Positions 1-64,000 of a stretch of 64,000 nucleotides of DNA are shown piece after piece (positions within the stretch are counted from its first letter, which is position 1; every line of letters begins with the position of its first letter). Made by a program: the position numbers and the translations under genes. Under the pieces are notes generated by a model. It saw only the letters and a program-made list of their open reading frames with translations, searched no databases and was not told the DNA's origin. Source of the stretch: Paenibacillus tianjinensis (GTDB lineage: Bacteria > Bacillota > Bacilli > Paenibacillales > Paenibacillaceae). The stretch lies in the NCBI RefSeq assembly GCF_017086365.1, contig NZ_CP070969.1, positions 930,001-994,000 on the forward strand, in the 5' to 3' direction.

Positions 1-302
1 TTTTTTGTGTCCAAATCTCCCTGAATCTAACACGGTGATGTATGGGGATTTAAAGATTTTAGTAATGAAATAACGGGCTGCGTCGGCTAAGCTTCCATCT
101 ATTGAGAAAATTTACCAGTCGTATGGTACTAAAGTATACCATGATGCCCCCCTTACGGACCGAACCGACTCACACGAAAGTGAAGATTAAAGTAATGGTA
201 GGAGCCATGTGGCAACTCGTACTGCTTGATAGAATTAAAGCAAGATATCTGAAACTTTCATGATTGCTTTCAGAATGCAACTAATGCGGAAGGAGGGTTA
301 CT
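1..302 (+). promoter_or_regulatory. Structured 5' leader of the EPS operon
   Basis: This is a 302-base stretch without a gene, directly before the first EPS gene. It holds several possible RNA helices: a hairpin with arms ATGGTAC and GTATACCAT around 124-142, a short TCAC/GTGA hairpin near 170-182, GCCA/TGGC near 203-213, a distant GTCGG (82-86)/CCGAC (165-169) pairing, and AAAGCAA (237-243)/TTGCTTT (264-270). The last one competes with TTGC/GCAA pairing just before the ribosome binding site GGAAGGAGGG (288-296). I could not match it to a named riboswitch class. No convincing sigma-A promoter was identified; the true transcription start may lie left of the window. Confidence 0.4.
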
Positions 303-1043
303 GTGGAAAAGACGATTTTAGATTACATTAACCTGATTAAGAAGAGGTTGTGGTTGATAACGGTGTTTGTATTAATCTCCTGTGCTACCACCTTCTACAT
401 CAGCAAGAACTTCGTTGTACCCGTCTACTCCGCCTCCGGACAACTGCTGGTCAACAATACTGCAAATGTACCCGAGAGCAATAATCTCAACAACTTGAAC
501 TTCAGCCTTAACCTCATCGAGAGCTACAAGGAAATTATGAAGTCCCCCACGATTATGAAGAGTGTTGTAGCCGACCATCCGGAGTTTGGCCTTACAGAAG
601 ATCAGCTGGCTGCGAAGCTGCAGGTAAAGACCTCCGAGAAAAGCCAGGTCATCAATCTCAGTGTAGAAGATGAAAGTTACAGCAAGGCGGCAAATATTGT
701 AAACGCGGTTTCGCAAAGCTTCATCCGCAGCCTTCCAACGCTAATGAAGCTGGACAATGTAACATTCCTGACTCCGGCTGATCCGGCTGATGTACCGGCG
801 GCAACCAACGGCAGTTTCGTAATGAACCTGATTATCAGCTTTGTTGTCTCATTGATGGCCGCAATCGGGATTATCCTGCTGCTGGAAACACTCAATGGAA
901 CACTCCGCACCGAGAAGGAAGCCGAATTCGATCTGGGACTGCCGGTCATTGCCAGCATCCCGACGATCCGCAAACGTGATCTCGGCAAAGCGGCAAACGC
1001 TAAGGCAAGAGTAGGGGAGGGCGCTTATGTTACGGCCGAATAA
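303..1043 (+). CDS. Wzz/YveK-type chain-length regulator, tyrosine-kinase modulator
   Basis: A 246-residue membrane protein that would set EPS chain length and activate the partner kinase. It has the layout of the Wzz/CapA family: a short cytoplasmic N-terminus, a membrane segment at about residues 17-34 (LWLITVFVLISC), an extracellular domain of about 130 residues, and a second membrane segment at about 172-194 followed by a cytoplasmic tail. The tail starts with the typical TLRTEKEAE / LGLPVIASIP region seen before the kinase domain in fused proteins. Translation starts at GTG 303, six bases after a very strong GGAAGGAGGG. The next gene overlaps it by 17 bases, so modulator and kinase are translationally coupled, as usual in Firmicutes where the two functions are split. 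Confidence 0.88.
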   Translation: MEKTILDYINLIKKRLWLITVFVLISCATTFYISKNFVVPVYSASGQLLVNNTANVPESNNLNNLNFSLNLIESYKEIMKSPTIMKSVVADHPEFGLTEDQLAAKLQVKTSEKSQVINLSVEDESYSKAANIVNAVSQSFIRSLPTLMKLDNVTFLTPADPADVPAATNGSFVMNLIISFVVSLMAAIGIILLLETLNGTLRTEKEAEFDLGLPVIASIPTIRKRDLGKAANAKARVGEGAYVTAE

Positions 1044-1668
1044 AAGTTTAATTGCGGACCTGAACCCGTCTTCGCATATCTCTGAATCCTTCCGCTCGCT
1101 TCGTACCTATATCCGCCAGCTTGGGCTGGCTGGAGGGAGCGGCGGACAGGTACTTCTCTTTACTTCAGCCGAAGGAGGAGAAGGCAAGACGACGATTCTG
1201 TCCAACCTCGCTGTTTCTTTTGTCCAGGACGGCAAAAGAGTCGCTGTTGTTGACTGCAACCTGCGCCATCCCGGACTTCATAATGTATTCGAGGTGGAAG
1301 GCAGCCAAGGACTTGCTGCTTACTTAAGCGGACAGGAGGAAGCCAAGGATATTGCCGTCTACGGGAACCTTGCCAATCTGGCGGTTATTCCAGCCGGTAT
1401 TACCCGTGTCAGTCCTCCGGATCTGCTCGGCAGCGACAAAATGGCCGCTCTGCTGGATGAGCTGAAGGCGAGCTTCGATCTGATCCTGCTTGACTCTCCG
1501 CCGGCGGTGGAATTCAGTGATGCACGGATTCTGGCACCGCTATCCGATGGTGTAATCCTCGTGGCAAGACACGGGAAGACCAAACGTGAAGCAGTCCGCA
1601 AGCTGAAGGTGCTTATGGAACAGACCGGTTCGAAAATTCTTGGCATCGCCATGAATCAGGCTAAATAG
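1027..1668 (+). CDS. CpsD/CapB-type BY-kinase (capsular tyrosine kinase)
   Basis: A 213-residue cytoplasmic P-loop protein of the bacterial tyrosine kinase (BY-kinase) family, which works with the preceding membrane modulator to control Wzx/Wzy polymer assembly. Visible motifs: Walker A SAEGGEGKTT (residues 47-56), Walker A' VAVVDCNLRHP (about 72-82, with Asp76) and Walker B LILLDSPP (about 152-159). The Walker A' motif has Cys-Asn where the family usually has Ala-Asp. The protein ends at NQAK and carries no C-terminal tyrosine cluster, which is the usual autophosphorylation site of these kinases, so regulation may differ. Start ATG 1027 lies inside the upstream gene with AGGGGAGGGC before it. 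No partner phosphatase (CpsB/YwqE type) is in the window. Confidence 0.85.
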   Translation: MLRPNKSLIADLNPSSHISESFRSLRTYIRQLGLAGGSGGQVLLFTSAEGGEGKTTILSNLAVSFVQDGKRVAVVDCNLRHPGLHNVFEVEGSQGLAAYLSGQEEAKDIAVYGNLANLAVIPAGITRVSPPDLLGSDKMAALLDELKASFDLILLDSPPAVEFSDARILAPLSDGVILVARHGKTKREAVRKLKVLMEQTGSKILGIAMNQAK

Positions 1669-1712
1669 AGTTTTCAAAGTTATCCCACCAAACTTTATAG
1701 GAGGTAAGTGCG

Positions 1713-2603
1713 ATGAAAAAGGTAAAGAAGGTAATTATCCCTGCAGCAGGACTAGGAACGCGCTTCCTGCCTGCGACAAAGGCCATGCCTAAGGAAATGC
1801 TTCCCATCATCAACAAACCGACCATTCAGTATATCGTGGAAGAAGCTATTGCTTCCGGTATCGAGGATATCATCATCGTTACCGGTAAGGGAAAGCGGGC
1901 GATCGAAGATCACTTCGACAACGCCTTCGAATTGGAGTCCCGGCTCCTGGAAGACGGCAAGCTGGAGCTGCTTAAAGAAGTTCAACGTTCCTCTAAAGTG
2001 GAAATACACTATATCCGGCAAAAAGAACCAAAGGGTCTCGGACATGCGGTTTGGTGTGCAAGACGGTTTATCGGAGACGAGCCTTTCGGCGTAATGCTGG
2101 GGGATGATATCGTAACCGGAAAAACGCCATGCCTCAAGCAGCTGATCGATCAATACGAAGAAACACAAAATTCGGTGATCGGGGTTCAGGAGATTCCGGA
2201 TGAATTCACCAACCGCTACGGGATTATCGAACCGGATCTTCAGGACGGACGGCTCTACCGGGTTAACAATTTTGTTGAGAAGCCGGCGCTGGGTACAGCA
2301 CCATCCAATCTGGCAATCATGGGACGTTACGTATTTACTCCAAAAATCTTTAAATATCTGGACCTGCAGGAAAAGGGTGCCGGAGGCGAAATTCAGCTTA
2401 CGGATGCCATCCAGAAGCTGAATCAGAGCGAACGGGTATATGCCTACAACTTTGATGGTACGAGATACGATGTCGGCGAACGGCTCGGTTACATTTTGAC
2501 TACGCTGGAATTTGCACTTCAGAGCGACGACCTGCGCTATCCGGTGATGGATGCGATGGCGGAATGGCTCAGCAAAGCCGGACAAATCACTCTTAGCAGC
2601 TAA
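1713..2603 (+). CDS. galU: UTP-glucose-1-phosphate uridylyltransferase
   Basis: A 296-residue cytosolic enzyme that makes UDP-glucose from UTP and glucose 1-phosphate. The nucleotidyltransferase signature [20 protein letters not shown] is at residues 11-30, and the family motifs [30 protein letters not shown] and YDVGERLGY follow at the expected positions. Length is normal for GalU/GtaB. It starts at ATG 1713 after ATAGGAGGTAAG, 44 bases behind the kinase gene, so it belongs to the same operon. In this locus its product feeds glucosyltransferases directly and the UDP-glucose dehydrogenase encoded at 13939, giving UDP-glucuronate. Confidence 0.95.
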
Positions 2604-2667
2604 TCCAACCTGCGTATGCTTTAACAAAGCAAATTTGTACCTAAACATTTAGGAGGAATGAGGAGAA

Positions 2668-3360
2668 ATGAGCATGCAAAAACTGCCGGAAGACTATGAG
2701 GCCGTCCTGCCGAAACTTTACATGCTGCATGCCAAAGAAGGAAGTAAAGATATGGATTCCTATCTGGTAATGAAGCGGATTATCGACGTCTTTTTCTCCG
2801 CTCTTGGCCTTCTCGTACTACTGCCGCTCTTCGCTCTTGTGGCCATCCTGATCAAGCTGGAAGACCCCAAAGGCAAAGTGTTCTTCCGGCAAACCCGGGT
2901 AGGCAAAGACGAAAAGCTGTTTCCCATGTATAAATTCAGATCCATGGTCTCCAATGCCGAGGAGCTGAAAGCGAATCTGATGGCCTATAACGAAGTGAGC
3001 GGTGCAATGTTCAAGATCAAAAATGATCCCCGCATCACACGGATCGGAAGATTCCTGCGCAAGACTAGCATCGATGAACTGCCTCAGCTCTGGAACGTGC
3101 TGATGGGCCATATGAGTCTTGTTGGTCCCCGTCCTCCGCTCGTTGAAGAGGTGGCGCAGTACACGGATTACGACAAACAGCGGCTGCTGGTTACACCGGG
3201 ATGCACAGGATACTGGCAGGTTAACGCCAGAAACAGTGTCGGTTTCGATGAAATGGTGCAGCTCGATCTGACCTATATTTCTATCCGGAGCACGATGCTG
3301 GACCTCAAGATCATTTTTAAAACCGGCCTGATGCTGCTCGGTTCCAAAGACGCTTATTAA
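2668..3360 (+). CDS. Undecaprenyl-phosphate sugar-1-phosphate transferase (EPS-initiating)
   Basis: A 230-residue membrane enzyme of the bacterial sugar transferase family (PF02397 type), which starts repeat-unit assembly by moving a sugar phosphate from a nucleotide sugar onto undecaprenyl phosphate. There is one hydrophobic re-entrant or membrane helix at about residues 37-61, then the catalytic core: FFRQTRVGKDEK, MYKFRSM, the DPRITRIGRFLRKTSIDELP block with the catalytic Asp-Glu pair, and SLVGPRPP. The C-terminal PGCTGYWQVNARN block is also typical. It is the short, one-domain form without the N-terminal four-helix region of WbaP/ExoY relatives. Start ATG 2668 is preceded by AGGAGGAATGAGGAG; an ATG two codons later is a possible alternative. 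The sugar specificity (Glc or Gal) cannot be read from sequence alone. Confidence 0.9.
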   Translation: MSMQKLPEDYEAVLPKLYMLHAKEGSKDMDSYLVMKRIIDVFFSALGLLVLLPLFALVAILIKLEDPKGKVFFRQTRVGKDEKLFPMYKFRSMVSNAEELKANLMAYNEVSGAMFKIKNDPRITRIGRFLRKTSIDELPQLWNVLMGHMSLVGPRPPLVEEVAQYTDYDKQRLLVTPGCTGYWQVNARNSVGFDEMVQLDLTYISIRSTMLDLKIIFKTGLMLLGSKDAY

Positions 3361-3385
3361 AATTATGGGAATTGGGTGATAGCCG

Positions 3386-4321
3386 ATGACTGAGTACGGA
3401 CACGTCCCTAAGATTTCCATTATTATCTGCACTTATAACAGGTCGGCTTTACTGGTTAAGACGCTCCAGTCTCTAATCACACTGGAGAACCTGCAGGAGG
3501 CTGAGATCATTGTCGTGGATAACAGCTCCACAGATGACTCGGCAGCCGCCATTAAAGGCTTTATTGAGGCTCATGGTGCAGAAATGGATATCCGTTATCT
3601 TCTGGAGCCGGTACAGGGATTGTCGGCGGCCCGGAATACAGGGATTCTGGCTTCCAAATCGCAAATCATTGCCTTTCTCGATGATGACGCGATACCTTGC
3701 CGGAATTGGATTACCACAATCATCAATACATTTGATGAAAGGCCGGAAGTCATGGCCATGGGCGGAAAAGTCGCCCCCATCTTCGAAAGCAAGCGCCCGG
3801 ACTGGCTGATTAAGCCGTTCGAGCTGCCGTACACTATCGTTGATCTGGGCGGCAAGGTCAGGGAATATCCGAAGCGGCTGCATCCTTGCGGAGCCAATAT
3901 GGCGATGCGCAAACCCGCGTTCAATATCAGCCTGTTCCCGCTGGATCTCGGAAGAAAAGGGGATTCCCTTATCTCCGGTGAAGAGACGTGGCTGTTCGGC
4001 CAACTGCAGAAAGAAGGGCACACCATCCTTTATCATCCGCAGATGGCCGTCGAGCATTTCGTAGCGGCAGGGCGCCTGACGGAAGATTGGATTATGAAAA
4101 GGTATTACAGTCAAGGCATCTCCAACGCCATGAAAAGCGAAGGGGTAAAAGGAAATCTGCTCCTGCTCGGAAAGACAGCTGCCAAAGTAGTGTATATCCT
4201 GGCGGACTCGGTGCTATCCAGAAGCCAGGGCAGAAAACTTTTGAACAAATGCCGGCTGGAGAGCATTCGTGGAACTCTTCATATGTTCTGGAACCGGAAG
4301 AGGGAATCTGCAGCGGGGTGA
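3386..4321 (+). CDS. Glycosyltransferase, family 2 (GT-A fold)
   Basis: A 311-residue cytosolic or membrane-associated glycosyltransferase that would add one sugar to the lipid-linked EPS repeat unit. The N-terminal GT2 core is clear: SIIICTYNRSALLVKTLQSL, IVVDNSSTDDS, GLSAARNTGI, and the metal-binding motif FLDDDAIP at about residues 98-105. Later, GEETWLFGQL fits the GT2 catalytic ED(E)xxL region. It starts at ATG 3386 with GGGTGAT upstream, 25 bases after the initiating transferase and 9 bases before the following polymerase-like gene. Donor and linkage cannot be inferred. Confidence 0.87.
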   Translation: MTEYGHVPKISIIICTYNRSALLVKTLQSLITLENLQEAEIIVVDNSSTDDSAAAIKGFIEAHGAEMDIRYLLEPVQGLSAARNTGILASKSQIIAFLDDDAIPCRNWITTIINTFDERPEVMAMGGKVAPIFESKRPDWLIKPFELPYTIVDLGGKVREYPKRLHPCGANMAMRKPAFNISLFPLDLGRKGDSLISGEETWLFGQLQKEGHTILYHPQMAVEHFVAAGRLTEDWIMKRYYSQGISNAMKSEGVKGNLLLLGKTAAKVVYILADSVLSRSQGRKLLNKCRLESIRGTLHMFWNRKRESAAG

Positions 4322-4330
4322 GGGAAGACA

Positions 4331-5644
4331 ATGACTAATTTTGAGTGGGGCTCCAAAATGAACGCTTTGCCATACGGAATGCTCTACCTCGTGTCCGCAC
4401 TGTTCCTGGGGACAGCAGTCATTTACCAGCCGGCAATTGCGGTAGCGGCCGTACTCCTGATTATTTTGCTGGTTGTCTCCATTTCACGACCCGAGCTGAT
4501 CAGTTATTTCGTTCTGCTGACGACGGCCATCTCCATCAATTTCCTGTACGACGGCAGCATGTTCGGAATTGAAATCCTCTCGCTTTACAAGCTGGTGATC
4601 CTGGTGCTTCTGGTGCCCTGCATTCTGGTAAACGGACTGAAGTTCAAGCTTAGTCCTCCTCTATGGGCCATGCTGGGACTGGTGCTTATCACCTTCGGCT
4701 TCTCCATCTGGCTGCCGGAGATGAGCTCCTCAATTGCCGTAAAAGCCTTCATCGGATTATCGCTTCCCTTCGTATTTCTCCTGATCAACTGGAAGAAAGA
4801 GGTGGCAGAGAAGCAAATCCGCATCATCGCCATGCTGCCGCTGGTCAGTGTGCTGGCGGGAGTGCTGCTGCAGGTGGCTCATCTGCATGCTTTTCTCGAC
4901 ATCGAGTTCACGGGCGCTGTACGGATACAGGGGGCGAACATTCCGGCGCATTTGGCGATGCTGGCCTTCATGGGTATAGGCATCTCATTTATTGAGATTA
5001 AACGCAGTCCGCAGCATATCCGTTATTTCTACATCATGCTGGCGCTGAACTTTCTGATTCTGATCGGAACAGGAACGCGCGGACCTATATTAGCCCTGGT
5101 GCTGATGATTCTTTATTATTTCTACGACATCTCACGCCAGTACTTAAAAGGCAAAACGCAGTATCTGATTCCACTGCTATGTTCAGTGATGTTGATCTTA
5201 TCGGCAGTTTATCTGCAGCTGGATAACATCAAGAAACGTTCCTTTGAACGGACAACTGAAACGGGGGTTGACCTGTCGGGGCGGGCGGAGGCCTGGGAGT
5301 ACTTCCTGAATAAAGCGGCAGATTCCCCTTGGTCGGGAAGAGGACTGGGAGCAGTTACGGTCGCGAATGACGGGACGCTCTATAAAGGCTTTGTGGTTCC
5401 CCATAATGAGTACATCCGGTTTTACTTCGATGGAGGGTATATCGGCGCTATACTGCTGCTGCTTTCCTTATTGGCTGTGTTTCTTCTGGTTTACAGAGCT
5501 TTGGCACCGCCGGTCAAACCTTACTATCTGCTCTTTATAGCAGCGTTTCTTATTTATTCTTTCTCCGACAACACGCTGTCGACGGTCCAATCCATTATTC
5601 CGTTCTGTTGGTACCTGAACTGCCTGTATCGATCTTCACAGTAG
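4331..5644 (+). CDS. O-antigen polymerase/ligase-like membrane protein (Wzy type)
   Basis: A 437-residue protein with about ten hydrophobic segments and a large outside loop, the layout of Wzy_C (O-antigen polymerase/ligase) proteins. The loop region carries GTGTRGPILALV, the conserved SGRAEAWEYFLNKA stretch and GLGAVTV with VVPHNEYIRFYFDGG, in which the His-Asn-Glu (HNEY) motif is the family hallmark. It would join repeat units at the outer face of the membrane. Start ATG 4331 overlaps closely with the preceding GT2 (9-base gap, GAGGGAAGAC upstream). A second protein of the same family is encoded at 6476, so this one could be the polymerase and the other a ligase, or the reverse. Confidence 0.83.
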   Translation: MTNFEWGSKMNALPYGMLYLVSALFLGTAVIYQPAIAVAAVLLIILLVVSISRPELISYFVLLTTAISINFLYDGSMFGIEILSLYKLVILVLLVPCILVNGLKFKLSPPLWAMLGLVLITFGFSIWLPEMSSSIAVKAFIGLSLPFVFLLINWKKEVAEKQIRIIAMLPLVSVLAGVLLQVAHLHAFLDIEFTGAVRIQGANIPAHLAMLAFMGIGISFIEIKRSPQHIRYFYIMLALNFLILIGTGTRGPILALVLMILYYFYDISRQYLKGKTQYLIPLLCSVMLILSAVYLQLDNIKKRSFERTTETGVDLSGRAEAWEYFLNKAADSPWSGRGLGAVTVANDGTLYKGFVVPHNEYIRFYFDGGYIGAILLLLSLLAVFLLVYRALAPPVKPYYLLFIAAFLIYSFSDNTLSTVQSIIPFCWYLNCLYRSSQ

Positions 5645-5673
5645 GCCGACTCCCCACAAAAAGAAGTGATACG

Positions 5674-6447
5674 ATGAACCAAGTTAACATGTTCGATGTC
5701 AATTTCGATAATTATGATTTCATGGATTTGCTTGAGTATATCGACAAAACGATTCAGGAAAGGAACCAGTCCTACATCCTGACCTGCAACGTCGATCATG
5801 TGATCAAGCTCCGTAAAGACAAAGAGTTCCAAACCGTTTATTCCGAAGCAGGCGCTGTAGTAGCGGATGGAATGCCGCTGATCTGGGCTTCCAAAATGCT
5901 CGGCAAACCGCTGAAGCAGAAAGTATCCGGCGCGGATCTCTTCAGCCGTCTGGGCAATGCCTTCGAGCAGAGGAAATACCGCCTGTTCTTCCTTGGCTCA
6001 GCTGAAGGTGTACCTGAGCGGGCTACCCAGAATCTAAAAGCGGCTTATCCGGATATGAACATCGTCGGCTGCTATTCCCCTTCCTACGGCTTCGAGCATA
6101 ACGAAGAGGAGAACCGGCGTATCATCCAGATGCTGACAGACAGCCGACCGGATATCGTATTTGTCGGTGTGGGTGCGCCAAAGCAGGAGAAATGGATTTA
6201 CCGCCATTACACCTCTTATCAGGCGCCGATCTCGATCGGCGTGGGCGCTACCTTCGACTTTCTCTCCGGTTCGGTAAAGCGGGCGCCGAACTTTATGCAA
6301 AAGACAGGGCTCGAATGGTTCTGGCGGCTCAGCCAGGAGCCGGGACGGCTCTGGAAAAGATATCTTGTGGACGATGCCCAATTCCTGATCCTGCTGCTCA
6401 AAGAGCTGCGCAAGAAGGATAAAGTGAAGGGCAGCAGTCTTGAATGA
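5674..6447 (+). CDS. WecG/TagA/CpsF-family glycosyltransferase (GT26)
   Basis: A 257-residue GT26 enzyme, the family of N-acetylmannosaminyl and related transferases acting on undecaprenyl-linked precursors. Family motifs are VDHVIKLRKDKEF, ADGMPLIWASKMLG, KVSGADLF, FLGSAEGVPERA, and VFVGVGAPKQEKW followed by GVGATFDFLSG and RAPNFMQKTGLEWFWRL. The C-terminal RLWKRYLVDDAQFL fits the membrane-association tail. I chose ATG 5674 (MNQVNMFDVNF): the longer in-frame extension to 5608 would overlap the upstream polymerase gene and has no ribosome binding site, while AAAAAGAAGTGA precedes 5674. It probably adds a hexose or hexosaminuronate early in the repeat unit. Confidence 0.88.
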   Translation: MNQVNMFDVNFDNYDFMDLLEYIDKTIQERNQSYILTCNVDHVIKLRKDKEFQTVYSEAGAVVADGMPLIWASKMLGKPLKQKVSGADLFSRLGNAFEQRKYRLFFLGSAEGVPERATQNLKAAYPDMNIVGCYSPSYGFEHNEEENRRIIQMLTDSRPDIVFVGVGAPKQEKWIYRHYTSYQAPISIGVGATFDFLSGSVKRAPNFMQKTGLEWFWRLSQEPGRLWKRYLVDDAQFLILLLKELRKKDKVKGSSLE

Positions 6448-6475
6448 ATGACCGGAGCGGAGGTGGGAAAAGAAG

Positions 6476-7969
6476 ATGACGGACCAGAATGAAAGCAGCT
6501 TGACGCTGCTATCCCTGACCGCGGTAAGATCGGGTGCGGTTATGGCGCTGATATGTGCCATATGCCTTGGCCTTCCGCTGATGATCGGGTTCGCCAGTGC
6601 GAAACTTAGTGCTTCGAACAGCCTGCAGGGCGTGGTTCTGGCGGGAATTCTCTTTCCCGCCTTCCTGCTGGCGCTGGTGAAGCCGAAGCAGCTGCTCACC
6701 TATACACTGCTCGTATGGGCGGTGGCTCCGGAGCTGAGGCGTATCGCTGACTGGTCGGAGGGTGTGTACCATTCCGTATCCCTGCTCAGTCTGGCGCCGC
6801 TGCTGACAGGTGCACTGCTCGCGATTCCGGTGCTCAGGGAGATTCACCGGATCCGCAAGTCCTCCACCCGGATTATCCTGCTGTTCTCGGTAGCCCTGGC
6901 CTACGGTGCATTGATCGGCCTGGCCAAGAACGGTATTGGTTCAGTGTACGATCTGGCGAATTACATCGTACCGCTGCTGCTGATTCCATTCTTTGCAGTC
7001 ACGCGGTTCAATCCGAAGGATATTGACCGGCTGCTGTACACTTTTGCCAACATTGCAGTGCTGGTAGCCGTTTACGGTATCGTTCAATATCTGACCGTTC
7101 CGCCATGGGATGCCTTCTGGATGCGGAACGCCGATATGATGTCCATCGGAACCCCGTATCCTTTGGAAATCCGGGTCTTCTCCACACTGAACTCACCCGG
7201 GCCGGCCGCAACCTTCCTGGTGTTCGCACTGGTGCCGATGATTCTCGAAAAGAGATGGCAAGGCACACTGCGCTGGATCGGTGTACTGCTCGTAGTGATC
7301 TGCCTGCTGACTACGCTGGTCCGCTCCGCCTGGCTGGTGATGCTGGTGATGCTGCTGGTCTACATCGGCTCATCGCCTTCGAAGGGCAAATGGAAGGCAC
7401 TGCTCCAGCTGGCATTTGTAGCAGCAGCACTATTCTGGATCGTGCCGAAGCTTCCGGGTGCAGAGGGGCTGGTCGCCCGGATGGAGACACTTACCTCTGT
7501 GCAGGAAGACCACTCTTATAACGAACGGCTCAGCCTCTGGCAGAACATGCTGCCGATGGTCGCTTCCAACCCGGTGGGTCAGGGAATCGGCAGTGTAGGG
7601 CAAGGAACGAAGATAGGCAACGGAGGAGAACTCGGAGAATACGGCAATATGGATAACGGGTTTATCGCATTGCTGCTTACCTTCGGGGTATTGGGTGCTT
7701 TGTTCTTCTTCGGTGCACTCGGTGCAGTTATTAAACAAATTGTCAGCCGGGTAACCAGCAAGGACAGTCTCCAGCCTTATGCCAGGCTGTCGCTGGCCGC
7801 ATGGACGGGAGCGGTAGTCAGCCTGGTATCGGACAACGGCTTCCCCGGGCTTAAAGGATATCTGATCTGGATGCTGATTGGCCTGGGCCTTGGCGCTAAA
7901 GAGATTATTGAGAGCAGAAAGAAGGGGACACCACATGCAGCAGTTGAACGCGAAATCACTTCCCACTAG
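6476..7969 (+). CDS. Second O-antigen ligase/polymerase-like membrane protein
   Basis: A 497-residue multi-spanning protein with a Wzy_C-type layout: many hydrophobic segments and a large extracytoplasmic loop between roughly residues 320 and 400. The loop contains SYNERLSLWQNMLPMVASNP and GQGIGSVGQG, matching the R-x-x-x-W block of O-antigen ligases, and MDNGFIALLLTFGVLG follows where the polymerase at 4331 has its His-Asn-Glu motif. The start is ATG 6476 with GGAGCGGAGGTGG upstream. It overlaps the following flippase gene by 35 bases. Having two Wzy_C-like proteins in one EPS locus is notable because this type of organism has no lipid A-core; one copy may release or attach the polymer. Confidence 0.78.
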   Translation: MTDQNESSLTLLSLTAVRSGAVMALICAICLGLPLMIGFASAKLSASNSLQGVVLAGILFPAFLLALVKPKQLLTYTLLVWAVAPELRRIADWSEGVYHSVSLLSLAPLLTGALLAIPVLREIHRIRKSSTRIILLFSVALAYGALIGLAKNGIGSVYDLANYIVPLLLIPFFAVTRFNPKDIDRLLYTFANIAVLVAVYGIVQYLTVPPWDAFWMRNADMMSIGTPYPLEIRVFSTLNSPGPAATFLVFALVPMILEKRWQGTLRWIGVLLVVICLLTTLVRSAWLVMLVMLLVYIGSSPSKGKWKALLQLAFVAAALFWIVPKLPGAEGLVARMETLTSVQEDHSYNERLSLWQNMLPMVASNPVGQGIGSVGQGTKIGNGGELGEYGNMDNGFIALLLTFGVLGALFFFGALGAVIKQIVSRVTSKDSLQPYARLSLAAWTGAVVSLVSDNGFPGLKGYLIWMLIGLGLGAKEIIESRKKGTPHAAVEREITSH

Positions 7970-9320
7970 CACAGTCTGGTCCTCGCTCAAGAGCTTTACG
8001 AAGAGCAAGAACAACAGCTCTGCCGCCGTAAAAACGATGATGGTCAGCATACTGATCCTGCTGGTCAATATGCTGACCGGTGTGCTTACCGCCCGCTACT
8101 TAGGCCCGACAGGCCGCGGGGAACAGACGGCTATGGTGAACTGGTCGCAGTTTCTGGCGTTCAGTATGAGTTTTGGTATTCCCTCAGCACTGATCTACAA
8201 CGCCAAGAAGAACCCGGATGAAGCCGGAGTGCTATACCGGGTGGCGCTTTTGATCGGGCTTGGCTTCGGGATCGCGGCAATGGCGATCGGGATTATCGTC
8301 CTTCCGTACTGGCTGAAATCATTCAGCCCGGAGGTTGTCCTCTTTGCCCAGATGTCAATGATCCTGTGTCCGCTGATTGTAGTTTCACAGGTCAATAACG
8401 CAGCCTTTCAATTCCGGGGGGATTACAGAACCTTCAACCTGCTGCGTTACCTGATTCCGCTTTTGACCCTTTCAGCAATCGGGATTCTGATCCTTACCGG
8501 CAGCATGAATCCATTTACGACCGCACTGGCCTATCTGGTTCCATCGGTTCCGCTGTTCATCTGGATGACGATCTCGCTGCTCCGCACCTACAAGGTGAAG
8601 ATGAAAGATACTTACCTGAATTTCAAGAGATTGTTCACCTACGGGCTCGGCTCTTACGGCAATGACCTGCTCGGCCAGTTCTCTTACTATATTGACCAGA
8701 TCATTATTGCCGGCCTGCTGCGGCCAGCCGATCTGGGGCTGTATGCGGTCGCGGTGAGCCTGTCGCGGATGGTTAACTTCTTCTCAAATTCAATCACAGT
8801 GGTGCTGTTCCCGAAAGCTTCCGAACTGTCGAAGGATGAGGCGGTTGCGCTGACCTTCAAAGCTTTCCGGATCAGCACCACCTGCACCCTGCTCGGTGCG
8901 CTGTTCCTAATGCTGGTAGCTCCTTTCGTAATTCCGCTGCTGTACGGCAGGGATTTCAACACTGCACTGACTGTGTTCCGCCTGCTGCTGCTGGAAGTAA
9001 CGATTAGCGGTGGCACACTGATTCTGGCTCAGGTGTTTATGGCGCTCGGCAAACCGAAGTTTGTTTCTATCCTTCAGGGGGTAGGCCTGATCCTCGTGAT
9101 CCCGCTGCTCTTCCTGCTGGTGCCGAAGTTCGGATTGTTCGGAGCAGGGGTGGCCATGCTCTCATCAGGCATACTTCGCTTCTTGTTCATCATTCTTAAT
9201 ATCAGATATAACCTGAAAGTCAAGCTTCCACGGCTGTTCATTAACGGAGAAGACATTCAGTGGATGAAGACGACGATGAATTCTTATATTCGCAAAAAAC
9301 CTATGGATACCAGCAGTTAA
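7935..9320 (+). CDS. Wzx-type lipid-linked oligosaccharide flippase
   Basis: A 461-residue membrane protein of the MOP/polysaccharide transporter superfamily with 12-14 hydrophobic helices. It would flip undecaprenyl-linked repeat units to the outer leaflet for the Wzy proteins. Recognisable regions are LLVNMLTGVLTARYLGPTGRGEQ near the N-terminus, the GSYGNDLLGQFSYYIDQIIIAGLLRPADLGLYAVAVSL block in the middle (quoted here only as its position, about residues 235-275) and the LLLEVTISGGTLILAQ region near residue 350. ATG 7935 is preferred over the in-frame ATG 7878 because AGAAAGAAGGGG lies just upstream. It overlaps the preceding gene by 35 bases. A long hairpin spans its stop codon. Confidence 0.88.
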   Translation: MQQLNAKSLPTSTVWSSLKSFTKSKNNSSAAVKTMMVSILILLVNMLTGVLTARYLGPTGRGEQTAMVNWSQFLAFSMSFGIPSALIYNAKKNPDEAGVLYRVALLIGLGFGIAAMAIGIIVLPYWLKSFSPEVVLFAQMSMILCPLIVVSQVNNAAFQFRGDYRTFNLLRYLIPLLTLSAIGILILTGSMNPFTTALAYLVPSVPLFIWMTISLLRTYKVKMKDTYLNFKRLFTYGLGSYGNDLLGQFSYYIDQIIIAGLLRPADLGLYAVAVSLSRMVNFFSNSITVVLFPKASELSKDEAVALTFKAFRISTTCTLLGALFLMLVAPFVIPLLYGRDFNTALTVFRLLLLEVTISGGTLILAQVFMALGKPKFVSILQGVGLILVIPLLFLLVPKFGLFGAGVAMLSSGILRFLFIILNIRYNLKVKLPRLFINGEDIQWMKTTMNSYIRKKPMDTSS

Positions 9321-9565
9321 GTAAGTAGTCTAGCGAGCAGAGGACACGATGCGAGCTACTTAGCTGCTAAACAAAACAAGGGACGGTGTGAAAGGAACGG
9401 AGAGAAATTTTGGAGCTGTAAAAACGAAGTGTCCGCCTTTGTTCTCTGATTTCAACCGCTATCAGCGTTTTAATCAAGGAAAACAGAGAACAACAGCGGT
9501 CGGAAGCCCAAATCTTTCTCGTAGTGACGACACGCCGGACCAACCAAGCAAAGGAGGAGACCTTC
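9312..9565 (+). other. Intergenic region: stop-codon hairpin and structured repeat copy
   Basis: This is a 245-base gap inside the EPS operon. AGCAGTTAAGTA (9312-9323, containing the wzx stop) can pair over 12 positions with TACTTAGCTGCT (9357-9368). The structured repeat copy 1 follows at about 9391-9527. The ribosome binding site of the next gene (AAAGGAGGAG) ends the gap. No U-run follows the first hairpin, so it is more likely a processing or stability element than a terminator. No gene is supported here. Confidence 0.6.
9391..9527 (+). repeat. Structured intergenic repeat, copy 1
   Basis: Copy 1 of a four-copy family. Outer arms: GAGAAATTTTGGAGCT (about 9401-9416) against AGCCCAAATCTTTCTC (about 9505-9520). 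Inner stem: GTTCTCTG against CAGAGAAC. The apical hairpin is AACCGCT-ATC-AGCGTT with one bulged base. The shared unpaired or short-paired blocks GTCCGCCTTTG and ACAGCGGTCGGAAG are present. The bases of the inner stem differ from the other copies but still pair. It lies between the wzx and GT2 genes. Confidence 0.75.
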
Positions 9566-10420
9566 ATGGGTTCAGTGACAAGCGTGCTTGGCGGCCCGGG
9601 CAGTTACCCGATTTCGGCTGTCATCATTGCTCAGGATGACGAAGTTCGCATATCCAAAGCAATTCAATCCTGCCGACTATTCGCCGATGAGGTGGTCGTA
9701 ATCGACGGAGGGAGTAAAGACGGGACGGTGCAGCTGGCCGAAAGCCTGGACTGCCGGGTGTACGTTAACCCATGGCCCGGATATGCCAAACAAAGGGAAT
9801 TCGGGGTGGAACGCGCCGTCCATGATTGGGTCTTCCTGATTGATACCGACGAAGTGGTCAGCGATGAGCTGGCCCAGGATATCCTGCAGCGTAAGCCGGC
9901 TCTGACCGACAGGGCTGTGGCGTACTCGCTTTACCGGATCGGTGATTTCCTGGGCAGATGGCTGGACAAAGGAGAATACCTGGTGCGCCTGTACAACCGC
10001 AAGGAGTACGGCATCCGCAACTCCCTGGTACATGAAATGCCGGAGGTTGAGGAAGAGCGGACAGTCCGCCTGAACGGAATTCTCTGGCACCAGGGCTTCC
10101 GGAGCATCAATGACCATGTGGCCCGCTTTAACAAATACACCGATCTGGAGGCGCAAAGCGCTTTTGCCAGCGGTAAGCCGTTTAAGCTGAGAAATCTGCT
10201 GCTGCGGCCGCCGGCACGGTTCCTGCAGAAATATTTCCTGCACGGTTTGTTCAAAAAAGGCATTTCGGGATTCGCGGTTTCCGTATTCTGGGTGATGTAT
10301 GAATTCATGGTCGGCTTCAAGCATTACGAATTAACAAGCTCCAGCAAGCTGGCCCGGCACAATGCACAGGGTCAGGCGGAGAAAGAAAAGAAAGGGGAGC
10401 GAAGCTATGCCGTACAGTGA
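9566..10420 (+). CDS. Glycosyltransferase, family 2 (WaaE/KdtX-like)
   Basis: A 284-residue GT2 enzyme. Its core begins with PISAVIIAQDDEVRISKAIQ, continues with DEVVVIDGGSKDGTVQLA and shows WPGYAKQREFG and the metal-binding VFLIDTDEVVSDEL at about residues 90-103. This pattern belongs to the group that includes lipopolysaccharide-core beta-1,4-glucosyltransferases, so a glucosyl transfer is possible but not proven. A basic, partly hydrophobic C-terminal helix (about residues 215-255) suggests membrane association. ATG 9566 is chosen because AAAGGAGGAG lies 6-7 bases before it; the in-frame ATG 9524 falls inside the repeat element. It overlaps the next gene by 14 bases. Confidence 0.85.
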   Translation: MGSVTSVLGGPGSYPISAVIIAQDDEVRISKAIQSCRLFADEVVVIDGGSKDGTVQLAESLDCRVYVNPWPGYAKQREFGVERAVHDWVFLIDTDEVVSDELAQDILQRKPALTDRAVAYSLYRIGDFLGRWLDKGEYLVRLYNRKEYGIRNSLVHEMPEVEEERTVRLNGILWHQGFRSINDHVARFNKYTDLEAQSAFASGKPFKLRNLLLRPPARFLQKYFLHGLFKKGISGFAVSVFWVMYEFMVGFKHYELTSSSKLARHNAQGQAEKEKKGERSYAVQ

Positions 10421-11600
10421 CGGACTCAATATAATGACGACCGGCCTCAGTTGGCCATCGCTCCAGCCCGGCGGGCTCAACACGTATTTCAAATCCGTAT
10501 GTGAGCAGCTCTCCTCACGCAATCAGGTACATGCGCTGATCTGCAGCCAGGAGACGCCCTCCACCCCCAAAGAACTGATTATCCATAACGCCGGCGACCC
10601 TAAAGAGACCATCTGGAAGCGCAAGGATGCATTCCAGCGCAAGGCTGCGGATCTGATGGGAAACGGCAGCGGGCGTATTGATATCCTATATTCGCATTTT
10701 GCCCCATACGGCATTGGGCCGGCAATGGAAGCAAAGAAGCGGGGCATTCCGGTGATCATGACCTTTCACGGTCCGTGGAATGAAGAGATGAAGATCGAAG
10801 GACAGGGCATCAAGCACCGGGTCAAAACGACTATTGCCAAATCGATTGAACGCAAAGCCTATAAGCTGGCGGATAAATTCATCGTACTCAGCGAGTACTT
10901 CCGTGACATGCTACACACGCTGCACGGTGTGCCGCTGCACAAGATCATTGTTATCCCGGGCGCAGCGAACGTGGAACGTTTTGTTCCGGCAAGTAACAGG
11001 CTGGCGGTACGGCGGACGCTGAATCTGCCGGAGGGGGCTACGACAGTCCTGACCGTACGGCGGCTGATGAACCGTATGGGGCTGCTCCAGCTGCTGGATG
11101 CCTGGAAGCAGGTCACGGAACGGTTCCCGAATGCGATTCTGCTGATCGGCGGCAAAGGGCCGCTGCGTGCTGAACTGGAAGAAAAAATCGCCGATTACGG
11201 CCTTGCCAACAAGGTCCGGCTGCTCGGATACATTCCCGACCATCAGCTCGCCTCCTATTATCAGGCAGCCGATATGTTCGTGGTTCCCTCGCAGGCGCTG
11301 GAGGGTTTCGGCCTGATCACCGTTGAAGCACTTGCTTCGGGTCTTCCCGTAATGGCTACGCCGGTAGGCGGCAACAAAGAAATTCTGCAGGGCTTCCGCC
11401 CGGAGCTGCTGTTTAAGAGTGCGGCCAGTGATGATATGGCGGAAGGCATGATTCATATGCTAAGCAACCGTAAGCTGCTGCCAAGCCGCGACGAATGCCG
11501 GGATCATGTGCTGGAGAAATACACCTGGGAGCATGTTGGTGACCGAGTGGAATCCGTATTCCTTGAAACTTTGGGAAAGGGTGTGGCCGCAGGATGTTAA
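10407..11600 (+). CDS. Glycosyltransferase, family 4 (GT-B fold)
   Basis: A 397-residue GT4 enzyme with the two Rossmann-like domains of the GT-B fold. The N-terminal half has the acceptor-side loop SWPSLQPGGLNTYFKSV and FHGPWNEEMKIEG; the C-terminal half has VLTVRRLMNRMGLLQLLDAW, LIGGKGPLRAELE, VRLLGYIPDHQLASYYQAAD, and the nucleotide-sugar binding EGFGLITVEALASGLPV with the EX7E pair. ATG 10407 follows AAAGGGGAGC. The reading frame extends upstream to 10362, but that has no ribosome binding site. It overlaps its neighbours by 14 and 7 bases, so it is tightly coupled within the EPS operon. Retaining transfer of mannose or glucose is typical for the family; the donor is not determinable here. 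Confidence 0.9.
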   Translation: MPYSDGLNIMTTGLSWPSLQPGGLNTYFKSVCEQLSSRNQVHALICSQETPSTPKELIIHNAGDPKETIWKRKDAFQRKAADLMGNGSGRIDILYSHFAPYGIGPAMEAKKRGIPVIMTFHGPWNEEMKIEGQGIKHRVKTTIAKSIERKAYKLADKFIVLSEYFRDMLHTLHGVPLHKIIVIPGAANVERFVPASNRLAVRRTLNLPEGATTVLTVRRLMNRMGLLQLLDAWKQVTERFPNAILLIGGKGPLRAELEEKIADYGLANKVRLLGYIPDHQLASYYQAADMFVVPSQALEGFGLITVEALASGLPVMATPVGGNKEILQGFRPELLFKSAASDDMAEGMIHMLSNRKLLPSRDECRDHVLEKYTWEHVGDRVESVFLETLGKGVAAGC

Positions 11601-12733
11601 AAGTCGCTTATATTGATCACACCGCGAAGTGGAGCGGCGGAGAGGTTGCTCTTTTCAACATTCTTACCAATATCGGTGAGCAGATTGAGCCGCTGGTAAT
11701 CCTGGCGGAAGAAGGAACGCTTGCTGAACGGCTCCGCGAGAAAGGGATCGATGTCCGCATTATCCCGCTGGATGAGAGCATTCGCAGCCGCGGCAGAAAC
11801 GCCGTCAACCTCGGCGCTCCGGCAGCAGCCATTAAACTGCTGGCTTACGGAAGTAAGCTGGCTCCATTGCTCAAACAGGAGAAAGTGGATTGTGTGCATA
11901 CCAATTCTCTGAAGTCGGCCTTTTACGGCGCAGTTGCTGCCAAAAAAGCAGGAGTGCCGCTGATCTGGCACATCCGGGATCATATCGGAGCCCCGTACCT
12001 GAAGCCGGTTGTGGCCAAAGCTATCCGGCTCCTGTCACGCCTGCTCCCGAACGGCGTCATCGCCAACTCCCACTCTACGCTGAATGCGCTGGAGCTGCCC
12101 CGCACCAAAAAAACCCTCGTCGTGTATTCCGCTTTTGCCAAGGCGATCGGCGAAGGGATCGGCAAACGGGATCAGAAGGATTTCAACGTGCTCCTGGTAG
12201 GGCGGCTGGCACACTGGAAAGGCCAGCATGTCGTGCTGGAAGCAGCGAAGGCATTCAAACACGATAGCCGGGTTAAGTTCTGGCTGGCCGGTGACGCGCT
12301 TTTCGGAGAAGAAGAATACAAACAGGAGTTAATCCGCAAGATGCAGCAGGATGATCTGAGCAATGTTAGTCTGCTGGGACATGTGGATGACATACAAGGC
12401 TTGATGAATAAAGCAGATCTACTGATACACACGTCGATCACCCCCGAGCCGTTCGGCCAGGTTATCGTCGAAGGCATGGCGGCTGGACTGCCGGTGATCG
12501 CCTCCAATGAAGGCGGACCGGTAGAGATCGTAGTACCCGGTGTAACGGGACTGCTGATCCAGCCTGGAGACGCTAAGGTACTCGCAGAATCAATCACCTG
12601 GATGCTGGACCATCCCGAAGAGCGCAGACGGATGGCGGATAGTGGAATGAAGCGGGTGAAAGAGCACTTCGTCATCGAGAATACAGTCAAGGACATCGTT
12701 GACTACTACAAAGGTTTGCTGGCAGCGACCTAA
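11594..12733 (+). CDS. Glycosyltransferase, family 4 (GT-B fold)
   Basis: A 379-residue GT4 enzyme. N-terminal features: AYIDHTAKWSGGEVALFNIL and the HTNSLKSAFYGAVAAKKAGVP block, followed by LIWHIRDH. C-terminal features: LLVGRLAHWKGQHVVLEAA, FWLAGDALFGEE, VSLLGHVDDIQGLMNKADLL, and PEPFGQVIVEGMAAGLPV with the EX7E glutamates. ATG 11594 lies inside the end of the previous gene after GGGAAAGGGTG. It is part of a run of overlapping glycosyltransferase genes, one per sugar of the repeat unit, and is probably cytosolic at the membrane face. Confidence 0.9.
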   Translation: MLKVAYIDHTAKWSGGEVALFNILTNIGEQIEPLVILAEEGTLAERLREKGIDVRIIPLDESIRSRGRNAVNLGAPAAAIKLLAYGSKLAPLLKQEKVDCVHTNSLKSAFYGAVAAKKAGVPLIWHIRDHIGAPYLKPVVAKAIRLLSRLLPNGVIANSHSTLNALELPRTKKTLVVYSAFAKAIGEGIGKRDQKDFNVLLVGRLAHWKGQHVVLEAAKAFKHDSRVKFWLAGDALFGEEEYKQELIRKMQQDDLSNVSLLGHVDDIQGLMNKADLLIHTSITPEPFGQVIVEGMAAGLPVIASNEGGPVEIVVPGVTGLLIQPGDAKVLAESITWMLDHPEERRRMADSGMKRVKEHFVIENTVKDIVDYYKGLLAAT

Positions 12734-12833
12734 TAGATTCCCGAACTCAAGCCAAAGCGTAAACAACAACCGCCTGCATCCATACAATCACTACTTGATG
12801 ATGCTGCTCCATAAAACTTTGAGGATGATTCAC

Positions 12834-13934
12834 ATGAAAATTGCGATAGCGCACGATTACTTAATCCAAATGGGCGGGGCGGAAAGAGTAGTGGAAGTTT
12901 TCCACCACATGTATCCGGATGCTCCGATCTTCACGACGGTTTTTAACGGAAGCCGCCTAACCGACAACCTCAAAGATGCGGATATCCGGGCCTCCTGGCT
13001 GCAAAAAATTCCGGGAGTGAAGACCAATTTCAAAGGGGTGCTGCCGCTTTATCCCATGGCCATCCGAGATCTGGACTTTCGCGGATATGATATTGTCCTG
13101 AGTTCCAGCAGTGCTTTTATGAAAAGCATTCAGGTGCCCGAATCGACGTTTCATCTATGCTACTGCCATACGCCAATGCGCTTCGCCTGGGATTATGACA
13201 CATACATGGAGCGGCAATCAAACTCCGGACTGTTCAAAAGACTACTGAAGGTCTACATGCAGCGGCTCAAGTCCTGGGACCAGCGGACATCCAAAAATGT
13301 GAACCAGTTCGTAGCCAACTCTTCCGTAGTGAAGAAACGGATCCAGAACTATTATCACCGGGATGCCGATGTGATTTTCCCGCCGATCAACACCGCCCGG
13401 TTTACAAGCTCGAGTTCCATCGGCGATTATTACCTGATCGTCTCCCGGCTTGTTTCCTACAAGCGGATCGATCTCGCCGTGGAGGCCTTCAACCGCAATG
13501 GTCTTAAGCTCTATATTGTCGGTGACGGACCCGACCGCAAACGGCTGGAGGGCATGGCCAAAGATAATGTATCCTTCCTCGGACGGCTGGATGATGGAGA
13601 GGTAACAGGCCTGATGTCACAGTGCCGGGCATTTATCTTTCCGGGAGAAGAGGATTTCGGTATTACGCCGCTGGAGGCGAATGCCGCAGGCAGACCGGTC
13701 ATCGCTTATCAGGCCGGAGGCGCGCTGGACACCATCGTGCCATATGTCAACGGTGTGTTTTTTCAGAACCAGGAAGTTGACGATTTACTGAAGGCCATCC
13801 ACGAAGTGGAGTCCTACCCATGGGATATCGGCCAAATCATGGGCCATGCCCGCAAATTCGACGAACAAGCGTTTATGGTGCAGTTCAAGCAATATGTAGA
13901 GCAAGCCTACATTAATTTCCTAAAAGGAGGATGA
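12834..13934 (+). CDS. Glycosyltransferase, family 4 (GT-B fold)
   Basis: A 366-residue GT4 enzyme. It opens with MKIAIAHDYLIQMGGAERVV, a start shared by mannosyltransferase-like members of this family, then shows YDIVLSSSSAFMKSI, YCHTPMRFAWDYD and, in the second domain, YLIVSRLVSYKRIDLAVEAF, YIVGDGPDRKRLE, VSFLGRLDDGEVTGLMSQC and EEDFGITPLEANAAGRPVIA. ATG 12834 is chosen for the TGAGGATGATTCAC in front of it; the 135-base in-frame extension upstream reads through the intergenic gap and has no support. It lies 100 bases behind the previous GT4 and 4 bases before the dehydrogenase gene. A mannosyl transfer would fit the GDP-mannose made by ManC, as an inference only. Confidence 0.9.
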   Translation: MKIAIAHDYLIQMGGAERVVEVFHHMYPDAPIFTTVFNGSRLTDNLKDADIRASWLQKIPGVKTNFKGVLPLYPMAIRDLDFRGYDIVLSSSSAFMKSIQVPESTFHLCYCHTPMRFAWDYDTYMERQSNSGLFKRLLKVYMQRLKSWDQRTSKNVNQFVANSSVVKKRIQNYYHRDADVIFPPINTARFTSSSSIGDYYLIVSRLVSYKRIDLAVEAFNRNGLKLYIVGDGPDRKRLEGMAKDNVSFLGRLDDGEVTGLMSQCRAFIFPGEEDFGITPLEANAAGRPVIAYQAGGALDTIVPYVNGVFFQNQEVDDLLKAIHEVESYPWDIGQIMGHARKFDEQAFMVQFKQYVEQAYINFLKGG

Positions 13935-13938
13935 TTGT

Positions 13939-15279
13939 ATGAAGCTGGCAGTTATCGGTACCGGCTATGTCGGTCTAGTATCTGGCGTATGTTTTACACT
14001 TAACGGGAATCATGTCATCTGCGTCGATAAGGATGAGGAAAAAATCAGCAAGCTTAACCGGATGGAATCCCCTATCTATGAACCGGGGATCGAGGCATTG
14101 ATTGAGATGAATCTCCGGGAGGGCAGATTATCCTTCTCTTCGGATCTTCAGGAATCGGTGCGCCGCTCAGATATCGTCATTCTGGCTGTGGGTACACCTT
14201 CTTTGCCGGGTGGCGAAGCGGATTTAAGGTATATCGAGGGAGCCGCTACGGAAATTGCCCAGGCGATGGAAGGTTACAAAATCATCATGACCAAGTCGAC
14301 TGTTCCGGTTGGCACGAATGAGAAAATCCGCAACCTCATCGCTTCCCACACGAATCATCCCTTCGATATTGTCTCCGCTCCCGAGTTCCTGCGTGAAGGC
14401 TCTGCAATCCGCGACACCCTTCATCCGGACCGGATCGTTATCGGCCTCGATAATCCTCAGCTTGAGCCGACCATGCGCCAGCTTCATCAGGGCTTCACGG
14501 AAAATATCTTCGTAACAGATATCCGCAGTGCGGAAATGATCAAATATGCTTCAAACGCATTCCTGGCAACCAAAATATCTTTTATTAATGAGATTGCTAA
14601 CATTTGCGAAAAAGTGGGAGCTGATGTAACCATGGTGGCCGAAGGCATGGGAATGGACCGCAGAATCGGCTCCTCGTTCCTGCAGGCCGGCATTGGTTAT
14701 GGAGGCTCCTGTTTCCCGAAAGATACCAATGCGTTGATTCAGATCGCCGGTAACGTCGATTACGAGTTCAAGCTGCTGAAGTCGGTGGTTGAGGTGAACA
14801 AGGACCAGCGGTTCATGATCATCTCGAAGCTTCATGAATCGCTGGGCAGCCTGCGCGGCGCAGTCATCGGGATCTGGGGGCTTGCCTTTAAGCCGAATAC
14901 CGATGATGTCCGCGAAGCTCCAGCACGTGAAATCGTCGAAGCCCTGGTGGCGGAAGGTGCAACAGTGAAGCTGTATGACCCGATTGCTGCTGATAACTTC
15001 AGAGCAGGGTATGATCATCCGCAGCTGCGCTGGTGCGGTCTTCCGGAAGAGGCGGCAGAAGGCAGCGACGCCATCTGCCTGCTGACCGACTGGGCCCAGT
15101 TCAAGGATATCGATCTGCATCAGCTGGCCGGCAGCATGCGCCGCCAGATTCTGATCGACGGCCGCAACGTCTACTCCAAGGAGCAGATCGAAGGCACCGG
15201 GTTGGAGTACCACTCGGTCGGCCGCCCGCAGATGGGCGGATTGAGCGGTTATTCCCCAAGCGTCGCCGGGGCTGTGTAA
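13939..15279 (+). CDS. ugd: UDP-glucose 6-dehydrogenase
   Basis: A 446-residue NAD+-dependent enzyme that oxidises UDP-glucose to UDP-glucuronate in two steps. It has the N-terminal dinucleotide motif VIGTGYVGLVSG (residues 5-16), the TKSTVPVGT segment (118-126), EFLREGSAI, and the catalytic cysteine Cys258 in GGSCFPKD. The C-terminal domain contains GLAFKPNTDDVREAPA. Length and motifs fit the UDP-glucose branch; GDP-mannose dehydrogenases share the fold, so substrate is assigned from context with galU in the same locus. Start ATG 13939 is preceded by AAAAGGAGGATGATT and lies 4 bases behind the upstream GT4. GlcA from this step would make the EPS acidic. Confidence 0.93.
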   Translation: MKLAVIGTGYVGLVSGVCFTLNGNHVICVDKDEEKISKLNRMESPIYEPGIEALIEMNLREGRLSFSSDLQESVRRSDIVILAVGTPSLPGGEADLRYIEGAATEIAQAMEGYKIIMTKSTVPVGTNEKIRNLIASHTNHPFDIVSAPEFLREGSAIRDTLHPDRIVIGLDNPQLEPTMRQLHQGFTENIFVTDIRSAEMIKYASNAFLATKISFINEIANICEKVGADVTMVAEGMGMDRRIGSSFLQAGIGYGGSCFPKDTNALIQIAGNVDYEFKLLKSVVEVNKDQRFMIISKLHESLGSLRGAVIGIWGLAFKPNTDDVREAPAREIVEALVAEGATVKLYDPIAADNFRAGYDHPQLRWCGLPEEAAEGSDAICLLTDWAQFKDIDLHQLAGSMRRQILIDGRNVYSKEQIEGTGLEYHSVGRPQMGGLSGYSPSVAGAV

Positions 15280-15753
15280 TCCAGAATCTCTTGCCCTTAT
15301 GAGCGCAGCTTTAGCTGCCGCTCCGCTCCTTGCCCTATAGCTGCCGCCCAATAAGCGGCAATACCGGATCTTTATCCGGTAGCTTGGCCGGTGGTTGAAG
15401 CGAGCAAAAAAGGCGATGCTTCCAGACTGCTCGCCCGAGCAAGCAGGAGTTCTTAACCGTAAGCTGTTATGGAATGGAACGGAGAGGGATTTTGGAACTG
15501 TAGGAGCGTATGCGTCCGCCTTTGTCTCCGGATTTCAACCGCGAAGAGCGTTCAATCAGGAAATCTGGAGACAACAGCGGCCGAAAGTCCAAACATTCCT
15601 TGCAGTGACTCTCATAACAGTGTGGTCTTTAAGAATTTTTGCGAAGCCAGCAGTGCTGCTCAAAGCAGTCCATCTTTTGCATCTGCACCGAGCGGCAGCT
15701 TACAATAACAATCCGATATTTTCGCGACAACACATAAATAGGAGGGTTCACTT
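15280..15753 (+). other. 474-base gap: tandem hairpins and structured repeat copy
   Basis: This is an unusually long gap between two genes on the same strand in the EPS locus. It starts with three small hairpins: GCAGCT/AGCTGC (15305-15318), TGCCGC/GCGGCA (15342-15360) and TACCGGAT/ATCCGGTA (15362-15381). None has a U-run, so none is a classical terminator. Repeat copy 2 follows at about 15469-15607, then about 120 bases leading to the manC ribosome binding site (AGGAGGG). Open reading frames in the gap cross the repeat and have no ribosome binding site or family resemblance. Confidence 0.65.
15469..15607 (+). repeat. Structured intergenic repeat, copy 2
   Basis: Copy 2 of the four-copy family and the one closest to a consensus. 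Outer arms run GAGAGGGATTTTGGAACT (15482-15499) against AGTCCAAACATTCCTTGC (15586-15603). The inner stem is GTCTCCGGATTT against AAATCTGGAGAC, 12 pairs with one G-T wobble. The apical hairpin is AACCGC-GAAGA-GCGTT. A small hairpin GGAGC-GTAT-GCGTCC sits between the outer and inner stems, followed by the conserved CGCCTTTG. Confidence 0.8.
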
Positions 15754-17127
15754 ATGAAACTGGTACTTCTATCAGGCGGTTCTGGTAAACGGCTATGGCC
15801 TTTGTCCAATGATTCACGTTCGAAGCAATTTCTGAAGGTACTGGAAAGCCCGACGGGTGAACCGGAATCTATGGTACAGCGTGTCTGGAGACAGCTTGAG
15901 GAAGCGGGCATGACAGGTTCGTCTTATCTGGCAACGGGCCGCAGCCAGGTGGAATCGATTCAGAGCCAGCTTGGCAGCGAGGTTCCGATCATCGTTGAGC
16001 CTGAGCGCCGTGATACCTTCCCGGCCATAGCACTGACAGCAGCTTACCTGTATTCGATGGCCGGTGTTTCTCCGGACGAAACCGTCGCTATCCTGCCTGT
16101 TGATCCCTATGTAGAAGCTTCATTTTTCGATACCGTAGTCCAGCTTGAGCAGACCATGGAGGAAAGCGGCGCAAATCTGGCGCTGATGGGCGTAGTTCCT
16201 GAACATGCGTCAGAGAAATACGGATATATCATCCCTACCAGTGCTGAGGCGGGAACAAGCGGATATCTGCAAGTGAGCCATTTCCAGGAAAAACCTGACC
16301 GTGTACAAGCCGAAGGTCTGATCAGCAAAGGAGCCCTTTGGAATTGCGGGGTATTCGCTTTCCGCTTGGGTTATCTGCTTGATATTCTGCAACGCAAAGG
16401 GCTGCCGCTTAACTACGAGGAACTTCAGAAGCAGTATAAACTGCTTGCCTCCATCAGCTTTGACTATGAAGTGGTGGAAAAAGAGGAGAATATCGTGGTT
16501 CAGCCTTATGCAGGCTTCTGGAAGGACCTGGGTACCTGGAACACGCTGACCGAAGAAATGAGCAGCAATCTGGTAGGAAAAGGTGTTGTCACGGCCGATT
16601 CTGAGGGGACCTGCCTGATCAATGAGCTGGATATTCCGATCACAGTCATCGGGGCGAAGGACTTAATTATCGCCGCCAGCCCGGATGGCATCTTGGTTAC
16701 GCATAAAGCGGAAAGCCCGCGGATCAAAGAAGTATTGAAGTCTTACGAGCAAAGACCGATGTTCGAGGAACGCCGCTGGGGCCATTACAAGGTCATTGAT
16801 TATGTGAAGTACGATGAGGGCAATGAAGTCCTGACTAAGCGGATTTTTATTGAAGAGGGCAAGAACATCAGCTACCAGCTGCACCGCAAACGCAGTGAAA
16901 TCTGGACCTTTGTAAGCGGGGAAGCCAGTATTGTGATTAACGAGAAAATGCATAATGTGAAGGCTGGCGATGTGGTTCGCATCCCAGAAGGCACCAAACA
17001 TGCGATCCTTGCGCTGACGGATGTGGAGTTTATCGAAGTGCAGACCGGATCCGAGCTGGTGGAAGAGGATAATATCCGAATCACCTTGGACTGGAAGGAT
17101 ATAGCATTGCACCAGTTCATTTCGTAG
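15754..17127 (+). CDS. manC: Mannose-1-phosphate guanylyltransferase / mannose-6-phosphate isomerase
   Basis: A 457-residue bifunctional type II enzyme: the N-terminal domain makes GDP-mannose from GTP and mannose 1-phosphate, and the C-terminal cupin isomerises fructose 6-phosphate to mannose 6-phosphate. The guanylyltransferase signature LLSGGSGKRLWPLSNDSRSK is at residues 5-24, with EPERRDTFPAIAL, ILPVDPYV, FQEKPDR and LWNCGVFAFR later. The cupin half shows RRWGHYKVIDY, QLHRKRSEIWTFVSGEA and RIPEGTKHAI. ATG 15754 follows ATAGGAGGGTTCAC. No phosphomannomutase is encoded in the window, so mannose 1-phosphate must come from an enzyme elsewhere. It marks the end of the biosynthetic part of the EPS locus. 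Confidence 0.94.
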   Translation: MKLVLLSGGSGKRLWPLSNDSRSKQFLKVLESPTGEPESMVQRVWRQLEEAGMTGSSYLATGRSQVESIQSQLGSEVPIIVEPERRDTFPAIALTAAYLYSMAGVSPDETVAILPVDPYVEASFFDTVVQLEQTMEESGANLALMGVVPEHASEKYGYIIPTSAEAGTSGYLQVSHFQEKPDRVQAEGLISKGALWNCGVFAFRLGYLLDILQRKGLPLNYEELQKQYKLLASISFDYEVVEKEENIVVQPYAGFWKDLGTWNTLTEEMSSNLVGKGVVTADSEGTCLINELDIPITVIGAKDLIIAASPDGILVTHKAESPRIKEVLKSYEQRPMFEERRWGHYKVIDYVKYDEGNEVLTKRIFIEEGKNISYQLHRKRSEIWTFVSGEASIVINEKMHNVKAGDVVRIPEGTKHAILALTDVEFIEVQTGSELVEEDNIRITLDWKDIALHQFIS

Positions 17128-17247
17128 GCCTAAATAATCTATTTAACCAATTGTTACAAATCCAAAACAGGTATTTAGAACCATTTATTAAGAAATCTTC
17201 ATTTTTGCTATAAACCTACAACTTAATAGAGTCGATACTTACGGTAA

Positions 17248-17352
17248 GAAGGAGAAATCCTTCCAAAACGACAAAGGCAAACCTACTCGAAAGATAGGGA
17301 CGCAAAGCTATAGGGCCTCTTAAAAGTGGCAGCCTGGCTACCGAAAGGAAGA
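17248..17352 (+). ncRNA. c-di-GMP-I (GEMM-I) riboswitch with competing 5' hairpin
   Basis: The aptamer covers about 17265-17346. The core matches the GEMM-I pattern: AAAGGCAAACC, a hairpin with a GAAA tetraloop, GGGACGCAAAGC, TATAGGGCCT, and the closing GGCAGCC / GGCTACCG. The closing stem would be CTTCC (17260-17264) with GGAAG (17347-17351), and that GGAAG is the ribosome binding site of the TTG-started GH26 gene. The same CTTCC is also the 3' arm of a perfect hairpin GAAGGA-GAAA-TCCTTC (17248-17263), so the two pairings exclude each other. The simplest reading is translational repression when c-di-GMP is bound. Class assignment is firm; direction of control is inference. Confidence 0.9.
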
Positions 17353-17357
17353 TCATT

Positions 17358-19697
17358 TTGAAAACTTACCGTAAGTTTCGTTTGTTGTCCGCCGTGTTGT
17401 CTCTGGCTGTGTTTTTGTCCGCCGTACCGCTTGGACTAGGATTTGCACCTTCCTCGGTTAAAGCAGCTTCAAGTACAGCTGTGCCAGTTAATCCGGACGC
17501 TTCAGCTGAAGCCGTCAAGCTCCTCGATAGTCTGTATTCTATTTCCGGAAAAGGAATTATTTCAGGCCAGCATGATTATCTGGAGAGCCCGGATGAATTT
17601 AGCAACAAGCTGAAAGGAACAAGCGGACAATATGCCGCACTTCACGGATATGAGCTGGGAGTTATCAGCGGACAATCCGAAAGCACCGCCGCAATGCAAC
17701 GGAAGAATGTAGTCAATAGTGCGATCAACTGGTCTAAATCCGGCGGTATCGTAGCCATGACTTTTCATGAGAATCTGCCGGGCACTACGTATGATTGGGC
17801 TAATGTGCAGAAATCATTGACACAAGCAGAGTTTAACAAATATATAACACCAGGTACGGCACAGTACAACGCACTGATTGCCGATCTCGATAAAGTTGCA
17901 GTTTCACTCAAAAGCCTGCGGGATGCAGGAGTCCCCGTACTTTGGAGACCTTACCATGAGATGAACGGAGACTGGTTCTGGTGGGGAAAGAAGACCAACT
18001 TCGCCGGACTGTGGAATATTATGTATGACCGGTTTGTTAACTATCATAAACTTAACAATCTGCTGTGGGTATGGAATCCGAATGCTCCGAATGCCTGGTC
18101 TGATCCCTATGAGCTGACCTATCCTGGTGCGAATAAGGTCGATGTACTTGCAGCTGACATATACAATAATGATTATATGAATAAATATTATGACAGCCTG
18201 GTCAGTCTGGCTGCCGGTAAACCGGTTGGCATCGGTGAGAATGGCGAGATGCCGAGTATAGCTAAGCTGCAGCTATCCCAGAAGAATTACGTTTATATGA
18301 TGAACTGGGGAAAAATGCTCTATGATAACAACAGCACGACTACAATCACAAGCTTTATGAATGACAGCTACACCCTGACCCGGGATGAATATAAGGCATG
18401 GACAGTCCCTGGTGCAACGGCAACGCCGACAGCAACGCCAACAGCGACACCAACGGTAGCGCCAACAGCGACACCAACAGTAGCGCCAACAGCGACACCA
18501 ACGGCAACGCCTACAGCGACACCAACTCCAACGGTAGCACCTACAGCTACACCAACGCCGACCTCCTTACCTGAAAATACATTGCAGGCACCGGTACCGC
18601 TGGTAAACGGGCTTACAGGTGAATATTTCAAGAATATGACGCTGTCCGGCACGCCTGTGCTGGTACGCAATGATAGTTTACTTAATTTCAACTGGCGTCA
18701 GGCATCACCGGATGCTTCATTGCCTGTAGATATTTTTTCCGTACGCTGGACCGGTCTGATTAAGCCTTCTTATAGTGAAACCTATCAATTCTATACAACA
18801 TCGGATGATGGTATTCGTGTCTATGTGAATGGAACGGCCGTTATCGACAGCTGGATGAAACAGAGCGGTACCGAGCGTACCGGAAGCATTGCCCTGAAAG
18901 CAGGACAGTATTATGACATTAAAGTAGAATATTATGAAAATGCCGGTGACGCCAATATCCGGATGATGTGGCAGAGTCCAAGCCAGGCCAAAGTAACCGT
19001 TCCTTCAAGCGCATTGTTCTTAAAAAGCTCCATATCATCTATAAATACTGTTGAATCGTCATTAATGACGAATTCGCTGGCCATGGTACAGACAGTAACA
19101 GTGTCGCCAGCGCCGACAGCAACGCCAGCGCCGACAGCAGCACCAACGCCGACAGCAACGCAAGCGCCGACAGCAGCTCCAACGCCGACAGCGGCACCAA
19201 CGCCAACAGCGGCACCAACGCCAACAGCAACGCCAACGCCAGCGCCGACAGCAGCACCTGCGGTCAACGGGCTGCAAGGGGAGTATTTCAACAATATGCA
19301 GCTGGCGGGAACTCCCGCAGTTGTACGCACCGATGCGGTTCTTGACCTCAACTGGCGTTTGGGCTCGCCGGATGCGGCAATCGGAGTGGATTTCTTCTCC
19401 GTACGCTGGAGCGGTAAAATTAAGCCGCTGTATAGTGAGACGTACCAAATCTATACCTCTTCAGACGACGGTGTCCGTGTCTGGGTCAATGGCAGTCTCA
19501 TCATCGACAGCTGGGTGAAGCAGAGTGGAACCGAACGCATGGGAAGCATAAACCTGCAGGCAGGACAGTTATATGATATTAAAGTGGAATATTATGAGAA
19601 CCAAGGGGATGCAAGAGCGAAGCTGATGTGGGAAAGCCCGAGCCAGTTAAAGGGGACTGTCCCAACAAGCGCCTTGTTCCTACCTTCTGCTTCCTAA
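17358..19697 (+). CDS. Secreted GH26 endo-mannanase-like enzyme with two PA14 domains
   Basis: A 779-residue secreted protein. A signal peptide (cleavage after about Ala36, SSVKA-AS) precedes a GH26 domain (about 45-350) with acid/base Glu201 in WRPYHEMNGDWFWWG and nucleophile Glu294 in GIGENGE. A TATPT/TVAPT-rich linker (about 353-405), a PA14 domain (about 415-560), a second Pro-Thr linker (about 595-640) and a second PA14 domain (about 648-779) follow. GH26 enzymes cleave beta-mannosidic backbones; PA14 is a sugar-binding beta-barrel. It starts at TTG 17358, six bases after GGAAG. The position right after manC and the riboswitch leader suggest that it acts on the locus's own polymer, which is inference; a plant mannan is the other option. 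Confidence 0.88.
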   Translation: MKTYRKFRLLSAVLSLAVFLSAVPLGLGFAPSSVKAASSTAVPVNPDASAEAVKLLDSLYSISGKGIISGQHDYLESPDEFSNKLKGTSGQYAALHGYELGVISGQSESTAAMQRKNVVNSAINWSKSGGIVAMTFHENLPGTTYDWANVQKSLTQAEFNKYITPGTAQYNALIADLDKVAVSLKSLRDAGVPVLWRPYHEMNGDWFWWGKKTNFAGLWNIMYDRFVNYHKLNNLLWVWNPNAPNAWSDPYELTYPGANKVDVLAADIYNNDYMNKYYDSLVSLAAGKPVGIGENGEMPSIAKLQLSQKNYVYMMNWGKMLYDNNSTTTITSFMNDSYTLTRDEYKAWTVPGATATPTATPTATPTVAPTATPTVAPTATPTATPTATPTPTVAPTATPTPTSLPENTLQAPVPLVNGLTGEYFKNMTLSGTPVLVRNDSLLNFNWRQASPDASLPVDIFSVRWTGLIKPSYSETYQFYTTSDDGIRVYVNGTAVIDSWMKQSGTERTGSIALKAGQYYDIKVEYYENAGDANIRMMWQSPSQAKVTVPSSALFLKSSISSINTVESSLMTNSLAMVQTVTVSPAPTATPAPTAAPTPTATQAPTAAPTPTAAPTPTAAPTPTATPTPAPTAAPAVNGLQGEYFNNMQLAGTPAVVRTDAVLDLNWRLGSPDAAIGVDFFSVRWSGKIKPLYSETYQIYTSSDDGVRVWVNGSLIIDSWVKQSGTERMGSINLQAGQLYDIKVEYYENQGDARAKLMWESPSQLKGTVPTSALFLPSAS
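18416..18560 (+). repeat. Tandem Pro-Thr linker repeats (coding)
   Basis: Within the GH26 gene, short units of the form GCAACGCCNACA / ACACCAACGGTAGCG are repeated many times and encode TATPT and TVAPT units of a flexible linker. A second, related tract lies at about 19106-19255. Near-identical 12-15 base units make these tracts candidates for length change by slippage or recombination. Confidence 0.8.
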
Positions 19698-19908
19698 AAT
19701 AAGCGATCGGCAGTCTGTTATATCACCGCCGTCACTGATGCTGGTTAAGCCGTTACAATACTAAATCCTCAAAAGTCCACCTATTAGGGCCCTGCTTACC
19801 AGCAGGGCTACTAAGCTATAGGCCTCAGTTGGCTGCAAAGTGACTGTCCTGCTAAGGGAACCGTCACTTGCTTCATAGAGGTTTAACGGCTGGAGAAAGG
19901 AGTTAACA
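19698..19908 (+). promoter_or_regulatory. Structured leader of the second GH26 gene, class unknown
   Basis: This 211-base gap holds a perfect hairpin GCCCTGCT-TACC-AGCAGGGC (19789-19808), a second helix AAGTGAC (19838-19844)/GTCACTT (19863-19869), and a possible closing pair CCTC (19767-19770)/GAGG (about 19878-19881). AAGCTATAGGCCTC (19813-19826) is nearly identical to AAGCTATAGGGCCTC in the c-di-GMP-I riboswitch before the paralogous gene, but the GGCAAACC, GAAA loop and GACGCAAAGC parts of that aptamer are missing. The ribosome binding site AGAAAGGAG (19894-19902) follows. It may be a decayed or strongly altered relative of that riboswitch, or an unrelated regulatory RNA. Confidence 0.5.
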
Positions 19909-21426
19909 TTGAACACTAACCGCAAGTTCCGGCTATTTACGACGATTTTGCCTATTATCTTCATTCTCTCTTTACTGCCCTGGTCGGAGGTACGCAGCCT
20001 TCCTGTTACCCGGACTGTGTCTATCCCGGCAGCAGTGAATACTCCGATCAATCCTAACGCTTCCCAGGAGGCGGCCGATTTGCTGACCTATCTATCGAAT
20101 CTCAGCGGTAACGGCATGATTTCAGGACAGCATGACTATCTGGAAAGTCCTGATGAATTCAACAATAAGCTGAAAAAGGCCACCGGGCAATCTGCTGTTT
20201 TGCACGGTTATGAGCTTGGAGCAATCAATAATCAATCGGAATCGGCCATTAAGCGGCAGCGTAAGGCTGTGGTGAACAGTGCAATTAAATGGCATAAGGG
20301 CGGAGGCATTGTAGCGATGACCTTTCATCAGAACCTGCCCGGCACTTCTCCGGAATGGGCCAATGTGCATATGAGTCTCAGCCAGGAGATGTTTGATGCC
20401 TATGTGACTCCGGGAACAGCACAATATAAGAATCTGATTGCCGATATTGACGAGATTGCCGGGTATCTGGAAGATCTTCAGGATGCCGGAGTACCGGTTC
20501 TGTGGCGTCCCTATCATGAAATGAACGGAGACTGGTTCTGGTGGGGGAATAAAGACAACTTCACTAAGCTCTGGGACATCATGTATAACCGTTTAACAAA
20601 CACGCACAAGCTGAACAATCTGTTATGGGTATGGAACCCTAATGCACCTAATGAATGGTCGGATGACTTTGAACCCTATTTTCCCGGATCGGGAAAAGTG
20701 GACATTCTGGCGGCAGATATTTATAACAATGACTTCAAGCAGTCCTATTATGAGAATCTGCTGAAGCTGGCAGACGGAAAGCCTATCGGCATCGGGGAAA
20801 GCGGAGAGCTCCCAGACCCTGTTATATTGTCTCAAACCCAAAGTAAATGGGTATATACCATGACATGGGGGAAAATGCTGACTGAAAAAAATGATCTGCA
20901 GAAAATCAAAAATTTTATGAATGATAATTACATCGTTTCCCGCGATGATTATATTATTATGCTCGCCAGCAATCCGAACACGAAGCCTTCCGCTTCGACC
21001 AAGGGATTAAGGGCGCAATATTTCAACAATATTGACCTGTCCGGCGGAGCACAGCTGATTCGTAATGACAACAAGATTGACTTCAACTGGCATGGGGACG
21101 CTCCGGCAGTCGGCCTTGGGAAGGATCTCTTCTCGGTTCGCTGGACCGGATCGATCATGCCGATATATAGTGAGAGATATACGTTTACGGCCTCTTCGGA
21201 TGACGGAGTGCGGCTCTGGATTGACGATAAACTGGTGATTGACAGCTGGAAGAAGCAGAGCGGCGTCGGACGTGAGGGAAGCATCGAGCTTACCGCCGGA
21301 ACCTCATATGCTATTAAAGTGGAGTACTATGAGAATCGCGGGGACGCCAATATCCGTTTATTGTGGAAGAGTGCCAGCCAGAAGCAGGGGGTTATCCCCA
21401 AAAGTGCATTAACCCTCCCTAAGTAA
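19909..21426 (+). CDS. Secreted GH26 endo-mannanase-like enzyme with one PA14 domain
   Basis: A 505-residue paralogue of the upstream GH26 enzyme with the linkers and one PA14 domain missing. The N-terminus carries a signal peptide (basic NRKFRLF, then a hydrophobic stretch to about residue 24). GH26 domain about 45-350: acid/base Glu204 in WRPYHEMNGDWFWWG and nucleophile Glu297 in GIGESGE. PA14 domain about 365-505. Both N-termini share the RKFRL start and SGQHDYLESPDEF block, which points to a tandem duplication. It starts at TTG 19909, 7 bases after AGAAAGGAG. Like its neighbour it would be exported and act on a mannose-containing polysaccharide outside the cell. Confidence 0.87.
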   Translation: MNTNRKFRLFTTILPIIFILSLLPWSEVRSLPVTRTVSIPAAVNTPINPNASQEAADLLTYLSNLSGNGMISGQHDYLESPDEFNNKLKKATGQSAVLHGYELGAINNQSESAIKRQRKAVVNSAIKWHKGGGIVAMTFHQNLPGTSPEWANVHMSLSQEMFDAYVTPGTAQYKNLIADIDEIAGYLEDLQDAGVPVLWRPYHEMNGDWFWWGNKDNFTKLWDIMYNRLTNTHKLNNLLWVWNPNAPNEWSDDFEPYFPGSGKVDILAADIYNNDFKQSYYENLLKLADGKPIGIGESGELPDPVILSQTQSKWVYTMTWGKMLTEKNDLQKIKNFMNDNYIVSRDDYIIMLASNPNTKPSASTKGLRAQYFNNIDLSGGAQLIRNDNKIDFNWHGDAPAVGLGKDLFSVRWTGSIMPIYSERYTFTASSDDGVRLWIDDKLVIDSWKKQSGVGREGSIELTAGTSYAIKVEYYENRGDANIRLLWKSASQKQGVIPKSALTLPK

Positions 21427-21484
21427 CCTAATCTAGCTTTACGACTTATTAGCAGACACCCCAGAAGAAAGCGAGGACAAAGGA

Positions 21485-24163
21485 ATGAGGACTAAGAAAA
21501 AAACAACCAGACCTCTAAAGTTACTACTAAAATTTGCGGCATTAACCATCTTGTTTCTTATGTCCGTTTCTGTCTTCGGAGATGATGGGACGAAGCGGGG
21601 CGAAGTGGAGGTAGACATGACTAAGTTGTCCTCAGCGGCTGATGCAGGTCCGGCTTTGCCGGACGGCAATGTACTGTGGCAGCTGGGGCAGCGTGATGGA
21701 TCTGCCGGAGAATTTGCAGCTTTCGGTTCCTCAGACGCTAAAAAGACTTATAATGCTGTCTCTACCGTAGCCAAGGCCGCTGAGCTGAAAAGCGTTCCTT
21801 CGGGCCTGCGGGGAGACACCAACCCTGAATTGATTATTACGTATAATTTGAATAAGATCCCGGCGAACGGGGTCTTATTTCGCGTAAGTATTCTCGATGC
21901 ATACAAATCCGTTCCGCAAATGAGTGTCTTCTCCAATCATCAGCTGTCAGGCATGATCCAGATTGCCGGCGTTGCCGGGACGGACAGCAAATATACTTTC
22001 CGCAAAACGTATGAACTCTATATCCCGAAGGAACAGCTGGTGCAGGGCATTAACGAGCTGAAGCTGCGGACTACACGCGGTATTTATTCCTCAAGTATGG
22101 AAGATAAGTACGACTGGTGGACCTGGGATTCCTTAAGTCTCGAATCGCTGAATGCCCCAATTAAGGAGCCGATTCACGGCAGCTATACACTGACCGGCAC
22201 AATGGTCAACAACAAGCAGTTTTATTTTGATGAAGGTGCGGTTACTCATTTGCCTTACATCATGAAGTGGCTTGGCGTGGCATACAGCGGCAACATTATG
22301 CGCACCAGCTGTGCCAGCGATGTCGGCCGCTCCTGCTCTAACATGGAGGATTATTACAAAGTGCTTAGGGATTACAATATGCAGTCAGTTGCCCTGTATC
22401 TGTACACGGGAGATATTAAGCTGAAGGCTGACGGTTCGCTGCCGGAAGAGGCAGAGAAGAAGCTGACTGATTATTTTAGGCAATACGGCTCATACTTTCA
22501 GTATTATGAAGTCGATAATGAGCCAGGCCTGTTCAATCGTTCAAAAGCTGTCAATCTGGCGATCGCCGATTGGCTGAATAAGAAAGGCAAGTCAATTGCC
22601 CCCCATTTGCAGACAGTGGCACCGGGGTGGGCTTACTGGCCGAGCTACAGCGCGGATTCCTGCGGCAATCAAAAGGGGGCGGTCAAACAGTGCGGTGACC
22701 CTGACGGCTGGGAACGTGATCCGAAGCAGCGCAATGAGCTCGAAGAGGTAACCGATTTGACCAACGGACATTCCTACGGGGAATCCTATATTTTCAGCAA
22801 CGGAGGCAGCTTTACTGAGAATCTCAAGACCTTCGGCGGAGCTGCAGACGGCCTGGGCAAAAAAATGCTGACGACTGAATTCGGTACTTCGGATAGCCAC
22901 GTGGATGCTTACCAGTATGGGGCTTCCGAGGCTACAGCAGCAGTGTTTGACCGGATTATGCGCGCCCATATCGGTTATGCGGATATGTTTGTGCAGCATG
23001 CCGCCTTTTTCAAAAACTTCAGTTTGTTTAAATACGGATTCAATCTGGAGGAGCATGATCCGGCCAAGACTGAGATTTACTATACAAAAACAAACGAGGA
23101 TTCCCGTGTCAGTATCATGAGAAGACTTAGTCTCGCATATGCAACGCACGGTACACCGTTAACCTATCAGATCAGTAATAAGGATCAGCTGGCAGACAAA
23201 CTTGTATACGTCCGTGCTGTAGACACCTCTACCCTTACGCCGTTACCAGGCAGCGGTGCAACCTCCAATAAACTGCTGATTAACTTTGTGAACTTTGAAG
23301 AGACCACGCAAAAGGTCTCCGTGAAGGTAACAATGCCGAAAAAAACAGTTTACGAAGGAGAACGGTTTGGCAACGGAGATACTTATGAGGAAGCCCGCAG
23401 TTATATTCCTGGCAGAAGTGCAACACCTGTACTGGAATTTAACGAGACCCTCGCCCCGGGGGAGGCAGTGCAGTATATTCTGCAGCCCTCCTCAGAGGTA
23501 GCGGATACGGCGCCCCAAGGCTTCAAAGCCGCCGCAATCAAAGGATTATCCATGAAACTGAACTGGCTGGAGGCCCCCGGAGCAAGTTATGAAGTGCTCC
23601 GGGCCGACGGCTCCGGCGGGGATCTGAAGGTTATTGCAACGGGAATTCAAGAAACCGGATACATCGACAGCAAGCTTCAGGAAGGTACGCTTTACACCTA
23701 TGCTGTAAGAGTTGCTGGTTCAGGTGTGATGTCTGAGAAAGTGCAGATTACGGCTACTGGTCTGGTTCCGCTTGACCGGACCGAATGGAATGTGTCGTCC
23801 AATGTCAATACCGAAGCCTCGAATCCGTCAAGTGCGATAGACGGGGACCGGCGTACACGCTGGGATACCGGCAAACATCAGGCCTCGGGAGAATACTTTC
23901 AGATTGACCTTGGCAAAGAGCATGCGGTGGAGGCTGTAGAGCTGGATTATTCATTGTCCTCCTATGACTATCCGCGTGGTTATGAGCTTTATGTATCTAA
24001 TGATGCGGTAAATTGGAAGCTCATGGTTAGGGGAAAAGGGCAGCTGAACAGCACCAAGATTAGCTTTTCCCAAGTAAAAGCCCGCTATATCAGAATTTTG
24101 CAGACGGGTTCCGGCGGCAACTACTGGTCCATTCAGGAGATGCAGGTGTACTCAAGAGAATAA
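21485..24163 (+). CDS. Secreted multidomain glycosidase (clan-A-like barrel, FN3, F5/8C)
   Basis: An 892-residue exported protein whose family I cannot name with confidence. An N-terminal membrane/signal segment (about 12-31) is followed by a beta-sandwich (about 60-225; LWQLGQRDGSAGEF resembles the C-terminal domain of family 4 rhamnogalacturonan lyases). A barrel-like region (about 240-560) follows, with YYEVDNEPG (Glu346, likely acid/base) and LTTEFGTS (Glu465, likely nucleophile), the spacing expected of a retaining clan GH-A enzyme. After that come a beta domain, an FN3 domain (about 680-765) and a C-terminal F5/8 type C (CBM32-like) domain (about 765-892). ATG 21485 follows GAGGACAAAGGA. 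Its place after two GH26 genes suggests a third EPS-processing activity. Confidence 0.72.
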   Translation: MRTKKKTTRPLKLLLKFAALTILFLMSVSVFGDDGTKRGEVEVDMTKLSSAADAGPALPDGNVLWQLGQRDGSAGEFAAFGSSDAKKTYNAVSTVAKAAELKSVPSGLRGDTNPELIITYNLNKIPANGVLFRVSILDAYKSVPQMSVFSNHQLSGMIQIAGVAGTDSKYTFRKTYELYIPKEQLVQGINELKLRTTRGIYSSSMEDKYDWWTWDSLSLESLNAPIKEPIHGSYTLTGTMVNNKQFYFDEGAVTHLPYIMKWLGVAYSGNIMRTSCASDVGRSCSNMEDYYKVLRDYNMQSVALYLYTGDIKLKADGSLPEEAEKKLTDYFRQYGSYFQYYEVDNEPGLFNRSKAVNLAIADWLNKKGKSIAPHLQTVAPGWAYWPSYSADSCGNQKGAVKQCGDPDGWERDPKQRNELEEVTDLTNGHSYGESYIFSNGGSFTENLKTFGGAADGLGKKMLTTEFGTSDSHVDAYQYGASEATAAVFDRIMRAHIGYADMFVQHAAFFKNFSLFKYGFNLEEHDPAKTEIYYTKTNEDSRVSIMRRLSLAYATHGTPLTYQISNKDQLADKLVYVRAVDTSTLTPLPGSGATSNKLLINFVNFEETTQKVSVKVTMPKKTVYEGERFGNGDTYEEARSYIPGRSATPVLEFNETLAPGEAVQYILQPSSEVADTAPQGFKAAAIKGLSMKLNWLEAPGASYEVLRADGSGGDLKVIATGIQETGYIDSKLQEGTLYTYAVRVAGSGVMSEKVQITATGLVPLDRTEWNVSSNVNTEASNPSSAIDGDRRTRWDTGKHQASGEYFQIDLGKEHAVEAVELDYSLSSYDYPRGYELYVSNDAVNWKLMVRGKGQLNSTKISFSQVKARYIRILQTGSGGNYWSIQEMQVYSRE

Positions 24164-24199
24164 TAAGCTTGATGGCAGAGAAATACTGCTTAATAAGGA

Positions 24200-24231
24200 G
24201 ACCCAGCTATATTTATGGCCGGGTTTTTTTG
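24200..24231 (+). terminator. Intrinsic terminator after the EPS/glycosidase block
   Basis: ACCCAGC and GGCCGGGT form a stem with one mismatch around an AT-rich loop, followed by seven T. It closes the + strand glycosidase genes. Confidence 0.75.
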
Positions 24232-24418
24232 CGTTGAGGGAATCTTCCGTCATAGGGAAGTTCAATACACGGAAGGATGTATGATGCTCCAGAGTTTGTG
24301 CATTCTATATGCAGTGTGGACCGGTTGTCTCAAAAAAAGCATTTTAGGGTTAATAACGTAAATAACGCTGGAACATCGGTAAGCATTTTACGAATAGAAC
24401 AGGGGGGAGAGGCGGAAA
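24232..24418 (+). other. Gap before the antiporter gene
   Basis: 187 bases with a short CTTCC/GGGAAG hairpin near 24246-24262 and the ribosome binding site GGGGGGAGAGG just before 24419. No gene or named regulatory RNA was recognised. Confidence 0.4.
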
Positions 24419-25897
24419 ATGACTCATTTAGCGGACAGTGTTATCTTATTACTCGCCGTTCTGCTGCTGATTGGAGTGCTATCAACCAAATTCTCGACAC
24501 GATTCGGGATGCCGGCGCTGGTGCTTTTTATCTTGGTAGGGATGGTGCTTAGTCATTTTGTATATTTTAATAATGTATCTTTAACTCAAATTGCCGGAAT
24601 ATTTGCGCTTGTAGTCATTTTATTCGAGGGAGGAATGCAGACGAGCATAAAGGATATCCGGCCTGTTATGGCATCCGCATTGTCCCTGGCTACGATCGGG
24701 GTACTGCTGACGACTGCCATTGTAGGGGTGTTCGCCAGGTTTGTGCTCGGAGTGCCGTGGGCAGAAAGCCTTCTGTTCGGGGCAATCGTTGGTTCCACAG
24801 ATGCAGCTGCAGTTTTTTCCGTTCTAGGCGGCAAAAATATTGACAAGCGCCTGACCTCCACACTGGAAGCAGAGTCCGGAAGCAATGATCCGATGGCTGT
24901 TTTTCTGACCGTTTCGCTGATCGAATGGATTGAACATCCGGAAACGGCCATATGGAGCATGCTGCTGTCCTTTTTCTGGGAGATGGGGATCGGACTCCTC
25001 ATGGGAATTCTGATTGGCAAGCTGGCTATATATTTAATCAATCGCATCAATCTGGATTCCACCGGACTGTACCCGGTGCTGGCGATAGGATTTGCTGTCC
25101 TGACCTACGGCGTTTCGACGCTCGTGCACAGCAGCGGACTGCTCGCCGTTTTTGTGATGGGATTGACCCTCGGCAACTCAGAACTGATGTACCACCGGAC
25201 CATTATGAATTTCAATCACGGGTTCGCCTGGATGATGCAGATTGCTATGTTTATCCTGCTCGGTCTGCTGGTTTTCCCTCAAGAGCTCTCTGAGATAGCC
25301 TGGCAGGGGCTGCTGTTGTCTGTAATTCTGATGCTCGTGGCCCGGCCAGTCGGGGTATTTATAAGCCTGCTGTTTGCCAAATTTTCAGTCCGTGAGAAGA
25401 CATTGTTATCCTGGGCAGGTCTGCGCGGCGCGGTGCCGATCGTACTGGCTACCTACCCGCTTCTGGCCGGGCTTCCTGAGGGGCGGATGTTTTTTAATGT
25501 AGTTTTCTTCGTTGTCCTGACTTCGGCTGTTATTCAGGGGACAACCATCTCTCCGCTGGCTTCCAGGTTAAAGCTGGTGGGTAGTGACGAAGCAGCACAG
25601 CCGTCGCTTATGGAATTGGTTGCGCTTGGCAAAACGGATTCCGAATTCAATCATATCGGGATTGAGTCAAGTATGCCGATTGCCGGAATGCAGATTGCGC
25701 AGCTGAATTTGCCGGATGACATTCTCTTTACGGCGATTATCCGCAATAAGGGAATCGTTACGCCGCACGGCAGTACTGTGATCCTCCCCGGAGATACCGT
25801 TTATGTGCTGAGTCCTAAGGCTAAACGCGAGGAAATGCGGGCGGTTTTCCGCAGCGGAAAAGGCAAGGCAGCGGAAACATATATTCCGCCAGTGTAA
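24419..25897 (+). CDS. CPA1-type cation/H+ antiporter with C-terminal TrkA_C domain
   Basis: A 492-residue membrane protein of the Na+(K+)/H+ exchanger family closest in layout to NhaP2/CvrA-type K+/H+ antiporters. About twelve hydrophobic helices cover residues 5-385, with the conserved LFEGGM, the ion-site region GSTDAAAVFSVLGG, ESGSNDPMAVF (Asn-Asp pair in the middle of the membrane) and SWAGLRGAVPIVLA. The last 100 residues form a soluble TrkA_C/RCK_C-like domain (GMQIAQLNLPDDILF, GDTVYVLSP) that senses a nucleotide ligand in relatives. It starts at ATG 24419 after a strong GGGGGGAGAGG. It is a single-gene unit and would act in pH and potassium homeostasis. The exact ion is not determinable from sequence. 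Confidence 0.85.
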   Translation: MTHLADSVILLLAVLLLIGVLSTKFSTRFGMPALVLFILVGMVLSHFVYFNNVSLTQIAGIFALVVILFEGGMQTSIKDIRPVMASALSLATIGVLLTTAIVGVFARFVLGVPWAESLLFGAIVGSTDAAAVFSVLGGKNIDKRLTSTLEAESGSNDPMAVFLTVSLIEWIEHPETAIWSMLLSFFWEMGIGLLMGILIGKLAIYLINRINLDSTGLYPVLAIGFAVLTYGVSTLVHSSGLLAVFVMGLTLGNSELMYHRTIMNFNHGFAWMMQIAMFILLGLLVFPQELSEIAWQGLLLSVILMLVARPVGVFISLLFAKFSVREKTLLSWAGLRGAVPIVLATYPLLAGLPEGRMFFNVVFFVVLTSAVIQGTTISPLASRLKLVGSDEAAQPSLMELVALGKTDSEFNHIGIESSMPIAGMQIAQLNLPDDILFTAIIRNKGIVTPHGSTVILPGDTVYVLSPKAKREEMRAVFRSGKGKAAETYIPPV

Positions 25898-26039
25898 CAA
25901 AGATGCTAATAATGTAATGTTTTATTCCACAGTCAGGTAATTTGTGTCAATATAGGTGCGTTTGGATGAATGTGACACAGATAACAGGTTTCTAAAAGGA
26001 GGTATGCTAGAATTTGCAGCAATAAAAAGGTAAAATGCC

Positions 26040-26068
26040 TTGCGAGAAAGCAATATTTATGTTATATT
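26040..26068 (+). promoter_or_regulatory. Sigma-A promoter of the dps gene
   Basis: TTGCGA (26040-26045) and TATATT (26063-26068) are separated by 17 bases, a good sigma-A promoter. Transcription would start near 26075, at the edge of the palindrome at 26077-26095. Confidence 0.7.
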
Positions 26069-26076
26069 GTATATAG

Positions 26077-26095
26077 ATTTAGAACAAGTCTAAAT
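26077..26095 (+). promoter_or_regulatory. Operator-like palindrome over the dps start (PerR/Fur-family candidate)
   Basis: ATTTAGAACAAGTCTAAAT is a perfect 7-5-7 inverted repeat placed over the expected transcription start. Dps genes in Firmicutes are commonly controlled by the peroxide regulator PerR, whose box is an AT-rich 7-1-7 repeat (TTATAATNATTATAA). The match in bases is only partial, so another Fur-family or unrelated repressor is possible. Confidence 0.5.
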
Positions 26096-26137
26096 ACAAT
26101 AAACAATATATAATTAAACTATAGGAGGTTATTTAGA

Positions 26138-26593
26138 ATGAGTACTCACGTAAAAAACCAAACAGAACTGCACGCAGCATTGAACCGCCAAACCGCGAAC
26201 TGGAGCCTGCTCGGAGTGAAACTGCATCACTATCACTGGTATGTGAGCGGAGCGCAATTTTTCACTCTGCATGCCAAATTCGAAGAACTCTACACTGAAG
26301 CAGCCACTTATGTGGACGACCTGGCTGAGCGGTTGCTCGCTATTGGCGGCAAGCCTGCCTCTACGATGACGCAATATTTGTCCCTGTCAGAGCTGAAGGA
26401 AGCTGCTGGAGGCGAAAGCCCTAAAGAAATGGTTGCCCAGCTCGTTAAAGACTTCGCGCTTGTCTCCGAGGAGCTGAAGAGCGCCATCACGGCTGCGGAA
26501 GAACTTAGTGATCAACCGACTGCTGATCTGCTGATTGGCATCAGAAGCAGTGTTGAGAAGCATGCCTGGATGCTGAACGCCTATCTGGCGTAA
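26138..26593 (+). CDS. dps: Dps-family ferritin-like DNA-protection protein
   Basis: A 151-residue four-helix-bundle protein that forms dodecamers, oxidises and stores iron with hydrogen peroxide and so protects DNA. The ferroxidase signature is visible: LHHYHWYVSGAQFFTLHAKFEE (residues 27-48, with the conserved His, His, Asp/Glu ligand positions HHYHW and FEE), DDLAERLLAIGGKP (about 60-73) and a C-terminal VEKHAWMLNAYL. Length is normal. ATG 26138 follows TATAGGAGGTTATTTAGA. Single gene between its own promoter and a strong terminator, consistent with stress-induced expression. Confidence 0.92.
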   Translation: MSTHVKNQTELHAALNRQTANWSLLGVKLHHYHWYVSGAQFFTLHAKFEELYTEAATYVDDLAERLLAIGGKPASTMTQYLSLSELKEAAGGESPKEMVAQLVKDFALVSEELKSAITAAEELSDQPTADLLIGIRSSVEKHAWMLNAYLA

Positions 26594-26649
26594 GGCCATA
26601 CTATAACTGAAGGCTAGGACTGCAGCCCGGTGTACGGATTGCAGGAAGC

Positions 26650-26686
26650 AAAGAGTGCCCGTGCGATGACCGCACGGGCACTCTTT
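26650..26686. terminator. Bidirectional terminator between dps and the AIM24 gene
   Basis: A perfect 16-pair stem, AAAGAGTGCCCGTGCG and its complement, closes around the loop ATGAC. It separates two convergent genes and can end transcription from both sides, although the T-run is short. Confidence 0.8.
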
Positions 26687-26704
26687 GTTCAAATGACAAG
26701 TCAT

Positions 26705-27409
26705 CTATTTGATAAATACACCGCCAAACGGAAGTGCCTCGCGAAGAAACCGTTTAATAATACCGTCCTCGTTATTATCCCGCTCGAAGCGGTGGCTTTG
26801 GCGTCCCGCCTGAAACAGCACAGGTCCATGGCCTGTCATCTTCCAGTGATAGCTCATATGTTGGCTGGCCAGATGATTACCGTACACGGTCAGCTCAAGC
26901 TTGGCATTCTCCGGATACGCTATAATACTGCCTGCATCAACATAGAGCGGATCGGAGGGATGAAGCTCGGCTTCGCACACCGTTCCCTCCGTCAGTATAC
27001 CGATGCTCCCGTTGCCGGCAAATTTGACTTTGACAATGTCGCGGGTAACCAGCATATTCTTCATGCTTAGCACCCGTGTCTGCATTGTGATTCCTTTACT
27101 GTAGAAGAAGAGATGCCTGAAATCATAGAGCAAATCGCTTTTACCGTTCAGCTGTAAGGTTTTGATCCGGTAGCCGGGAGGCAGTGCCGCTACAAAACGG
27201 CAGGGGCCGGACATATCCGAACGGATCAGCTTGCGCTTGCGGTACATGCCTTTGACGTCCATCAGCCGGTCTGCCCGTCCTGATGAGGGGCCCTGATAGG
27301 CAATAATTTGCTGGGGATGCAGCACATGAACCTCTTCATTCTCCCCGACAGTAAAAGCAACGGCCTGTCCGCTGCCGCTGTCGCCTTCATCCTGGACATC
27401 GACGTTCAT
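26705..27409 (-). CDS. AIM24-family protein
   Basis: A 234-residue cytosolic protein of the AIM24 family, a beta-rich fold also seen in the tryptophan RNA-binding attenuator superfamily; its biochemical role in bacteria is unknown. Typical family stretches are GEPLYVDAG-like ELHPSDPLYVDAGSIIAY, KVKFAGNGSIGIL and QMSYHWKMTGHGPVLFQA-like repeated strands. ATG 27409 is chosen because GAAGGAG lies 8 bases before it; an in-frame GTG three codons upstream overlaps that site. The next gene on this strand ends 37 bases upstream, so the two may be co-transcribed. Confidence 0.75.
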   Translation of the reverse strand: MNVDVQDEGDSGSGQAVAFTVGENEEVHVLHPQQIIAYQGPSSGRADRLMDVKGMYRKRKLIRSDMSGPCRFVAALPPGYRIKTLQLNGKSDLLYDFRHLFFYSKGITMQTRVLSMKNMLVTRDIVKVKFAGNGSIGILTEGTVCEAELHPSDPLYVDAGSIIAYPENAKLELTVYGNHLASQHMSYHWKMTGHGPVLFQAGRQSHRFERDNNEDGIIKRFLREALPFGGVFIK

Positions 27410-27446
27410 CGTACACACTCCTTCATATTAGAGAGATTCCAGGCTG

Positions 27447-27941
27447 CTAGCGCAACCGGTCCCCTCTTCTTGAGCGGTGGCGCATGGTAAAGCGCAGCAG
27501 CCGGATAATCAGGAAATAACCAAGAATAAGGGCAAAGCCGGTAATCACCGTAACCTTTATCCGGTTATAGTAGTTCTCACGCGCAGTGCGGTCATTTTTC
27601 AGCTCGTCAACCACCAGGCTTAACTGGCGGTTCTGCTCCTGCAGGGCCTCGTTCTGGGAACGGTACGCTTCCATTTGCTCCTGGGTCTGTCCTAGTGCGT
27701 CTACTGTCTCACTGAGCTCATCTTTGGTCTGCTGAAGCTCTTCAACCGTCTCCTGGTAGTTTTCCTGCAATTGATTCACTTCACCGGGCAGTTCTGAGAA
27801 GTTCTGCAAGCCTTTATATAAATCGCTGAAATAATTGGCTTCTGCTGTCGGTGCCGGGACGTAAGCGGATACTCCAAGCAATAGCAGAGCCGAACCAAGC
27901 AGCTTCATCCATAAGTTTGATAAGTGCATTTTTCTGTTCAT
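27447..27941 (-). CDS. Membrane-anchored coiled-coil protein, unknown function
   Basis: A 164-residue protein I do not recognise. An N-terminal signal-like helix (about residues 8-27, ending APTAEA) is followed by an exported segment with a long predicted coiled coil (about 50-115: repeats of LQQTKDELSETVDALGQTQEQ type, rich in Gln, Glu and Leu). A membrane helix (about 128-148, VTVITGFALILGYFLIIRLL) and a short, highly basic tail (RHRSRRGDRLR) follow. The topology suggests an external coiled coil anchored at the C-terminus. ATG 27941 has AGGCGGTGA six bases upstream. It lies upstream of the AIM24 gene on the same strand. Confidence 0.65.
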   Translation of the reverse strand: MNRKMHLSNLWMKLLGSALLLLGVSAYVPAPTAEANYFSDLYKGLQNFSELPGEVNQLQENYQETVEELQQTKDELSETVDALGQTQEQMEAYRSQNEALQEQNRQLSLVVDELKNDRTARENYYNRIKVTVITGFALILGYFLIIRLLRFTMRHRSRRGDRLR

Positions 27942-28206
27942 CTTATTCACCGCCTGTATAGGTTCAACCTGCTCTTATTTTAACATAGAGCAGTATTTAT
28001 AGGCATTAATCAACAAGGTTTGACATCATTTGGCGCCTAGTGGAAGATCAGCTCATTACTTGCGGCCGCCGGGACTTAAGCATTTTTACCCTGAGGCTGA
28101 CAGCAGTAACCATAGAGTAATACAGTACTGCGGACTGGCTGGTTTCATTTTGGCTACCTTGCAGCAGGAATATAACGTATACTTTGAACGGGAAGGGGCT
28201 GAGGAT

Positions 28207-28893
28207 ATGAATAAATGGCTGAAAACGCTGCTGTTTCTGGCAGGGTCGGCGCTATTGACACGCTTAATTCCATTTTCATCGCTATTCCGCAATCTGGATA
28301 CGATGTTCCATGAATTCGGGCATGCGCTGATGACCCTGCTTCTCTCAGGTGATGTGCTGAGAATAGAGCTGTATGCGGATCACAGCGGTGTGACGTATTC
28401 TGCGGTTGAAGCCGGACTAAGACCGGTGCTGGTGTCGTTGTCAGGATATCCAGTGGCCTCTTTATTCGCCCTGCTGCTGTTTTATTTGTACAGCAGGGGA
28501 CGTCAGCGGTTGGGGCTGCTGCTGTCTGCTGCTGTGGCGCTGATTATGCTGGTGCTGTATGTCAGGGGCGCCTTCGGTATACTGTGGCTCAGCGGTTTGA
28601 TCGCACTCAATCTGGCAATGGTTTTCCTGTGGCCCAAGGCAAGCAAATATTACTATTTGTTTCTGGCCTTTCTGACCCTGGAGGAATCTGTTATGGGCAC
28701 GCTGTATCTCCTGTCAGCTTCACTGATGACCCCGTCCCGTGCAGGTGATGCTGCCAATTTAGCCGGATTAACACCTTTGCCTGCTATATTATGGGCGTTG
28801 GTCTTTTTTCTTTTTTCATTCCTTTGCGCGAAGTGGTCTCTGGGATATTTTTTCAGGCAGGAACGTTTGCAGAAACAAAAAGTCGGCAGGTAG
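28207..28893 (+). CDS. M50B-type membrane metallopeptidase homologue
   Basis: A 228-residue membrane protein with the zinc-peptidase motif HEFGH in FHEFGHALMTLLLSG (about residues 37-51) at the end of the first membrane helix, as in the Peptidase_M50B-like family. About six further hydrophobic helices follow. The second zinc-ligand region of classic site-2 proteases (NxxPxxxxDG) is not obvious, so activity is uncertain. ATG 28207 is chosen for GGGAAGGGGCTGAGGA just before it; an open extension to 28030 lacks a ribosome binding site. It stands alone, divergent from the coiled-coil/AIM24 pair, with the insertion sequence directly downstream. Confidence 0.68.
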   Translation: MNKWLKTLLFLAGSALLTRLIPFSSLFRNLDTMFHEFGHALMTLLLSGDVLRIELYADHSGVTYSAVEAGLRPVLVSLSGYPVASLFALLLFYLYSRGRQRLGLLLSAAVALIMLVLYVRGAFGILWLSGLIALNLAMVFLWPKASKYYYLFLAFLTLEESVMGTLYLLSASLMTPSRAGDAANLAGLTPLPAILWALVFFLFSFLCAKWSLGYFFRQERLQKQKVGR

Positions 28894-29031
28894 AATCATT
28901 CATTTCGTCACGTTTAGACAAAAACTCATCTTTAGCAAAGAGGCTGTCCCATAAGTAGATTTTTTCGAGTAGAGACAGACCCTTTTCATTATTCAAAACC
29001 GAAAAACGTCAACAATGTAGCGATTCTCCTG

Positions 29032-30591
29032 TTATTGGAGGATCGCTGCTCTGCGTTTTTGGTCGTTTGCAGCTTGCTTCAGTAGATTGTGGGCAAGGGA
29101 AAGCCATCCGACTTCAAGCGTCACTTTTTCCATGCCGCGAAGCAGAAACCGCCGGAAACCCCGGTTGTTCTTTAGTTGTCCAAATACACTTTCTGGTTCT
29201 GTCATTCGACGTACGGCCAAAGTGAAGCCTTCCTCGCTTTGCAAAATTGCCCGAGCTTGTTTCTGGTACCGCAGTCGTTCCAGACTGACAACCACTTCCC
29301 GATTTCCTTCGGCTTTCGTACATCTTTCCTTCAGTGGACAGCCCACGCAGCTCTGGCTACGGTAATGACGTTTTCGGATTTCATATCCACTCTCTAACGT
29401 TTCCTTGCTTTCTTTGCGAAAATGCAGCGTTTGTCCGGCGGGGCATGTCCATGTATCCACGGCTTCGTCGTACGTCCAGTTCTCAATCTTTCCGATATTC
29501 TCTTTCCACGCTTTGCTCTTTTCTTTGTGGTAGCTGCCGTATTTGACCACGGCCTTCACGTGTTCGTTTTCCAAATAGGCATAATTTTCTTCACTGCCGT
29601 AGCCGGCATCCGCGATCACCGCCCTCGGAAGTCTCCCTAGGATCTGCCGCACCTTTTCTAAGTGCGGCTGTAAACAACGCGTATCCGTCGGTCTTTGGTG
29701 TAGACTGTACGCCAAAATAAACTGGTTTTCGGTGCCGATCTGTACATTGTAGCCGGGTTTGAGTTGACCGTTTCGCATGTGATCTTCCTTCATCCGCATG
29801 AAGGTGGCATCCGGGTCCGTCTTACTAAAGCTGTTTCGGTCCCCGAGCAGGTTTTGGTATTGCTCATATTTCAGCAGTCTCGGAAACAGATCCTTACGGA
29901 GCCTCCGAACCGCTTTTTTCAATGGCTTGTTCTTGGGCTTCTTCAGCAGTTGCGACTCTAACGACTGGGTCATTTGTTCAAGTTTCTCACTGTCGATCTC
30001 GGCGGACTCGCCAAGTTCGCTCAGGTCCTGGCCGCGGTGTTCCTGTTCTTCTTGTTTCTCTGCAGCCTCAATGTCGGCAAACAATGCATGTACCTTTTCT
30101 TGCAGCTTGGCTTTATGCTTACTAACGGCTTTACCCCACACGAAGGTATAGCGATTCGCATTTGCCTCTATTTTTGTGCCATCTACAAAATAATGCTCGA
30201 AGGAGATGTATTTCTCGTCCGCCAGAAACTGAAGCACGGCGGTAAATACCATTTCTAGGACGTCCTTCATCCGCTGAGAACGAAAGCGGTTGAGCGTGCG
30301 GAAATCCGGGCGTTGTCGTCCCGCTAGCCACATGAAGGGAATGTTTTCTCGGACCGCTTTGGCGATTTGCCGGGAGGAATAAATGCGCTGCGTATACGCA
30401 TAGATAATGACTTTGGTGAGCATTTTAGGGTGGTAGCTGTCACGGCCGCCACCGGGATAGGCAGCGTCAAAGATGGTGTCGTCTAGCCGATTGACGGCTG
30501 CGTTAACGACACGAACGAGGTGGTTTTCGGGAATATCTTCTTCCAGATCCATTGGCAAGCAAAGTTGGTCCATGGTATATTGAATGTACAA
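29032..30591 (-). CDS. IS1182-family transposase
   Basis: A 519-residue DDE transposase with an N-terminal DUF772-type domain and a C-terminal DDE domain. Candidate catalytic residues lie in YFVDGTKIEANANRYTFVWGK (first Asp), VIADAGYGSEENY (second Asp) and ESVFGQLKNNRGFRRFLLRG (Glu). CPAGQTLHF...CVGCPLKERCT gives a four-Cys zinc-like cluster typical of this family. TTG 30591 is the likely start, after AAAGGAGAGG; ATG 30573 is an alternative, and a longer frame to 30684 lacks a site. The gene is intact. The ribosome binding site is inside a hairpin (30603-30642), a common protection against read-through expression. A stem overlaps the stop codon. Confidence 0.9.
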   Translation of the reverse strand: MYIQYTMDQLCLPMDLEEDIPENHLVRVVNAAVNRLDDTIFDAAYPGGGRDSYHPKMLTKVIIYAYTQRIYSSRQIAKAVRENIPFMWLAGRQRPDFRTLNRFRSQRMKDVLEMVFTAVLQFLADEKYISFEHYFVDGTKIEANANRYTFVWGKAVSKHKAKLQEKVHALFADIEAAEKQEEQEHRGQDLSELGESAEIDSEKLEQMTQSLESQLLKKPKNKPLKKAVRRLRKDLFPRLLKYEQYQNLLGDRNSFSKTDPDATFMRMKEDHMRNGQLKPGYNVQIGTENQFILAYSLHQRPTDTRCLQPHLEKVRQILGRLPRAVIADAGYGSEENYAYLENEHVKAVVKYGSYHKEKSKAWKENIGKIENWTYDEAVDTWTCPAGQTLHFRKESKETLESGYEIRKRHYRSQSCVGCPLKERCTKAEGNREVVVSLERLRYQKQARAILQSEEGFTLAVRRMTEPESVFGQLKNNRGFRRFLLRGMEKVTLEVGWLSLAHNLLKQAANDQKRRAAILQ

Positions 30592-30602
30592 AAGAAACCT
30601 CT

Positions 30603-30642
30603 CCTTTGAAATGGTTGTGTGGTAACTCCATTTTACCAAAGG
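30603..30642 (-). promoter_or_regulatory. Hairpin sequestering the transposase ribosome binding site
   Basis: On the transposase strand CCTTTGGTAAAATGG pairs with CCATTTCAAAGG over 12 positions with a 3-base bulge. The AAAGGAG ribosome binding site is in the 3' arm. Transcripts entering from outside would fold it shut and limit transposase translation. Confidence 0.65.
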
Positions 30643-30697
30643 ATGGTTTCTTTTTTGTGCGATTTTTAAAGATTGTAGATCCATTTCCCGCTTAAAC

Positions 30698-30822
30698 AGC
30701 GGAGAGGACGGAACGATTGTGGAAAAGCGGCAGCGGTCGCCTTGGTCTCCGGATTTTCACCGCTAAGGGGAATGAAAAAAATCTGGAGAGCACAGCGATT
30801 GGAACAACGGTCCGTTCGCGGA
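30698..30822 (+). repeat. Structured intergenic repeat, copy 3 (diverged)
   Basis: This is the most diverged copy. The inner stem TCTCCGGATTTT / AAAATCTGGAGA is kept. The TCCGC/GCGG pairing of the other copies is here TCGC/GCGA, a compensatory change. Outer arms (CGGAACGATTGT and ACAACGGTCCG) pair only imperfectly and the apical hairpin is lost. It lies between the transposase start and the candidate right end of the insertion sequence. Confidence 0.6.
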
Positions 30823-30863
30823 GCGTCCACCCAAGTGCTCACGTTGATCCTACTTAAAAAAAC

Positions 30864-30916
30864 AGGGGCTATCCCAAGCAGCCATTTCATGGCTTTTGGG
30901 ACAGCCCCTTTTTTTG
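30864..30916. terminator. Strong terminator-like hairpin next to the insertion sequence
   Basis: AGGGGCTATCCCAAGCAGCC pairs with GGCTTTTGGGACAGCCCCT across the loop ATTTCAT, followed by a T-run on the + strand and preceded by an A-run, so it could act both ways. It may be the original terminator of the M50B-type gene, now separated from it by the insertion. Confidence 0.65.
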
Positions 30917-31013
30917 TCGATAATATAGATGCGAACATACATTCCATGACAAGGAGTTGTCCGCCATTATTGGTACATTAATAGAAGAACCAAAAAAAGA
31001 AAGAGGTGGAAAT

Positions 31014-31664
31014 ATGCAAGCAAGTATCCAGCCCATATTTACATGGAGCCGCAACCGTGTTTTTGCAGGAGTTTCCCAGAGTTTAGTGTTGCTTGTGGAA
31101 TGGAAAGGCCTTACTCCGCGTGAGGAGCTGCGCAAGAAAAGCCGGAAACTGCTTGCCCGGGAAATTGAGCTGCGCATATGGCTTGAAGCCCACATGACTT
31201 TTACAGGAGCTTATGGCTGCATCACTGAAGCAGGAGAAGGAAGATCGCTGCTGCTGAAGCTGGGTAAGATCCATTCCGGGTCCCGCAAATTCATCTGTCT
31301 TGAATTTAAAACCGAAGCCATGCCTGCCGGAATTCATGAAGCACTCTGGCTGCAATGGCAATACAGACAACCTCCTGTGGAGCGGATAAGAGAGCTGCCG
31401 CTGCAAAAGCTGGGACTGGAATATACGCATCATACCGATGTGCTGGGTAATGGCAGCAGCTTTCATGTTGAGAAGCATATGGAGCTGCTGAGAACGGTGA
31501 AGGTACTGGAGGAAGCAGCAATGCTGCGTACGCGTAACGCGGACCCGTCACTCTCCGAGAAATTGCGGAGACAGGCAGATAAACTGCTGCTGCTGGCGGC
31601 GCGCTCTGGTGATACGCAGCTGGTGAAGGAGGCGGAGATGGTGTATAGACAGCTCGAGGCTTAA
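31014..31664 (+). CDS. Unassigned protein resembling the region after a VWA domain
   Basis: A 216-residue soluble protein without signal peptide. I do not recognise the family firmly. The first 100 residues are beta-rich; LLLKLGKIHSGSRKFICLEFK followed by PAGIHEALWLQWQYRQ resembles the beta-sandwich that follows the von Willebrand A domain in bacterial VWA proteins, but no VWA domain or MIDAS motif is present. The last 70 residues (EKHMELLRTVKVLEEAAMLR to the end) are helical and rich in Leu, Arg and Glu. ATG 31014 follows AAAGAGGTGG. It stands alone. Codon use matches the neighbours. Confidence 0.5.
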   Translation: MQASIQPIFTWSRNRVFAGVSQSLVLLVEWKGLTPREELRKKSRKLLAREIELRIWLEAHMTFTGAYGCITEAGEGRSLLLKLGKIHSGSRKFICLEFKTEAMPAGIHEALWLQWQYRQPPVERIRELPLQKLGLEYTHHTDVLGNGSSFHVEKHMELLRTVKVLEEAAMLRTRNADPSLSEKLRRQADKLLLLAARSGDTQLVKEAEMVYRQLEA

Positions 31665-31917
31665 CTCAGCTGCACATGATGAAGGGGTGGAACGAAGCAG
31701 AATATTAGTTGGAATGAATTGAAACATACATAATAGCACAACCCGAACTCTCTTTCTCGATCATTTAACAGCTCATGTAATATATGTGTGGTAATGTAGT
31801 AAAATAGTTCTATTATATTATCTTAATTCGGTTATTACATTATTAGTTGTAGATATATATAACTAATTCATTTAAAATAATGGGTCTATTTTACCATATA
31901 TCAAGGGGAACTGAACA
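31665..31917 (+). other. AT-rich gap before the WYL regulator gene
   Basis: 253 bases, strongly AT-rich from 31790, probably carrying the promoter of the regulator at 31918. The ribosome binding site is CAAGGGGA. No conserved structure or gene was recognised. Confidence 0.4.
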
Positions 31918-32883
31918 ATGACAGACCGATTAATCCGGCTGATGCGCATTATCACACTAGTGCAAGCTAAACCTGGGATCCTGGCACGTGAGCTGGCGGA
32001 ACGCTGCGGCAACAGTGAAAGAACGATATATCGGGATATGGACGCGCTAAGCGCAATGCATATCCCGATTACCCATATGGGACATGGGAAGGGATATGCG
32101 TTTATCGGTAACTTTGCATTGTACCCTTTAGATCTGACGGATAGTGAGGCGGCTGCATTTTCCCAGCTGCGCCATGTGATGAAAGACATCAAGCCTTTGC
32201 TGCCGACTGAATTTGAAAATGCCTATGAGAAAATAATGGCTGTACAATATAAGCAGAAAGCAGAAAGGGAAGAAAAAATGGAAAGCGTCACAAAAGAAGC
32301 CGGGAATCTTTGGACGGAACGGAGTCCATTGGCGATCGAGCAATCGGCTTTTTTAACGGAAATATTGTCCGCTGTGATGAAACAAAAAAGCTTCCAGGCG
32401 GACTACTGCGAAAATGCAAATGAGGAAAGAGGGTTACAGATTGATCCGTACTGCCTTGTTCCGCTGGAGAACCGGATCTATGTGATCGGCTTATGCCACA
32501 GGTTTGGGAGGATCCGGGCTTTTCATGTTAACGGTTTTTCCAATGTCACCCTGCTGAATAACTGGTTTTCAAAAGAGCGGTTTGATATACAGTCCTTTAT
32601 GTCGCAGAAATGGAGCCTTGATCCGGACAGCCTGCAGATAGAGTTCAGAATTAGATTTTCCGAACGGATGATGGACAGAATCAAACACGAGGAGCTGATG
32701 GTAAAACCCAGTAAAGTTGACCGCCAGAACTGCTGCATGCACTTCAAAGTAGCCATCGAACAAGATATCTGTTTTGTCCGCTGGATCATGAGGTTCGAGG
32801 AGGAAGCGGAGATTTTGGAGCCGTTTTATTACCGGGACGCATTGAAATATCATATGGAAAGTTGGCTGATGTTATATAAATAA
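31918..32883 (+). CDS. YafY-type transcriptional regulator (HTH_11 + WYL)
   Basis: A 321-residue DNA-binding protein. The N-terminal winged helix (residues 1-60) contains RLMRIITLVQAKPGILAREL and CGNSERTIYRDMDALSAMHI, the classical HTH_11 pattern. A helical linker is followed by the WYL domain (about 140-225; DPYCLVPLENRIYVIGLCHR and the RIRAFHVNGFSNVTLL strand), with a WCX-like C-terminus. WYL domains bind ligands such as nucleotides or nucleic acid ends. ATG 31918 has CAAGGGGAAC upstream. No neighbouring gene is obviously regulated by it; the peptide transporter genes start 257 bases downstream. Confidence 0.82.
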   Translation: MTDRLIRLMRIITLVQAKPGILARELAERCGNSERTIYRDMDALSAMHIPITHMGHGKGYAFIGNFALYPLDLTDSEAAAFSQLRHVMKDIKPLLPTEFENAYEKIMAVQYKQKAEREEKMESVTKEAGNLWTERSPLAIEQSAFLTEILSAVMKQKSFQADYCENANEERGLQIDPYCLVPLENRIYVIGLCHRFGRIRAFHVNGFSNVTLLNNWFSKERFDIQSFMSQKWSLDPDSLQIEFRIRFSERMMDRIKHEELMVKPSKVDRQNCCMHFKVAIEQDICFVRWIMRFEEEAEILEPFYYRDALKYHMESWLMLYK

Positions 32884-33140
32884 TACAGGATGTTACAGGA
32901 ATTATTCCTGTTTCACCATGATTAAACCTCCTAAATTCATCGGGTTAGTTATGCGTACAAATTTTTCTTGTCTACGGTAGATTTCTATAGTAATGTTATA
33001 CATTAAATAACAACTATGTTGATTATGCCCGAAATTAATATCATTAGATGTCAGGTTTGGGTTATAATATCTTACTTTTTAAGGGTTTTTCATCCTCCCA
33101 TTTGACCTTTGTTCAATTTTTAGTAGAAAGAGGGTTCATC
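32884..33140 (+). other. Gap before the peptide transporter genes
   Basis: 257 bases. A short ACAGGAA-TTA-TTCCTGT hairpin (32895-32911) may end the regulator transcript. TATAAT at 33062-33067 is a candidate -10 element without a clear -35. The ribosome binding site AGAAAGAGGG precedes 33141. Nothing else was recognised. Confidence 0.45.
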
Positions 33141-34133
33141 ATGATCCAGCCAATTCTGAAAATTGAGGATTTGCATACCCATTTTTTTACCGACCGCGGT
33201 GAAGTGCCAGCCGTTGACGGTGTTGACCTGTACATCAATCCAGGAGAGGTCCTTGGTGTGGTTGGTGAATCCGGTTGCGGTAAAAGTGTGACCTCATTGT
33301 CTATCCTGAAGCTGGTTCCGAACCCGCCAGGGAAGATTGTGGACGGCCGTATCCTATTAAAAGGTCGGGATATCGTTCCGCTTAAGGAAAAAGAGATGCG
33401 TAAAATCCGCGGGGATTCCGTATCGATGATTTTTCAGGAGCCGATGACCTCGCTTAACCCTCTGTTTACAGTAGGGCAGCAGATCATCGAAACGGTAAGG
33501 CAGCACCGCGGCTTGTCCAAAAAAGAAGCGCGGGAGCACGCAGTCGAGATGCTGAGCAAAGTCGGTATTCCGCGTCCTGAGGCTATTATTGATGAGTATC
33601 CGCATCAATTGTCAGGGGGCATGCGCCAGAGAGTTATGATTGCGATGTCGATATCCTGTAGTCCGGAGCTGTTGATTGCCGATGAGCCGACAACGGCGCT
33701 GGATGTAACCATTCAAGCGCAGATTCTGGATCTGATCCGTCGCCTGAACGAAGAACAGGGAACAGCTGTGATGCTGATTACCCACGATCTTGGCGTTGTT
33801 GCAGAAATGTGCCACCGGGTTGCTGTAATGTATGCAGGCAAGGTGGTCGAAGAGGGCAGCGTTCGTGATATCTTCAAGAATCCGCTGCATCCGTATACCC
33901 GCGGCCTGATAGAGTCCGTGCCGCGGATGAATGAGACCCGGGAACGGCTGTATTCCATCCCCGGCAATGTACCGATCCTCAGCACAGAGATGCAGGGCTG
34001 CCGGTTCGCTCCCCGTTGTGCGAATGTTATGGATGTTTGCCGTGAATCGCTTCCGCAGCTTACCCTGCAGGAGGAGCAGCATAGCTGCAGATGCTGGCTG
34101 CATGAAGTCAGTCAGGAGGAGGCAGTGGTATGA
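33141..34133 (+). CDS. Peptide ABC transporter ATPase, OppD/DppD type
   Basis: A 330-residue ATP-binding subunit that powers uptake of peptides or related nickel/glutathione-type substrates. Motifs: Walker [10 protein letters not shown]-loop [11 protein letters not shown], signature LSGGMRQR, Walker [13 protein letters not shown] and the switch His in LITHDLGVV. The C-terminal oligopeptide domain contains [12 protein letters not shown] and [14 protein letters not shown], where cysteines bind an iron-sulfur cluster in relatives. ATG 33141 follows AGAAAGAGGG; a longer frame to 33048 has no site. Its stop overlaps the next start (ATGA), typical of the OppD-OppF pair. Confidence 0.92.
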
Positions 34134-35122
34134 GCGAAAGCCTGCTTGAGGTTAAGAACCTCAAAAAGTATTATCCGATCAATAAAGGATTCTTCAATAA
34201 AACGCAGGGCTTCATCAAAGCTGTAGATGATATCTCGTTCTCGGTAAACAAAGGCGAAACCTTTGGTCTGGTAGGAGAGAGCGGCTGCGGTAAATCGACA
34301 ACCGGGCGTTCGCTGCTGCGGCTGATAGAGCCGACAGCAGGCGAAATCTGGTTTGAAGGGCAAGACATCACGAAGTTGTCGATGGAAGAAATGCGCAGGC
34401 GCCGCCGGGAAATGCAGATTGTGTTTCAGGATCCGTTCTCCTCACTTGATCCGCGAAATACGGTGCAGCGGATTCTGGAAGAGCCGATGATCGTTCACGG
34501 TGTAGGCGATGCTAAGCAGCGGAGGGCTGCCGTGGAGCGGCTGGCTGACGTTGTTGGTCTTGCCAAAGCGCATCTGCAGCGGTATCCGCATCAATTCTCA
34601 GGCGGACAACGCCAGCGGATCGGCATTGCCAGGGCACTGGCTCTGCAGCCAAAACTGATTATCGCCGACGAACCGGTGTCTGCACTGGATGTTTCCATCC
34701 AGTCACAGGTGATCAATCTGATGCAGGATTTACAGCAGGAATTCGGATTGACCTACATATTTATTGCCCATGATCTTAGCGTAGTGAAGCACATCTGCGA
34801 CCGGGTTGCTGTAATGTACCTGGGACGGATCGTGGAGGTTACGGATAAGCATAAGCTGTATGACGAACCACAGCATCCTTATACACAGGCACTGCTCTCG
34901 GCGGTTCCTGAACCGGATCCGGATATCCGCAAGGAGCGGGTAATTCTCCAGGGTGAAGTGCCGAGCCCGGCCAATGCACCGGTCGGTTGTGCTTTTAATA
35001 CCCGGTGTCCGCGGGTGATGGATGTATGCCGGAATGTAAGACCGCCGCTGCTTGAGACCGGAGCAGGTCATTTGACAGCCTGCCATCTCTATGACGGAGA
35101 ATCCAATGTCCGGCTGGCTTAG
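34130..35122 (+). CDS. Peptide ABC transporter ATPase, OppF/DppF type
   Basis: A 330-residue partner ATPase. It begins LLEVKNLKKYYPINKGFF as typical for OppF, with Walker [23 protein letters not shown], signature FSGGQRQR, Walker B LIIADEPVSALD and IFIAHDLSVVKHI. The C-terminal cysteine region (GCAFNTRCPRVMDVC) is present. It overlaps the upstream gene by four bases. The binding-protein and permease genes follow after a gap of 382 bases that contains repeat copy 4, an unusual break in such an operon. Confidence 0.92.
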   Translation: MSESLLEVKNLKKYYPINKGFFNKTQGFIKAVDDISFSVNKGETFGLVGESGCGKSTTGRSLLRLIEPTAGEIWFEGQDITKLSMEEMRRRRREMQIVFQDPFSSLDPRNTVQRILEEPMIVHGVGDAKQRRAAVERLADVVGLAKAHLQRYPHQFSGGQRQRIGIARALALQPKLIIADEPVSALDVSIQSQVINLMQDLQQEFGLTYIFIAHDLSVVKHICDRVAVMYLGRIVEVTDKHKLYDEPQHPYTQALLSAVPEPDPDIRKERVILQGEVPSPANAPVGCAFNTRCPRVMDVCRNVRPPLLETGAGHLTACHLYDGESNVRLA

Positions 35123-35504
35123 AGGACTAACAACCACATCAATATAAGATGAACGGTAGGTATGATTGGAGGCAAAAGCAGCGGAGGGGAAGTTTGGAAC
35201 TGTAGGAGCGAATGCGTCCGCCTTTAGGTTTGGATTTCTACCGCGAAATGCGGTTAAAATCGGGAAATCCAAACCTAACAGCGGCCGGAAGTCCAAACAT
35301 TCCCCGCAGCCTGCGTATGATGCCGGAAGGGTGAGGCTAGAGTTCAGTTTATACAGAAAACTCCACCAAGAATGATCCTTTGTATTCATCGTGAACGGTA
35401 ATGACCGTGAGTAAAGGAAGTGGATTTGGTATATGGCTGCACTTTGCTGCAGCTCCATATAAACGCTTTAATACATTCAATGATAGAAGGGAGCTTTTCT
35501 AGAG
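35123..35504 (+). other. 382-base gap inside the peptide transporter genes
   Basis: The gap contains structured repeat copy 4 (about 35177-35310) and then about 190 bases leading to the binding-protein gene, with AGAAGGGAG as its ribosome binding site. A separate promoter for the binding protein is likely but I could not locate it with confidence. Open frames in the gap cross the repeat and are not supported. Confidence 0.5.
35177..35310 (+). repeat. Structured intergenic repeat, copy 4 (best paired)
   Basis: This is the best-formed copy. Outer stem: GCGGAGGGGAAGTTTGGA (35180-35197) against TCCAAACATTCCCCGC (about 35292-35307), nearly continuous. Inner stem: TAGGTTTGGATTT against AAATCCAAACCTA, 13 perfect pairs. 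Apical hairpin: ACCGC-GAAAT-GCGGT, perfect. The side hairpin GGAGC-GAAT-GCGTCC and conserved CGCCTTT and ACAGCGGCCGGAAG are present. Compared with copy 2 the inner stem has changed on both sides while pairing is kept. Confidence 0.85.
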
Positions 35505-37175
35505 ATGAAGAAATGGAGTAGTCTTGCACTGGCAGTAACTCTTGGGGCTGTTTTGACACTAAGCGGCTGCGGAGGTAATAACAAAAATGCCGGCACAGAA
35601 GCAACTGCAGGTACCAATGCAGCGGCAACCACCGCACCGGAAAGCTCTCCGGATGCAGCAGCATCCACACAAGACACATTGATTCTGGGACGCGGCGGCG
35701 ACTCTGCCTCGCTGGACCCGGCCATCGTAACTGACGGCGAATCGCTTAAGATTGCCCATCAGGTATTTGATTCCCTGCTGGAATACAAGCCGGGAACTTC
35801 CGAAGTGCAGCCCTCGCTTGCTGACAGCTGGGAAGTTTCAGCAGACGGTCTGACCTATACCTTCAAGCTGCATCCGGGTGTAAAGTTCCATGACGGAACA
35901 GATTTTGATGCTGAGGCGGTTGTGTTCAACTTTACCCGCTGGAGTGATCCTGCAAGTGAGTTCAAATTCGAAGGCGATTCCTTTGATTACTACGATTCCA
36001 TGTTCGGTCCGGACGGCAGCCGTGTAATCAAAGAAGTGAAGGCTGTGGATGCCACAACCGTACAATTTACACTCAACCAGCCGCAGGCTCCGTTCCTGCA
36101 GAATATCGCAATGACCTCGTTCGGGATTGCCAGCCCTACCGCTATTAAAGAGAAGAAAGAGAACTTCAAGAATGAGCCTGTAGGTACCGGGCCGTTTGTC
36201 TTCACAGAATGGAAGCATAATGATTCCATTACGCTCGACAAGAACCCGAACTACTGGAAAGAAGGGCTTCCTAAGCTGAACAAGGTGATCGTCCGTTCGA
36301 TTCCTGACAACTCTGCACGCTTCAATGCGCTGCAGAATGGTGAAATCGACCTGATGGAAGATCTTAGTCCGGATGACCTGTCGACCCTTGAGGGCAACAC
36401 GGAGCTGCAGAAGATTGAGCGTCCGCCGTTCAATGTCGCTTACCTGGGCTTCAACTTTAACAAGAAACCTTTTGATAATGTAAAAGTAAGACAAGCGCTG
36501 AACTATGCTGTAAATAAACAGGCTATTATCGATGCTTTCTTCTCCGGCCAGGCTACTGCCGCTGTGAACCCTATGCCTCCGTCACTGTGGGGCTATAACG
36601 ATGCTGTGAAAGATTATGAATACGATCTGGACAAAGCAAAGGCACTGCTGGCTGAAGCCGGTTATCCTGATGGTCTTCCGGATACTGTAACCCTGTACGC
36701 TATGCCGGTATCCCGCCCTTATATGCCTGACGGCAAAAAGGTTGCGGAAGCCATTCAAGCTGACTGGGAGAAGATCGGTGTGAAAACCGTCATTGAATCT
36801 CCGGAATGGGCGACATACCTCGATGACACCAAAGCTGGTGAAAAAGATGATATCTACATGCTCGGCTGGACGGGTGATAATGGCGACCCGGATAACTTCC
36901 TGTACACGCTTCTCGACAAGGATGCTATTCCTGGTAACAACCGCAGCTTTTATGTAAATGAAGAACTGCACACTATTCTGATCAATGCCCAGAAGGAAAC
37001 AGATCAGGCTAAACGCTCCGATCTGTACAAACAGGCTCAGGAAATTATCAAAGCGGATGCGCCTTGGATTCCTCTCGTGCATACAACTCCGCTGCTGGCT
37101 GCCAAAGCCAATTTGAAAGGCTATGTTCCAGGTCCGACAGGTACGGAATATTACAGCGAAATTTACTTCGAATAG
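35505..37175 (+). CDS. Peptide-binding lipoprotein (SBP_bac_5 family)
   Basis: A 556-residue extracellular solute-binding lipoprotein of the ABC transporter encoded around it. The lipobox is TLSGC with Cys22, followed by an Ala/Thr/Gly/Asn-rich tether to about residue 60. The mature domain has the family pattern RGGDSASLDPAIVTDGES, LADSWEVSADGLTYTFKLHPGVKFHDG, FTLNQPQAPFLQNIA, GTGPFVFTEW and KVRQALNYAVNK. It resembles dipeptide/glutathione-type binding proteins in length and order. ATG 35505 lies after AGAAGGGAGC. A strong hairpin (37196-37222) follows the gene and probably keeps its mRNA in excess over the permease part. Confidence 0.9.
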   Translation: MKKWSSLALAVTLGAVLTLSGCGGNNKNAGTEATAGTNAAATTAPESSPDAAASTQDTLILGRGGDSASLDPAIVTDGESLKIAHQVFDSLLEYKPGTSEVQPSLADSWEVSADGLTYTFKLHPGVKFHDGTDFDAEAVVFNFTRWSDPASEFKFEGDSFDYYDSMFGPDGSRVIKEVKAVDATTVQFTLNQPQAPFLQNIAMTSFGIASPTAIKEKKENFKNEPVGTGPFVFTEWKHNDSITLDKNPNYWKEGLPKLNKVIVRSIPDNSARFNALQNGEIDLMEDLSPDDLSTLEGNTELQKIERPPFNVAYLGFNFNKKPFDNVKVRQALNYAVNKQAIIDAFFSGQATAAVNPMPPSLWGYNDAVKDYEYDLDKAKALLAEAGYPDGLPDTVTLYAMPVSRPYMPDGKKVAEAIQADWEKIGVKTVIESPEWATYLDDTKAGEKDDIYMLGWTGDNGDPDNFLYTLLDKDAIPGNNRSFYVNEELHTILINAQKETDQAKRSDLYKQAQEIIKADAPWIPLVHTTPLLAAKANLKGYVPGPTGTEYYSEIYFE

Positions 37176-37195
37176 TAGGATCCATCAGCATTTTC

Positions 37196-37222
37196 TTGCC
37201 GCCGCGCTTGTTGCGGCGGCAA
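37196..37222 (+). promoter_or_regulatory. Intercistronic hairpin after the binding-protein gene
   Basis: TTGCCGCCGC and GCGGCGGCAA form a perfect 10-pair GC-rich stem with a 7-base loop, without a T-run. Such hairpins downstream of binding-protein genes usually stabilise the upstream mRNA and lower expression of the permeases. Confidence 0.7.
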
Positions 37223-37255
37223 GTTATGTTGTGGATCGCTGGAAGGTGAGCCGAC

Positions 37256-38260
37256 TTGAACTCCTACCTATTAAAACGTGTTATGGTATTAATCCCGGTT
37301 CTGATCGGGATGACGATTATTGTATTCTCAATTATCCATGCCATTCCGGGTGATCCGGCAGAGACGATTCTCGGGCAAAAGGCAACTGAGCAGTCCAAAC
37401 AGGCGCTCCGTGAACAGCTCGGCCTCGATAAGCCGTGGCTGCAGCAGTATTTTAATTATATGGGAGACTTGCTGCAAGGTGATCTCGGGACTTCCATCCG
37501 TACTAAAACGCCGATTGCCGAAGAAATTATGCCTTATCTGGCAGCTACACTGGAGCTTACGGCGGCAAGTATGCTGTTCGCCACAATTGTAGGTGTTAAT
37601 GCGGGGATTCTAAGCGCTTGGCGGCAGAATTCATGGTTTGACTATACCGCGATGATCATTGCACTCATTGGTGTATCTATGCCGATCTTTTGGCTGGGGC
37701 TGATGGAGCAGCTGTTATTCGCACTGAAACTGCATTGGCTGCCTTCTATAGGAAGGATGGACCAGCGCAATCCGGTGGAGAGCATCACTAATCTCTATAT
37801 TATTGATACGATTATTGCTGGACAGTGGGGTCAGCTATGGACGGTTATTAAGCATTTAATCCTGCCAAGCATAGCGCTCGGCACCATTCCGATGGCGATC
37901 ATCGCCCGGATGACCCGTTCCAGTATGCTGGAGGTTATGAACTCCGACTATATCCGTACGGCTAAAGCTAAAGGAATGTCGCAATTCCTGGTCGTGTACA
38001 AGCATGCGCTGAAAAATGCCCTGATCCCAGTGTTAACGGTGGTGGGACTGCAGACAGGCGCTCTGCTCGGCGGTGCCGTTTTGACCGAGACGATTTTTGC
38101 TTGGCCTGGCGTGGGAAGGTATATATTTGAAGCGATAAGTGCCCGTGATTACCCGGTCATTCAGACCGGAATCCTGATTATTGCTTTTATTTTTGTCGTT
38201 ATTAACCTGCTAGTGGATCTGCTTTATGCGGCTGTTGATCCGCGCATTAACTACAAGTGA
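37256..38260 (+). CDS. Peptide ABC transporter permease, OppB/DppB type
   Basis: A 334-residue inner-membrane permease with about six helices. The N-terminus YLLKRVMVLIPVLIGMTIIV and HAIPGDPAE are typical of OppB/DppB, as are the DLGTSIRTKTPI periplasmic loop and the ATPase-coupling EAA loop (IARMTRSSMLEVMNSDYIRTAKAKGMS around residues 218-245, with ARAKGL-like RTAKAKG). The start is TTG 37256 after GGAAGGTGAG. It is coupled to the next permease, whose possible GTG start overlaps its stop. Confidence 0.9.
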   Translation: MNSYLLKRVMVLIPVLIGMTIIVFSIIHAIPGDPAETILGQKATEQSKQALREQLGLDKPWLQQYFNYMGDLLQGDLGTSIRTKTPIAEEIMPYLAATLELTAASMLFATIVGVNAGILSAWRQNSWFDYTAMIIALIGVSMPIFWLGLMEQLLFALKLHWLPSIGRMDQRNPVESITNLYIIDTIIAGQWGQLWTVIKHLILPSIALGTIPMAIIARMTRSSMLEVMNSDYIRTAKAKGMSQFLVVYKHALKNALIPVLTVVGLQTGALLGGAVLTETIFAWPGVGRYIFEAISARDYPVIQTGILIIAFIFVVINLLVDLLYAAVDPRINYK

Positions 38261-38271
38261 GGGGTGAACCG

Positions 38272-39165
38272 ATGGGACAGGTAACAATCAATGCAACACC
38301 CCCGAATGTACAGGCCGAAAAGGTTTCCGGACCTTGGCGCGATGCGTGGAAGGCTTTCCGCAAGAATAAGACGGCGATGCTCGGGCTTTGTATTATTGTG
38401 TTTTTTGTGTTGATAGCGCTGCTAGCGCCATTTATTGCACCTTATGGCTATAAGGAGCAGGAGCTGGTCAACCGGCTGAAGGCGCCTTCTGCTGATCATT
38501 GGTTCGGTACTGATGATCTGGGGAGAGACTTGTTCACCCGGATTCTATACGGCGCCCGCATTTCGCTGTGGGTGGGATTCTTCTCGGTCATCGGATCTAT
38601 CGCCGTAGGGACTTTTCTGGGGGTGCTGGCCGGTTTTTACGGCAAATGGATTGATATGCTCATATCCCGGATGTTTGATATACTGCTGGCGTTTCCGAGC
38701 ATTCTGCTGGCGATTGCGATTGTGGCCATTCTCGGGCCTTCACTGCAAAATGCGCTTTATGCAATTGCAATCGTTAATATTCCTACGTATGGACGGCTGG
38801 TGCGGGCGAAGGTCCTTTCCCTGAAATCGGAGGAATACATTACGGCAGCCCGGGCGATTGGCATGAAGAACTCGCGGATTCTGCTGACCCATATTCTGCC
38901 TAACAGTCTGACGCCTATTATAGTGCAGGGCACGCTCGGAATCGCTACTGCAATTATTGAGGCGGCTGCACTCGGCTTCCTGGGGCTTGGCGCCCAGCCG
39001 CCGGACCCTGAATGGGGGAAGATGCTTTCAGATTCCCGCCAGTTCATTCAGAAAGCGCCGTGGACGGTAATTTTTCCCGGACTGTCCATTATGCTGACTG
39101 TGCTGGGCTTCAACCTGATGGGGGACGGCCTGCGTGATGTGCTCGACCCGCGGATGAAAAATTAG
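38272..39165 (+). CDS. Peptide ABC transporter permease, OppC/DppC type
   Basis: A 297-residue permease with the extended N-terminal helix of the OppC group (WRDAWKAFRKNKTAMLGLCI), the conserved HWFGTDDLGRDLFTRILYGARISL, and the EAA coupling loop ITAARAIGMKNSRILLTHILPN. I prefer ATG 38272 because AGGGGTG lies six bases before it; GTG 38257, overlapping the OppB stop, would add five residues. A strong terminator follows at 39177, so the operon order is two ATPases, binding protein, two permeases. Confidence 0.9.
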   Translation: MGQVTINATPPNVQAEKVSGPWRDAWKAFRKNKTAMLGLCIIVFFVLIALLAPFIAPYGYKEQELVNRLKAPSADHWFGTDDLGRDLFTRILYGARISLWVGFFSVIGSIAVGTFLGVLAGFYGKWIDMLISRMFDILLAFPSILLAIAIVAILGPSLQNALYAIAIVNIPTYGRLVRAKVLSLKSEEYITAARAIGMKNSRILLTHILPNSLTPIIVQGTLGIATAIIEAAALGFLGLGAQPPDPEWGKMLSDSRQFIQKAPWTVIFPGLSIMLTVLGFNLMGDGLRDVLDPRMKN

Positions 39166-39176
39166 CAGCTGAGAAC

Positions 39177-39220
39177 AGCCCTTTAAGCGGCATGACGCTT
39201 AAAGGGCTTTATTTATTTTT
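39177..39220 (+). terminator. Intrinsic terminator of the peptide transporter operon
   Basis: AGCCCTTTAAGCG pairs perfectly with CGCTTAAAGGGCT around GCATGA, followed by TTATTTATTTTT. Confidence 0.9.
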
Positions 39221-39362
39221 CTAAGTATAATGTTTATAAATAATCAATCTATACTACATATAACTAAATATAAGTAAACATAATCAAACGTATAGTAAAA
39301 CAAAATGGGATATGCTAGAATATCACCTAAATATATAAGATGAGTGTACGGGAGGGATAGGG

Positions 39363-40145
39363 ATGTTCAAGAAATTAGCAGTAGGGGTTGTGTCTGTCTT
39401 GCTGGTTTCAGGCCTAGTGGCAGTGTTCGGAGGCCAGCTGGAGGCCGCTACGAAGAAGACGGAAATTATTGTATCGGCTGCAGCGAGTCTGCAGGACAGT
39501 CTGGATAAGATCGCTGTGCTCTATGAGAGGCAGCATCCCGATGTTGATCTTGTTTTCAACTACGGCGCTTCGGGCAACTTGCAGAAGCAAATTGAACAAG
39601 GCGCCCCAGCTGATCTGTTCTTCTCTGCCGGGGATAAGCAAATGAAGGCGCTAGTGGACGGCGGACTAATCTCTGTGAATAAGGAATTGCTGAAGAATGA
39701 GCTGGTACTGGTCGTGCCTTCCGATTCCAAAACCAGCATCACCACAATTACACAGCTTACAGATAAATCCTTTAAGAAGGTGGCTGTCGGCCAGCCGGAA
39801 TCAGTGCCTGCCGGCCAATATGCGCAGCAGTCATTGACTGCCAAGAAGGTATGGGATACAGTGCAAAGCAAACTGGTTTTTGCCAAGGATGTACGCCAAG
39901 TGCTCTCCTATGTAGAGACAAGAAATGCGGATGCCGGTTTTGTCTATAAGACGGATGCCCTGACTTCCGGGAAAGTAAAAATTGCTCTAACCGTAGGAGC
40001 CAATGTTCATAAGGCGATAAATTATCCGGTAGGAATCGTGAAAGACTCCGATCATCAGACAGAGGCTAAAGCATTTTACAATTACGTGCAGACCCAAGAA
40101 GCCGGCAGCATCTTCACCGGCTACGGATTTATATTAGCTAAATAA
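39363..40145 (+). CDS. modA: Molybdate-binding protein ModA
   Basis: A 260-residue exported binding protein for molybdate uptake. A signal peptide covers about residues 1-28; there is no lipobox Cys. The mature protein opens IIVSAAASLQDSLDKIA, matching the ModA phosphate-loop-like oxyanion site, then FNYGASGNLQKQIEQGAPAD with the Ser/Gly ligands, and ends with the DAGFVYKTDAL Tyr-containing site and AKAFYNYVQTQEAGSIFTGYGF. ATG 39363 has GGGAGGGATAGG upstream. The leader (39221-39362) is AT-rich; TAGAAT near 39315 is a weak -10 candidate. Confidence 0.92.
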   Translation: MFKKLAVGVVSVLLVSGLVAVFGGQLEAATKKTEIIVSAAASLQDSLDKIAVLYERQHPDVDLVFNYGASGNLQKQIEQGAPADLFFSAGDKQMKALVDGGLISVNKELLKNELVLVVPSDSKTSITTITQLTDKSFKKVAVGQPESVPAGQYAQQSLTAKKVWDTVQSKLVFAKDVRQVLSYVETRNADAGFVYKTDALTSGKVKIALTVGANVHKAINYPVGIVKDSDHQTEAKAFYNYVQTQEAGSIFTGYGFILAK

Positions 40146-40176
40146 TTCAGAATGAGGATAAGCGGGGTGTGAGCGG

Positions 40177-40839
40177 ATGGAGATGAACTGGACTGATTTT
40201 TTCGCCCCCGTCTGGCTTTCGGTCAAAATTTCTGTAATTACCAGTATTATCGTATTCATTCTGGCGACTTATGCGGGCAAGCTCATGGCGGGCCGGAAGT
40301 TTCCGGGACACAGTCTGATTGAGACTGTGCTGCTGCTGCCGCTTGTCCTGCCGCCTACTGTGGTGGGCTTCGTGCTTTTGGTGATTCTGGGGCGGCGGAG
40401 CTGGATTGGCAGGCTGTATGAGCAGTTTACGGAGCATACCGTCCTGTTCACCTGGGGGGCAGCTGTAATCGCTTCTGTAGTTGTAGCTTTTCCGCTCGTA
40501 TACAGAACCGTTAAAGCCGGTTTCGAAGGCGTAGAGAAGGATCTTGAAGATGCCGCCCGCGCCCAGGGGGCCAGTGAGTTTCAGGTTCTGCGCTACGTGA
40601 CGCTGCCGCTGGCCAGCCGCTCGCTGGCTGCGGGTTATGTGCTGGGCTTCGCCCGGGGGCTTGGAGAATTTGGCGCCACGATCATGGTGGCGGGGAACAT
40701 TCCCGGCCGCACCCAGACCGTACCTACCGCGATTTATGTAGCTGTTGACGGCGGAAATATGACGCTTGCCTGGATGTGGGTCTGCTCGATTATTGCCATT
40801 TCTGCTCTTATGCTCATGTTCGTCAACCGCCGTTCCTGA
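40177..40839 (+). CDS. modB: Molybdate ABC transporter permease ModB
   Basis: A 220-residue permease with five to six helices. The family pattern is complete: LPLVLPPTVVGFVLL, YRTVKAGFEGVEKDLEDAAR, the EAA coupling loop AARAQGASEFQVLRYVTLPLA and FARGLGEFGATIMVAGNIPG with the RTQTVPTAIY ending. ATG 40177 has AGCGGGGTGTGAGCGG upstream, 31 bases after modA. No modC ATPase follows; a bidirectional terminator closes the pair. The B. subtilis molybdate genes also lack an adjacent ATPase, so the ATPase is presumably borrowed from elsewhere. Confidence 0.92.
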   Translation: MEMNWTDFFAPVWLSVKISVITSIIVFILATYAGKLMAGRKFPGHSLIETVLLLPLVLPPTVVGFVLLVILGRRSWIGRLYEQFTEHTVLFTWGAAVIASVVVAFPLVYRTVKAGFEGVEKDLEDAARAQGASEFQVLRYVTLPLASRSLAAGYVLGFARGLGEFGATIMVAGNIPGRTQTVPTAIYVAVDGGNMTLAWMWVCSIIAISALMLMFVNRRS

Positions 40840-40852
40840 AGCTTAGAATGCC

Positions 40853-40897
40853 AAAAACTCCGGCTATGCCTGTGTAACCAGGTAAGCCGGAGTTTTT
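40853..40897. terminator. Bidirectional terminator between modB and the regulator gene
   Basis: AAAAACTCCGGCT pairs with AGCCGGAGTTTTT, with an inner CCTG/CAGG pairing. A-run before and T-run after serve both convergent genes. Confidence 0.9.
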
Positions 40898-40917
40898 GTG
40901 AGCAGCTTAACTCTCCT

Positions 40918-41934
40918 TTAACTCTCATAAATGATCCTGCCTGTATCAGAAAGATCATAGCTGTGGATGGAGCTGAGCTCGCTCTTAAAGGCAGAAGAAC
41001 GCAGAATATCTAGCACTGCACTGATCCACTGTTCATTCCCAGGCTTCTTGAGCATGACCAGATCGTAACGTTCCTTAATCAGTGGAATGAATTCAAGTCC
41101 ATCAACAATTTTGGCCGCCTTCTCGGTGCCGATGCCGACATCGGCTTCGCCGCGGGACACCCTTCCGGCAACAGCTAAATGGCTGTTCTCCTCGGTGTCA
41201 TATCCGGTTAGCTCTGCAGCGCGGATGCTGTGCAGGCGCAGCTGCTCGTCCAGCAGGACCCGTGCGCCGGAGCCGCGCTCCCGGTTAATCAGCTTCAGCT
41301 CCTTCTGCTGCAAATCCGACCAGCTCCGGATGTTCTTCGGGTTGCCCTTCTGTACATAGAACCCTGCACTGCGTGCCAGCAAATGGACGACGATATAAGA
41401 GGAACCGACCAGAAGCCTGCGGATATAAGGAAGGTTATATTCGCCTGTATCTCCATCCAGCAAATGAGTGCTGACGATGTCGGACTCGCCTTGATACATG
41501 GCGATCAGACTGTCCAGACTGCCTGCATAAGAACGGAGCGGGCGGGTGGACGGGAGGGTGCGTTCCAGATGGCTGGCCAGAATATCCAGTGACATGTCCT
41601 GTCCGGTTATGACAACATTCGTTCCCGCAGCTTTACTGGAATACCCCGCAGGCTGGGCGAGATGGAGCGGCACCGAGAATGTGGCTGGAGGCAGCACGAA
41701 TGGGGTGGCCAGCGGCAGAGTGGAGGATGCTGCTGGACTTCCCTGCAGGCCGGCGGCAGAGCTGCTTCGCGAGTTCTGCTTGTAGGCCTCAAGATCGGTA
41801 TGGTCCACCCGCATTTGCTTACCTACGCGGTAAGAGGGCAGCTCTCCTTTTTTGATCAGATCATAGACCTTTAACTTGGATATCTTCAACAACCGGGCAA
41901 TTTCCTCGGTAGTATAGGAAGTGTTCTCGGACAT
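40918..41934 (-). CDS. HTH regulator fused to a periplasmic-binding-protein-like domain (YvgK type)
   Basis: A 338-residue cytosolic protein. Residues 5-55 form an excisionase/MerR-like helix-turn-helix (YTTEEIARLLKISKLKVYDLIKKGELPSYRVGKQMRV spans about 6-43). An Ala/Ser/Pro-rich linker (about 55-95) leads to a PBP-like ligand domain of the type also seen in ModA-related regulators (about 105-335; VVITGQDMSLDILASHLER, GDTGEYNLPY, RERGSGARVLLDEQL, RGEADVGIGTEKAA). The B. subtilis yvgK gene beside the molybdate genes encodes a protein of this build, so a molybdate or molybdopterin-responsive regulator is likely. ATG 41934 is preceded by CTTTAGGAGGC on its strand. It converges with modAB. Confidence 0.8.
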   Translation of the reverse strand: MSENTSYTTEEIARLLKISKLKVYDLIKKGELPSYRVGKQMRVDHTDLEAYKQNSRSSSAAGLQGSPAASSTLPLATPFVLPPATFSVPLHLAQPAGYSSKAAGTNVVITGQDMSLDILASHLERTLPSTRPLRSYAGSLDSLIAMYQGESDIVSTHLLDGDTGEYNLPYIRRLLVGSSYIVVHLLARSAGFYVQKGNPKNIRSWSDLQQKELKLINRERGSGARVLLDEQLRLHSIRAAELTGYDTEENSHLAVAGRVSRGEADVGIGTEKAAKIVDGLEFIPLIKERYDLVMLKKPGNEQWISAVLDILRSSAFKSELSSIHSYDLSDTGRIIYES

Positions 41935-42056
41935 AGGGGAAAGCCTCCTAAAGGATGCACTGCTGCAGCGCTCAATATGTCTTGATGATAGCTCAAGACT
42001 ACCTTATTTTGATGACCCGCGCAATTAAAGAACCTTGAGGAGTCCGGTGAATTTGG

Positions 42057-42830
42057 CTAATAAGCCAGATGTCTTTTGTTTTCCGCTTTCTCGGTATTCG
42101 ACAGTCCGATCAGCTCGGAGACGGTAACGAAACGGAAACCCTGTTTCTCCAGTGCAGGCAAAATAATCTTGAGGGCCTCCCCTGTCTGTGATTGCCCGTG
42201 AACATAGTCGTGGAAGAGTACAATATCGCCGCTATGGGCGTTCTTGATGACTTTGTTAGAGATACTCCATACGCCTGGGCGGTTCCAGTCGAGCGTATCC
42301 TGATGCCAGGACCATAGTACCGGCTTCAGTCCCATGCGGTTGGAGACATTCACCAGAGTTTCGTCATACATCCCGCCCGGTGGTCTGAACAGACTGCTGT
42401 GCCGGCCCGAAATTTTTATAACCTCATTCTCTGTCAGCTCCAATTCCTTCATAACCTGCTCTGCGGAGATTGGTTTTTTGAAATAAACGTGATTGTACGT
42501 ATGATTAGCCAGCTCGTGACCTTCGTAGATTACGCGTCTGGCTATTTCAGGATAAGCCGCGATTTTTCTGCCGATGGCAAAGAAGGTGCATTTGGCGTTG
42601 TAATCATGCAGCACATTGAGAATTTGAGTGGTTTCCGTCGGATCTGGACCGTCGTCGAAGGTTAAGGCGATCACCTTTTGACTGGTTGGCACTTCCCAGA
42701 TCATATCCCCCTTCTGCTCGTAATAATAACGGTTTTTGACATCTGAACGGGCCAGCAGCGGGCTTGAGCAGCTGAGAAGAAGTATCAGAGCAGTGAGTAT
42801 TACGACGGAAATACGGCAGCTTGTTTTCAT
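42057..42830 (-). CDS. Polysaccharide deacetylase (NodB family)
   Basis: A 257-residue exported CE4 enzyme that removes N-acetyl or O-acetyl groups from cell-wall or extracellular polysaccharide. A signal peptide (residues 1-27) has an imperfect lipobox around Cys21 (LLSC), so it may be a lipoprotein. Metal and catalytic motifs: TFDDGPD (57-63, Asp59/Asp60), HTYNH (110-114), RPPGG (about 152-156), DTLDW and LFHD with the C-terminal catalytic His. ATG 42830 is preceded by GAGATACCC on its strand, a weak site. Single gene, likely peptidoglycan or chitin-type deacetylation. Confidence 0.88.
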   Translation of the reverse strand: MKTSCRISVVILTALILLLSCSSPLLARSDVKNRYYYEQKGDMIWEVPTSQKVIALTFDDGPDPTETTQILNVLHDYNAKCTFFAIGRKIAAYPEIARRVIYEGHELANHTYNHVYFKKPISAEQVMKELELTENEVIKISGRHSSLFRPPGGMYDETLVNVSNRMGLKPVLWSWHQDTLDWNRPGVWSISNKVIKNAHSGDIVLFHDYVHGQSQTGEALKIILPALEKQGFRFVTVSELIGLSNTEKAENKRHLAY

Positions 42831-43025
42831 GGGTATCTCAGTTCACTCCATACCGGACCCGCCTAAGGAGAAACGGGCTGTTTTTACTTTAGAATGCACC
42901 ATGTCTGCCGAGAAATATTCACTTTGTACCGGAAGGAATGTATATTTCTATTTTTGAGTGAAAGTTTTACGGGAAATGACTTATAATGTAGTACTAAATA
43001 CAGAAACAGGATAGGGGCAGCGGAT

Positions 43026-44435
43026 ATGACACTTATTGAGAAAAGAGAGCATCGGCAATATCCGGAAATTACCCGTCTGGAAACGTCACGAGCCGCCTAT
43101 GAGCGTGATTATTCACGCCTGATCCATTCGCCGACCTTTCGCCGGCTGCAAGGTAAATCTCAGGTGTTCGGCGCCGGAACCGGCGATTATTACCGGACGC
43201 GGCTTACCCATTCGCTGGAGGTAGCGCAAATCGCCCGGGAAGCGGCCAAAAGCCTTCTGCGATCCTACCCGGAAGTGGAGACAGGACAAGCGGATAATCC
43301 GGGCCTGGTCATTGATCCGGAGGTGGTGGAATGTGCTGCCATCGCCCATGATTTTGGGCACCCGCCGTTCGGGCACAAGGGGGAAGAGGTGCTCGATAAT
43401 ATTTTGGAGCAGCTTATTGCCAAGAAGGCGGCTGAAGAAGCGCTGAAGTCAGGCGCCGGTCCGGTACAGGAGCAGATCATCCACGGGAATATGAAAAGGC
43501 AGTATGAGCATTTTGAAGGCAATGCGCATAACTTCCGTCTGATTATGTTTCTTGAGAAGCGCGAGAATATTGACGGCCTGAATCTTTCTGATGCCGTGCT
43601 GCTGGGGATCAACAAATATCCTTTTCCAGGTACGGTGCTTAAGAAAGGAATGTATCTGTCCGAATGGAATTATATCTCGGAGATCCGCGAGGCGTGGGGG
43701 GTCCCTGCAGGAAAGAAGACGCTGGAAGCCCAGCTCATGGATCTGTGCGATGATATCGCCTACTCTGCGCATGATTTGGAGGACGGGATTAAGGCGGGGA
43801 AAATCGAGGTGCATGAACATTTCATGCATGATGCCTACATTCAGCGGCTGATCGTTGAGAAAATCACGACGCTGGAGGATTCCTTCTGGAAGGGCTGGAG
43901 GCCCGAAGCCATCCATACGAAAGTCGAAGAAGTATTAAGCGATTTCCTTCGGGTCTGGATGGAAAAGATGCCGACCTGCGAAAATGATTATTCCCGCACC
44001 CGCCGTGAGGTTAAAGCTTACTGGGTCAGCACCTTTGTCGCCAGTCTGGGCGTTATTCATGACGGAGACTGGAAGAAGGTCACCTTTATCAAGGATGGCC
44101 AAGAGGATGAGGACATGCTGAGGACGGTCAGTGTGCTCAAAAGCTTCGCCTGGGTCACGATGATCCGTGATCTGCGCGTCCAGCGCCTGCAAAAACGCAG
44201 CGAGTGGATTTTGCGGCGGCTGTGGGCGGCGTTCAATGATCCGGAAACCTCGAAGGCGATCATTCCGAGCGACTGGCTGCAGCGCTTCGAGAAGGATCAG
44301 CGGCAGGTCAAGCCGATCTGGACCTGGGAGCATATGGTGATAGATTATATCGCCGGGATGACGGATGCATTCGCCGAGAAAATATACAATGAACTGTATG
44401 GTTTGAAGGTAGGATCGATTTACGATTTGGATTAG
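43026..44435 (+). CDS. dgt: Deoxyguanosinetriphosphate triphosphohydrolase-like protein
   Basis: A 469-residue HD-superfamily dNTP triphosphohydrolase, which splits dGTP (or other dNTPs) to the nucleoside and tripolyphosphate. The HD-domain metal ligands are His62 in RTRLTHSLEV, His108-Asp109 in AIAHDFGHPPFGHKGE and the later DDIAYSAHDLED. N-terminal SPTFRRLQGKSQV is a family signature. Length is that of type 1 enzymes. ATG 43026 follows ATAGGGGCAGCGG. Single gene closed by a terminator at 44436. Substrate preference among dNTPs cannot be read here. Confidence 0.92.
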   Translation: MTLIEKREHRQYPEITRLETSRAAYERDYSRLIHSPTFRRLQGKSQVFGAGTGDYYRTRLTHSLEVAQIAREAAKSLLRSYPEVETGQADNPGLVIDPEVVECAAIAHDFGHPPFGHKGEEVLDNILEQLIAKKAAEEALKSGAGPVQEQIIHGNMKRQYEHFEGNAHNFRLIMFLEKRENIDGLNLSDAVLLGINKYPFPGTVLKKGMYLSEWNYISEIREAWGVPAGKKTLEAQLMDLCDDIAYSAHDLEDGIKAGKIEVHEHFMHDAYIQRLIVEKITTLEDSFWKGWRPEAIHTKVEEVLSDFLRVWMEKMPTCENDYSRTRREVKAYWVSTFVASLGVIHDGDWKKVTFIKDGQEDEDMLRTVSVLKSFAWVTMIRDLRVQRLQKRSEWILRRLWAAFNDPETSKAIIPSDWLQRFEKDQRQVKPIWTWEHMVIDYIAGMTDAFAEKIYNELYGLKVGSIYDLD

Positions 44436-44474
44436 AAAACCGGACCGGACCTGTTAAGGGTTCCGGTTTTTTTT
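44436..44474 (+). terminator. Intrinsic terminator after dgt
   Basis: AAAACCGGA pairs with TCCGGTTTT, with inner GGACC/GGgtTCC-type pairing, then a T8 run. Confidence 0.85.
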
Positions 44475-44805
44475 CTGTTTTTCTGGTCTTGGCTTTTCTT
44501 TTCTGGTGCTGGTTTTAGTTTTCTGGTCTTGTATTGTGTTTTTGTTATTATTTTGTTATCGGTAAAATGAGACATTGAGAATTACACGATATGTTCAAAA
44601 TGGGCTTTATAAATCCTAACAAACCTTTATATATAGCGGTTTTTCTCGAAACGCATCTTGATCTATATTTGTATATTTTCAGCTGTATGAATTATTTTAT
44701 TATAAAAAGTTATTGTTTAATTATTATTTAAATGCTACTATAACCAAGAAGTTATTGGTGTGATTTTATGATTTGAAAGCACTTACACAAAAGGAGGATG
44801 AAGTA
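44475..44805 (+). promoter_or_regulatory. Promoter region of the SLH mannanase gene with a cre-like site
   Basis: After a T-rich stretch with repeated TTTCTGGT motifs, the AT-rich region carries a good sigma-A promoter: TTGTTT (44713-44718), 17 bases, TACTAT (44736-44741). TGAAAGCACTTACA (44774-44787) matches the CcpA cre consensus TGWNANCGNTNWCA at all but one defined position (A for G at the centre) and sits about 27 bases after the expected start, a position where CcpA blocks elongation. Glucose repression is therefore likely. Confidence 0.65.
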
Positions 44806-47800
44806 GTGAAGAAATTTAAAAAGAGTTTCCTGCTACTCCTGACGGCCATCATGCTGTTTTCAATGGCTGCACCGGCACTTGCCGGCAGTAACGCACAGGA
44901 GAAGCCGGACACGCATTGGGCGAAAGAGAGCATTGGAAAGTGGCGCGGGAACGGCGTCATTCAGGGCTATCCTGACGGATCCTTTAAGCCGGATAATCAG
45001 GTTACCCGTGCCGAGCTGGCAAGCATCATCAATAAGCTGTTCGGGTTCAGCACACCTTCGGGAACCCCGTTCTCGGATGTGCCTGCCGGAGCCTGGTATG
45101 CCAGGGATTTAGCCATAGCGAAGCAGGCGGGTTATTATAAAGGCTTTCCGGATAATCAAGCGAAAGCGGATACACAGGTAACCCGTCAGGATGCAGCAGT
45201 GCTCCTGGCATCTGTATTCTCGCTTACCCCCGCTAGCGGAGGAATTACAGCGGCATATACAGATGGTGCTGCTATCAGTGCCTACGCTGCAGAAGCTGTG
45301 CAGGCGCTGAAGGGCATGATAAACGGCTATCCCGACGGCTCTTTCCGTCCGGATCGTTCAATCACCCGGGCAGAAGCTGTCAGTATCATTGACAGGCTGG
45401 TCAGCGGCTACTATACCATGGCTGGAACGTTCACCGGCGGCGATATTACCGGCAATGTACTGGTGAACCGCAGCGGAGTGGTATTGAAGGATACGAGGAT
45501 TACCGGCAACCTGTATTTGGCTCCCGGAATCGGCAGCGGTGAAGCTGCGCTGGATAATGTAACCGTACAGGGGTCGGTATATGTCTCCGGCGGCGGTGAA
45601 AATTCAATTCATTTCAAAAATTCGAAGCTGGCGGTTGCCCAAGTAAACCGGCCGGACGGAAAAGTACGTATCGTTGCAGAAGGAAATACAAGTATCGGAC
45701 GTTTGCTGATTGAAAGCGCTTCTATTATAGAGCTCGAATCCGGCGCAACAATTACAACAGCGGTAATCGGCAATAATGCCCAAGGTACGGCGGTCAGCGG
45801 CAAAGGAGCGATCGGCAGACTTGAGGTGCTTGCTTCCTCCGTCAGCTTAAACGGCAAGACGCTGCCACAAGGCCGCTACACTGTGAAAGATGGAACTGCT
45901 GCGGCAGAAGGCACCACGGCCGGCAGCACTGCAGGGAGCAATCCGGGCAGCAGCGAAGGAACCGGCGGAACCGGCGGCAGCGGTGGAGGCGGAACCGCAA
46001 CGCCGGAAGTCCAAATCGTGGATACCGCAGCAACTCCGGCTACGAAATCCTTATTTGCTTATCTGGAAGAGATGAGCGGCAAGCAGACGATGTTCGGGCA
46101 TCAGCATGACACCACCGTCTCTATAGCCGGCAAAGATATGAATGGCAGCGTAATCTCCGATGTATACAGCTCAACCGGCGATTATCCGGCGGTATTCGGC
46201 TGGGATACCCTTTCCCTGGACGGCTATGAAGCACCTCCCGGAGTGAGCGGGAATTATGAAGCCAGCCGCTTAGGGCTTACTGCTGCAATGAAGCACGCCC
46301 ATGAGCTTGGCGGGATCTTGACGCTGAGTACGCATCCTTATAATTTTGCCACCGGAGGAAGCTTCAACGACACAGGGAACACTAAGGGGGCCACAGCATC
46401 CGTAGTAGCGCGGATTCTGCCAGGCGGTGACAAGAATGCTGATTTCAATACGTATCTCAACCGGATCGCGAATTTTGCCAACAATCTGAAGGATGATAAC
46501 GGCAGCCTGATTCCGGTGCTGTTCCGTCCGTTCCATGAGCAGAACGGCGGATGGTTCTGGTGGGGAGCGGCAACGACAACCAAAAGTGAATATGCTGAGC
46601 TGTACAGATACACGGTGGAATACCTGCGGGATGTCAAAGGCGTACACAATTTCCTGTATGTATTCTCGCCAAACGGCTCATTCAACGGGAATGAAAATGA
46701 ATATTTAACTACTTATCCGGGAGATCAGTATGTGGATATTCTGGGGATGGATCAGTATGACAACAAGGACAATGCCGGTTCTGAGGCTTTTCTGAACGGG
46801 CTTGTCAAAGATTTGAAGATGATCTCCGGGCTCGCCCAGTCGAAAGGGAAGATCGTTACCCTCTCTGAATACGGCTACAGCGCCGCCGGGATGAACACCA
46901 CCGGTAACAATGAGCAGGCATGGTTCACCAAGGTGCTGAATGCGATCAAGGCGGACCCGGATGCGGCAAAAATCTCGTATATGCTGACCTGGGCCAACTT
47001 CGGTGAAGGCAATAATTTATATGTTCCGTACAAAAATGTGCCTAACAAGGCAGATCACGAGCTGGTGGGCGATTTCGTCAATTTCTATAAGGATTCTTAT
47101 TCGGCGTTTGCCGGCGATATCAAAAATGACAATAAATACAGCCGTGTGGTAAATGCTGCAGCGAAGCAGCCCTTCCTGCATATTGTTTCTCCGAATAATG
47201 TCGGTACGGTTACCGAGGCCAAGACGGTCATCCGCGCCAAAGCGGCGAATTTTGTTCCTGCCAAAGTTACCTACACAGCAGGGGGGGCTGTTGCCGAGAC
47301 CGAAATGACGCTCGGTACGGATGGTTATTATTCCGCTGTCTGGCAGCCGGAAGCAAGCCTGAACGGTACAACGGCAGATATCACGGTAAAGGCATACGGA
47401 ACAGGAAATGTGCTGCTTACACAGAGCATTTCTGTATTTGTGAAGATTAACGAGGTTGCGATAAAAGAAATCGCCTTTAATACAGCAGCCGATGCCAGTC
47501 TGGTTCAGAACAATGGAACCTGGTCCGGCCTGGCAGGCAACGGGGAGACCATTAAGACGGAGCTTCAGCATGCGGTACTGGCAGGGGACGGCAAGCTTGC
47601 AGTCAACATCTCTGGCGGACTGTCTCCCGAAGACTCCTGGCAGGAGCTGAAGCTGCAGCTTACGCCGGCGGCTCTCGAAGGAGTTAATTTAGCCAAAGTC
47701 AGCCGGGTGAAGCTGGGAGTGTTAATTCCCGAAGCGGCACAAAACGAATCCGGAAACGCTGCGGTCCGGACCGTTGTTCAGCTGCCGGAGGACTGGAATA

Positions 47801-49599
47801 CCAAGTATGGCATGGATTCCAGCTTCAAAGCGTTGTCCATTCTGGAGAAAGTGACAGTTGACGGTGCCCGGTATTACAAATATGACGCGGTTGTAGAGTT
47901 GGATAATGCTGAGAAATCGGCAGCCGCTACGGGTCTAGCAATCTCCATCGTTGGAAGCGGGCTTGTCTCGGAAAGCGTACTTCCGGTTTACGTAGACGAT
48001 ATCGGCCTATACAACAGCTACACTGCGCCGGTGGCTGACAATGCGCTGGTGGATGATTTTGAATCCTATGGCTCCAGCAGCGAGGCGCTTGCGGCTAAGT
48101 ATCCAAAAGCGGGTGGTGATGATATCAGCGCTACGCTAAGCACCGAACGCAAAAATTCCGGAAGCTACGGCATGAAGCTGCAGTACAGCCTGAACAGCCA
48201 GAAATATGCCGGGGTCGGAAAAAGCCTGGGCTCGCTCGACTGGTCTGCTTATAACGCAATCAGCCTGTGGGTGGCATCTGATGGCAGCGGCTCCTATGCG
48301 GAAACGGGGAAACCGCTGAAGCTGGTTATCCAGCTTGTGATTGACGGCGGGTACTTCGAAGCTTATCCGGTCATCACCCCGGATCAGAATGGTAAGGTCG
48401 TCCTGAGCCTTAAGAATCTTACAGAGATGAGCTGGGGCAAGGGCGGTGCACTGACCGAGGAAAGACTGAAGCAAGTGCAGAGCTTTAATCTTTATGTGAA
48501 TTCCATGGACGGCCAGGCGCATGAAGGCACACTCTATTTTGACGATATCCAGGCGGTGTATGATCCTTCAATGCCTGATCTGTCCGGTGAGGACGGAGGA
48601 GAGTCGGGAGGACACACGCCAGGTGTGCTGTACAAATTCAGCAGCGCTGAAGATATTGCCGGCTGGGTAACAGCAAACGGGGACAGCGCCAAAGCGAAGG
48701 CTCCTGTGTTTTCGGAAGAAGAGCAGGCTGCAGGTGTGGAGTTCGATCTGGTCAATACAGGTCAGAATGCAGACGGCAGCTATAAGCAGTCCTTTGAGCT
48801 TGCGGTTGATCCGGTTAAGCTGAATCTGAGCGGGCTGGATACGATAAACGCCAAGGTTAAGCTATCAGCCGGCACGGCCAAAGCCCGGCTGTTCATTAAG
48901 ACGGGAGCCGGCTGGACATGGTCAGACAGCGGGACACCAGTAGCGGTAGACTCCAGCGGGTATAAGACACTGACGATTTCACTGCCTGCCGCAGCCGAAG
49001 CAGCGGGTGTAGATCTGACTGCCGTAAAGACCATCGGTATCAAGATTGAAGATATTGCTAACAGCGGGGGAACTGCGAACCTGTTCCTGCAGGAGATTGC
49101 GCTGGCTGCTGCAGTTCCTGACATCTATTACGGGTTCGAAGGCGGAACAGACGGCTGGGCCGCGACTACTGGCAATGCCGTGGTATCCAAGGCTGTTTAT
49201 GCGGAGGGCAGCCAGTCGTTGGGACTGGATTTCACTTGGACTGGTGCGGGTTCGTCACTTGAAGTGTCAAAGACCGCCAATCTGGATCTAAGCTCCTTCA
49301 GTGGAATTACCGCCAAAGTGAGAGTGGTATCTGATAATCCTGATGTACAGGCCAAATTGTATTTGAAGCTGCGCGGATATGCCGTTTGGCTGGACTCCGG
49401 GGCGAAGGTGGCAGCCGGAACAGGGTTTACGGAGTTCACCATTGACTTCAATGATATCTACAATGTGTACGTAGGCAGCGGAGCGGAGTTTACACTGGAT
49501 GATCTGCAGCAGGTAAATGCTTTAGGCATTCAGCTGATTACCCCCTCTGAAGGCGGAAATGCAACGGTTTATATTGATGATGTGAAAGTTTTACAGTAA
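44806..49599 (+). CDS. SLH-anchored GH26 mannanase with multiple CBM-like domains
   Basis: A 1597-residue cell-surface enzyme. Signal peptide 1-27 (ending APALA). Three SLH modules follow (about 30-200; GYPDGSFKPDNQVTRAE, GFPDNQAKADTQVTR, GYPDGSFRPDRSITRAE), anchoring it to secondary wall polymer. Residues about 205-365 are a repetitive beta-rich region (GGDITGNVLVNRSGVVLKDT type). After a Gly/Ser linker comes GH26 (about 405-750) with acid/base Glu578 in FRPFHEQNGGWFWWG and nucleophile Glu688 in LSEYG. An Ig-like domain and about four jelly-roll domains follow, including a CBM11-like one (VDDFESYG) and two mannanase-CBM-like ones. GTG 44806 is the start, eight bases after AGGAGG; an in-frame TTG 44773 overlaps the cre-like site. 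Confidence 0.88.
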   Translation: MKKFKKSFLLLLTAIMLFSMAAPALAGSNAQEKPDTHWAKESIGKWRGNGVIQGYPDGSFKPDNQVTRAELASIINKLFGFSTPSGTPFSDVPAGAWYARDLAIAKQAGYYKGFPDNQAKADTQVTRQDAAVLLASVFSLTPASGGITAAYTDGAAISAYAAEAVQALKGMINGYPDGSFRPDRSITRAEAVSIIDRLVSGYYTMAGTFTGGDITGNVLVNRSGVVLKDTRITGNLYLAPGIGSGEAALDNVTVQGSVYVSGGGENSIHFKNSKLAVAQVNRPDGKVRIVAEGNTSIGRLLIESASIIELESGATITTAVIGNNAQGTAVSGKGAIGRLEVLASSVSLNGKTLPQGRYTVKDGTAAAEGTTAGSTAGSNPGSSEGTGGTGGSGGGGTATPEVQIVDTAATPATKSLFAYLEEMSGKQTMFGHQHDTTVSIAGKDMNGSVISDVYSSTGDYPAVFGWDTLSLDGYEAPPGVSGNYEASRLGLTAAMKHAHELGGILTLSTHPYNFATGGSFNDTGNTKGATASVVARILPGGDKNADFNTYLNRIANFANNLKDDNGSLIPVLFRPFHEQNGGWFWWGAATTTKSEYAELYRYTVEYLRDVKGVHNFLYVFSPNGSFNGNENEYLTTYPGDQYVDILGMDQYDNKDNAGSEAFLNGLVKDLKMISGLAQSKGKIVTLSEYGYSAAGMNTTGNNEQAWFTKVLNAIKADPDAAKISYMLTWANFGEGNNLYVPYKNVPNKADHELVGDFVNFYKDSYSAFAGDIKNDNKYSRVVNAAAKQPFLHIVSPNNVGTVTEAKTVIRAKAANFVPAKVTYTAGGAVAETEMTLGTDGYYSAVWQPEASLNGTTADITVKAYGTGNVLLTQSISVFVKINEVAIKEIAFNTAADASLVQNNGTWSGLAGNGETIKTELQHAVLAGDGKLAVNISGGLSPEDSWQELKLQLTPAALEGVNLAKVSRVKLGVLIPEAAQNESGNAAVRTVVQLPEDWNTKYGMDSSFKALSILEKVTVDGARYYKYDAVVELDNAEKSAAATGLAISIVGSGLVSESVLPVYVDDIGLYNSYTAPVADNALVDDFESYGSSSEALAAKYPKAGGDDISATLSTERKNSGSYGMKLQYSLNSQKYAGVGKSLGSLDWSAYNAISLWVASDGSGSYAETGKPLKLVIQLVIDGGYFEAYPVITPDQNGKVVLSLKNLTEMSWGKGGALTEERLKQVQSFNLYVNSMDGQAHEGTLYFDDIQAVYDPSMPDLSGEDGGESGGHTPGVLYKFSSAEDIAGWVTANGDSAKAKAPVFSEEEQAAGVEFDLVNTGQNADGSYKQSFELAVDPVKLNLSGLDTINAKVKLSAGTAKARLFIKTGAGWTWSDSGTPVAVDSSGYKTLTISLPAAAEAAGVDLTAVKTIGIKIEDIANSGGTANLFLQEIALAAAVPDIYYGFEGGTDGWAATTGNAVVSKAVYAEGSQSLGLDFTWTGAGSSLEVSKTANLDLSSFSGITAKVRVVSDNPDVQAKLYLKLRGYAVWLDSGAKVAAGTGFTEFTIDFNDIYNVYVGSGAEFTLDDLQQVNALGIQLITPSEGGNATVYIDDVKVLQ

Positions 49600-49624
49600 A
49601 GGTATTCTGGTTAATTTAAGATTC

Positions 49625-49658
49625 GGGGCTCTCTAGGTTGAGAGTCCTGTTTTTTTTG
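49625..49658 (+). terminator. Intrinsic terminator after the SLH mannanase gene
   Basis: GGGGCTCTC pairs with GAGAGTCCT (two G-T pairs) around TAGGTT, followed by T8. Confidence 0.85.
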
Positions 49659-49822
49659 CTGCAAATGAATGAATCCCGATTAAATACCTGACATCGCCTA
49701 AATATCTCCCCGGAATCTGCCGAAATAGAGAGTGTAATCCATCGTTTTGCCCTTTTATGAAAAATGAAAGCAATCGATATGAATTACATGTAAGGTTTTC
49801 GGAAAATAAAGGGGGCACATAT

Positions 49823-51604
49823 ATGGGACAAAATCGGAAACTAAAGAAACTGAAGGAATTCGTATTAAAGCATGGGAGTGGAATAAAGAATGTTATTGCT
49901 AACAGCAACAGGAGCATTGGTGTAAAGATAGCTTCAGGCTACGTGGCCTTAGCGATATTGGTTTTAATTATTGGGGGCGCTTCCCTCTATCAAATGAACA
50001 ACATGCAGAAGAACACGGGCAACATAGTGGAGAATGTGATTCCTGCACTGGACCAGGTACATAGGATTAACTATTACATGGAGCATATTATGGCTCTGAG
50101 CATGCAGCATATTTTGAACGCAGACAGCGCAGAAAAATCAAAGCTGGAAGAACAGAGGGGGCAGTTTATCCGAAAAGTAGCGGATGCGATGAAGAGCTAC
50201 AGGCAGTCGGTTAGCGACAAAACACGGCTGCAGCAGCTGACAGCGCTGGGCGATAAATGGGAAGAATATATGACCATCAATAATCAGGCGATTAAGCTCA
50301 GCAGCTCAGGGGATGAGGAGCTTGCCCTTGAGGTTTCCCAAAAAGGAATAGCCGCCTTCAATGCCATGCAGACCGATTTAGGCGCATTGGTAGACTATAG
50401 CCAGAAGGAAGCCGCGCAAGAGGGAAGTCATTCCGTTCAAACGTTCCATACCTCGATTACGATAAATATTGTGATCATTGTGCTGGTACTTGTGGTCATA
50501 GGCCTAATCAATATGGTGATCCGCAAGACAATGATTAACCCGCTTAAGAAAGTAACCGTCCATTTGCAGCGGATTGCAAGCGGAGATTTGACCTCAGAGG
50601 ATACCTTTATCGTGAATGAGGATGAGATCGGCCGGCTGGCCAAAACCGTAAATGAGACGAACCGCACACTTCTGGAGATTGTTAACCAGATCCGCCATGT
50701 CTCGGGGATTATCGCCAGCCAAGGGGAAGAGCTGGTGCGCACGGTTTCGGGTACGAAGGAAGGAAGCAGCCAGATTGCCCTTACCATGGAAGAACTGGCC
50801 AAAGCGTCAGGAAGCCAGGCAGAAGCCGCAGTGGATGCCTCCAAAGCTGTCGATGACCTGAACAAGCTGATCGGAGATTTTGCCGATAAAGGAAATGAGC
50901 TGCTGCTTCACTCCGAGCAGGTACGTTCCAAAGGCGACCGGGGCAGACAGCTGATGGATAGCTCAGTCGCGCAGATGGGGCAGATTGCCGAGGCTGTATC
51001 TCAGTCCATGGAGACGGTAGAAGAGCTGAACCGCAAGAATGAAGGCATATTCCGGCTGGTCGGCTCGATCCGCAATATCTCTGAACAGACACACTTGCTG
51101 GCCATCAATGCTGCAATTGAAGCCGCCAGGGCCGGAGAAAGTGGACGCGGCTTTGCGGTAGTCGCGCAGGAGGTGCGCAAGCTCTCGGAGGATGTGCAGC
51201 AGACGGTAGCGGAAATTACCGGCATAACGCAGGGGATTCAGCTGGATTCGAGGGATATGGTAGAGAATTTGCGCGAAGGTGTCCTGAAGACAGAGGAAGG
51301 CAGCCGGCAGATCGTAGAGACAGGCGAAGCTCTGGCCGAGATCAACAGGTCGGTAAATGTTATGGCTGTAACCATTGAGAATATGGGCCATAATATTGCG
51401 CAGATGACCGGTGCCAGCGAAAAGATGAGCGAATTCAGCCAGCATATTTCAGCCCTGGCGCAGGAATCGGCAGCCGGTGTAGAAGAAACTTCGGCTTCTG
51501 CCCATGAGCAGGTAAGTGCAACAAGTGAGGTTGCGGCAGGAATCGGGCAGCTGAAAAGCCGTCTGATTGAGCTTGAAGAATCTGTAAAGCGGTTTGTAGT
51601 ATAA
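49823..51604 (+). CDS. Methyl-accepting chemotaxis protein
   Basis: A 593-residue chemoreceptor. TM1 lies at about residues 32-54 ([21 protein letters not shown]), then an extracellular four-helix sensor (about 55-205), TM2 at about 212-235, a HAMP domain (about 236-290, [19 protein letters not shown]), and the cytoplasmic signalling domain whose conserved tip is [20 protein letters not shown]. Methylation-type Gln/Glu helices flank it, and no C-terminal pentapeptide is present. ATG 49823 follows AAAGGGGGC; the in-frame ATG 49757 has no site. The ligand is unknown; being beside a secreted mannanase, sugar sensing is a possibility only. Confidence 0.9.
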
Positions 51605-51667
51605 GAAAACAGCCCCTTGGGGACATATACTCACAAAGAGTACATGTCTTTACAGGGGGCTGTTTTC
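51605..51667. terminator. Bidirectional terminator between chemoreceptor and dehydrogenase genes
   Basis: GAAAACAGCCCC pairs with GGGGGCTGTTTTC and an inner GACAT/ATGTC stem closes the loop. A- and T-runs on both sides serve the two convergent genes. Confidence 0.85.
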
Positions 51668-51675
51668 GTCTGTAT

Positions 51676-52632
51676 TCAGTATTGGCGTCTATAGTCAACA
51701 ACGTTATGTGAAGGGGCGCCTGTCTTCAGATAAGCCTCCATATTGGCTGTGAAAATTTCGACCACCCGGTCGGCGTAGCGGTCCGTCGAACCCGCACAGT
51801 GCGGGGTAATGACGACCTGCTCCATACCCCAGAGAGGGTGCTCTGAAGGCAGCGGCTCAGTCTCGAATACATCCAGACCGGCACCGGCCAGCCGGCCGCT
51901 GTTCAGCGCGGCCATCAGGTCTTCTGTATTTGTTGTGGCTCCGCGCCCGATGTTGATATAATAAGCGCCTGTTTTGCAGGCTCCAAATACGTCTGCATTA
52001 AACAGATCCTGCGTTTCGTCCGTAAGCGGCAACGTGTTTATGATGAAATCAGCCTGGCTGGCAGCTTCCGTGAGCTGGCCGGTTGTGTAAACCTGATCAA
52101 AGCCGGGAGCGGGCTCACCTGAACGGCTGACTCCGATCGTGTTCATCCGGAAGGCTTTGGCGATTCTTGCCGTTTCGCTGCCAATGGAGCCCGTACCGGC
52201 AATAACGGCTGTCTTGCCGGTCAGCTCACTCTCCGTACCGTCTGAATGCCAGTTGCGCTCCTGCTGATTACGGATAGCGGTATGCAAATTCCGGGTGAAG
52301 ATCAGCATGAAACCGAAGATGACGGCTGTAATCGGTTCAGCATGGACACCGCTGGCATTCGTCAGTATAATCCCCCGCTGCTCAAGGCGTTCCAGCGGCA
52401 GTTTTTCAACACCGGCTGACCAGGTCTGCAGCCAACGGAACGGTGAATCCGGACGCAGCAAGGTGTCACTGATGCCTTTGCCCCAACCGATTACGATTTC
52501 TGCCTGGGCGAGCACCTCCAGATCCGGTTTTTTGGCATCTCCCAGTGTAAGGGTATAACCTGGGGCGGCGGCGAGAATGGACTCCTGCTGCCGGGATGTA
52601 AGGGGCTGTAAACATACGATAGATTTAGTCAA
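51676..52632 (-). CDS. D-2-hydroxyacid dehydrogenase family protein
   Basis: A 318-residue NAD(P)-dependent oxidoreductase. The Rossmann motif is AVIAGTGSIGSETARIA (about residues 143-159), with the family's INIGRGA, GAGLDVFETEPLPSEHPLW and the catalytic His in ITPHCAG; the catalytic Arg/Glu are in NIGRG and FETEP. It resembles the glyoxylate/hydroxypyruvate reductase-like subgroup. TTG 52632 is chosen since AGGAGGG lies eight bases upstream on its strand; the open frame reaches 52698 without another site. It diverges from the ThpR gene; the two starts are 89 bases apart. Confidence 0.83.
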   Translation of the reverse strand: MTKSIVCLQPLTSRQQESILAAAPGYTLTLGDAKKPDLEVLAQAEIVIGWGKGISDTLLRPDSPFRWLQTWSAGVEKLPLERLEQRGIILTNASGVHAEPITAVIFGFMLIFTRNLHTAIRNQQERNWHSDGTESELTGKTAVIAGTGSIGSETARIAKAFRMNTIGVSRSGEPAPGFDQVYTTGQLTEAASQADFIINTLPLTDETQDLFNADVFGACKTGAYYINIGRGATTNTEDLMAALNSGRLAGAGLDVFETEPLPSEHPLWGMEQVVITPHCAGSTDRYADRVVEIFTANMEAYLKTGAPSHNVVDYRRQY

Positions 52633-52721
52633 TAAAGGTTCCCTCCTGGTATGCTTTTTAGTAAAAATGGCTGATCCTGTATACAATAAGGATAACAAAT
52701 CTGTCTGGAAAGGTGAAATTG

Positions 52722-53321
52722 ATGAAATCTGCTGCGAAAGAAACGGAGCGGCTGTTTATAGCTGTGAAGCTGCCTGAGGAAATAGGTAGAGTATTAGGGC
52801 AAGAATGCGCTGAGATATCTGAGAGGCTGAAGTTTGCCAAATGGACACATCCGCTAGACTATCATATTACCCTCCAATTTCTGGGTGACACACGAAAGGA
52901 ACAGATTCCGGCGCTGCTTGAAGCGCTGAAGGAAATTTCCGGCAAGCATACTCCGTTTAAACTGCAGCTGAAGGAAGGGGGAACCTTTGGCCCGGGAAGT
53001 GCGCCAAGAGTGCTTTGGGCCGGGGTGTCAGGCGAGCTCGAGAAGCTTCAGGGGCTTCAGCACGGTGTGGTTTCTGCCACGGCTCCCCTGGGTTTCAGGG
53101 CGGAGGAAAGACCGTATGCCCCCCATCTTACGCTGGCCCGTAAATACCGGGATGAGCTGCCTTTCAGCACGGAACGGCTTGGGAAATTACGGGTCCCTAA
53201 GCTGGGAGACGAGAACAATTGTTCGGAAAATGACTGGACGGTAGATTGTTTTGTGGTGTATGCTACTAGGATGCATGCCATTCCTATGTATGAAATCATC
53301 GAAAATTTGACATTTTTTTAA
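52722..53321 (+). CDS. thpR: RNA 2',3'-cyclic phosphodiesterase (ThpR/LigT)
   Basis: A 199-residue 2H-phosphoesterase. The two catalytic HxTx motifs are YHITLQ (His48) and HLTLAR (His135), in two similar halves, with the N-terminal ERLFIAVKLPEEI typical of the family. Such enzymes open 2',3'-cyclic phosphates on RNA; the cellular role is not settled. ATG 52722 is preferred over GTG 52713 because AAAGGTG has better spacing. Single gene. Confidence 0.88.
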   Translation: MKSAAKETERLFIAVKLPEEIGRVLGQECAEISERLKFAKWTHPLDYHITLQFLGDTRKEQIPALLEALKEISGKHTPFKLQLKEGGTFGPGSAPRVLWAGVSGELEKLQGLQHGVVSATAPLGFRAEERPYAPHLTLARKYRDELPFSTERLGKLRVPKLGDENNCSENDWTVDCFVVYATRMHAIPMYEIIENLTFF

Positions 53322-53403
53322 TGATAAATCGACAAGAAAGTTTTCAAAGCTTCCATTTTCGGTTACATACAATAGGAATGTGCCGTAAAATAGGAGGTAA
53401 AAA

Positions 53404-54291
53404 ATGGAAATTTTTAAACAAAACCGCTGTATCGCGCTGCTTGTCGGCGTTATTCTAGTGTGTTTCTCTGCTATAAGCTTGCTCAGCCCCGGTAAAATTA
53501 ACGAAGGGCAAAATACATTGAAAATGGATAAATTTGGAGGTTCCGGCCATGCATCTGCAGCAGCTCTGTTGCCGCAGACAGCAGTAACCCCTGAGAGGAT
53601 AAAAGGAACGGCTAAACCCATGCTCTTCACCACAGCGGCAATTCCGGGCCATGTCTGGAACGGTAAGCAAACGGTGGACTGGTTCACTCCCGCTAAGCTG
53701 AAGCTTAAGGCAGCAGCCGGGACGCAGCCAGCCAAGCCGAGGACCGTTGTGGTGAAGGTGTCGCCCGAAGCGCAGCAAGCGCTGAAGCAGGCGGCAGTCA
53801 AGGGGAGTCAGAGCGTAACCAAAGTAAAAACGGCATCTCAGCAACATCCCCCCACAAAATTGTTCTTCTCCCGGACCAAGCTACTAAGCCAGGAACAGCA
53901 AGCACAAGCAACCTGGAGCTACGCAATATCCGAAGAAGACCTGCTACTGCTGCAAAAAATCGTTATGGCAGAAGCGGAAGGTGAACCGTACCAGGGCAAG
54001 GTGGCAGTCGCCAACGTTGTTCTGAACCGGCTGCGGTCAGCCAATTTTCCCGACACTATACATGAGGTTATTTATCAGAAAAGCCAGTTCAGTCCTGTGG
54101 CGAACGGGCGTCTTCAGCGCGTAAAGCCGAATGAGGACAGTATTAAAGCAGTCAATGCCGCGCTTTCCGGGGTGAAAGAGGTTACTGATGATACTTATTT
54201 TTTCCTGTCTCTAAAGCTGGCACAGGATCTTACCGTGCATCATTCACGGACCTACGCCAAGACTATCGGCAATCATACATTCTATAAATAA
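53404..54291 (+). CDS. SleB-like cell wall hydrolase (Hydrolase_2 domain)
   Basis: A 295-residue exported protein. A membrane or signal helix covers about residues 9-27. A 140-residue low-complexity stretch rich in Ala, Lys, Thr and Pro follows. The C-terminal Hydrolase_2 domain (about 180-295) shows LLLQKIVMAEAEGEPYQGKVAVANVVLNRL (about 181-210; first Glu is the likely catalytic residue), FPDTIHEVIYQKSQFSPV and YFFLSLK. This fold is that of SleB, the spore-cortex lytic transglycosylase, and of CwlJ. A peptidoglycan-binding domain is absent, so it may act on the vegetative wall or be targeted otherwise. ATG 53404 follows ATAGGAGGTAAAAA. Confidence 0.83.
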   Translation: MEIFKQNRCIALLVGVILVCFSAISLLSPGKINEGQNTLKMDKFGGSGHASAAALLPQTAVTPERIKGTAKPMLFTTAAIPGHVWNGKQTVDWFTPAKLKLKAAAGTQPAKPRTVVVKVSPEAQQALKQAAVKGSQSVTKVKTASQQHPPTKLFFSRTKLLSQEQQAQATWSYAISEEDLLLLQKIVMAEAEGEPYQGKVAVANVVLNRLRSANFPDTIHEVIYQKSQFSPVANGRLQRVKPNEDSIKAVNAALSGVKEVTDDTYFFLSLKLAQDLTVHHSRTYAKTIGNHTFYK

Positions 54292-54303
54292 TTACGAAAA
54301 CTG

Positions 54304-54348
54304 AAAAAGCCTCCATATCCGCATTACGCCGGATTGGAGGCTTTTTTT
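54304..54348. terminator. Bidirectional terminator after the SleB-like gene
   Basis: AAAAAGCCTCC pairs with GGAGGCTTTTTTT with further pairing toward the loop. It lies between convergent genes. Confidence 0.88.
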
Positions 54349-54358
54349 GGGTTCTTCA

Positions 54359-55549
54359 TTAAGGTGTAACATAGACAGGCTCTTCCGTCCGCGTTTGTTG
54401 CGCCCGTGCAGTCCGTGGTTCAGCTGCCCCGTCTGCACTCTTGCCCAAGAGCTGCAGCACGGTGGAGGCACAGTTATGCGGCTGCTGCCGTTCCAGGGCC
54501 AGCCGGCGTTTCCGCTGCTCCTCAAGACCGGCATATTCCCGCAGCAACAGGGAAAACCATCTGTCCACCACATCCGAATCGAGCACTTCGGCGAGTCCTA
54601 ACTCTACGAAATACTGGGCATTTTTCTCTTCCTGTCCTGGAATGGCACTGTAGAAGAGCATCGGTATGCCCTTGGCCTGACCTTCCGTACAGGTCATCCC
54701 GCCAGGCTTCGTAATCAGCAGATCAGATGCATCCATCAGCTTATTGATTTCGCTGCTGTATCCCAGGATCTTCACATTGGGATGATTCAGCAGGGGAGTG
54801 GCGCGCATTTTGGCCACAAGCTTATCGTTGCTGCCCATGCAGAAGACCAATTGGATGTCGTCCATCCGGGCGGTCAATGAATCCATGACATCTTTGCCGA
54901 ACATCAGACCCCATCCACCGCCCATAATCAATACGGTAGGGATATCGGCAAGCCCGAGCTCCTTGCGGAGCTGCTGCTTGCTGGAACGCTCCCAGAATTT
55001 CGGATGCACCGGAATGCCGGTGACTGTTACCAGCTCAGGAGGAACCCCCCGTCCGGTCAGAATCGATTTGACCCGTGAGGTTGAGACCAAATAGCGGTCT
55101 GCCTCGGGATTAACCCAGCTTCCGTGCGCATCATAATCAGTTATAAGTGTATACAGCGGTATTTCCAGCCCCTGATGCTTCAGCCTGGAAATGACGGCAG
55201 CAGGAATCGGATGGGAGCAGATAATGAGATCAGGCTTAAGCTGCTCAATCACCTTTTGGGCATGTGTATAAAAAATCCGGTGAAGTGCCGCTCGGGTCAG
55301 CCGGTTCAGTGATTTATGATATTGGGTTTTATACATCATGCCGACCAGCTTAGGCTGGCTGCTGACTGTTTTGCGGTAAGCGGAAAGAATCCAAGGAGCA
55401 ACCGTAGGATTCAGGAATCTCCCCAGCTCAATGACCCGGCACTGGACGTCCGGGTTAAGCTGTCTGATTCCTTCGGCTAGAGCATAGGCTGCCCCTGTAT
55501 GGCCCGTGCCGAAGCCTTCCGAAAACAGCAGTACTCTTTTCTTTCGCAT
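54359..55549 (-). CDS. UgtP/MGDG synthase-like glycosyltransferase (GT28)
   Basis: A 396-residue GT-B enzyme of the group that makes mono- or diglycosyl-diacylglycerol, the membrane anchor of lipoteichoic acid. N-terminal MGDG_synth domain: LLFSEGFGTGHTGAAYALAE and PDLIICSHPIPAAVISRLK. C-terminal GT28 domain: VLIMGGGWGLMFG, KILGYSSEINKLMDASDLLI, TKPGGMTCTEGQAKGIPMLF with the UDP-sugar site, and PGQEEKNAQYFVELGLAEVL. The last 30 residues are Ala/Thr/Arg-rich and probably disordered. ATG 55549 is preceded by AGGTGAACTT on its strand. It may also be a relative without lipid activity. Confidence 0.83.
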   Translation of the reverse strand: MRKKRVLLFSEGFGTGHTGAAYALAEGIRQLNPDVQCRVIELGRFLNPTVAPWILSAYRKTVSSQPKLVGMMYKTQYHKSLNRLTRAALHRIFYTHAQKVIEQLKPDLIICSHPIPAAVISRLKHQGLEIPLYTLITDYDAHGSWVNPEADRYLVSTSRVKSILTGRGVPPELVTVTGIPVHPKFWERSSKQQLRKELGLADIPTVLIMGGGWGLMFGKDVMDSLTARMDDIQLVFCMGSNDKLVAKMRATPLLNHPNVKILGYSSEINKLMDASDLLITKPGGMTCTEGQAKGIPMLFYSAIPGQEEKNAQYFVELGLAEVLDSDVVDRWFSLLLREYAGLEEQRKRRLALERQQPHNCASTVLQLLGKSADGAAEPRTARAQQTRTEEPVYVTP

Positions 55550-55744
55550 AAGTTCACCTGCTACTTTCCTTCATGGGTAGAATTGCGGGTTCTCTTCTTA
55601 GGGCGAATTGGAGATACCTCTTCAGTAAAACATTCTCTTATAGTATACAAGGGAATTAGCTTCTTTTCTCACATTATACAAATAAGACGTAAATAGAAAG
55701 TTAAAACCCTGCAAAAAAATAAAAAAATATGGAGAGCTCAGGTA

Positions 55745-55773
55745 TTGCAAACAGATATATAAAGTGATAAAGT
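55745..55773 (+). promoter_or_regulatory. Candidate promoter of the TetR gene
   Basis: TTGCAA (55745-55750), 17 bases, TAAAGT (55768-55773). The operator-like inverted repeat starts about 15 bases downstream. Confidence 0.5.
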
Positions 55774-55787
55774 GGGTAATGACCGAA

Positions 55788-55810
55788 TGACCGGATTAGT
55801 AAAGTGGTCA
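55788..55810 (+). promoter_or_regulatory. TetR-family operator candidate, site 1
   Basis: TGACC-N13-GGTCA, with an extra TGACC half-site eight bases to the left (55780-55784). The same arrangement occurs at 56494-56516 before the yhgE gene. Confidence 0.6.
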
Positions 55811-55853
55811 AAATGCGGTGGCAACGATTTTTCGAAGGAAAGGGTGTGTACGG

Positions 55854-56444
55854 GTGGCTGTGGTAGATCGAAGGCAGCTGGTGCTTCAGGCCGCGACGAA
55901 ATGTTTTTCATTATTCGGTTATAAGGCAACCACAATGGATCAGGTCGCAAAGATTGCGAATGTCGGAAAAGGAACGATCTATACCTTTTTTACGAATAAG
56001 GAGCAGCTGTTTGATGAGATCCTGCGTGATGTCATTATCGAGATGAAGAAAATCGCCGAGCGGGAAGTCAAACGCGATAAGCCGTTTTTTGATAACCTGC
56101 ACAGGGTTCTGGATGCGCTGCTTGAATTTCGAAGCGAACATGAGCTATTCATCAAGCTTTCCCAGGAAAGTCGCGATTTCGGAACGCCGCAGGCTGGTGA
56201 AGGGCTCGATAAGATCGAGCGTGTTGTACTTGAATATTTGGAACGGGAGGTGGAACAGGCGATACGTCAGGGCGAGATTAAGGATTGCGACCCTAAGATT
56301 GTGTCCGTAGTTATGTTTAGGCTTTATATCGTGCTGACAGCCGAGCTGAACAAGGTGCATGTGTCTTTAAGCAAAGAACAGATCAAAGATTATTTTCAAT
56401 TGTTTCTGTCCGAAGGCTTGGCACGACAAGCTTTGAACTGCTGA
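55854..56444 (+). CDS. TetR/AcrR-family repressor (YhgD-like)
   Basis: A 196-residue regulator. The N-terminal HTH is clear: RRQLVLQAATKCFSLFGYKA, TMDQVAKIANVGKGTIYTFF and NKEQLFDEIL (about residues 5-55). The helical C-terminal ligand domain is of the TetR_C type. GTG 55854 is chosen since AAGGAAAGGG ends ten bases before it; a GTG at 55818 in the same frame would lie inside the run-up and has no site. It sits upstream of the YhgE gene, as YhgD does in B. subtilis, and two copies of TGACC-N13-GGTCA flank it, so autoregulation and control of yhgE are likely. Confidence 0.83.
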   Translation: MAVVDRRQLVLQAATKCFSLFGYKATTMDQVAKIANVGKGTIYTFFTNKEQLFDEILRDVIIEMKKIAEREVKRDKPFFDNLHRVLDALLEFRSEHELFIKLSQESRDFGTPQAGEGLDKIERVVLEYLEREVEQAIRQGEIKDCDPKIVSVVMFRLYIVLTAELNKVHVSLSKEQIKDYFQLFLSEGLARQALNC

Positions 56445-56493
56445 TGGGCTCTTGCGTACAGCCGCGTTACAACATATTTTTTTTGCCTTTCTC

Positions 56494-56516
56494 TGACCGA
56501 TTGGGGAAAATGGTCA
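56494..56516 (+). promoter_or_regulatory. TetR-family operator candidate, site 2
   Basis: TGACC-N13-GGTCA, same half-sites and same spacing as at 55788-55810, located 113 bases before the yhgE start. Confidence 0.6.
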
Positions 56517-56628
56517 ACCAGTGTTCCTGCAAACTTTCAGCAGATTAGCAATTTTGTGAAAACTGTTCTGATAGAGAGAGACTTATAGCTTCATAAAAAG
56601 AGCATATGATCATAAGGAGAGAACCAGA

Positions 56629-58983
56629 ATGAAATCTTTATCCGTGTTTATTAAGGACCTTGGCGCGGCGCTTAAGAATCCTAAAGTGCTGATACCTATG
56701 TTCGTTGTCCTTTTCATTCCCGTGCTGTACAGCGGATTGTTCCTGAAAGCCTTCTGGGACCCGTACGGTAAAATGAACGAGCTGCCGGTCGCTGTTGTAA
56801 ATGAAGATAAAGGTGCCGATTATGAAGGCTCGAAGCTGGCCGCCGGTAACGAGCTGGTAGAGGAACTTAAGAAGACCGACGGGTTCAAATGGAACTTTGT
56901 GACCCGTGAGCAGGCAGAAGCCGGACTGGACGATAATACCTATTATATGGCGATCATCGTTCCTGAAGATTTCTCAGCCAAAGCAACTACCCTGCTGGAT
57001 GCAGATCCGCAGCCGGCCAAAATTATTTACGAGCCTAATGAAGGCTACAACTTCCTTGCCGGTCAAATCGGCGGAACTGCAGTAAAAGATATTAAGACAA
57101 AAGTATCGGCCAAGATAACTGAAGCTTATACAGATTCCGTATTTGATAAAATTACTGAGATCGCCAGCGGCCTTGGTGATGCCGGAGACGGCGCTTCAAA
57201 GATCGCTGACGGCGCAACGAAGCTGGACGATGGTGCATTGAAGCTGAGAGATAACCTGCTTGTGCTGACCGAAGGTACCGGCAAGCTGGTTAACGGCGTA
57301 GCACCTCTTACAGAAGGTGTGACTGCTCTGAATACAGGTGCAGCGGCACTGGAGAATGGCAGCAGCACCCTGGCAGGCGGACTTGAGCAACTGTCTGCCG
57401 CCCACAAAAAACTGCAGGCCGGCGTATCGCAGACAGCAGCCGGCAGCAAGCAGCTTAGCGATGGCTTGAAGAAGACTGAAGCCGGAGCAGCAGCGCTGCA
57501 AGCCGGAACACAGTCGGCTGTAGACGGAACTGCGAAGCTGCAGGCAGGAACGCAGTCAGTGGTTGACGGCAGCTCGAAGCTGGCGGCAGGACTGACCTCT
57601 TCCGCCGAAGGCAGCGCGAAGCTGGAAGCCGGTCTGAAGGCTTCCAAGGACGGCAGCGCCAAAGTAAGCGCTGGAGCCAAGGCAGTGGCGGATGGCCTGC
57701 AGCAGCTGGTTAAATCGAGTCCGCAGCTCGCGGCGAGCGCAGATGTGCAGAAGCTGCTGGCGGCAAGCGCCGCTGTAGCCGAAGGCACAGCGCAGCTGGA
57801 TGCGAGCCAGCAGCAGCTGCTGGCAGGTGCGACCTCCCTGCACAGCGGCCAAGAGCAGCTGGTACAGGGCGCGAACCAGCTGCATGACGGTTCGCAGCAG
57901 CTGGACGCAGGTGTCAGCCAGCTGCATGACGGAGCGCAGCAGCTGAATGCGGGCAGCACGCAGCTGCTGCAAGGACAACAGCAGCTGCTGGCAGGTGCTG
58001 CGAAGCTTGAAACAGGCGGTAATACACTTTCCGCCGGTATGAAGCAATTCGGCGCGAAGCTGGATGAAGCGGCAGCAGGCGGTGCGAAGCTGGCGGATGG
58101 CGGCAAGGCGCTGGAGGCCGGAACATCCAAGCTTCTGGCTGGCGCAGGCCAGCTTAGCAGCGGCCTCACATCGGTAGCCGATGGTTCGAAGAAGCTCAGC
58201 GACGGTGCAGGCCAGCTTAAAGATGGCCTGGATGAACTGAAATCGGGATCAAGCGAGCTGGCCACGAAGCTTGGCGATGCTGCTTCGCAGACCAGCACGG
58301 TGAACAAAACGGATGCGCTGGTGTCCATGTTCGCACAGCCGGTGAAGATCGAAGAAGTTAAGGTCAGTGCAGTACCGAACTACGGTACCGGTTTTGCTCC
58401 TTACTTCCTGTCGCTCGGATTGTTCGTAGGCGCGCTGATCTGTACACTCGTTGTTCCGATGAGAAGCTCTGAAGTGCTTGAGGCGAGCCGGTTCAACCGG
58501 TTTATGAGCCGCACACTGACCTTCTCTATGATGAGTATGCTGCAATCCCTGATGGCGGCGATGATCGTGCTTTACGGATTGGGGCTTGAGGTACAAAGTG
58601 TACCGTTGTTCTATGCCTTTACCTTTATTACAAGCATTTCCTTCATGTGGATGATTCAAGCGATTGTTACCTGGATGGATCAGCCTGGACGTTTCGTAGT
58701 CATCGTTATACTCATCTTCCAATTGACTACAAGTGCGGGTACCTTCCCGCTGGAGCTGATTCCGAACTGGATGAAATTCTTCAATCCGCTGCTGCCTATG
58801 ACTTACAGTGTGCGCGGATTCAAAGCAGCTATTTCCACCGGAGATTTCAGTGCCATGTGGGGTGATGCGGGACTCCTGGCCATTTACGGCATCGTATTCC
58901 TGGCATTAACATTCACCTATTTCATGACCCGTGAACAGGAAAATGAAGTGATGGTGAAAGGTGAACAAGTGTTGTCTGTATAA
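56629..58983 (+). CDS. yhgE: YhgE/Pip-type membrane protein with long repeat region
   Basis: A 784-residue membrane protein of the YhgE/Pip family (ABC-2-like permease fold without its own ATPase; Pip in lactococci is the phage infection protein). TM1 lies at about residues 20-40 (VLIPMFVVLFIPVLYSG). An extracellular domain (about 50-185) contains LPVAVVNEDKGADYEGSKL. A long stalk (about 190-550) of LxxGAxxLxxG-type units (more than twenty) rich in Ala, Gly, Gln and Ser follows. Five C-terminal helices (about 575-775) carry SLGLFVGALICTLVVPMRS and GTFPLELIPNWMKFFNPLLP. ATG 56629 follows ATAAGGAGAGAACC. Relatives include the WXG100/type VII secretion EsaA-like proteins. Confidence 0.88.
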   Translation: MKSLSVFIKDLGAALKNPKVLIPMFVVLFIPVLYSGLFLKAFWDPYGKMNELPVAVVNEDKGADYEGSKLAAGNELVEELKKTDGFKWNFVTREQAEAGLDDNTYYMAIIVPEDFSAKATTLLDADPQPAKIIYEPNEGYNFLAGQIGGTAVKDIKTKVSAKITEAYTDSVFDKITEIASGLGDAGDGASKIADGATKLDDGALKLRDNLLVLTEGTGKLVNGVAPLTEGVTALNTGAAALENGSSTLAGGLEQLSAAHKKLQAGVSQTAAGSKQLSDGLKKTEAGAAALQAGTQSAVDGTAKLQAGTQSVVDGSSKLAAGLTSSAEGSAKLEAGLKASKDGSAKVSAGAKAVADGLQQLVKSSPQLAASADVQKLLAASAAVAEGTAQLDASQQQLLAGATSLHSGQEQLVQGANQLHDGSQQLDAGVSQLHDGAQQLNAGSTQLLQGQQQLLAGAAKLETGGNTLSAGMKQFGAKLDEAAAGGAKLADGGKALEAGTSKLLAGAGQLSSGLTSVADGSKKLSDGAGQLKDGLDELKSGSSELATKLGDAASQTSTVNKTDALVSMFAQPVKIEEVKVSAVPNYGTGFAPYFLSLGLFVGALICTLVVPMRSSEVLEASRFNRFMSRTLTFSMMSMLQSLMAAMIVLYGLGLEVQSVPLFYAFTFITSISFMWMIQAIVTWMDQPGRFVVIVILIFQLTTSAGTFPLELIPNWMKFFNPLLPMTYSVRGFKAAISTGDFSAMWGDAGLLAIYGIVFLALTFTYFMTREQENEVMVKGEQVLSV

Positions 58984-59010
58984 TCAGAATTTCATTGTTT
59001 AGAATAAAAT

Positions 59011-59047
59011 TAACAAAGAACGCCCCGGACCGGGGCGTTCTTTGTTA
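59011..59047. terminator. Intrinsic terminator after yhgE
   Basis: TAACAAAGAACGCCCC pairs perfectly with GGGGCGTTCTTTGTTA around GGACC, a 16-pair stem. Confidence 0.88.
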
Positions 59048-59456
59048 TACTTCACTAGATTGATCCAAAAATACACTGTAAAATTTACATCATATGGAAA
59101 GAAAACAAATGAAGCGTTTTCAATGAATAAGAAGTTATTCGTTATTTGTGAATAAATATGCAGCGGAAAGTTTTTTTACACTTTTACTCACTAAAGCTGT
59201 ACCGTAAAAACATTTGTTAATCAAACTCATAAAAAACTTTAAATTGCACTCATGTCAGGTCGATGATAAACTTATATAACCAATCTGGCTTGAATAATTA
59301 TTAAGATATTTCTGAAAAATTTTCCTAAGATATAAGGTACTATACTCTTTAGGTCTTTTTATCTTATATTTTAAGTGAAGCGGATGCCGCCTGATTTAAG
59401 GACGTGCAGCCGCTTCTTGTGAAGATAACGTCTACTTTATAATAGAAAGGTTGCGT
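59048..59456 (+). promoter_or_regulatory. Leader and promoter region of gltB
   Basis: 409 bases, AT-rich. TGTAAAATTTACA (59077-59089) is a perfect palindrome, and TGTTAATCAAACTCATA (59215-59231) matches the GlnR/TnrA pattern TGTNAN7TNACA except for one base. Either may be a nitrogen-control site. An AAGCGG/CCGCTT helix lies near 59378-59416, close to the start. The ribosome binding site AGAAAGG precedes 59457. No named riboswitch was recognised. Confidence 0.4.
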
Positions 59457-62400
59457 ATGATGAGACACACTGAACTGCCCGGCAAACAGGGCCTTTATGA
59501 TCCCCAGTTCGAAAAAGATGCATGCGGCATGGGTTTTGTTGCCCATATTAAAGGAAAACCTTCCCATGATATCGTTAGCAACGCTTTGACTATGCTCTTT
59601 AATATGGAGCATCGGGGAGGACAGGGAAGCGAGCCGAACTCTGGTGACGGAGCTGGCATTATGCTGCAGATTCCTCACCGTTTCTTTGCCGGTGAAGCCA
59701 GTAAGCTTGGCTTTGAACTGCCGGAACAGGGCTTTTATGGCGTGGGTATGATCTTTTTGTCTCACAACGAGGAGATCCGCGCCCGTCACGAGGCTCTCTT
59801 AAATGAGATTATTGCCGAAGAAGGCCAGGCGGTGCTTGGATACCGTGATGTGCCTACCTTCGACGAAATGCTGGGCAAGACCGCTAAGGCAGCCAAGCCT
59901 TATGTCCGCCAGGTATTTATCAGCCGTGCTGAGGGCCTTGCCGATGAGCTGGCTTTTGAACGCAAGCTGTTTGTGATCCGCAAGCGTGCCGAGCTCGCCA
60001 TCCGCTACGGCGGTGTGGAAGAGGCTGAATCCTTCTATATGCCAAGTATGTCCTGTCGGAAGATCGTATACAAAGGCATGTTGACAACCGAGCAAGTAGG
60101 CCAGTTTTACCTGGATCTGCAGAATGAAGAGCTGGAGTCGGCGATTGCGATGGTGCACTCCCGTTTCAGCACCAATACGTTCCCAAGCTGGGAGCGTGCC
60201 CACCCGTACCGCTTCATGATCCATAATGGCGAGATCAACACACTGCGGGGGAATGTAAACTGGATGCATGCCCGCCAGTCCCTGTTCAAGAGCGAAGTAT
60301 ACGGTGAAGACCTGAGCAAGATCAAACCGATCGTAAATCCGGACGGTTCTGACACTGCGATGTTCGACAACACCTTTGAGTTCCTGTATCTCAGCGGACG
60401 CTCCCTGCCGCATGTGGCGATGATGATGGTGCCTGAGCCTTGGAGCAATCATGAAAGTATGGGCGATGAGAAGAAAGCCTTCTATGAATACCACAGCACT
60501 CTGATGGAGCCGTGGGACGGCCCCGCCGCGATGGGCTTTACCGATGGTGTGCAAATCGGTGCAATGCTTGACCGTAACGGCCTGCGCCCTGCACGCTACT
60601 ATGTAACCAAAGACGATATGATTATCTTATCCTCTGAAGCTGGAGTGCTTGATATTCCGGCAGAGAATGTACTATATAAAGACCGCCTGAGACCAGGCCG
60701 CATGCTGCTGGTGGATACAAAGCAGGGACGAATTATCTCCGACGAGGAAGTAAAGGCCGCCATCGCCTCCGAGCAGCCTTACCGCCAGTGGCTGGATGAG
60801 CATCTCATCGGCCTCGACCAGCTTCCGGATGCTCCGGAGCTGCCAAATCCGAAGCATGACAATGTGCAGCAGCTGCAGCAGTCATTCGGCTACACATTTG
60901 AGGATCTGCGCAAGGTATTGGAGCCTATGGCTTCCACCGGTGCCGAAGCCGTTGCTTCCATGGGCTACGATGCCCCGCTGGCCGTGCTATCGGACCGCCC
61001 GCAGCGTCTCTACAACTATTTTAAACAAATGTTCGCGCAGGTAACCAATCCGCCGATCGATGCGATTCGTGAGGAGCTGGTTACTTCTACAGCCACCACG
61101 ATCGGGCCGGAACGCAACCTGCTGAAGCCGGAACCGGAGAGCTGCCGGCAGATTTCATTGGAATCGCCGATTCTCTCCAACGAGGATTTCGCGAAGATCC
61201 GCCATGTCCGCCGTGCCGGCTTCAAGTCGATGTCGATTCCGATCCTGTTCCCGGCTGAGCTTGGAGCGGAAGGAATGCGCATTGCCCTCGAACGCATGAA
61301 TGAAGCAGCTGACCGTGTAATGGCTAAAGGACATAATATTCTTATTCTGTCTGACCGCGGTGTAGACCGTGAGAATGCCGCAATACCGGCTCTGCTCGCT
61401 GTATCCAGCCTGCATCACCACTTGATCCGCTCCGGGACACGGACGAAGGTCAGCATTCTGCTGGAGTCCGGCGAACCGCGTGAAGTGCATCATTACGCGC
61501 TTCTCCTTGGCTACGGCGTCAGTGCGGTCAATCCATACCTTGCTTTTGAAAGCTTGGATGACATGATCGGGCAAGGCCTGCTGCGCGGAATTTCGCATGA
61601 GAAGGCTGTGAAGAATTACATTAAGGCTGCGACGAAGAGCGTAGTTAAAATATTGTCCAAGATGGGGATCTCCACGATCCAATCGTACCGCGGTGCACAG
61701 ATTTTTGAAGCTGTCGGCCTGAATTCGGAGTTTGTGGACCGTTACTTTACCTGGACACCTTCCCGTATCGGCGGTATCGGCCTTGAGGAAGTAGCTGCTG
61801 AAGCACTGATTCATCACAACCGTGCGTTCACCGACAAGGACGGCAACGACAAGGTGCTTGATTCCGGCGGTGAATATCAATGGCGCAGTGACGGGGAAGA
61901 GCATTTGTTCAACCCGCAGACGATTCACTTGCTTCAGCATTCCGTGCGGAGCGGGGACTATGGCTTGTACAAGAAATATGCGGCGCTCGTTCAGGGTGAG
62001 AGCAAGAAGCACCAGACCATCCGCTCCATGCTGGAATTCAAAACAACGAACCAGCCGGTTCCGCTCGAAGAAGTAGAGCCTGCAGAATCGATTATGAAAC
62101 GCTTTAAGACCGGAGCCATGTCGTTCGGTTCCATCAGTAAGGAAGCTCATGAGACACTGGCGATTGCAATGAACCGCATCGGTGGCAAGAGCAATACCGG
62201 TGAAGGCGGGGAAGATCCGGCGCGCTTTATTCCGGACGCTAACGGCGATTCCCGCCGCAGTGCGATTAAGCAGGTGGCATCCGGCCGGTTCGGGGTAACC
62301 TCGAACTATCTGGTGAACGCTGATGAGATCCAGATCAAGATGGCACAGGGGGCTAAACCTGGTGAAGGCGGACAGCTTCCGGGCCGCAAGGTATATCCTT

Positions 62401-64000
62401 GGGTAGCCGAAGTGCGCGGTTCCACAGCGGGTGTGGGCCTGATTTCACCGCCGCCGCATCATGATATTTATTCCATCGAGGATTTGGCCGAACTGATTTA
62501 TGATCTGAAGAATGCCAATCCGCGTGCGAGCATTAATGTGAAGCTCGTGTCTGAGGTGGGTGTCGGAACGATCGCTGCCGGCGTAGCCAAGGGCCGTGCC
62601 GATATTATTCTGATCAGCGGATATGACGGCGGTACAGGGGCATCCCCGTTGAACTCCATCCGTCATGCCGGTCTGCCGTGGGAGCTTGGACTCGCGGAGA
62701 CGCATCAGACGCTTATGCTGAATAACCTGCGTGACCGTGTTGTACTGGAAACCGACGGTAAAATGCTCAGCGGACGCGACCTTGCGGTAGCAGTACTGCT
62801 GGGAGCAGAAGAATACGGATTTGCTACAGCACCGCTTGTAGCGGTAGGCTGCATCATGATGCGCGTATGTCAGATGGATACTTGTCCGGTTGGTGTTGCG
62901 ACACAGAATCCGGAACTGCGTAAGAACTTTACCGGCGACCCGCAGCATGTCGTGAACTTTATGACATTTGTGGCTCAGGACCTGCGCGAAATTATGGCTG
63001 AGTTAGGCTTCCGCACCATTGAAGAGATGGTCGGACGCACGGATTGCCTCGATGCTGTACGTGCTTCGAGTCATTGGAAGAAGAAAGGCGTAGATCTGAG
63101 CAGTCTGCTGCATACTCCGGAACTGCCTGAAGGCAGCACCCGCTTCCGCAGCAAATTCCAGAACCACGGCCTGGAAGAAACCATCGATGTATCGAAATTG
63201 CTGGATCTGGCAGCACCGGCACTGGAATCCGGCCAGGTGGTTGAAGCTTCACTGCCGATTACGAACGTCAACCGTGCAGTGGGCACGATTCTGGGGAGCG
63301 AGCTTACCCGCAAATACGGGGCCGCAGGTCTGCCAGATGATACAATCCGTCTGCACTTCACCGGCTCTGCCGGACAAAGTCTGGGAGCTTTCGTACCGAA
63401 GGGCATTACAATTACGGTCGAAGGCGACTCCAATGACTATGTGGGTAAAGGGCTGTCCGGAGGCAAGCTGATTATCAAGCCGTCGCCGAAGGCTACCTTT
63501 GCTGCTGAGGACAACATTATTATAGGGAATACGGCGCTTTACGGAGCGACCAGCGGTGAGGCGTATATCAGTGGTATCGCCGGTGAACGGTTCGCCGTGC
63601 GTAACTCCGGTGCGAAGGTAGTTGTTGAAGGCGTGGGCGACCACGGCTGTGAATATATGACCGGCGGCCGTGTGGCCGTGCTTGGTCCAACCGGCCGCAA
63701 CTTTGCGGCAGGGATGTCCGGGGGTATCGCTTACGTCTATGACCCGGACAATACCTTCATCAAACGCTGCAACCTGGAAATGGTGCTTCTGGAGCGTGTG
63801 GAGGAAGCGGATGAAGCAGCTGAACTGCACAGCCTGATTGCCCGCCATGCAGAGCTTACAGATAGTGCTGCTGCAAGCCGGATCCTGGACAGCTGGGAGG
63901 CTTCGCTGCCGAAATTCGTCCGTGTTATTCCGAAGGATTACAAACGGATGCTGGAGCAGATCCGCAAGGTAGAACAGACCGGGTTAACCGGTGAAGCTGC
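59457..64000 (+). CDS. gltB: Glutamate synthase (NADPH) large subunit, 3' end outside the window
   Basis: The first about 1514 codons of an enzyme usually about 1530 residues long, so only the extreme C-terminus is missing. It makes two glutamates from glutamine and 2-oxoglutarate. Order of parts: short propeptide, catalytic Cys23 (ACGMGFVAH) of the class II glutaminase domain (to about 430), central domain, FMN-binding synthase domain with [12 protein letters not shown] and [13 protein letters not shown], the 3Fe-4S cysteine cluster in [15 protein letters not shown], and the C-terminal GXGXG beta-helix ([15 protein letters not shown]). ATG 59457 or the ATG directly after it (59460) is the start, behind AGAAAGG. 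gltD would be expected next, outside the window. Confidence 0.96.

Follow-up and report, generated by a model that had tools for sequence, protein, structure and literature searches.

What is the structured block that recurs four times within a short part of the Paenibacillus tianjinensis genome? An earlier note on this stretch of DNA (64,000 nucleotides, hereafter the window) described four intergenic blocks whose inner stems differ in bases while keeping their pairing, and knew no named family that matched. We find that the blocks are members of one common family of Paenibacillus and relatives (Paenibacillales), a structured, covarying and mobile element with an order-wide distribution that lies mostly in sense orientation between co-directional genes.

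Four copies of a common core

The four blocks occur at the positions and in the shared orientation first described. The inner-stem arms quoted for them are present in every copy, and the change of a second pairing from CCGC/GCGG to TCGC/GCGA is seen in copy 3. Each core follows one plan, in which an outer stem leads to a junction with a small side hairpin and an inner stem carries an apical hairpin; the junction is well conserved (AGCG-n-GCG-YCGCC-TTT ... AACAGCG-RYCG-RAAG). The features of the window are as follows.

9326–9549, forward strand: copy 1, whole insertion of about 220 bp, ends approximate (empty site in L189 and L190, where the flanks abut)
9381–9541, forward strand: copy 1 outermost stem (helix 1), 9381–9388 with 9533–9541, which covaries among orthologs too
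9391–9527, forward strand: copy 1 core (folding, ortholog covariation); outer stem 9399–9417/9505–9520, side hairpin 9424–9430, CCGC 9433–9436 with GCGG 9496–9499, inner stem 9439–9453/9478–9493, apical hairpin 9458–9466
15469–15607, forward strand: copy 2 core (folding; no recognisable terminal repeats); outer stem 15480–15499/15586–15602, side hairpin 15505–15515, inner stem 15522–15536/15559–15574, apical hairpin 15540–15550
28940–30908, reverse strand: IS1182-like insertion sequence carrying copy 3, ends GAGGCTGTCCCA and TGGGACAGCCCC
29032–30684, reverse strand: longest ORF of the transposase, 550 aa, whose true start may be further in (PF13751, PF05598, PF01609)
30690–30828, forward strand: copy 3 core, inside the IS1182-like transposon, pointing outward and antisense to the transposase
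35143–35353, forward strand: copy 4, whole MITE-like element, terminal repeats 35143–35154 and 35342–35353
35172–35314, forward strand: copy 4 core (covariance-model match, folding); outer stem 35184–35201/35290–35305, side hairpin 35207–35217, inner stem 35223–35238/35263–35278, apical hairpin 35240–35254

The unit had been put at about 130 bases; the real one is longer, measuring 203–251 bp between surviving terminal inverted repeats; comparison with an empty site puts copy 1 at about 220 bp. Each block does lie between genes by the ORF caller, as had been claimed, but copy 3 sits within the IS1182-like transposon. Short or antisense mechanical ORFs overlap some of the copies, and a few bases of copy 1 overlap what may be the GTG start of the following gene. 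Copies 1 and 2 fall within a polysaccharide gene cluster, copy 1 having a polysaccharide flippase gene on one side and a glycosyltransferase gene on the other, and copy 4 is upstream of a peptide-binding transporter gene.

The covariance search that the earlier note proposed returned many further copies. There are at least 82 matches at E <= 0.001 in the source genome (6.27 Mb), and 5 to 79 copies in each of 24 same-genus genomes (80 candidates scored per genome). An order-level survey matched the family in 107 of 149 genomes and 22 of 38 genera; a class-wide draw was positive in 9 of 121 genomes, all nine of the same family. No Rfam family, EAR included, reaches its gathering threshold on any core, and a riboswitch or other known RNA was rejected on that ground; below threshold the matches are chance-like only, the best being eukaryotic mir-4716 (29.9 bits versus 76, E 1.5e-4, in L447). 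Phage origin was likewise set aside, since no phage record matched; there were two plasmid matches, each weak and each in Paenibacillus. We found no description of the family in the open-access literature searched, and no established name for it.

Covariation and retention of the core

Folding z-scores for copies 1–4 are −3.5, −3.3, −2.5 and −6.3, with 5 of 200 shuffles folding as well as copy 3 and none as well as any of the other three. Two-sided changes occur at 27 of 42 pairs among 32 paralogs and at 39 of 42 pairs among 119 copies from 96 sources (29 from the same-genus survey and 67 of 120 named stretches), a set whose rows are partly redundant because some named genomes are also numbered ones; its paired cells amount to 95.3%, compared with 83.7% in shuffles. 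The copy-1 orthologs, which represent 24 species (24 of 30 loci, after dropping three with an extra hairpin, one truncated and two empty), have two-sided change at 19 of 48 pairs, for a total of 99 two-sided cells. The measures of covariation beat all shuffles and slid versions, the one exception being ‘further pair types’ against shuffles in the copy-1 orthologs. In another genus (19 of 20 rows used), the outer stem differs in sequence yet pairs, and the junction is identical. The two-sided changes in paralogs and copy-1 orthologs bear out the proposal of a covarying element selected as RNA or as a hairpin.

The core looks built for folding as RNA. G-U cells far exceed A-C cells in three of four sets, namely the paralogs of the source genome (74 to 9), the copy-2 orthologs (49 to 5; 17 of 30 loci, after dropping eight with an extra hairpin, four empty and one divergent) and the other genus (22 to 5), as a sense-strand RNA would give; the 6S RNA control gives 163 to 4. 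The copy-1 orthologs have no such excess (9 versus 11), so that the copy-1 locus alone does not favor RNA over a DNA hairpin, and a pure DNA hairpin is retained as a rival for this reason.

Copies 1 and 2 are vertically retained in many species. Among the best-scoring 30 loci for each, which favor element-bearing loci because the queries contained the element, copy 1 occupies the same site in 28 loci from as many genomes (one copy is truncated) and copy 2 is kept in 26 of 30. Retention of copy 1 is far from universal: in at least 25 genomes its flanks lie less than 50 bp apart, with no element between them.

Covariation of this kind could also arise by concerted change, if gene conversion swapped whole hairpin cassettes among dispersed copies so that both arms shift without point-by-point selection. 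In the orthologs of copy 1, a change at one of two adjacent inner-stem pairs mostly comes with a change at the other (CT/AG versus TC/GA), and one-sided intermediates are few beside the two-sided cells (G-U 9); moreover, L185 has a copy-4-type inner hairpin at the copy-1 site, and an optional hairpin of 38 nt is gained or lost at one point between near-identical relatives. Gene conversion nonetheless leaves unexplained why each cassette pairs, why the outer stem of the other genus is different but paired, the G-U excess, and the covariation seen in the outermost copy-1 stem. We regard it as an unlikely explanation, and it can operate alongside selection on RNA.

Mobility, carriers and orientation

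Of the 82 copies in the source genome, 13 were judged by eye to be of the IS type and set aside; among the remaining 69, 22 have both TATAGATTGAAC-like ends and 34 have no recognisable ends (ends called at up to three mismatches, where shuffled flanks give 5–8% per end). The both-ended copies are 203–251 bp long, with the common carrier at 203–213 bp and four longer copies at 241–251 bp. Within the window such terminal repeats are recognised in copy 4 and not in copies 1–3. TA stands on both sides of 10 of the 22 both-ended copies, and the other 12 differ; copies also nest in one another by insertion into the apical loop, with TA in the apical loop in the nested copies L009 and L003. A target-site duplication like that of a MITE is indicated by the TA/TA flanks and the nested-copy TA, and one clear site (L196/L197 versus L203) has TG, not TA. 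In the comparison of related genomes suggested earlier as a check on mobility, element-free loci were found for copies 1, 2 and 4. The likeness among copies is partly the result of transposition.

The earlier note had counted a match to a MITE against its proposal. The structured element stands, and it is MITE-like as well (terminal repeats, TA flanks, nesting, empty sites); given these features together with the fold, the labels ‘structured RNA’ and ‘mobile element’ both apply. The end motif is present in 36 of 41 genomes of the genus among the matches listed (reversed control, 0–1 per strand each), and no autonomous transposase with TATAGATTGAAC-like ends was found among them. One pair of ends in 399 loci (L302) lies more than 350 bp apart; it was rejected as an autonomous partner because it is a core split by IS110.

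A divergent version of the core is carried by the IS1182-like transposon around copy 3; its transposase is of the DDE type with DUF772, and its ends, at 28940 and 30908, match. The core of this type has nine equal-scoring copies in the source genome. The core also serves as a landing site for IS110, one group of which is inserted at a single fixed point of the core in 9 of 9 copies. At that same point the hairpin of about 38 nt is present or absent, and 68 of its 69 distinct occurrences are in this one place (399 loci examined). A by-eye comparison of this hairpin with the ends of the IS110 in L302 showed nothing in common beyond a CT flank.

Both neighbors were called for 65 of the 69 copies by a home-made ORF caller. 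Between co-directional genes, 44 copies are sense and 6 antisense (p 3e-8), and in another genus (20 copies) the same test gives 14 versus 3. Copies that have both ends (14:2) show the bias as strongly as those without ends (20:3), so it may stem from insertion. Orientation tracks the assumed direction of replication as well as that of transcription: with an origin assumed at base 1 and a terminus near 3.1 Mb, 56 of the 69 copies would be on the leading strand, as would 11 of the 13 IS-borne copies; among the nine identical IS copies, 3 have a sense and 5 an antisense downstream gene. Of the 44 tandem contexts, 12 have a terminator-like site upstream of the element (1.2 in shuffles) and 3 have one between the element and the next gene (0 in shuffles); the element therefore tends to lie 5′ of the gene that follows. 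A Rho-independent terminator was rejected as the identity of the core, such sites being present in 3 of 44 when the core was taken together with its flanks.

EAR is a processive antitermination element of Bacillales eps operons. An EAR-like core that modifies RNA polymerase, letting MITE-interrupted operons be read to the end, would fit the sense orientation, the conserved junction and the polysaccharide cluster around copies 1 and 2. It is nevertheless improbable, given that few tandem contexts (3 of 44) have a terminator-like site between the element and the next gene, that copy 4 stands before a peptide-binding transporter gene, and that no core matches EAR in Rfam. A trans-acting small RNA or riboswitch family would have a conserved junction and variable stems, as here; the dozens of mobile copies in each genome, a terminator-like site following the element in just 3 of 44 tandem contexts, and genes of different kinds (by gene family, in the window) 3′ of the copies make it very improbable indeed.

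A purely selfish MITE, with no role in mRNA and a fold that serves transposition (as a DNA hairpin or for transposase recognition) or is a palindromic by-product, is a more substantial rival, if still an unlikely one. It accounts for the terminal repeats, TA flanks, nested copies and element-free loci, and it is consistent with the IS1182-like carriers, the tracking of assumed replication direction by strand, the lack of a G-U excess over A-C in copy-1 orthologs, and a sense bias already present in intact-ended copies. It sits less well with the 34 of 69 copies that lack recognisable ends, given that the core is retained where the ends are absent, as in window copy 2, with pairing kept in copies 1 and 2 at fixed sites over many species, with G-U exceeding A-C in the three other sets, and with a 44:6 sense bias unlike pneumococcal repeats, which mirror coding bias and are over-represented between convergent genes (PMC3049150).

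Proposed reading and known systems

We favor, with a probability of roughly 0.55, a MITE-like element whose RNA module is embedded in mRNA and acts in cis, a reading drawn from sequence comparison. A common carrier is a MITE with TATAGATTGAAC-like ends, presumably mobilised in trans by a separate transposase, with TA apparently duplicated on insertion. The core would be transcribed within the downstream mRNA, in its leader or intercistronic part, and fold there, and its conserved junction may be recognised by a host RNA-binding or RNA-processing factor; by analogy with Neisseria Correia elements, the likeliest role of that factor would be at an RNase III-type processing or protection site. Such action on RNA would make insertions in operons tolerable and, at some loci, useful enough to keep. 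More speculatively, the order-wide module may be a passport, joined to at least two unrelated transposon carriers, that makes operon insertions harmless or useful through action of the junction on mRNA and is hence a safe harbor exploited exclusively by an RNA-guided IS110 group. The family allows a direct test of whether intergenic repeats carry expression-protecting RNA, its close relatives offer natural sites with and without the element, and the core is a natural, element-specific IS110 target.

MITEs of the IS630/Tc1-mariner type have TA at the insertion point. The present family shares this TA and differs from them in one clear TG site and in that no transposase with matching ends was found among the matches listed.

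CREE/NEMIS of Neisseria are small, intergenic MITE-like repeats with a conserved core and inverted repeats, many of them 5′ of genes, and CREE stems in mRNA are bound or cut by RNase III (PMC2649163). The likeness is that of a MITE-like intergenic repeat with a conserved core; hosts and ends differ. The CREE stem is formed by its 26-bp inverted repeats as described there, whereas the Paenibacillales core folds without the ends around a conserved junction, and its ends are TATAGATTGAAC-like rather than the 26-bp Correia repeat, in Paenibacillus and relatives. BOX, RUP and SPRITE of Streptococcus pneumoniae are high-copy repeats, structured once transcribed, with IS-like terminal repeats in BOX and RUP; they are 61–63% leading-strand, mirroring coding bias, and over-represented between convergent genes (PMC3049150). 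The present family, judged against that account, has 56 of 69 copies on the assumed leading strand and is sense in 44 of 50 tandem contexts. BOX is modular, its optional boxB hardly disturbing the remainder (PMC3049150), whereas the optional hairpin here (about 38 nt) is single and in a fixed place, which by description sets the family apart from the boxA-(boxB)n-boxC arrangement. Among bcr1–bcr18 of the Bacillus cereus group, bcr1–3 are MITE-like and found in UTRs and operon gaps, and bcr10 and bcr18 have a conserved structure and are transcribed in 5′ UTRs (PMC3446304); compared by description, those repeats come from one species group and the Paenibacillales family from 22 genera. Finally, REP sequences, which are repeated palindromes, offer IS110 elements defined insertion points, with a CT core at the target of IS621 (PMC1525189; PMC11208160). 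The REP targets of those accounts are palindromes, whereas the IS110 target in Paenibacillales is a covarying, multi-helix core.

Copies, carriers and distribution

Inspection of the sequence bore out the placement and common orientation of the four similar blocks described in the earlier note:

~9391–9527, copy 1, same orientation as the others
~15469–15607, copy 2, same orientation
~30698–30822, copy 3, same orientation
~35177–35310, copy 4, same orientation

When folded against 200 shuffled sequences each, copies 1, 2 and 4 beat all 200, and copy 3 was equalled by five. With copy 2 as a BLAST query, at least 44 places matched in the P. tianjinensis genome (40 of 85 candidates scored). The covariance search that the note had proposed gave further copies: a model built from 32 copies returned at least 82 matches (E ≤ 0.001) in this genome, a lower bound because 150 of 1,977 candidates were scored. 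Under stricter filters, the element is present in 107 of 149 genomes and 22 of 38 genera of the order; in a class-wide sample it occurs in 9 of 121 genomes, all nine from the same family. In a separate scan, the 80 matches listed belong to Paenibacillus and to records labelled Bacillus sp. FJAT-27264. The element is real, structured and high-copy, and apparently has no existing name. It belongs with the small mobile intergenic repeats and stands out among them by spreading across a whole order, keeping a constant junction, favoring one direction and having an IS110 parasite of its own.

Copy 3 lies inside an IS1182-like transposon, recognized by transposase domains and ends. Its core (outer stem, side hairpin, inner stem and apical hairpin) points outward, antisense to the transposase. 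The covariance-model search found nine cores of identical score in this genome, within near-identical surroundings. The arrangements at L102, a core copy whose upstream part is without the transposase end, and at L401, L402 and L432, loci of other genomes where cores adjoin similar transposon ends, suggest that the core is a standard component of this group of transposons.

Other features of the window are:

17267–17346, c-di-GMP-I-GGC riboswitch (61.9 bits, above gathering), 5′ of the ORF at 17358
18390–18586 and 19095–19273, periodic 12-bp and 18-bp tandem repeats within the large ORF 17358–19697
17934–17986, 20494–20546 and 46513–46565, a 53-bp repeated motif common to three ORFs

Pairing, covariation and the folded strand

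The compensatory two-arm changes reported earlier hold in 32 own-genome copies, where 27 of 42 pairs changed on both sides and 97.2% of cells are paired, vs 90.0% in shuffles; slid controls drop to 35–46%. An alignment of 119 copies from 96 loci in many genomes has 95.3% of cells paired (shuffles, 83.7%) and two-sided change at 39 of 42 pairs; it was made by fitting to the model, contains some redundancy and includes about 12 weak matches reading the opposite strand of a better match. The copy-1 orthologs are the most telling set. Of the 30 best-scoring loci, 28 hold copy 1, truncated in one of them, flanked by the same pair of genes. Across 24 of these orthologous loci 98.3% of cells are paired, both sides have changed at 19 of 48 pairs, and an additional outermost stem covaries too; further pair types in these orthologs did not exceed shuffles (28 vs 34.4). 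Gene conversion among copies, signs of which are two-pair haplotypes in copy 1, a swapped cassette at locus L185 and an exchangeable hairpin, probably adds to the covariation, and paralog covariation taken by itself therefore exaggerates selection acting step by step. Evidence from orthologs and from the other genus is not based solely on it.

A sense strand folded as RNA should tolerate G-U and not A-C. In counts of cells rather than of events, where shared ancestry can inflate the numbers, G-U exceeds A-C in own paralogs (74 vs 9), copy-2 orthologs (49 vs 5) and copies of another genus (22 vs 5), so that three of four element sets behave like RNA; the copy-1 orthologs show no G-U excess (9 vs 11), and the 6S RNA control gave 163 vs 4. 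In the other genus the outer stem pairs GGAATCGATTCT with AGAACGATCC, a sequence different from that of Paenibacillus, in which GGAATTTTGGAACT pairs with AGTCCAAACATTC; the junction AGCG...GCG..CGCCTTT / AACAGCG....AAG is kept in both. A constant junction with variable helices is the pattern of a protein-binding or tertiary RNA domain.

Mobility and the IS110 landing site

The terminal motif TATATAGATTGAACT, with up to two mismatches, occurs 57 times in the genome, vs 6 for the reversed control, and a 16-base version is present in 36 of 41 genus genomes. Both ends are present in 22 of the 69 non-IS copies and a single end in 13, while the remaining 34 lack either; those with both span 203–213 bp, or 241–251 bp in four of them, and 10 of the 22 have TA/TA flanks. 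Three own-genome copies (L003, L009, L012) have each landed within a further copy, close to or at its apical loop and facing the same way, with L009 and L003 inserted cleanly at the loop TA and L012 more degraded; L400 is a fourth case. The loci recorded for such nesting are L031, L032, L003 and L400.

The presence/absence comparison that the note had proposed for mobility yielded element-free sites for copies 1, 2 and 4. Those for copy 1 (L189, L190) are among 25 genomes of the flank comparison in which its flanks are less than 50 bp apart, and those for copy 2 are L365, L368, L369 and L370. Of the 28 loci having both flanks of copy 4, 6 contain it, and the L196/L203 pair shows a clean TG duplication at its site.

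At L302 an element copy is interrupted by an IS110-type gene (PF01548, PF02371). Across 100 genomes searched, nine copies whose protein is ≥80% identical turned up in four genomes, L302 and L430 (from genome G041) being counted once for their shared flanks. All nine are at one core point, CGC-CT ^ CT-TTG (read by eye), and split six MITE-type and three IS-type cores. The core-inserted loci are L302, L400–L403 and L430–L434, with CT on both sides. Among more distant IS110 (≤52% identity; L404–L429, one locus per genome), no IS was bordered by the two halves of a core; core-like motifs occur away from the ends in L416, L421, L422, L424 and L425.

The same core point can hold an optional hairpin of ~38 nt, which lies within the core in 68 of 69 distinct occurrences at the loci examined. 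The sole match off this position is L077:1408, ~90 bp before a core match. Presence of the hairpin differs between close relatives at copy-1 (L168/L176, L173/L182, L178/L188), copy-4 (L191/L194) and copy-2 loci (L357/L358). Loci recorded for its presence or absence at the matching core position in near-identical relatives are L176, L182, L188, L194, L345 and others.

Direction bias and known repeats

Both neighbor genes, called with a custom ORF caller, were found for 65 of the 69 non-IS copies. The element is sense between co-directional genes in 44 and antisense in 6 (binomial p 3e-8), with 8 at -+ and 7 at +- neighbors. Forty copies of other genomes include 26 sense and 5 antisense (14 and 3 in another genus), some same-genus ones being orthologs of own copies and thus not independent. 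With the origin assumed at base 1 and the terminus at ~3.1 Mb, 56 of the 69 non-IS and 11 of 13 IS-type copies are on the leading strand; as these points are assumed, transcription and replication bias are not separated. Sense bias is 14:2 with both ends and 20:3 with none; the direction bias is independent of age, as judged by intact ends.

The element is mobile, structured, sense-oriented and retained at some sites. Its core would be transcribed within mRNA, where the junction may be recognized, and such recognition could alter mRNA processing or stability. For IS110 elements, REP targets and CT cores have been described (PMC11208160, PMC1525189). Pneumococcal repeats orient otherwise, in that they mirror coding bias and are over-represented between convergent genes (PMC3049150). 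By analogy, the Correia elements, MITEs in mRNA that are bound or cut by RNase III (PMC2649163), offer a precedent for the proposed action of the Paenibacillales element on mRNA.
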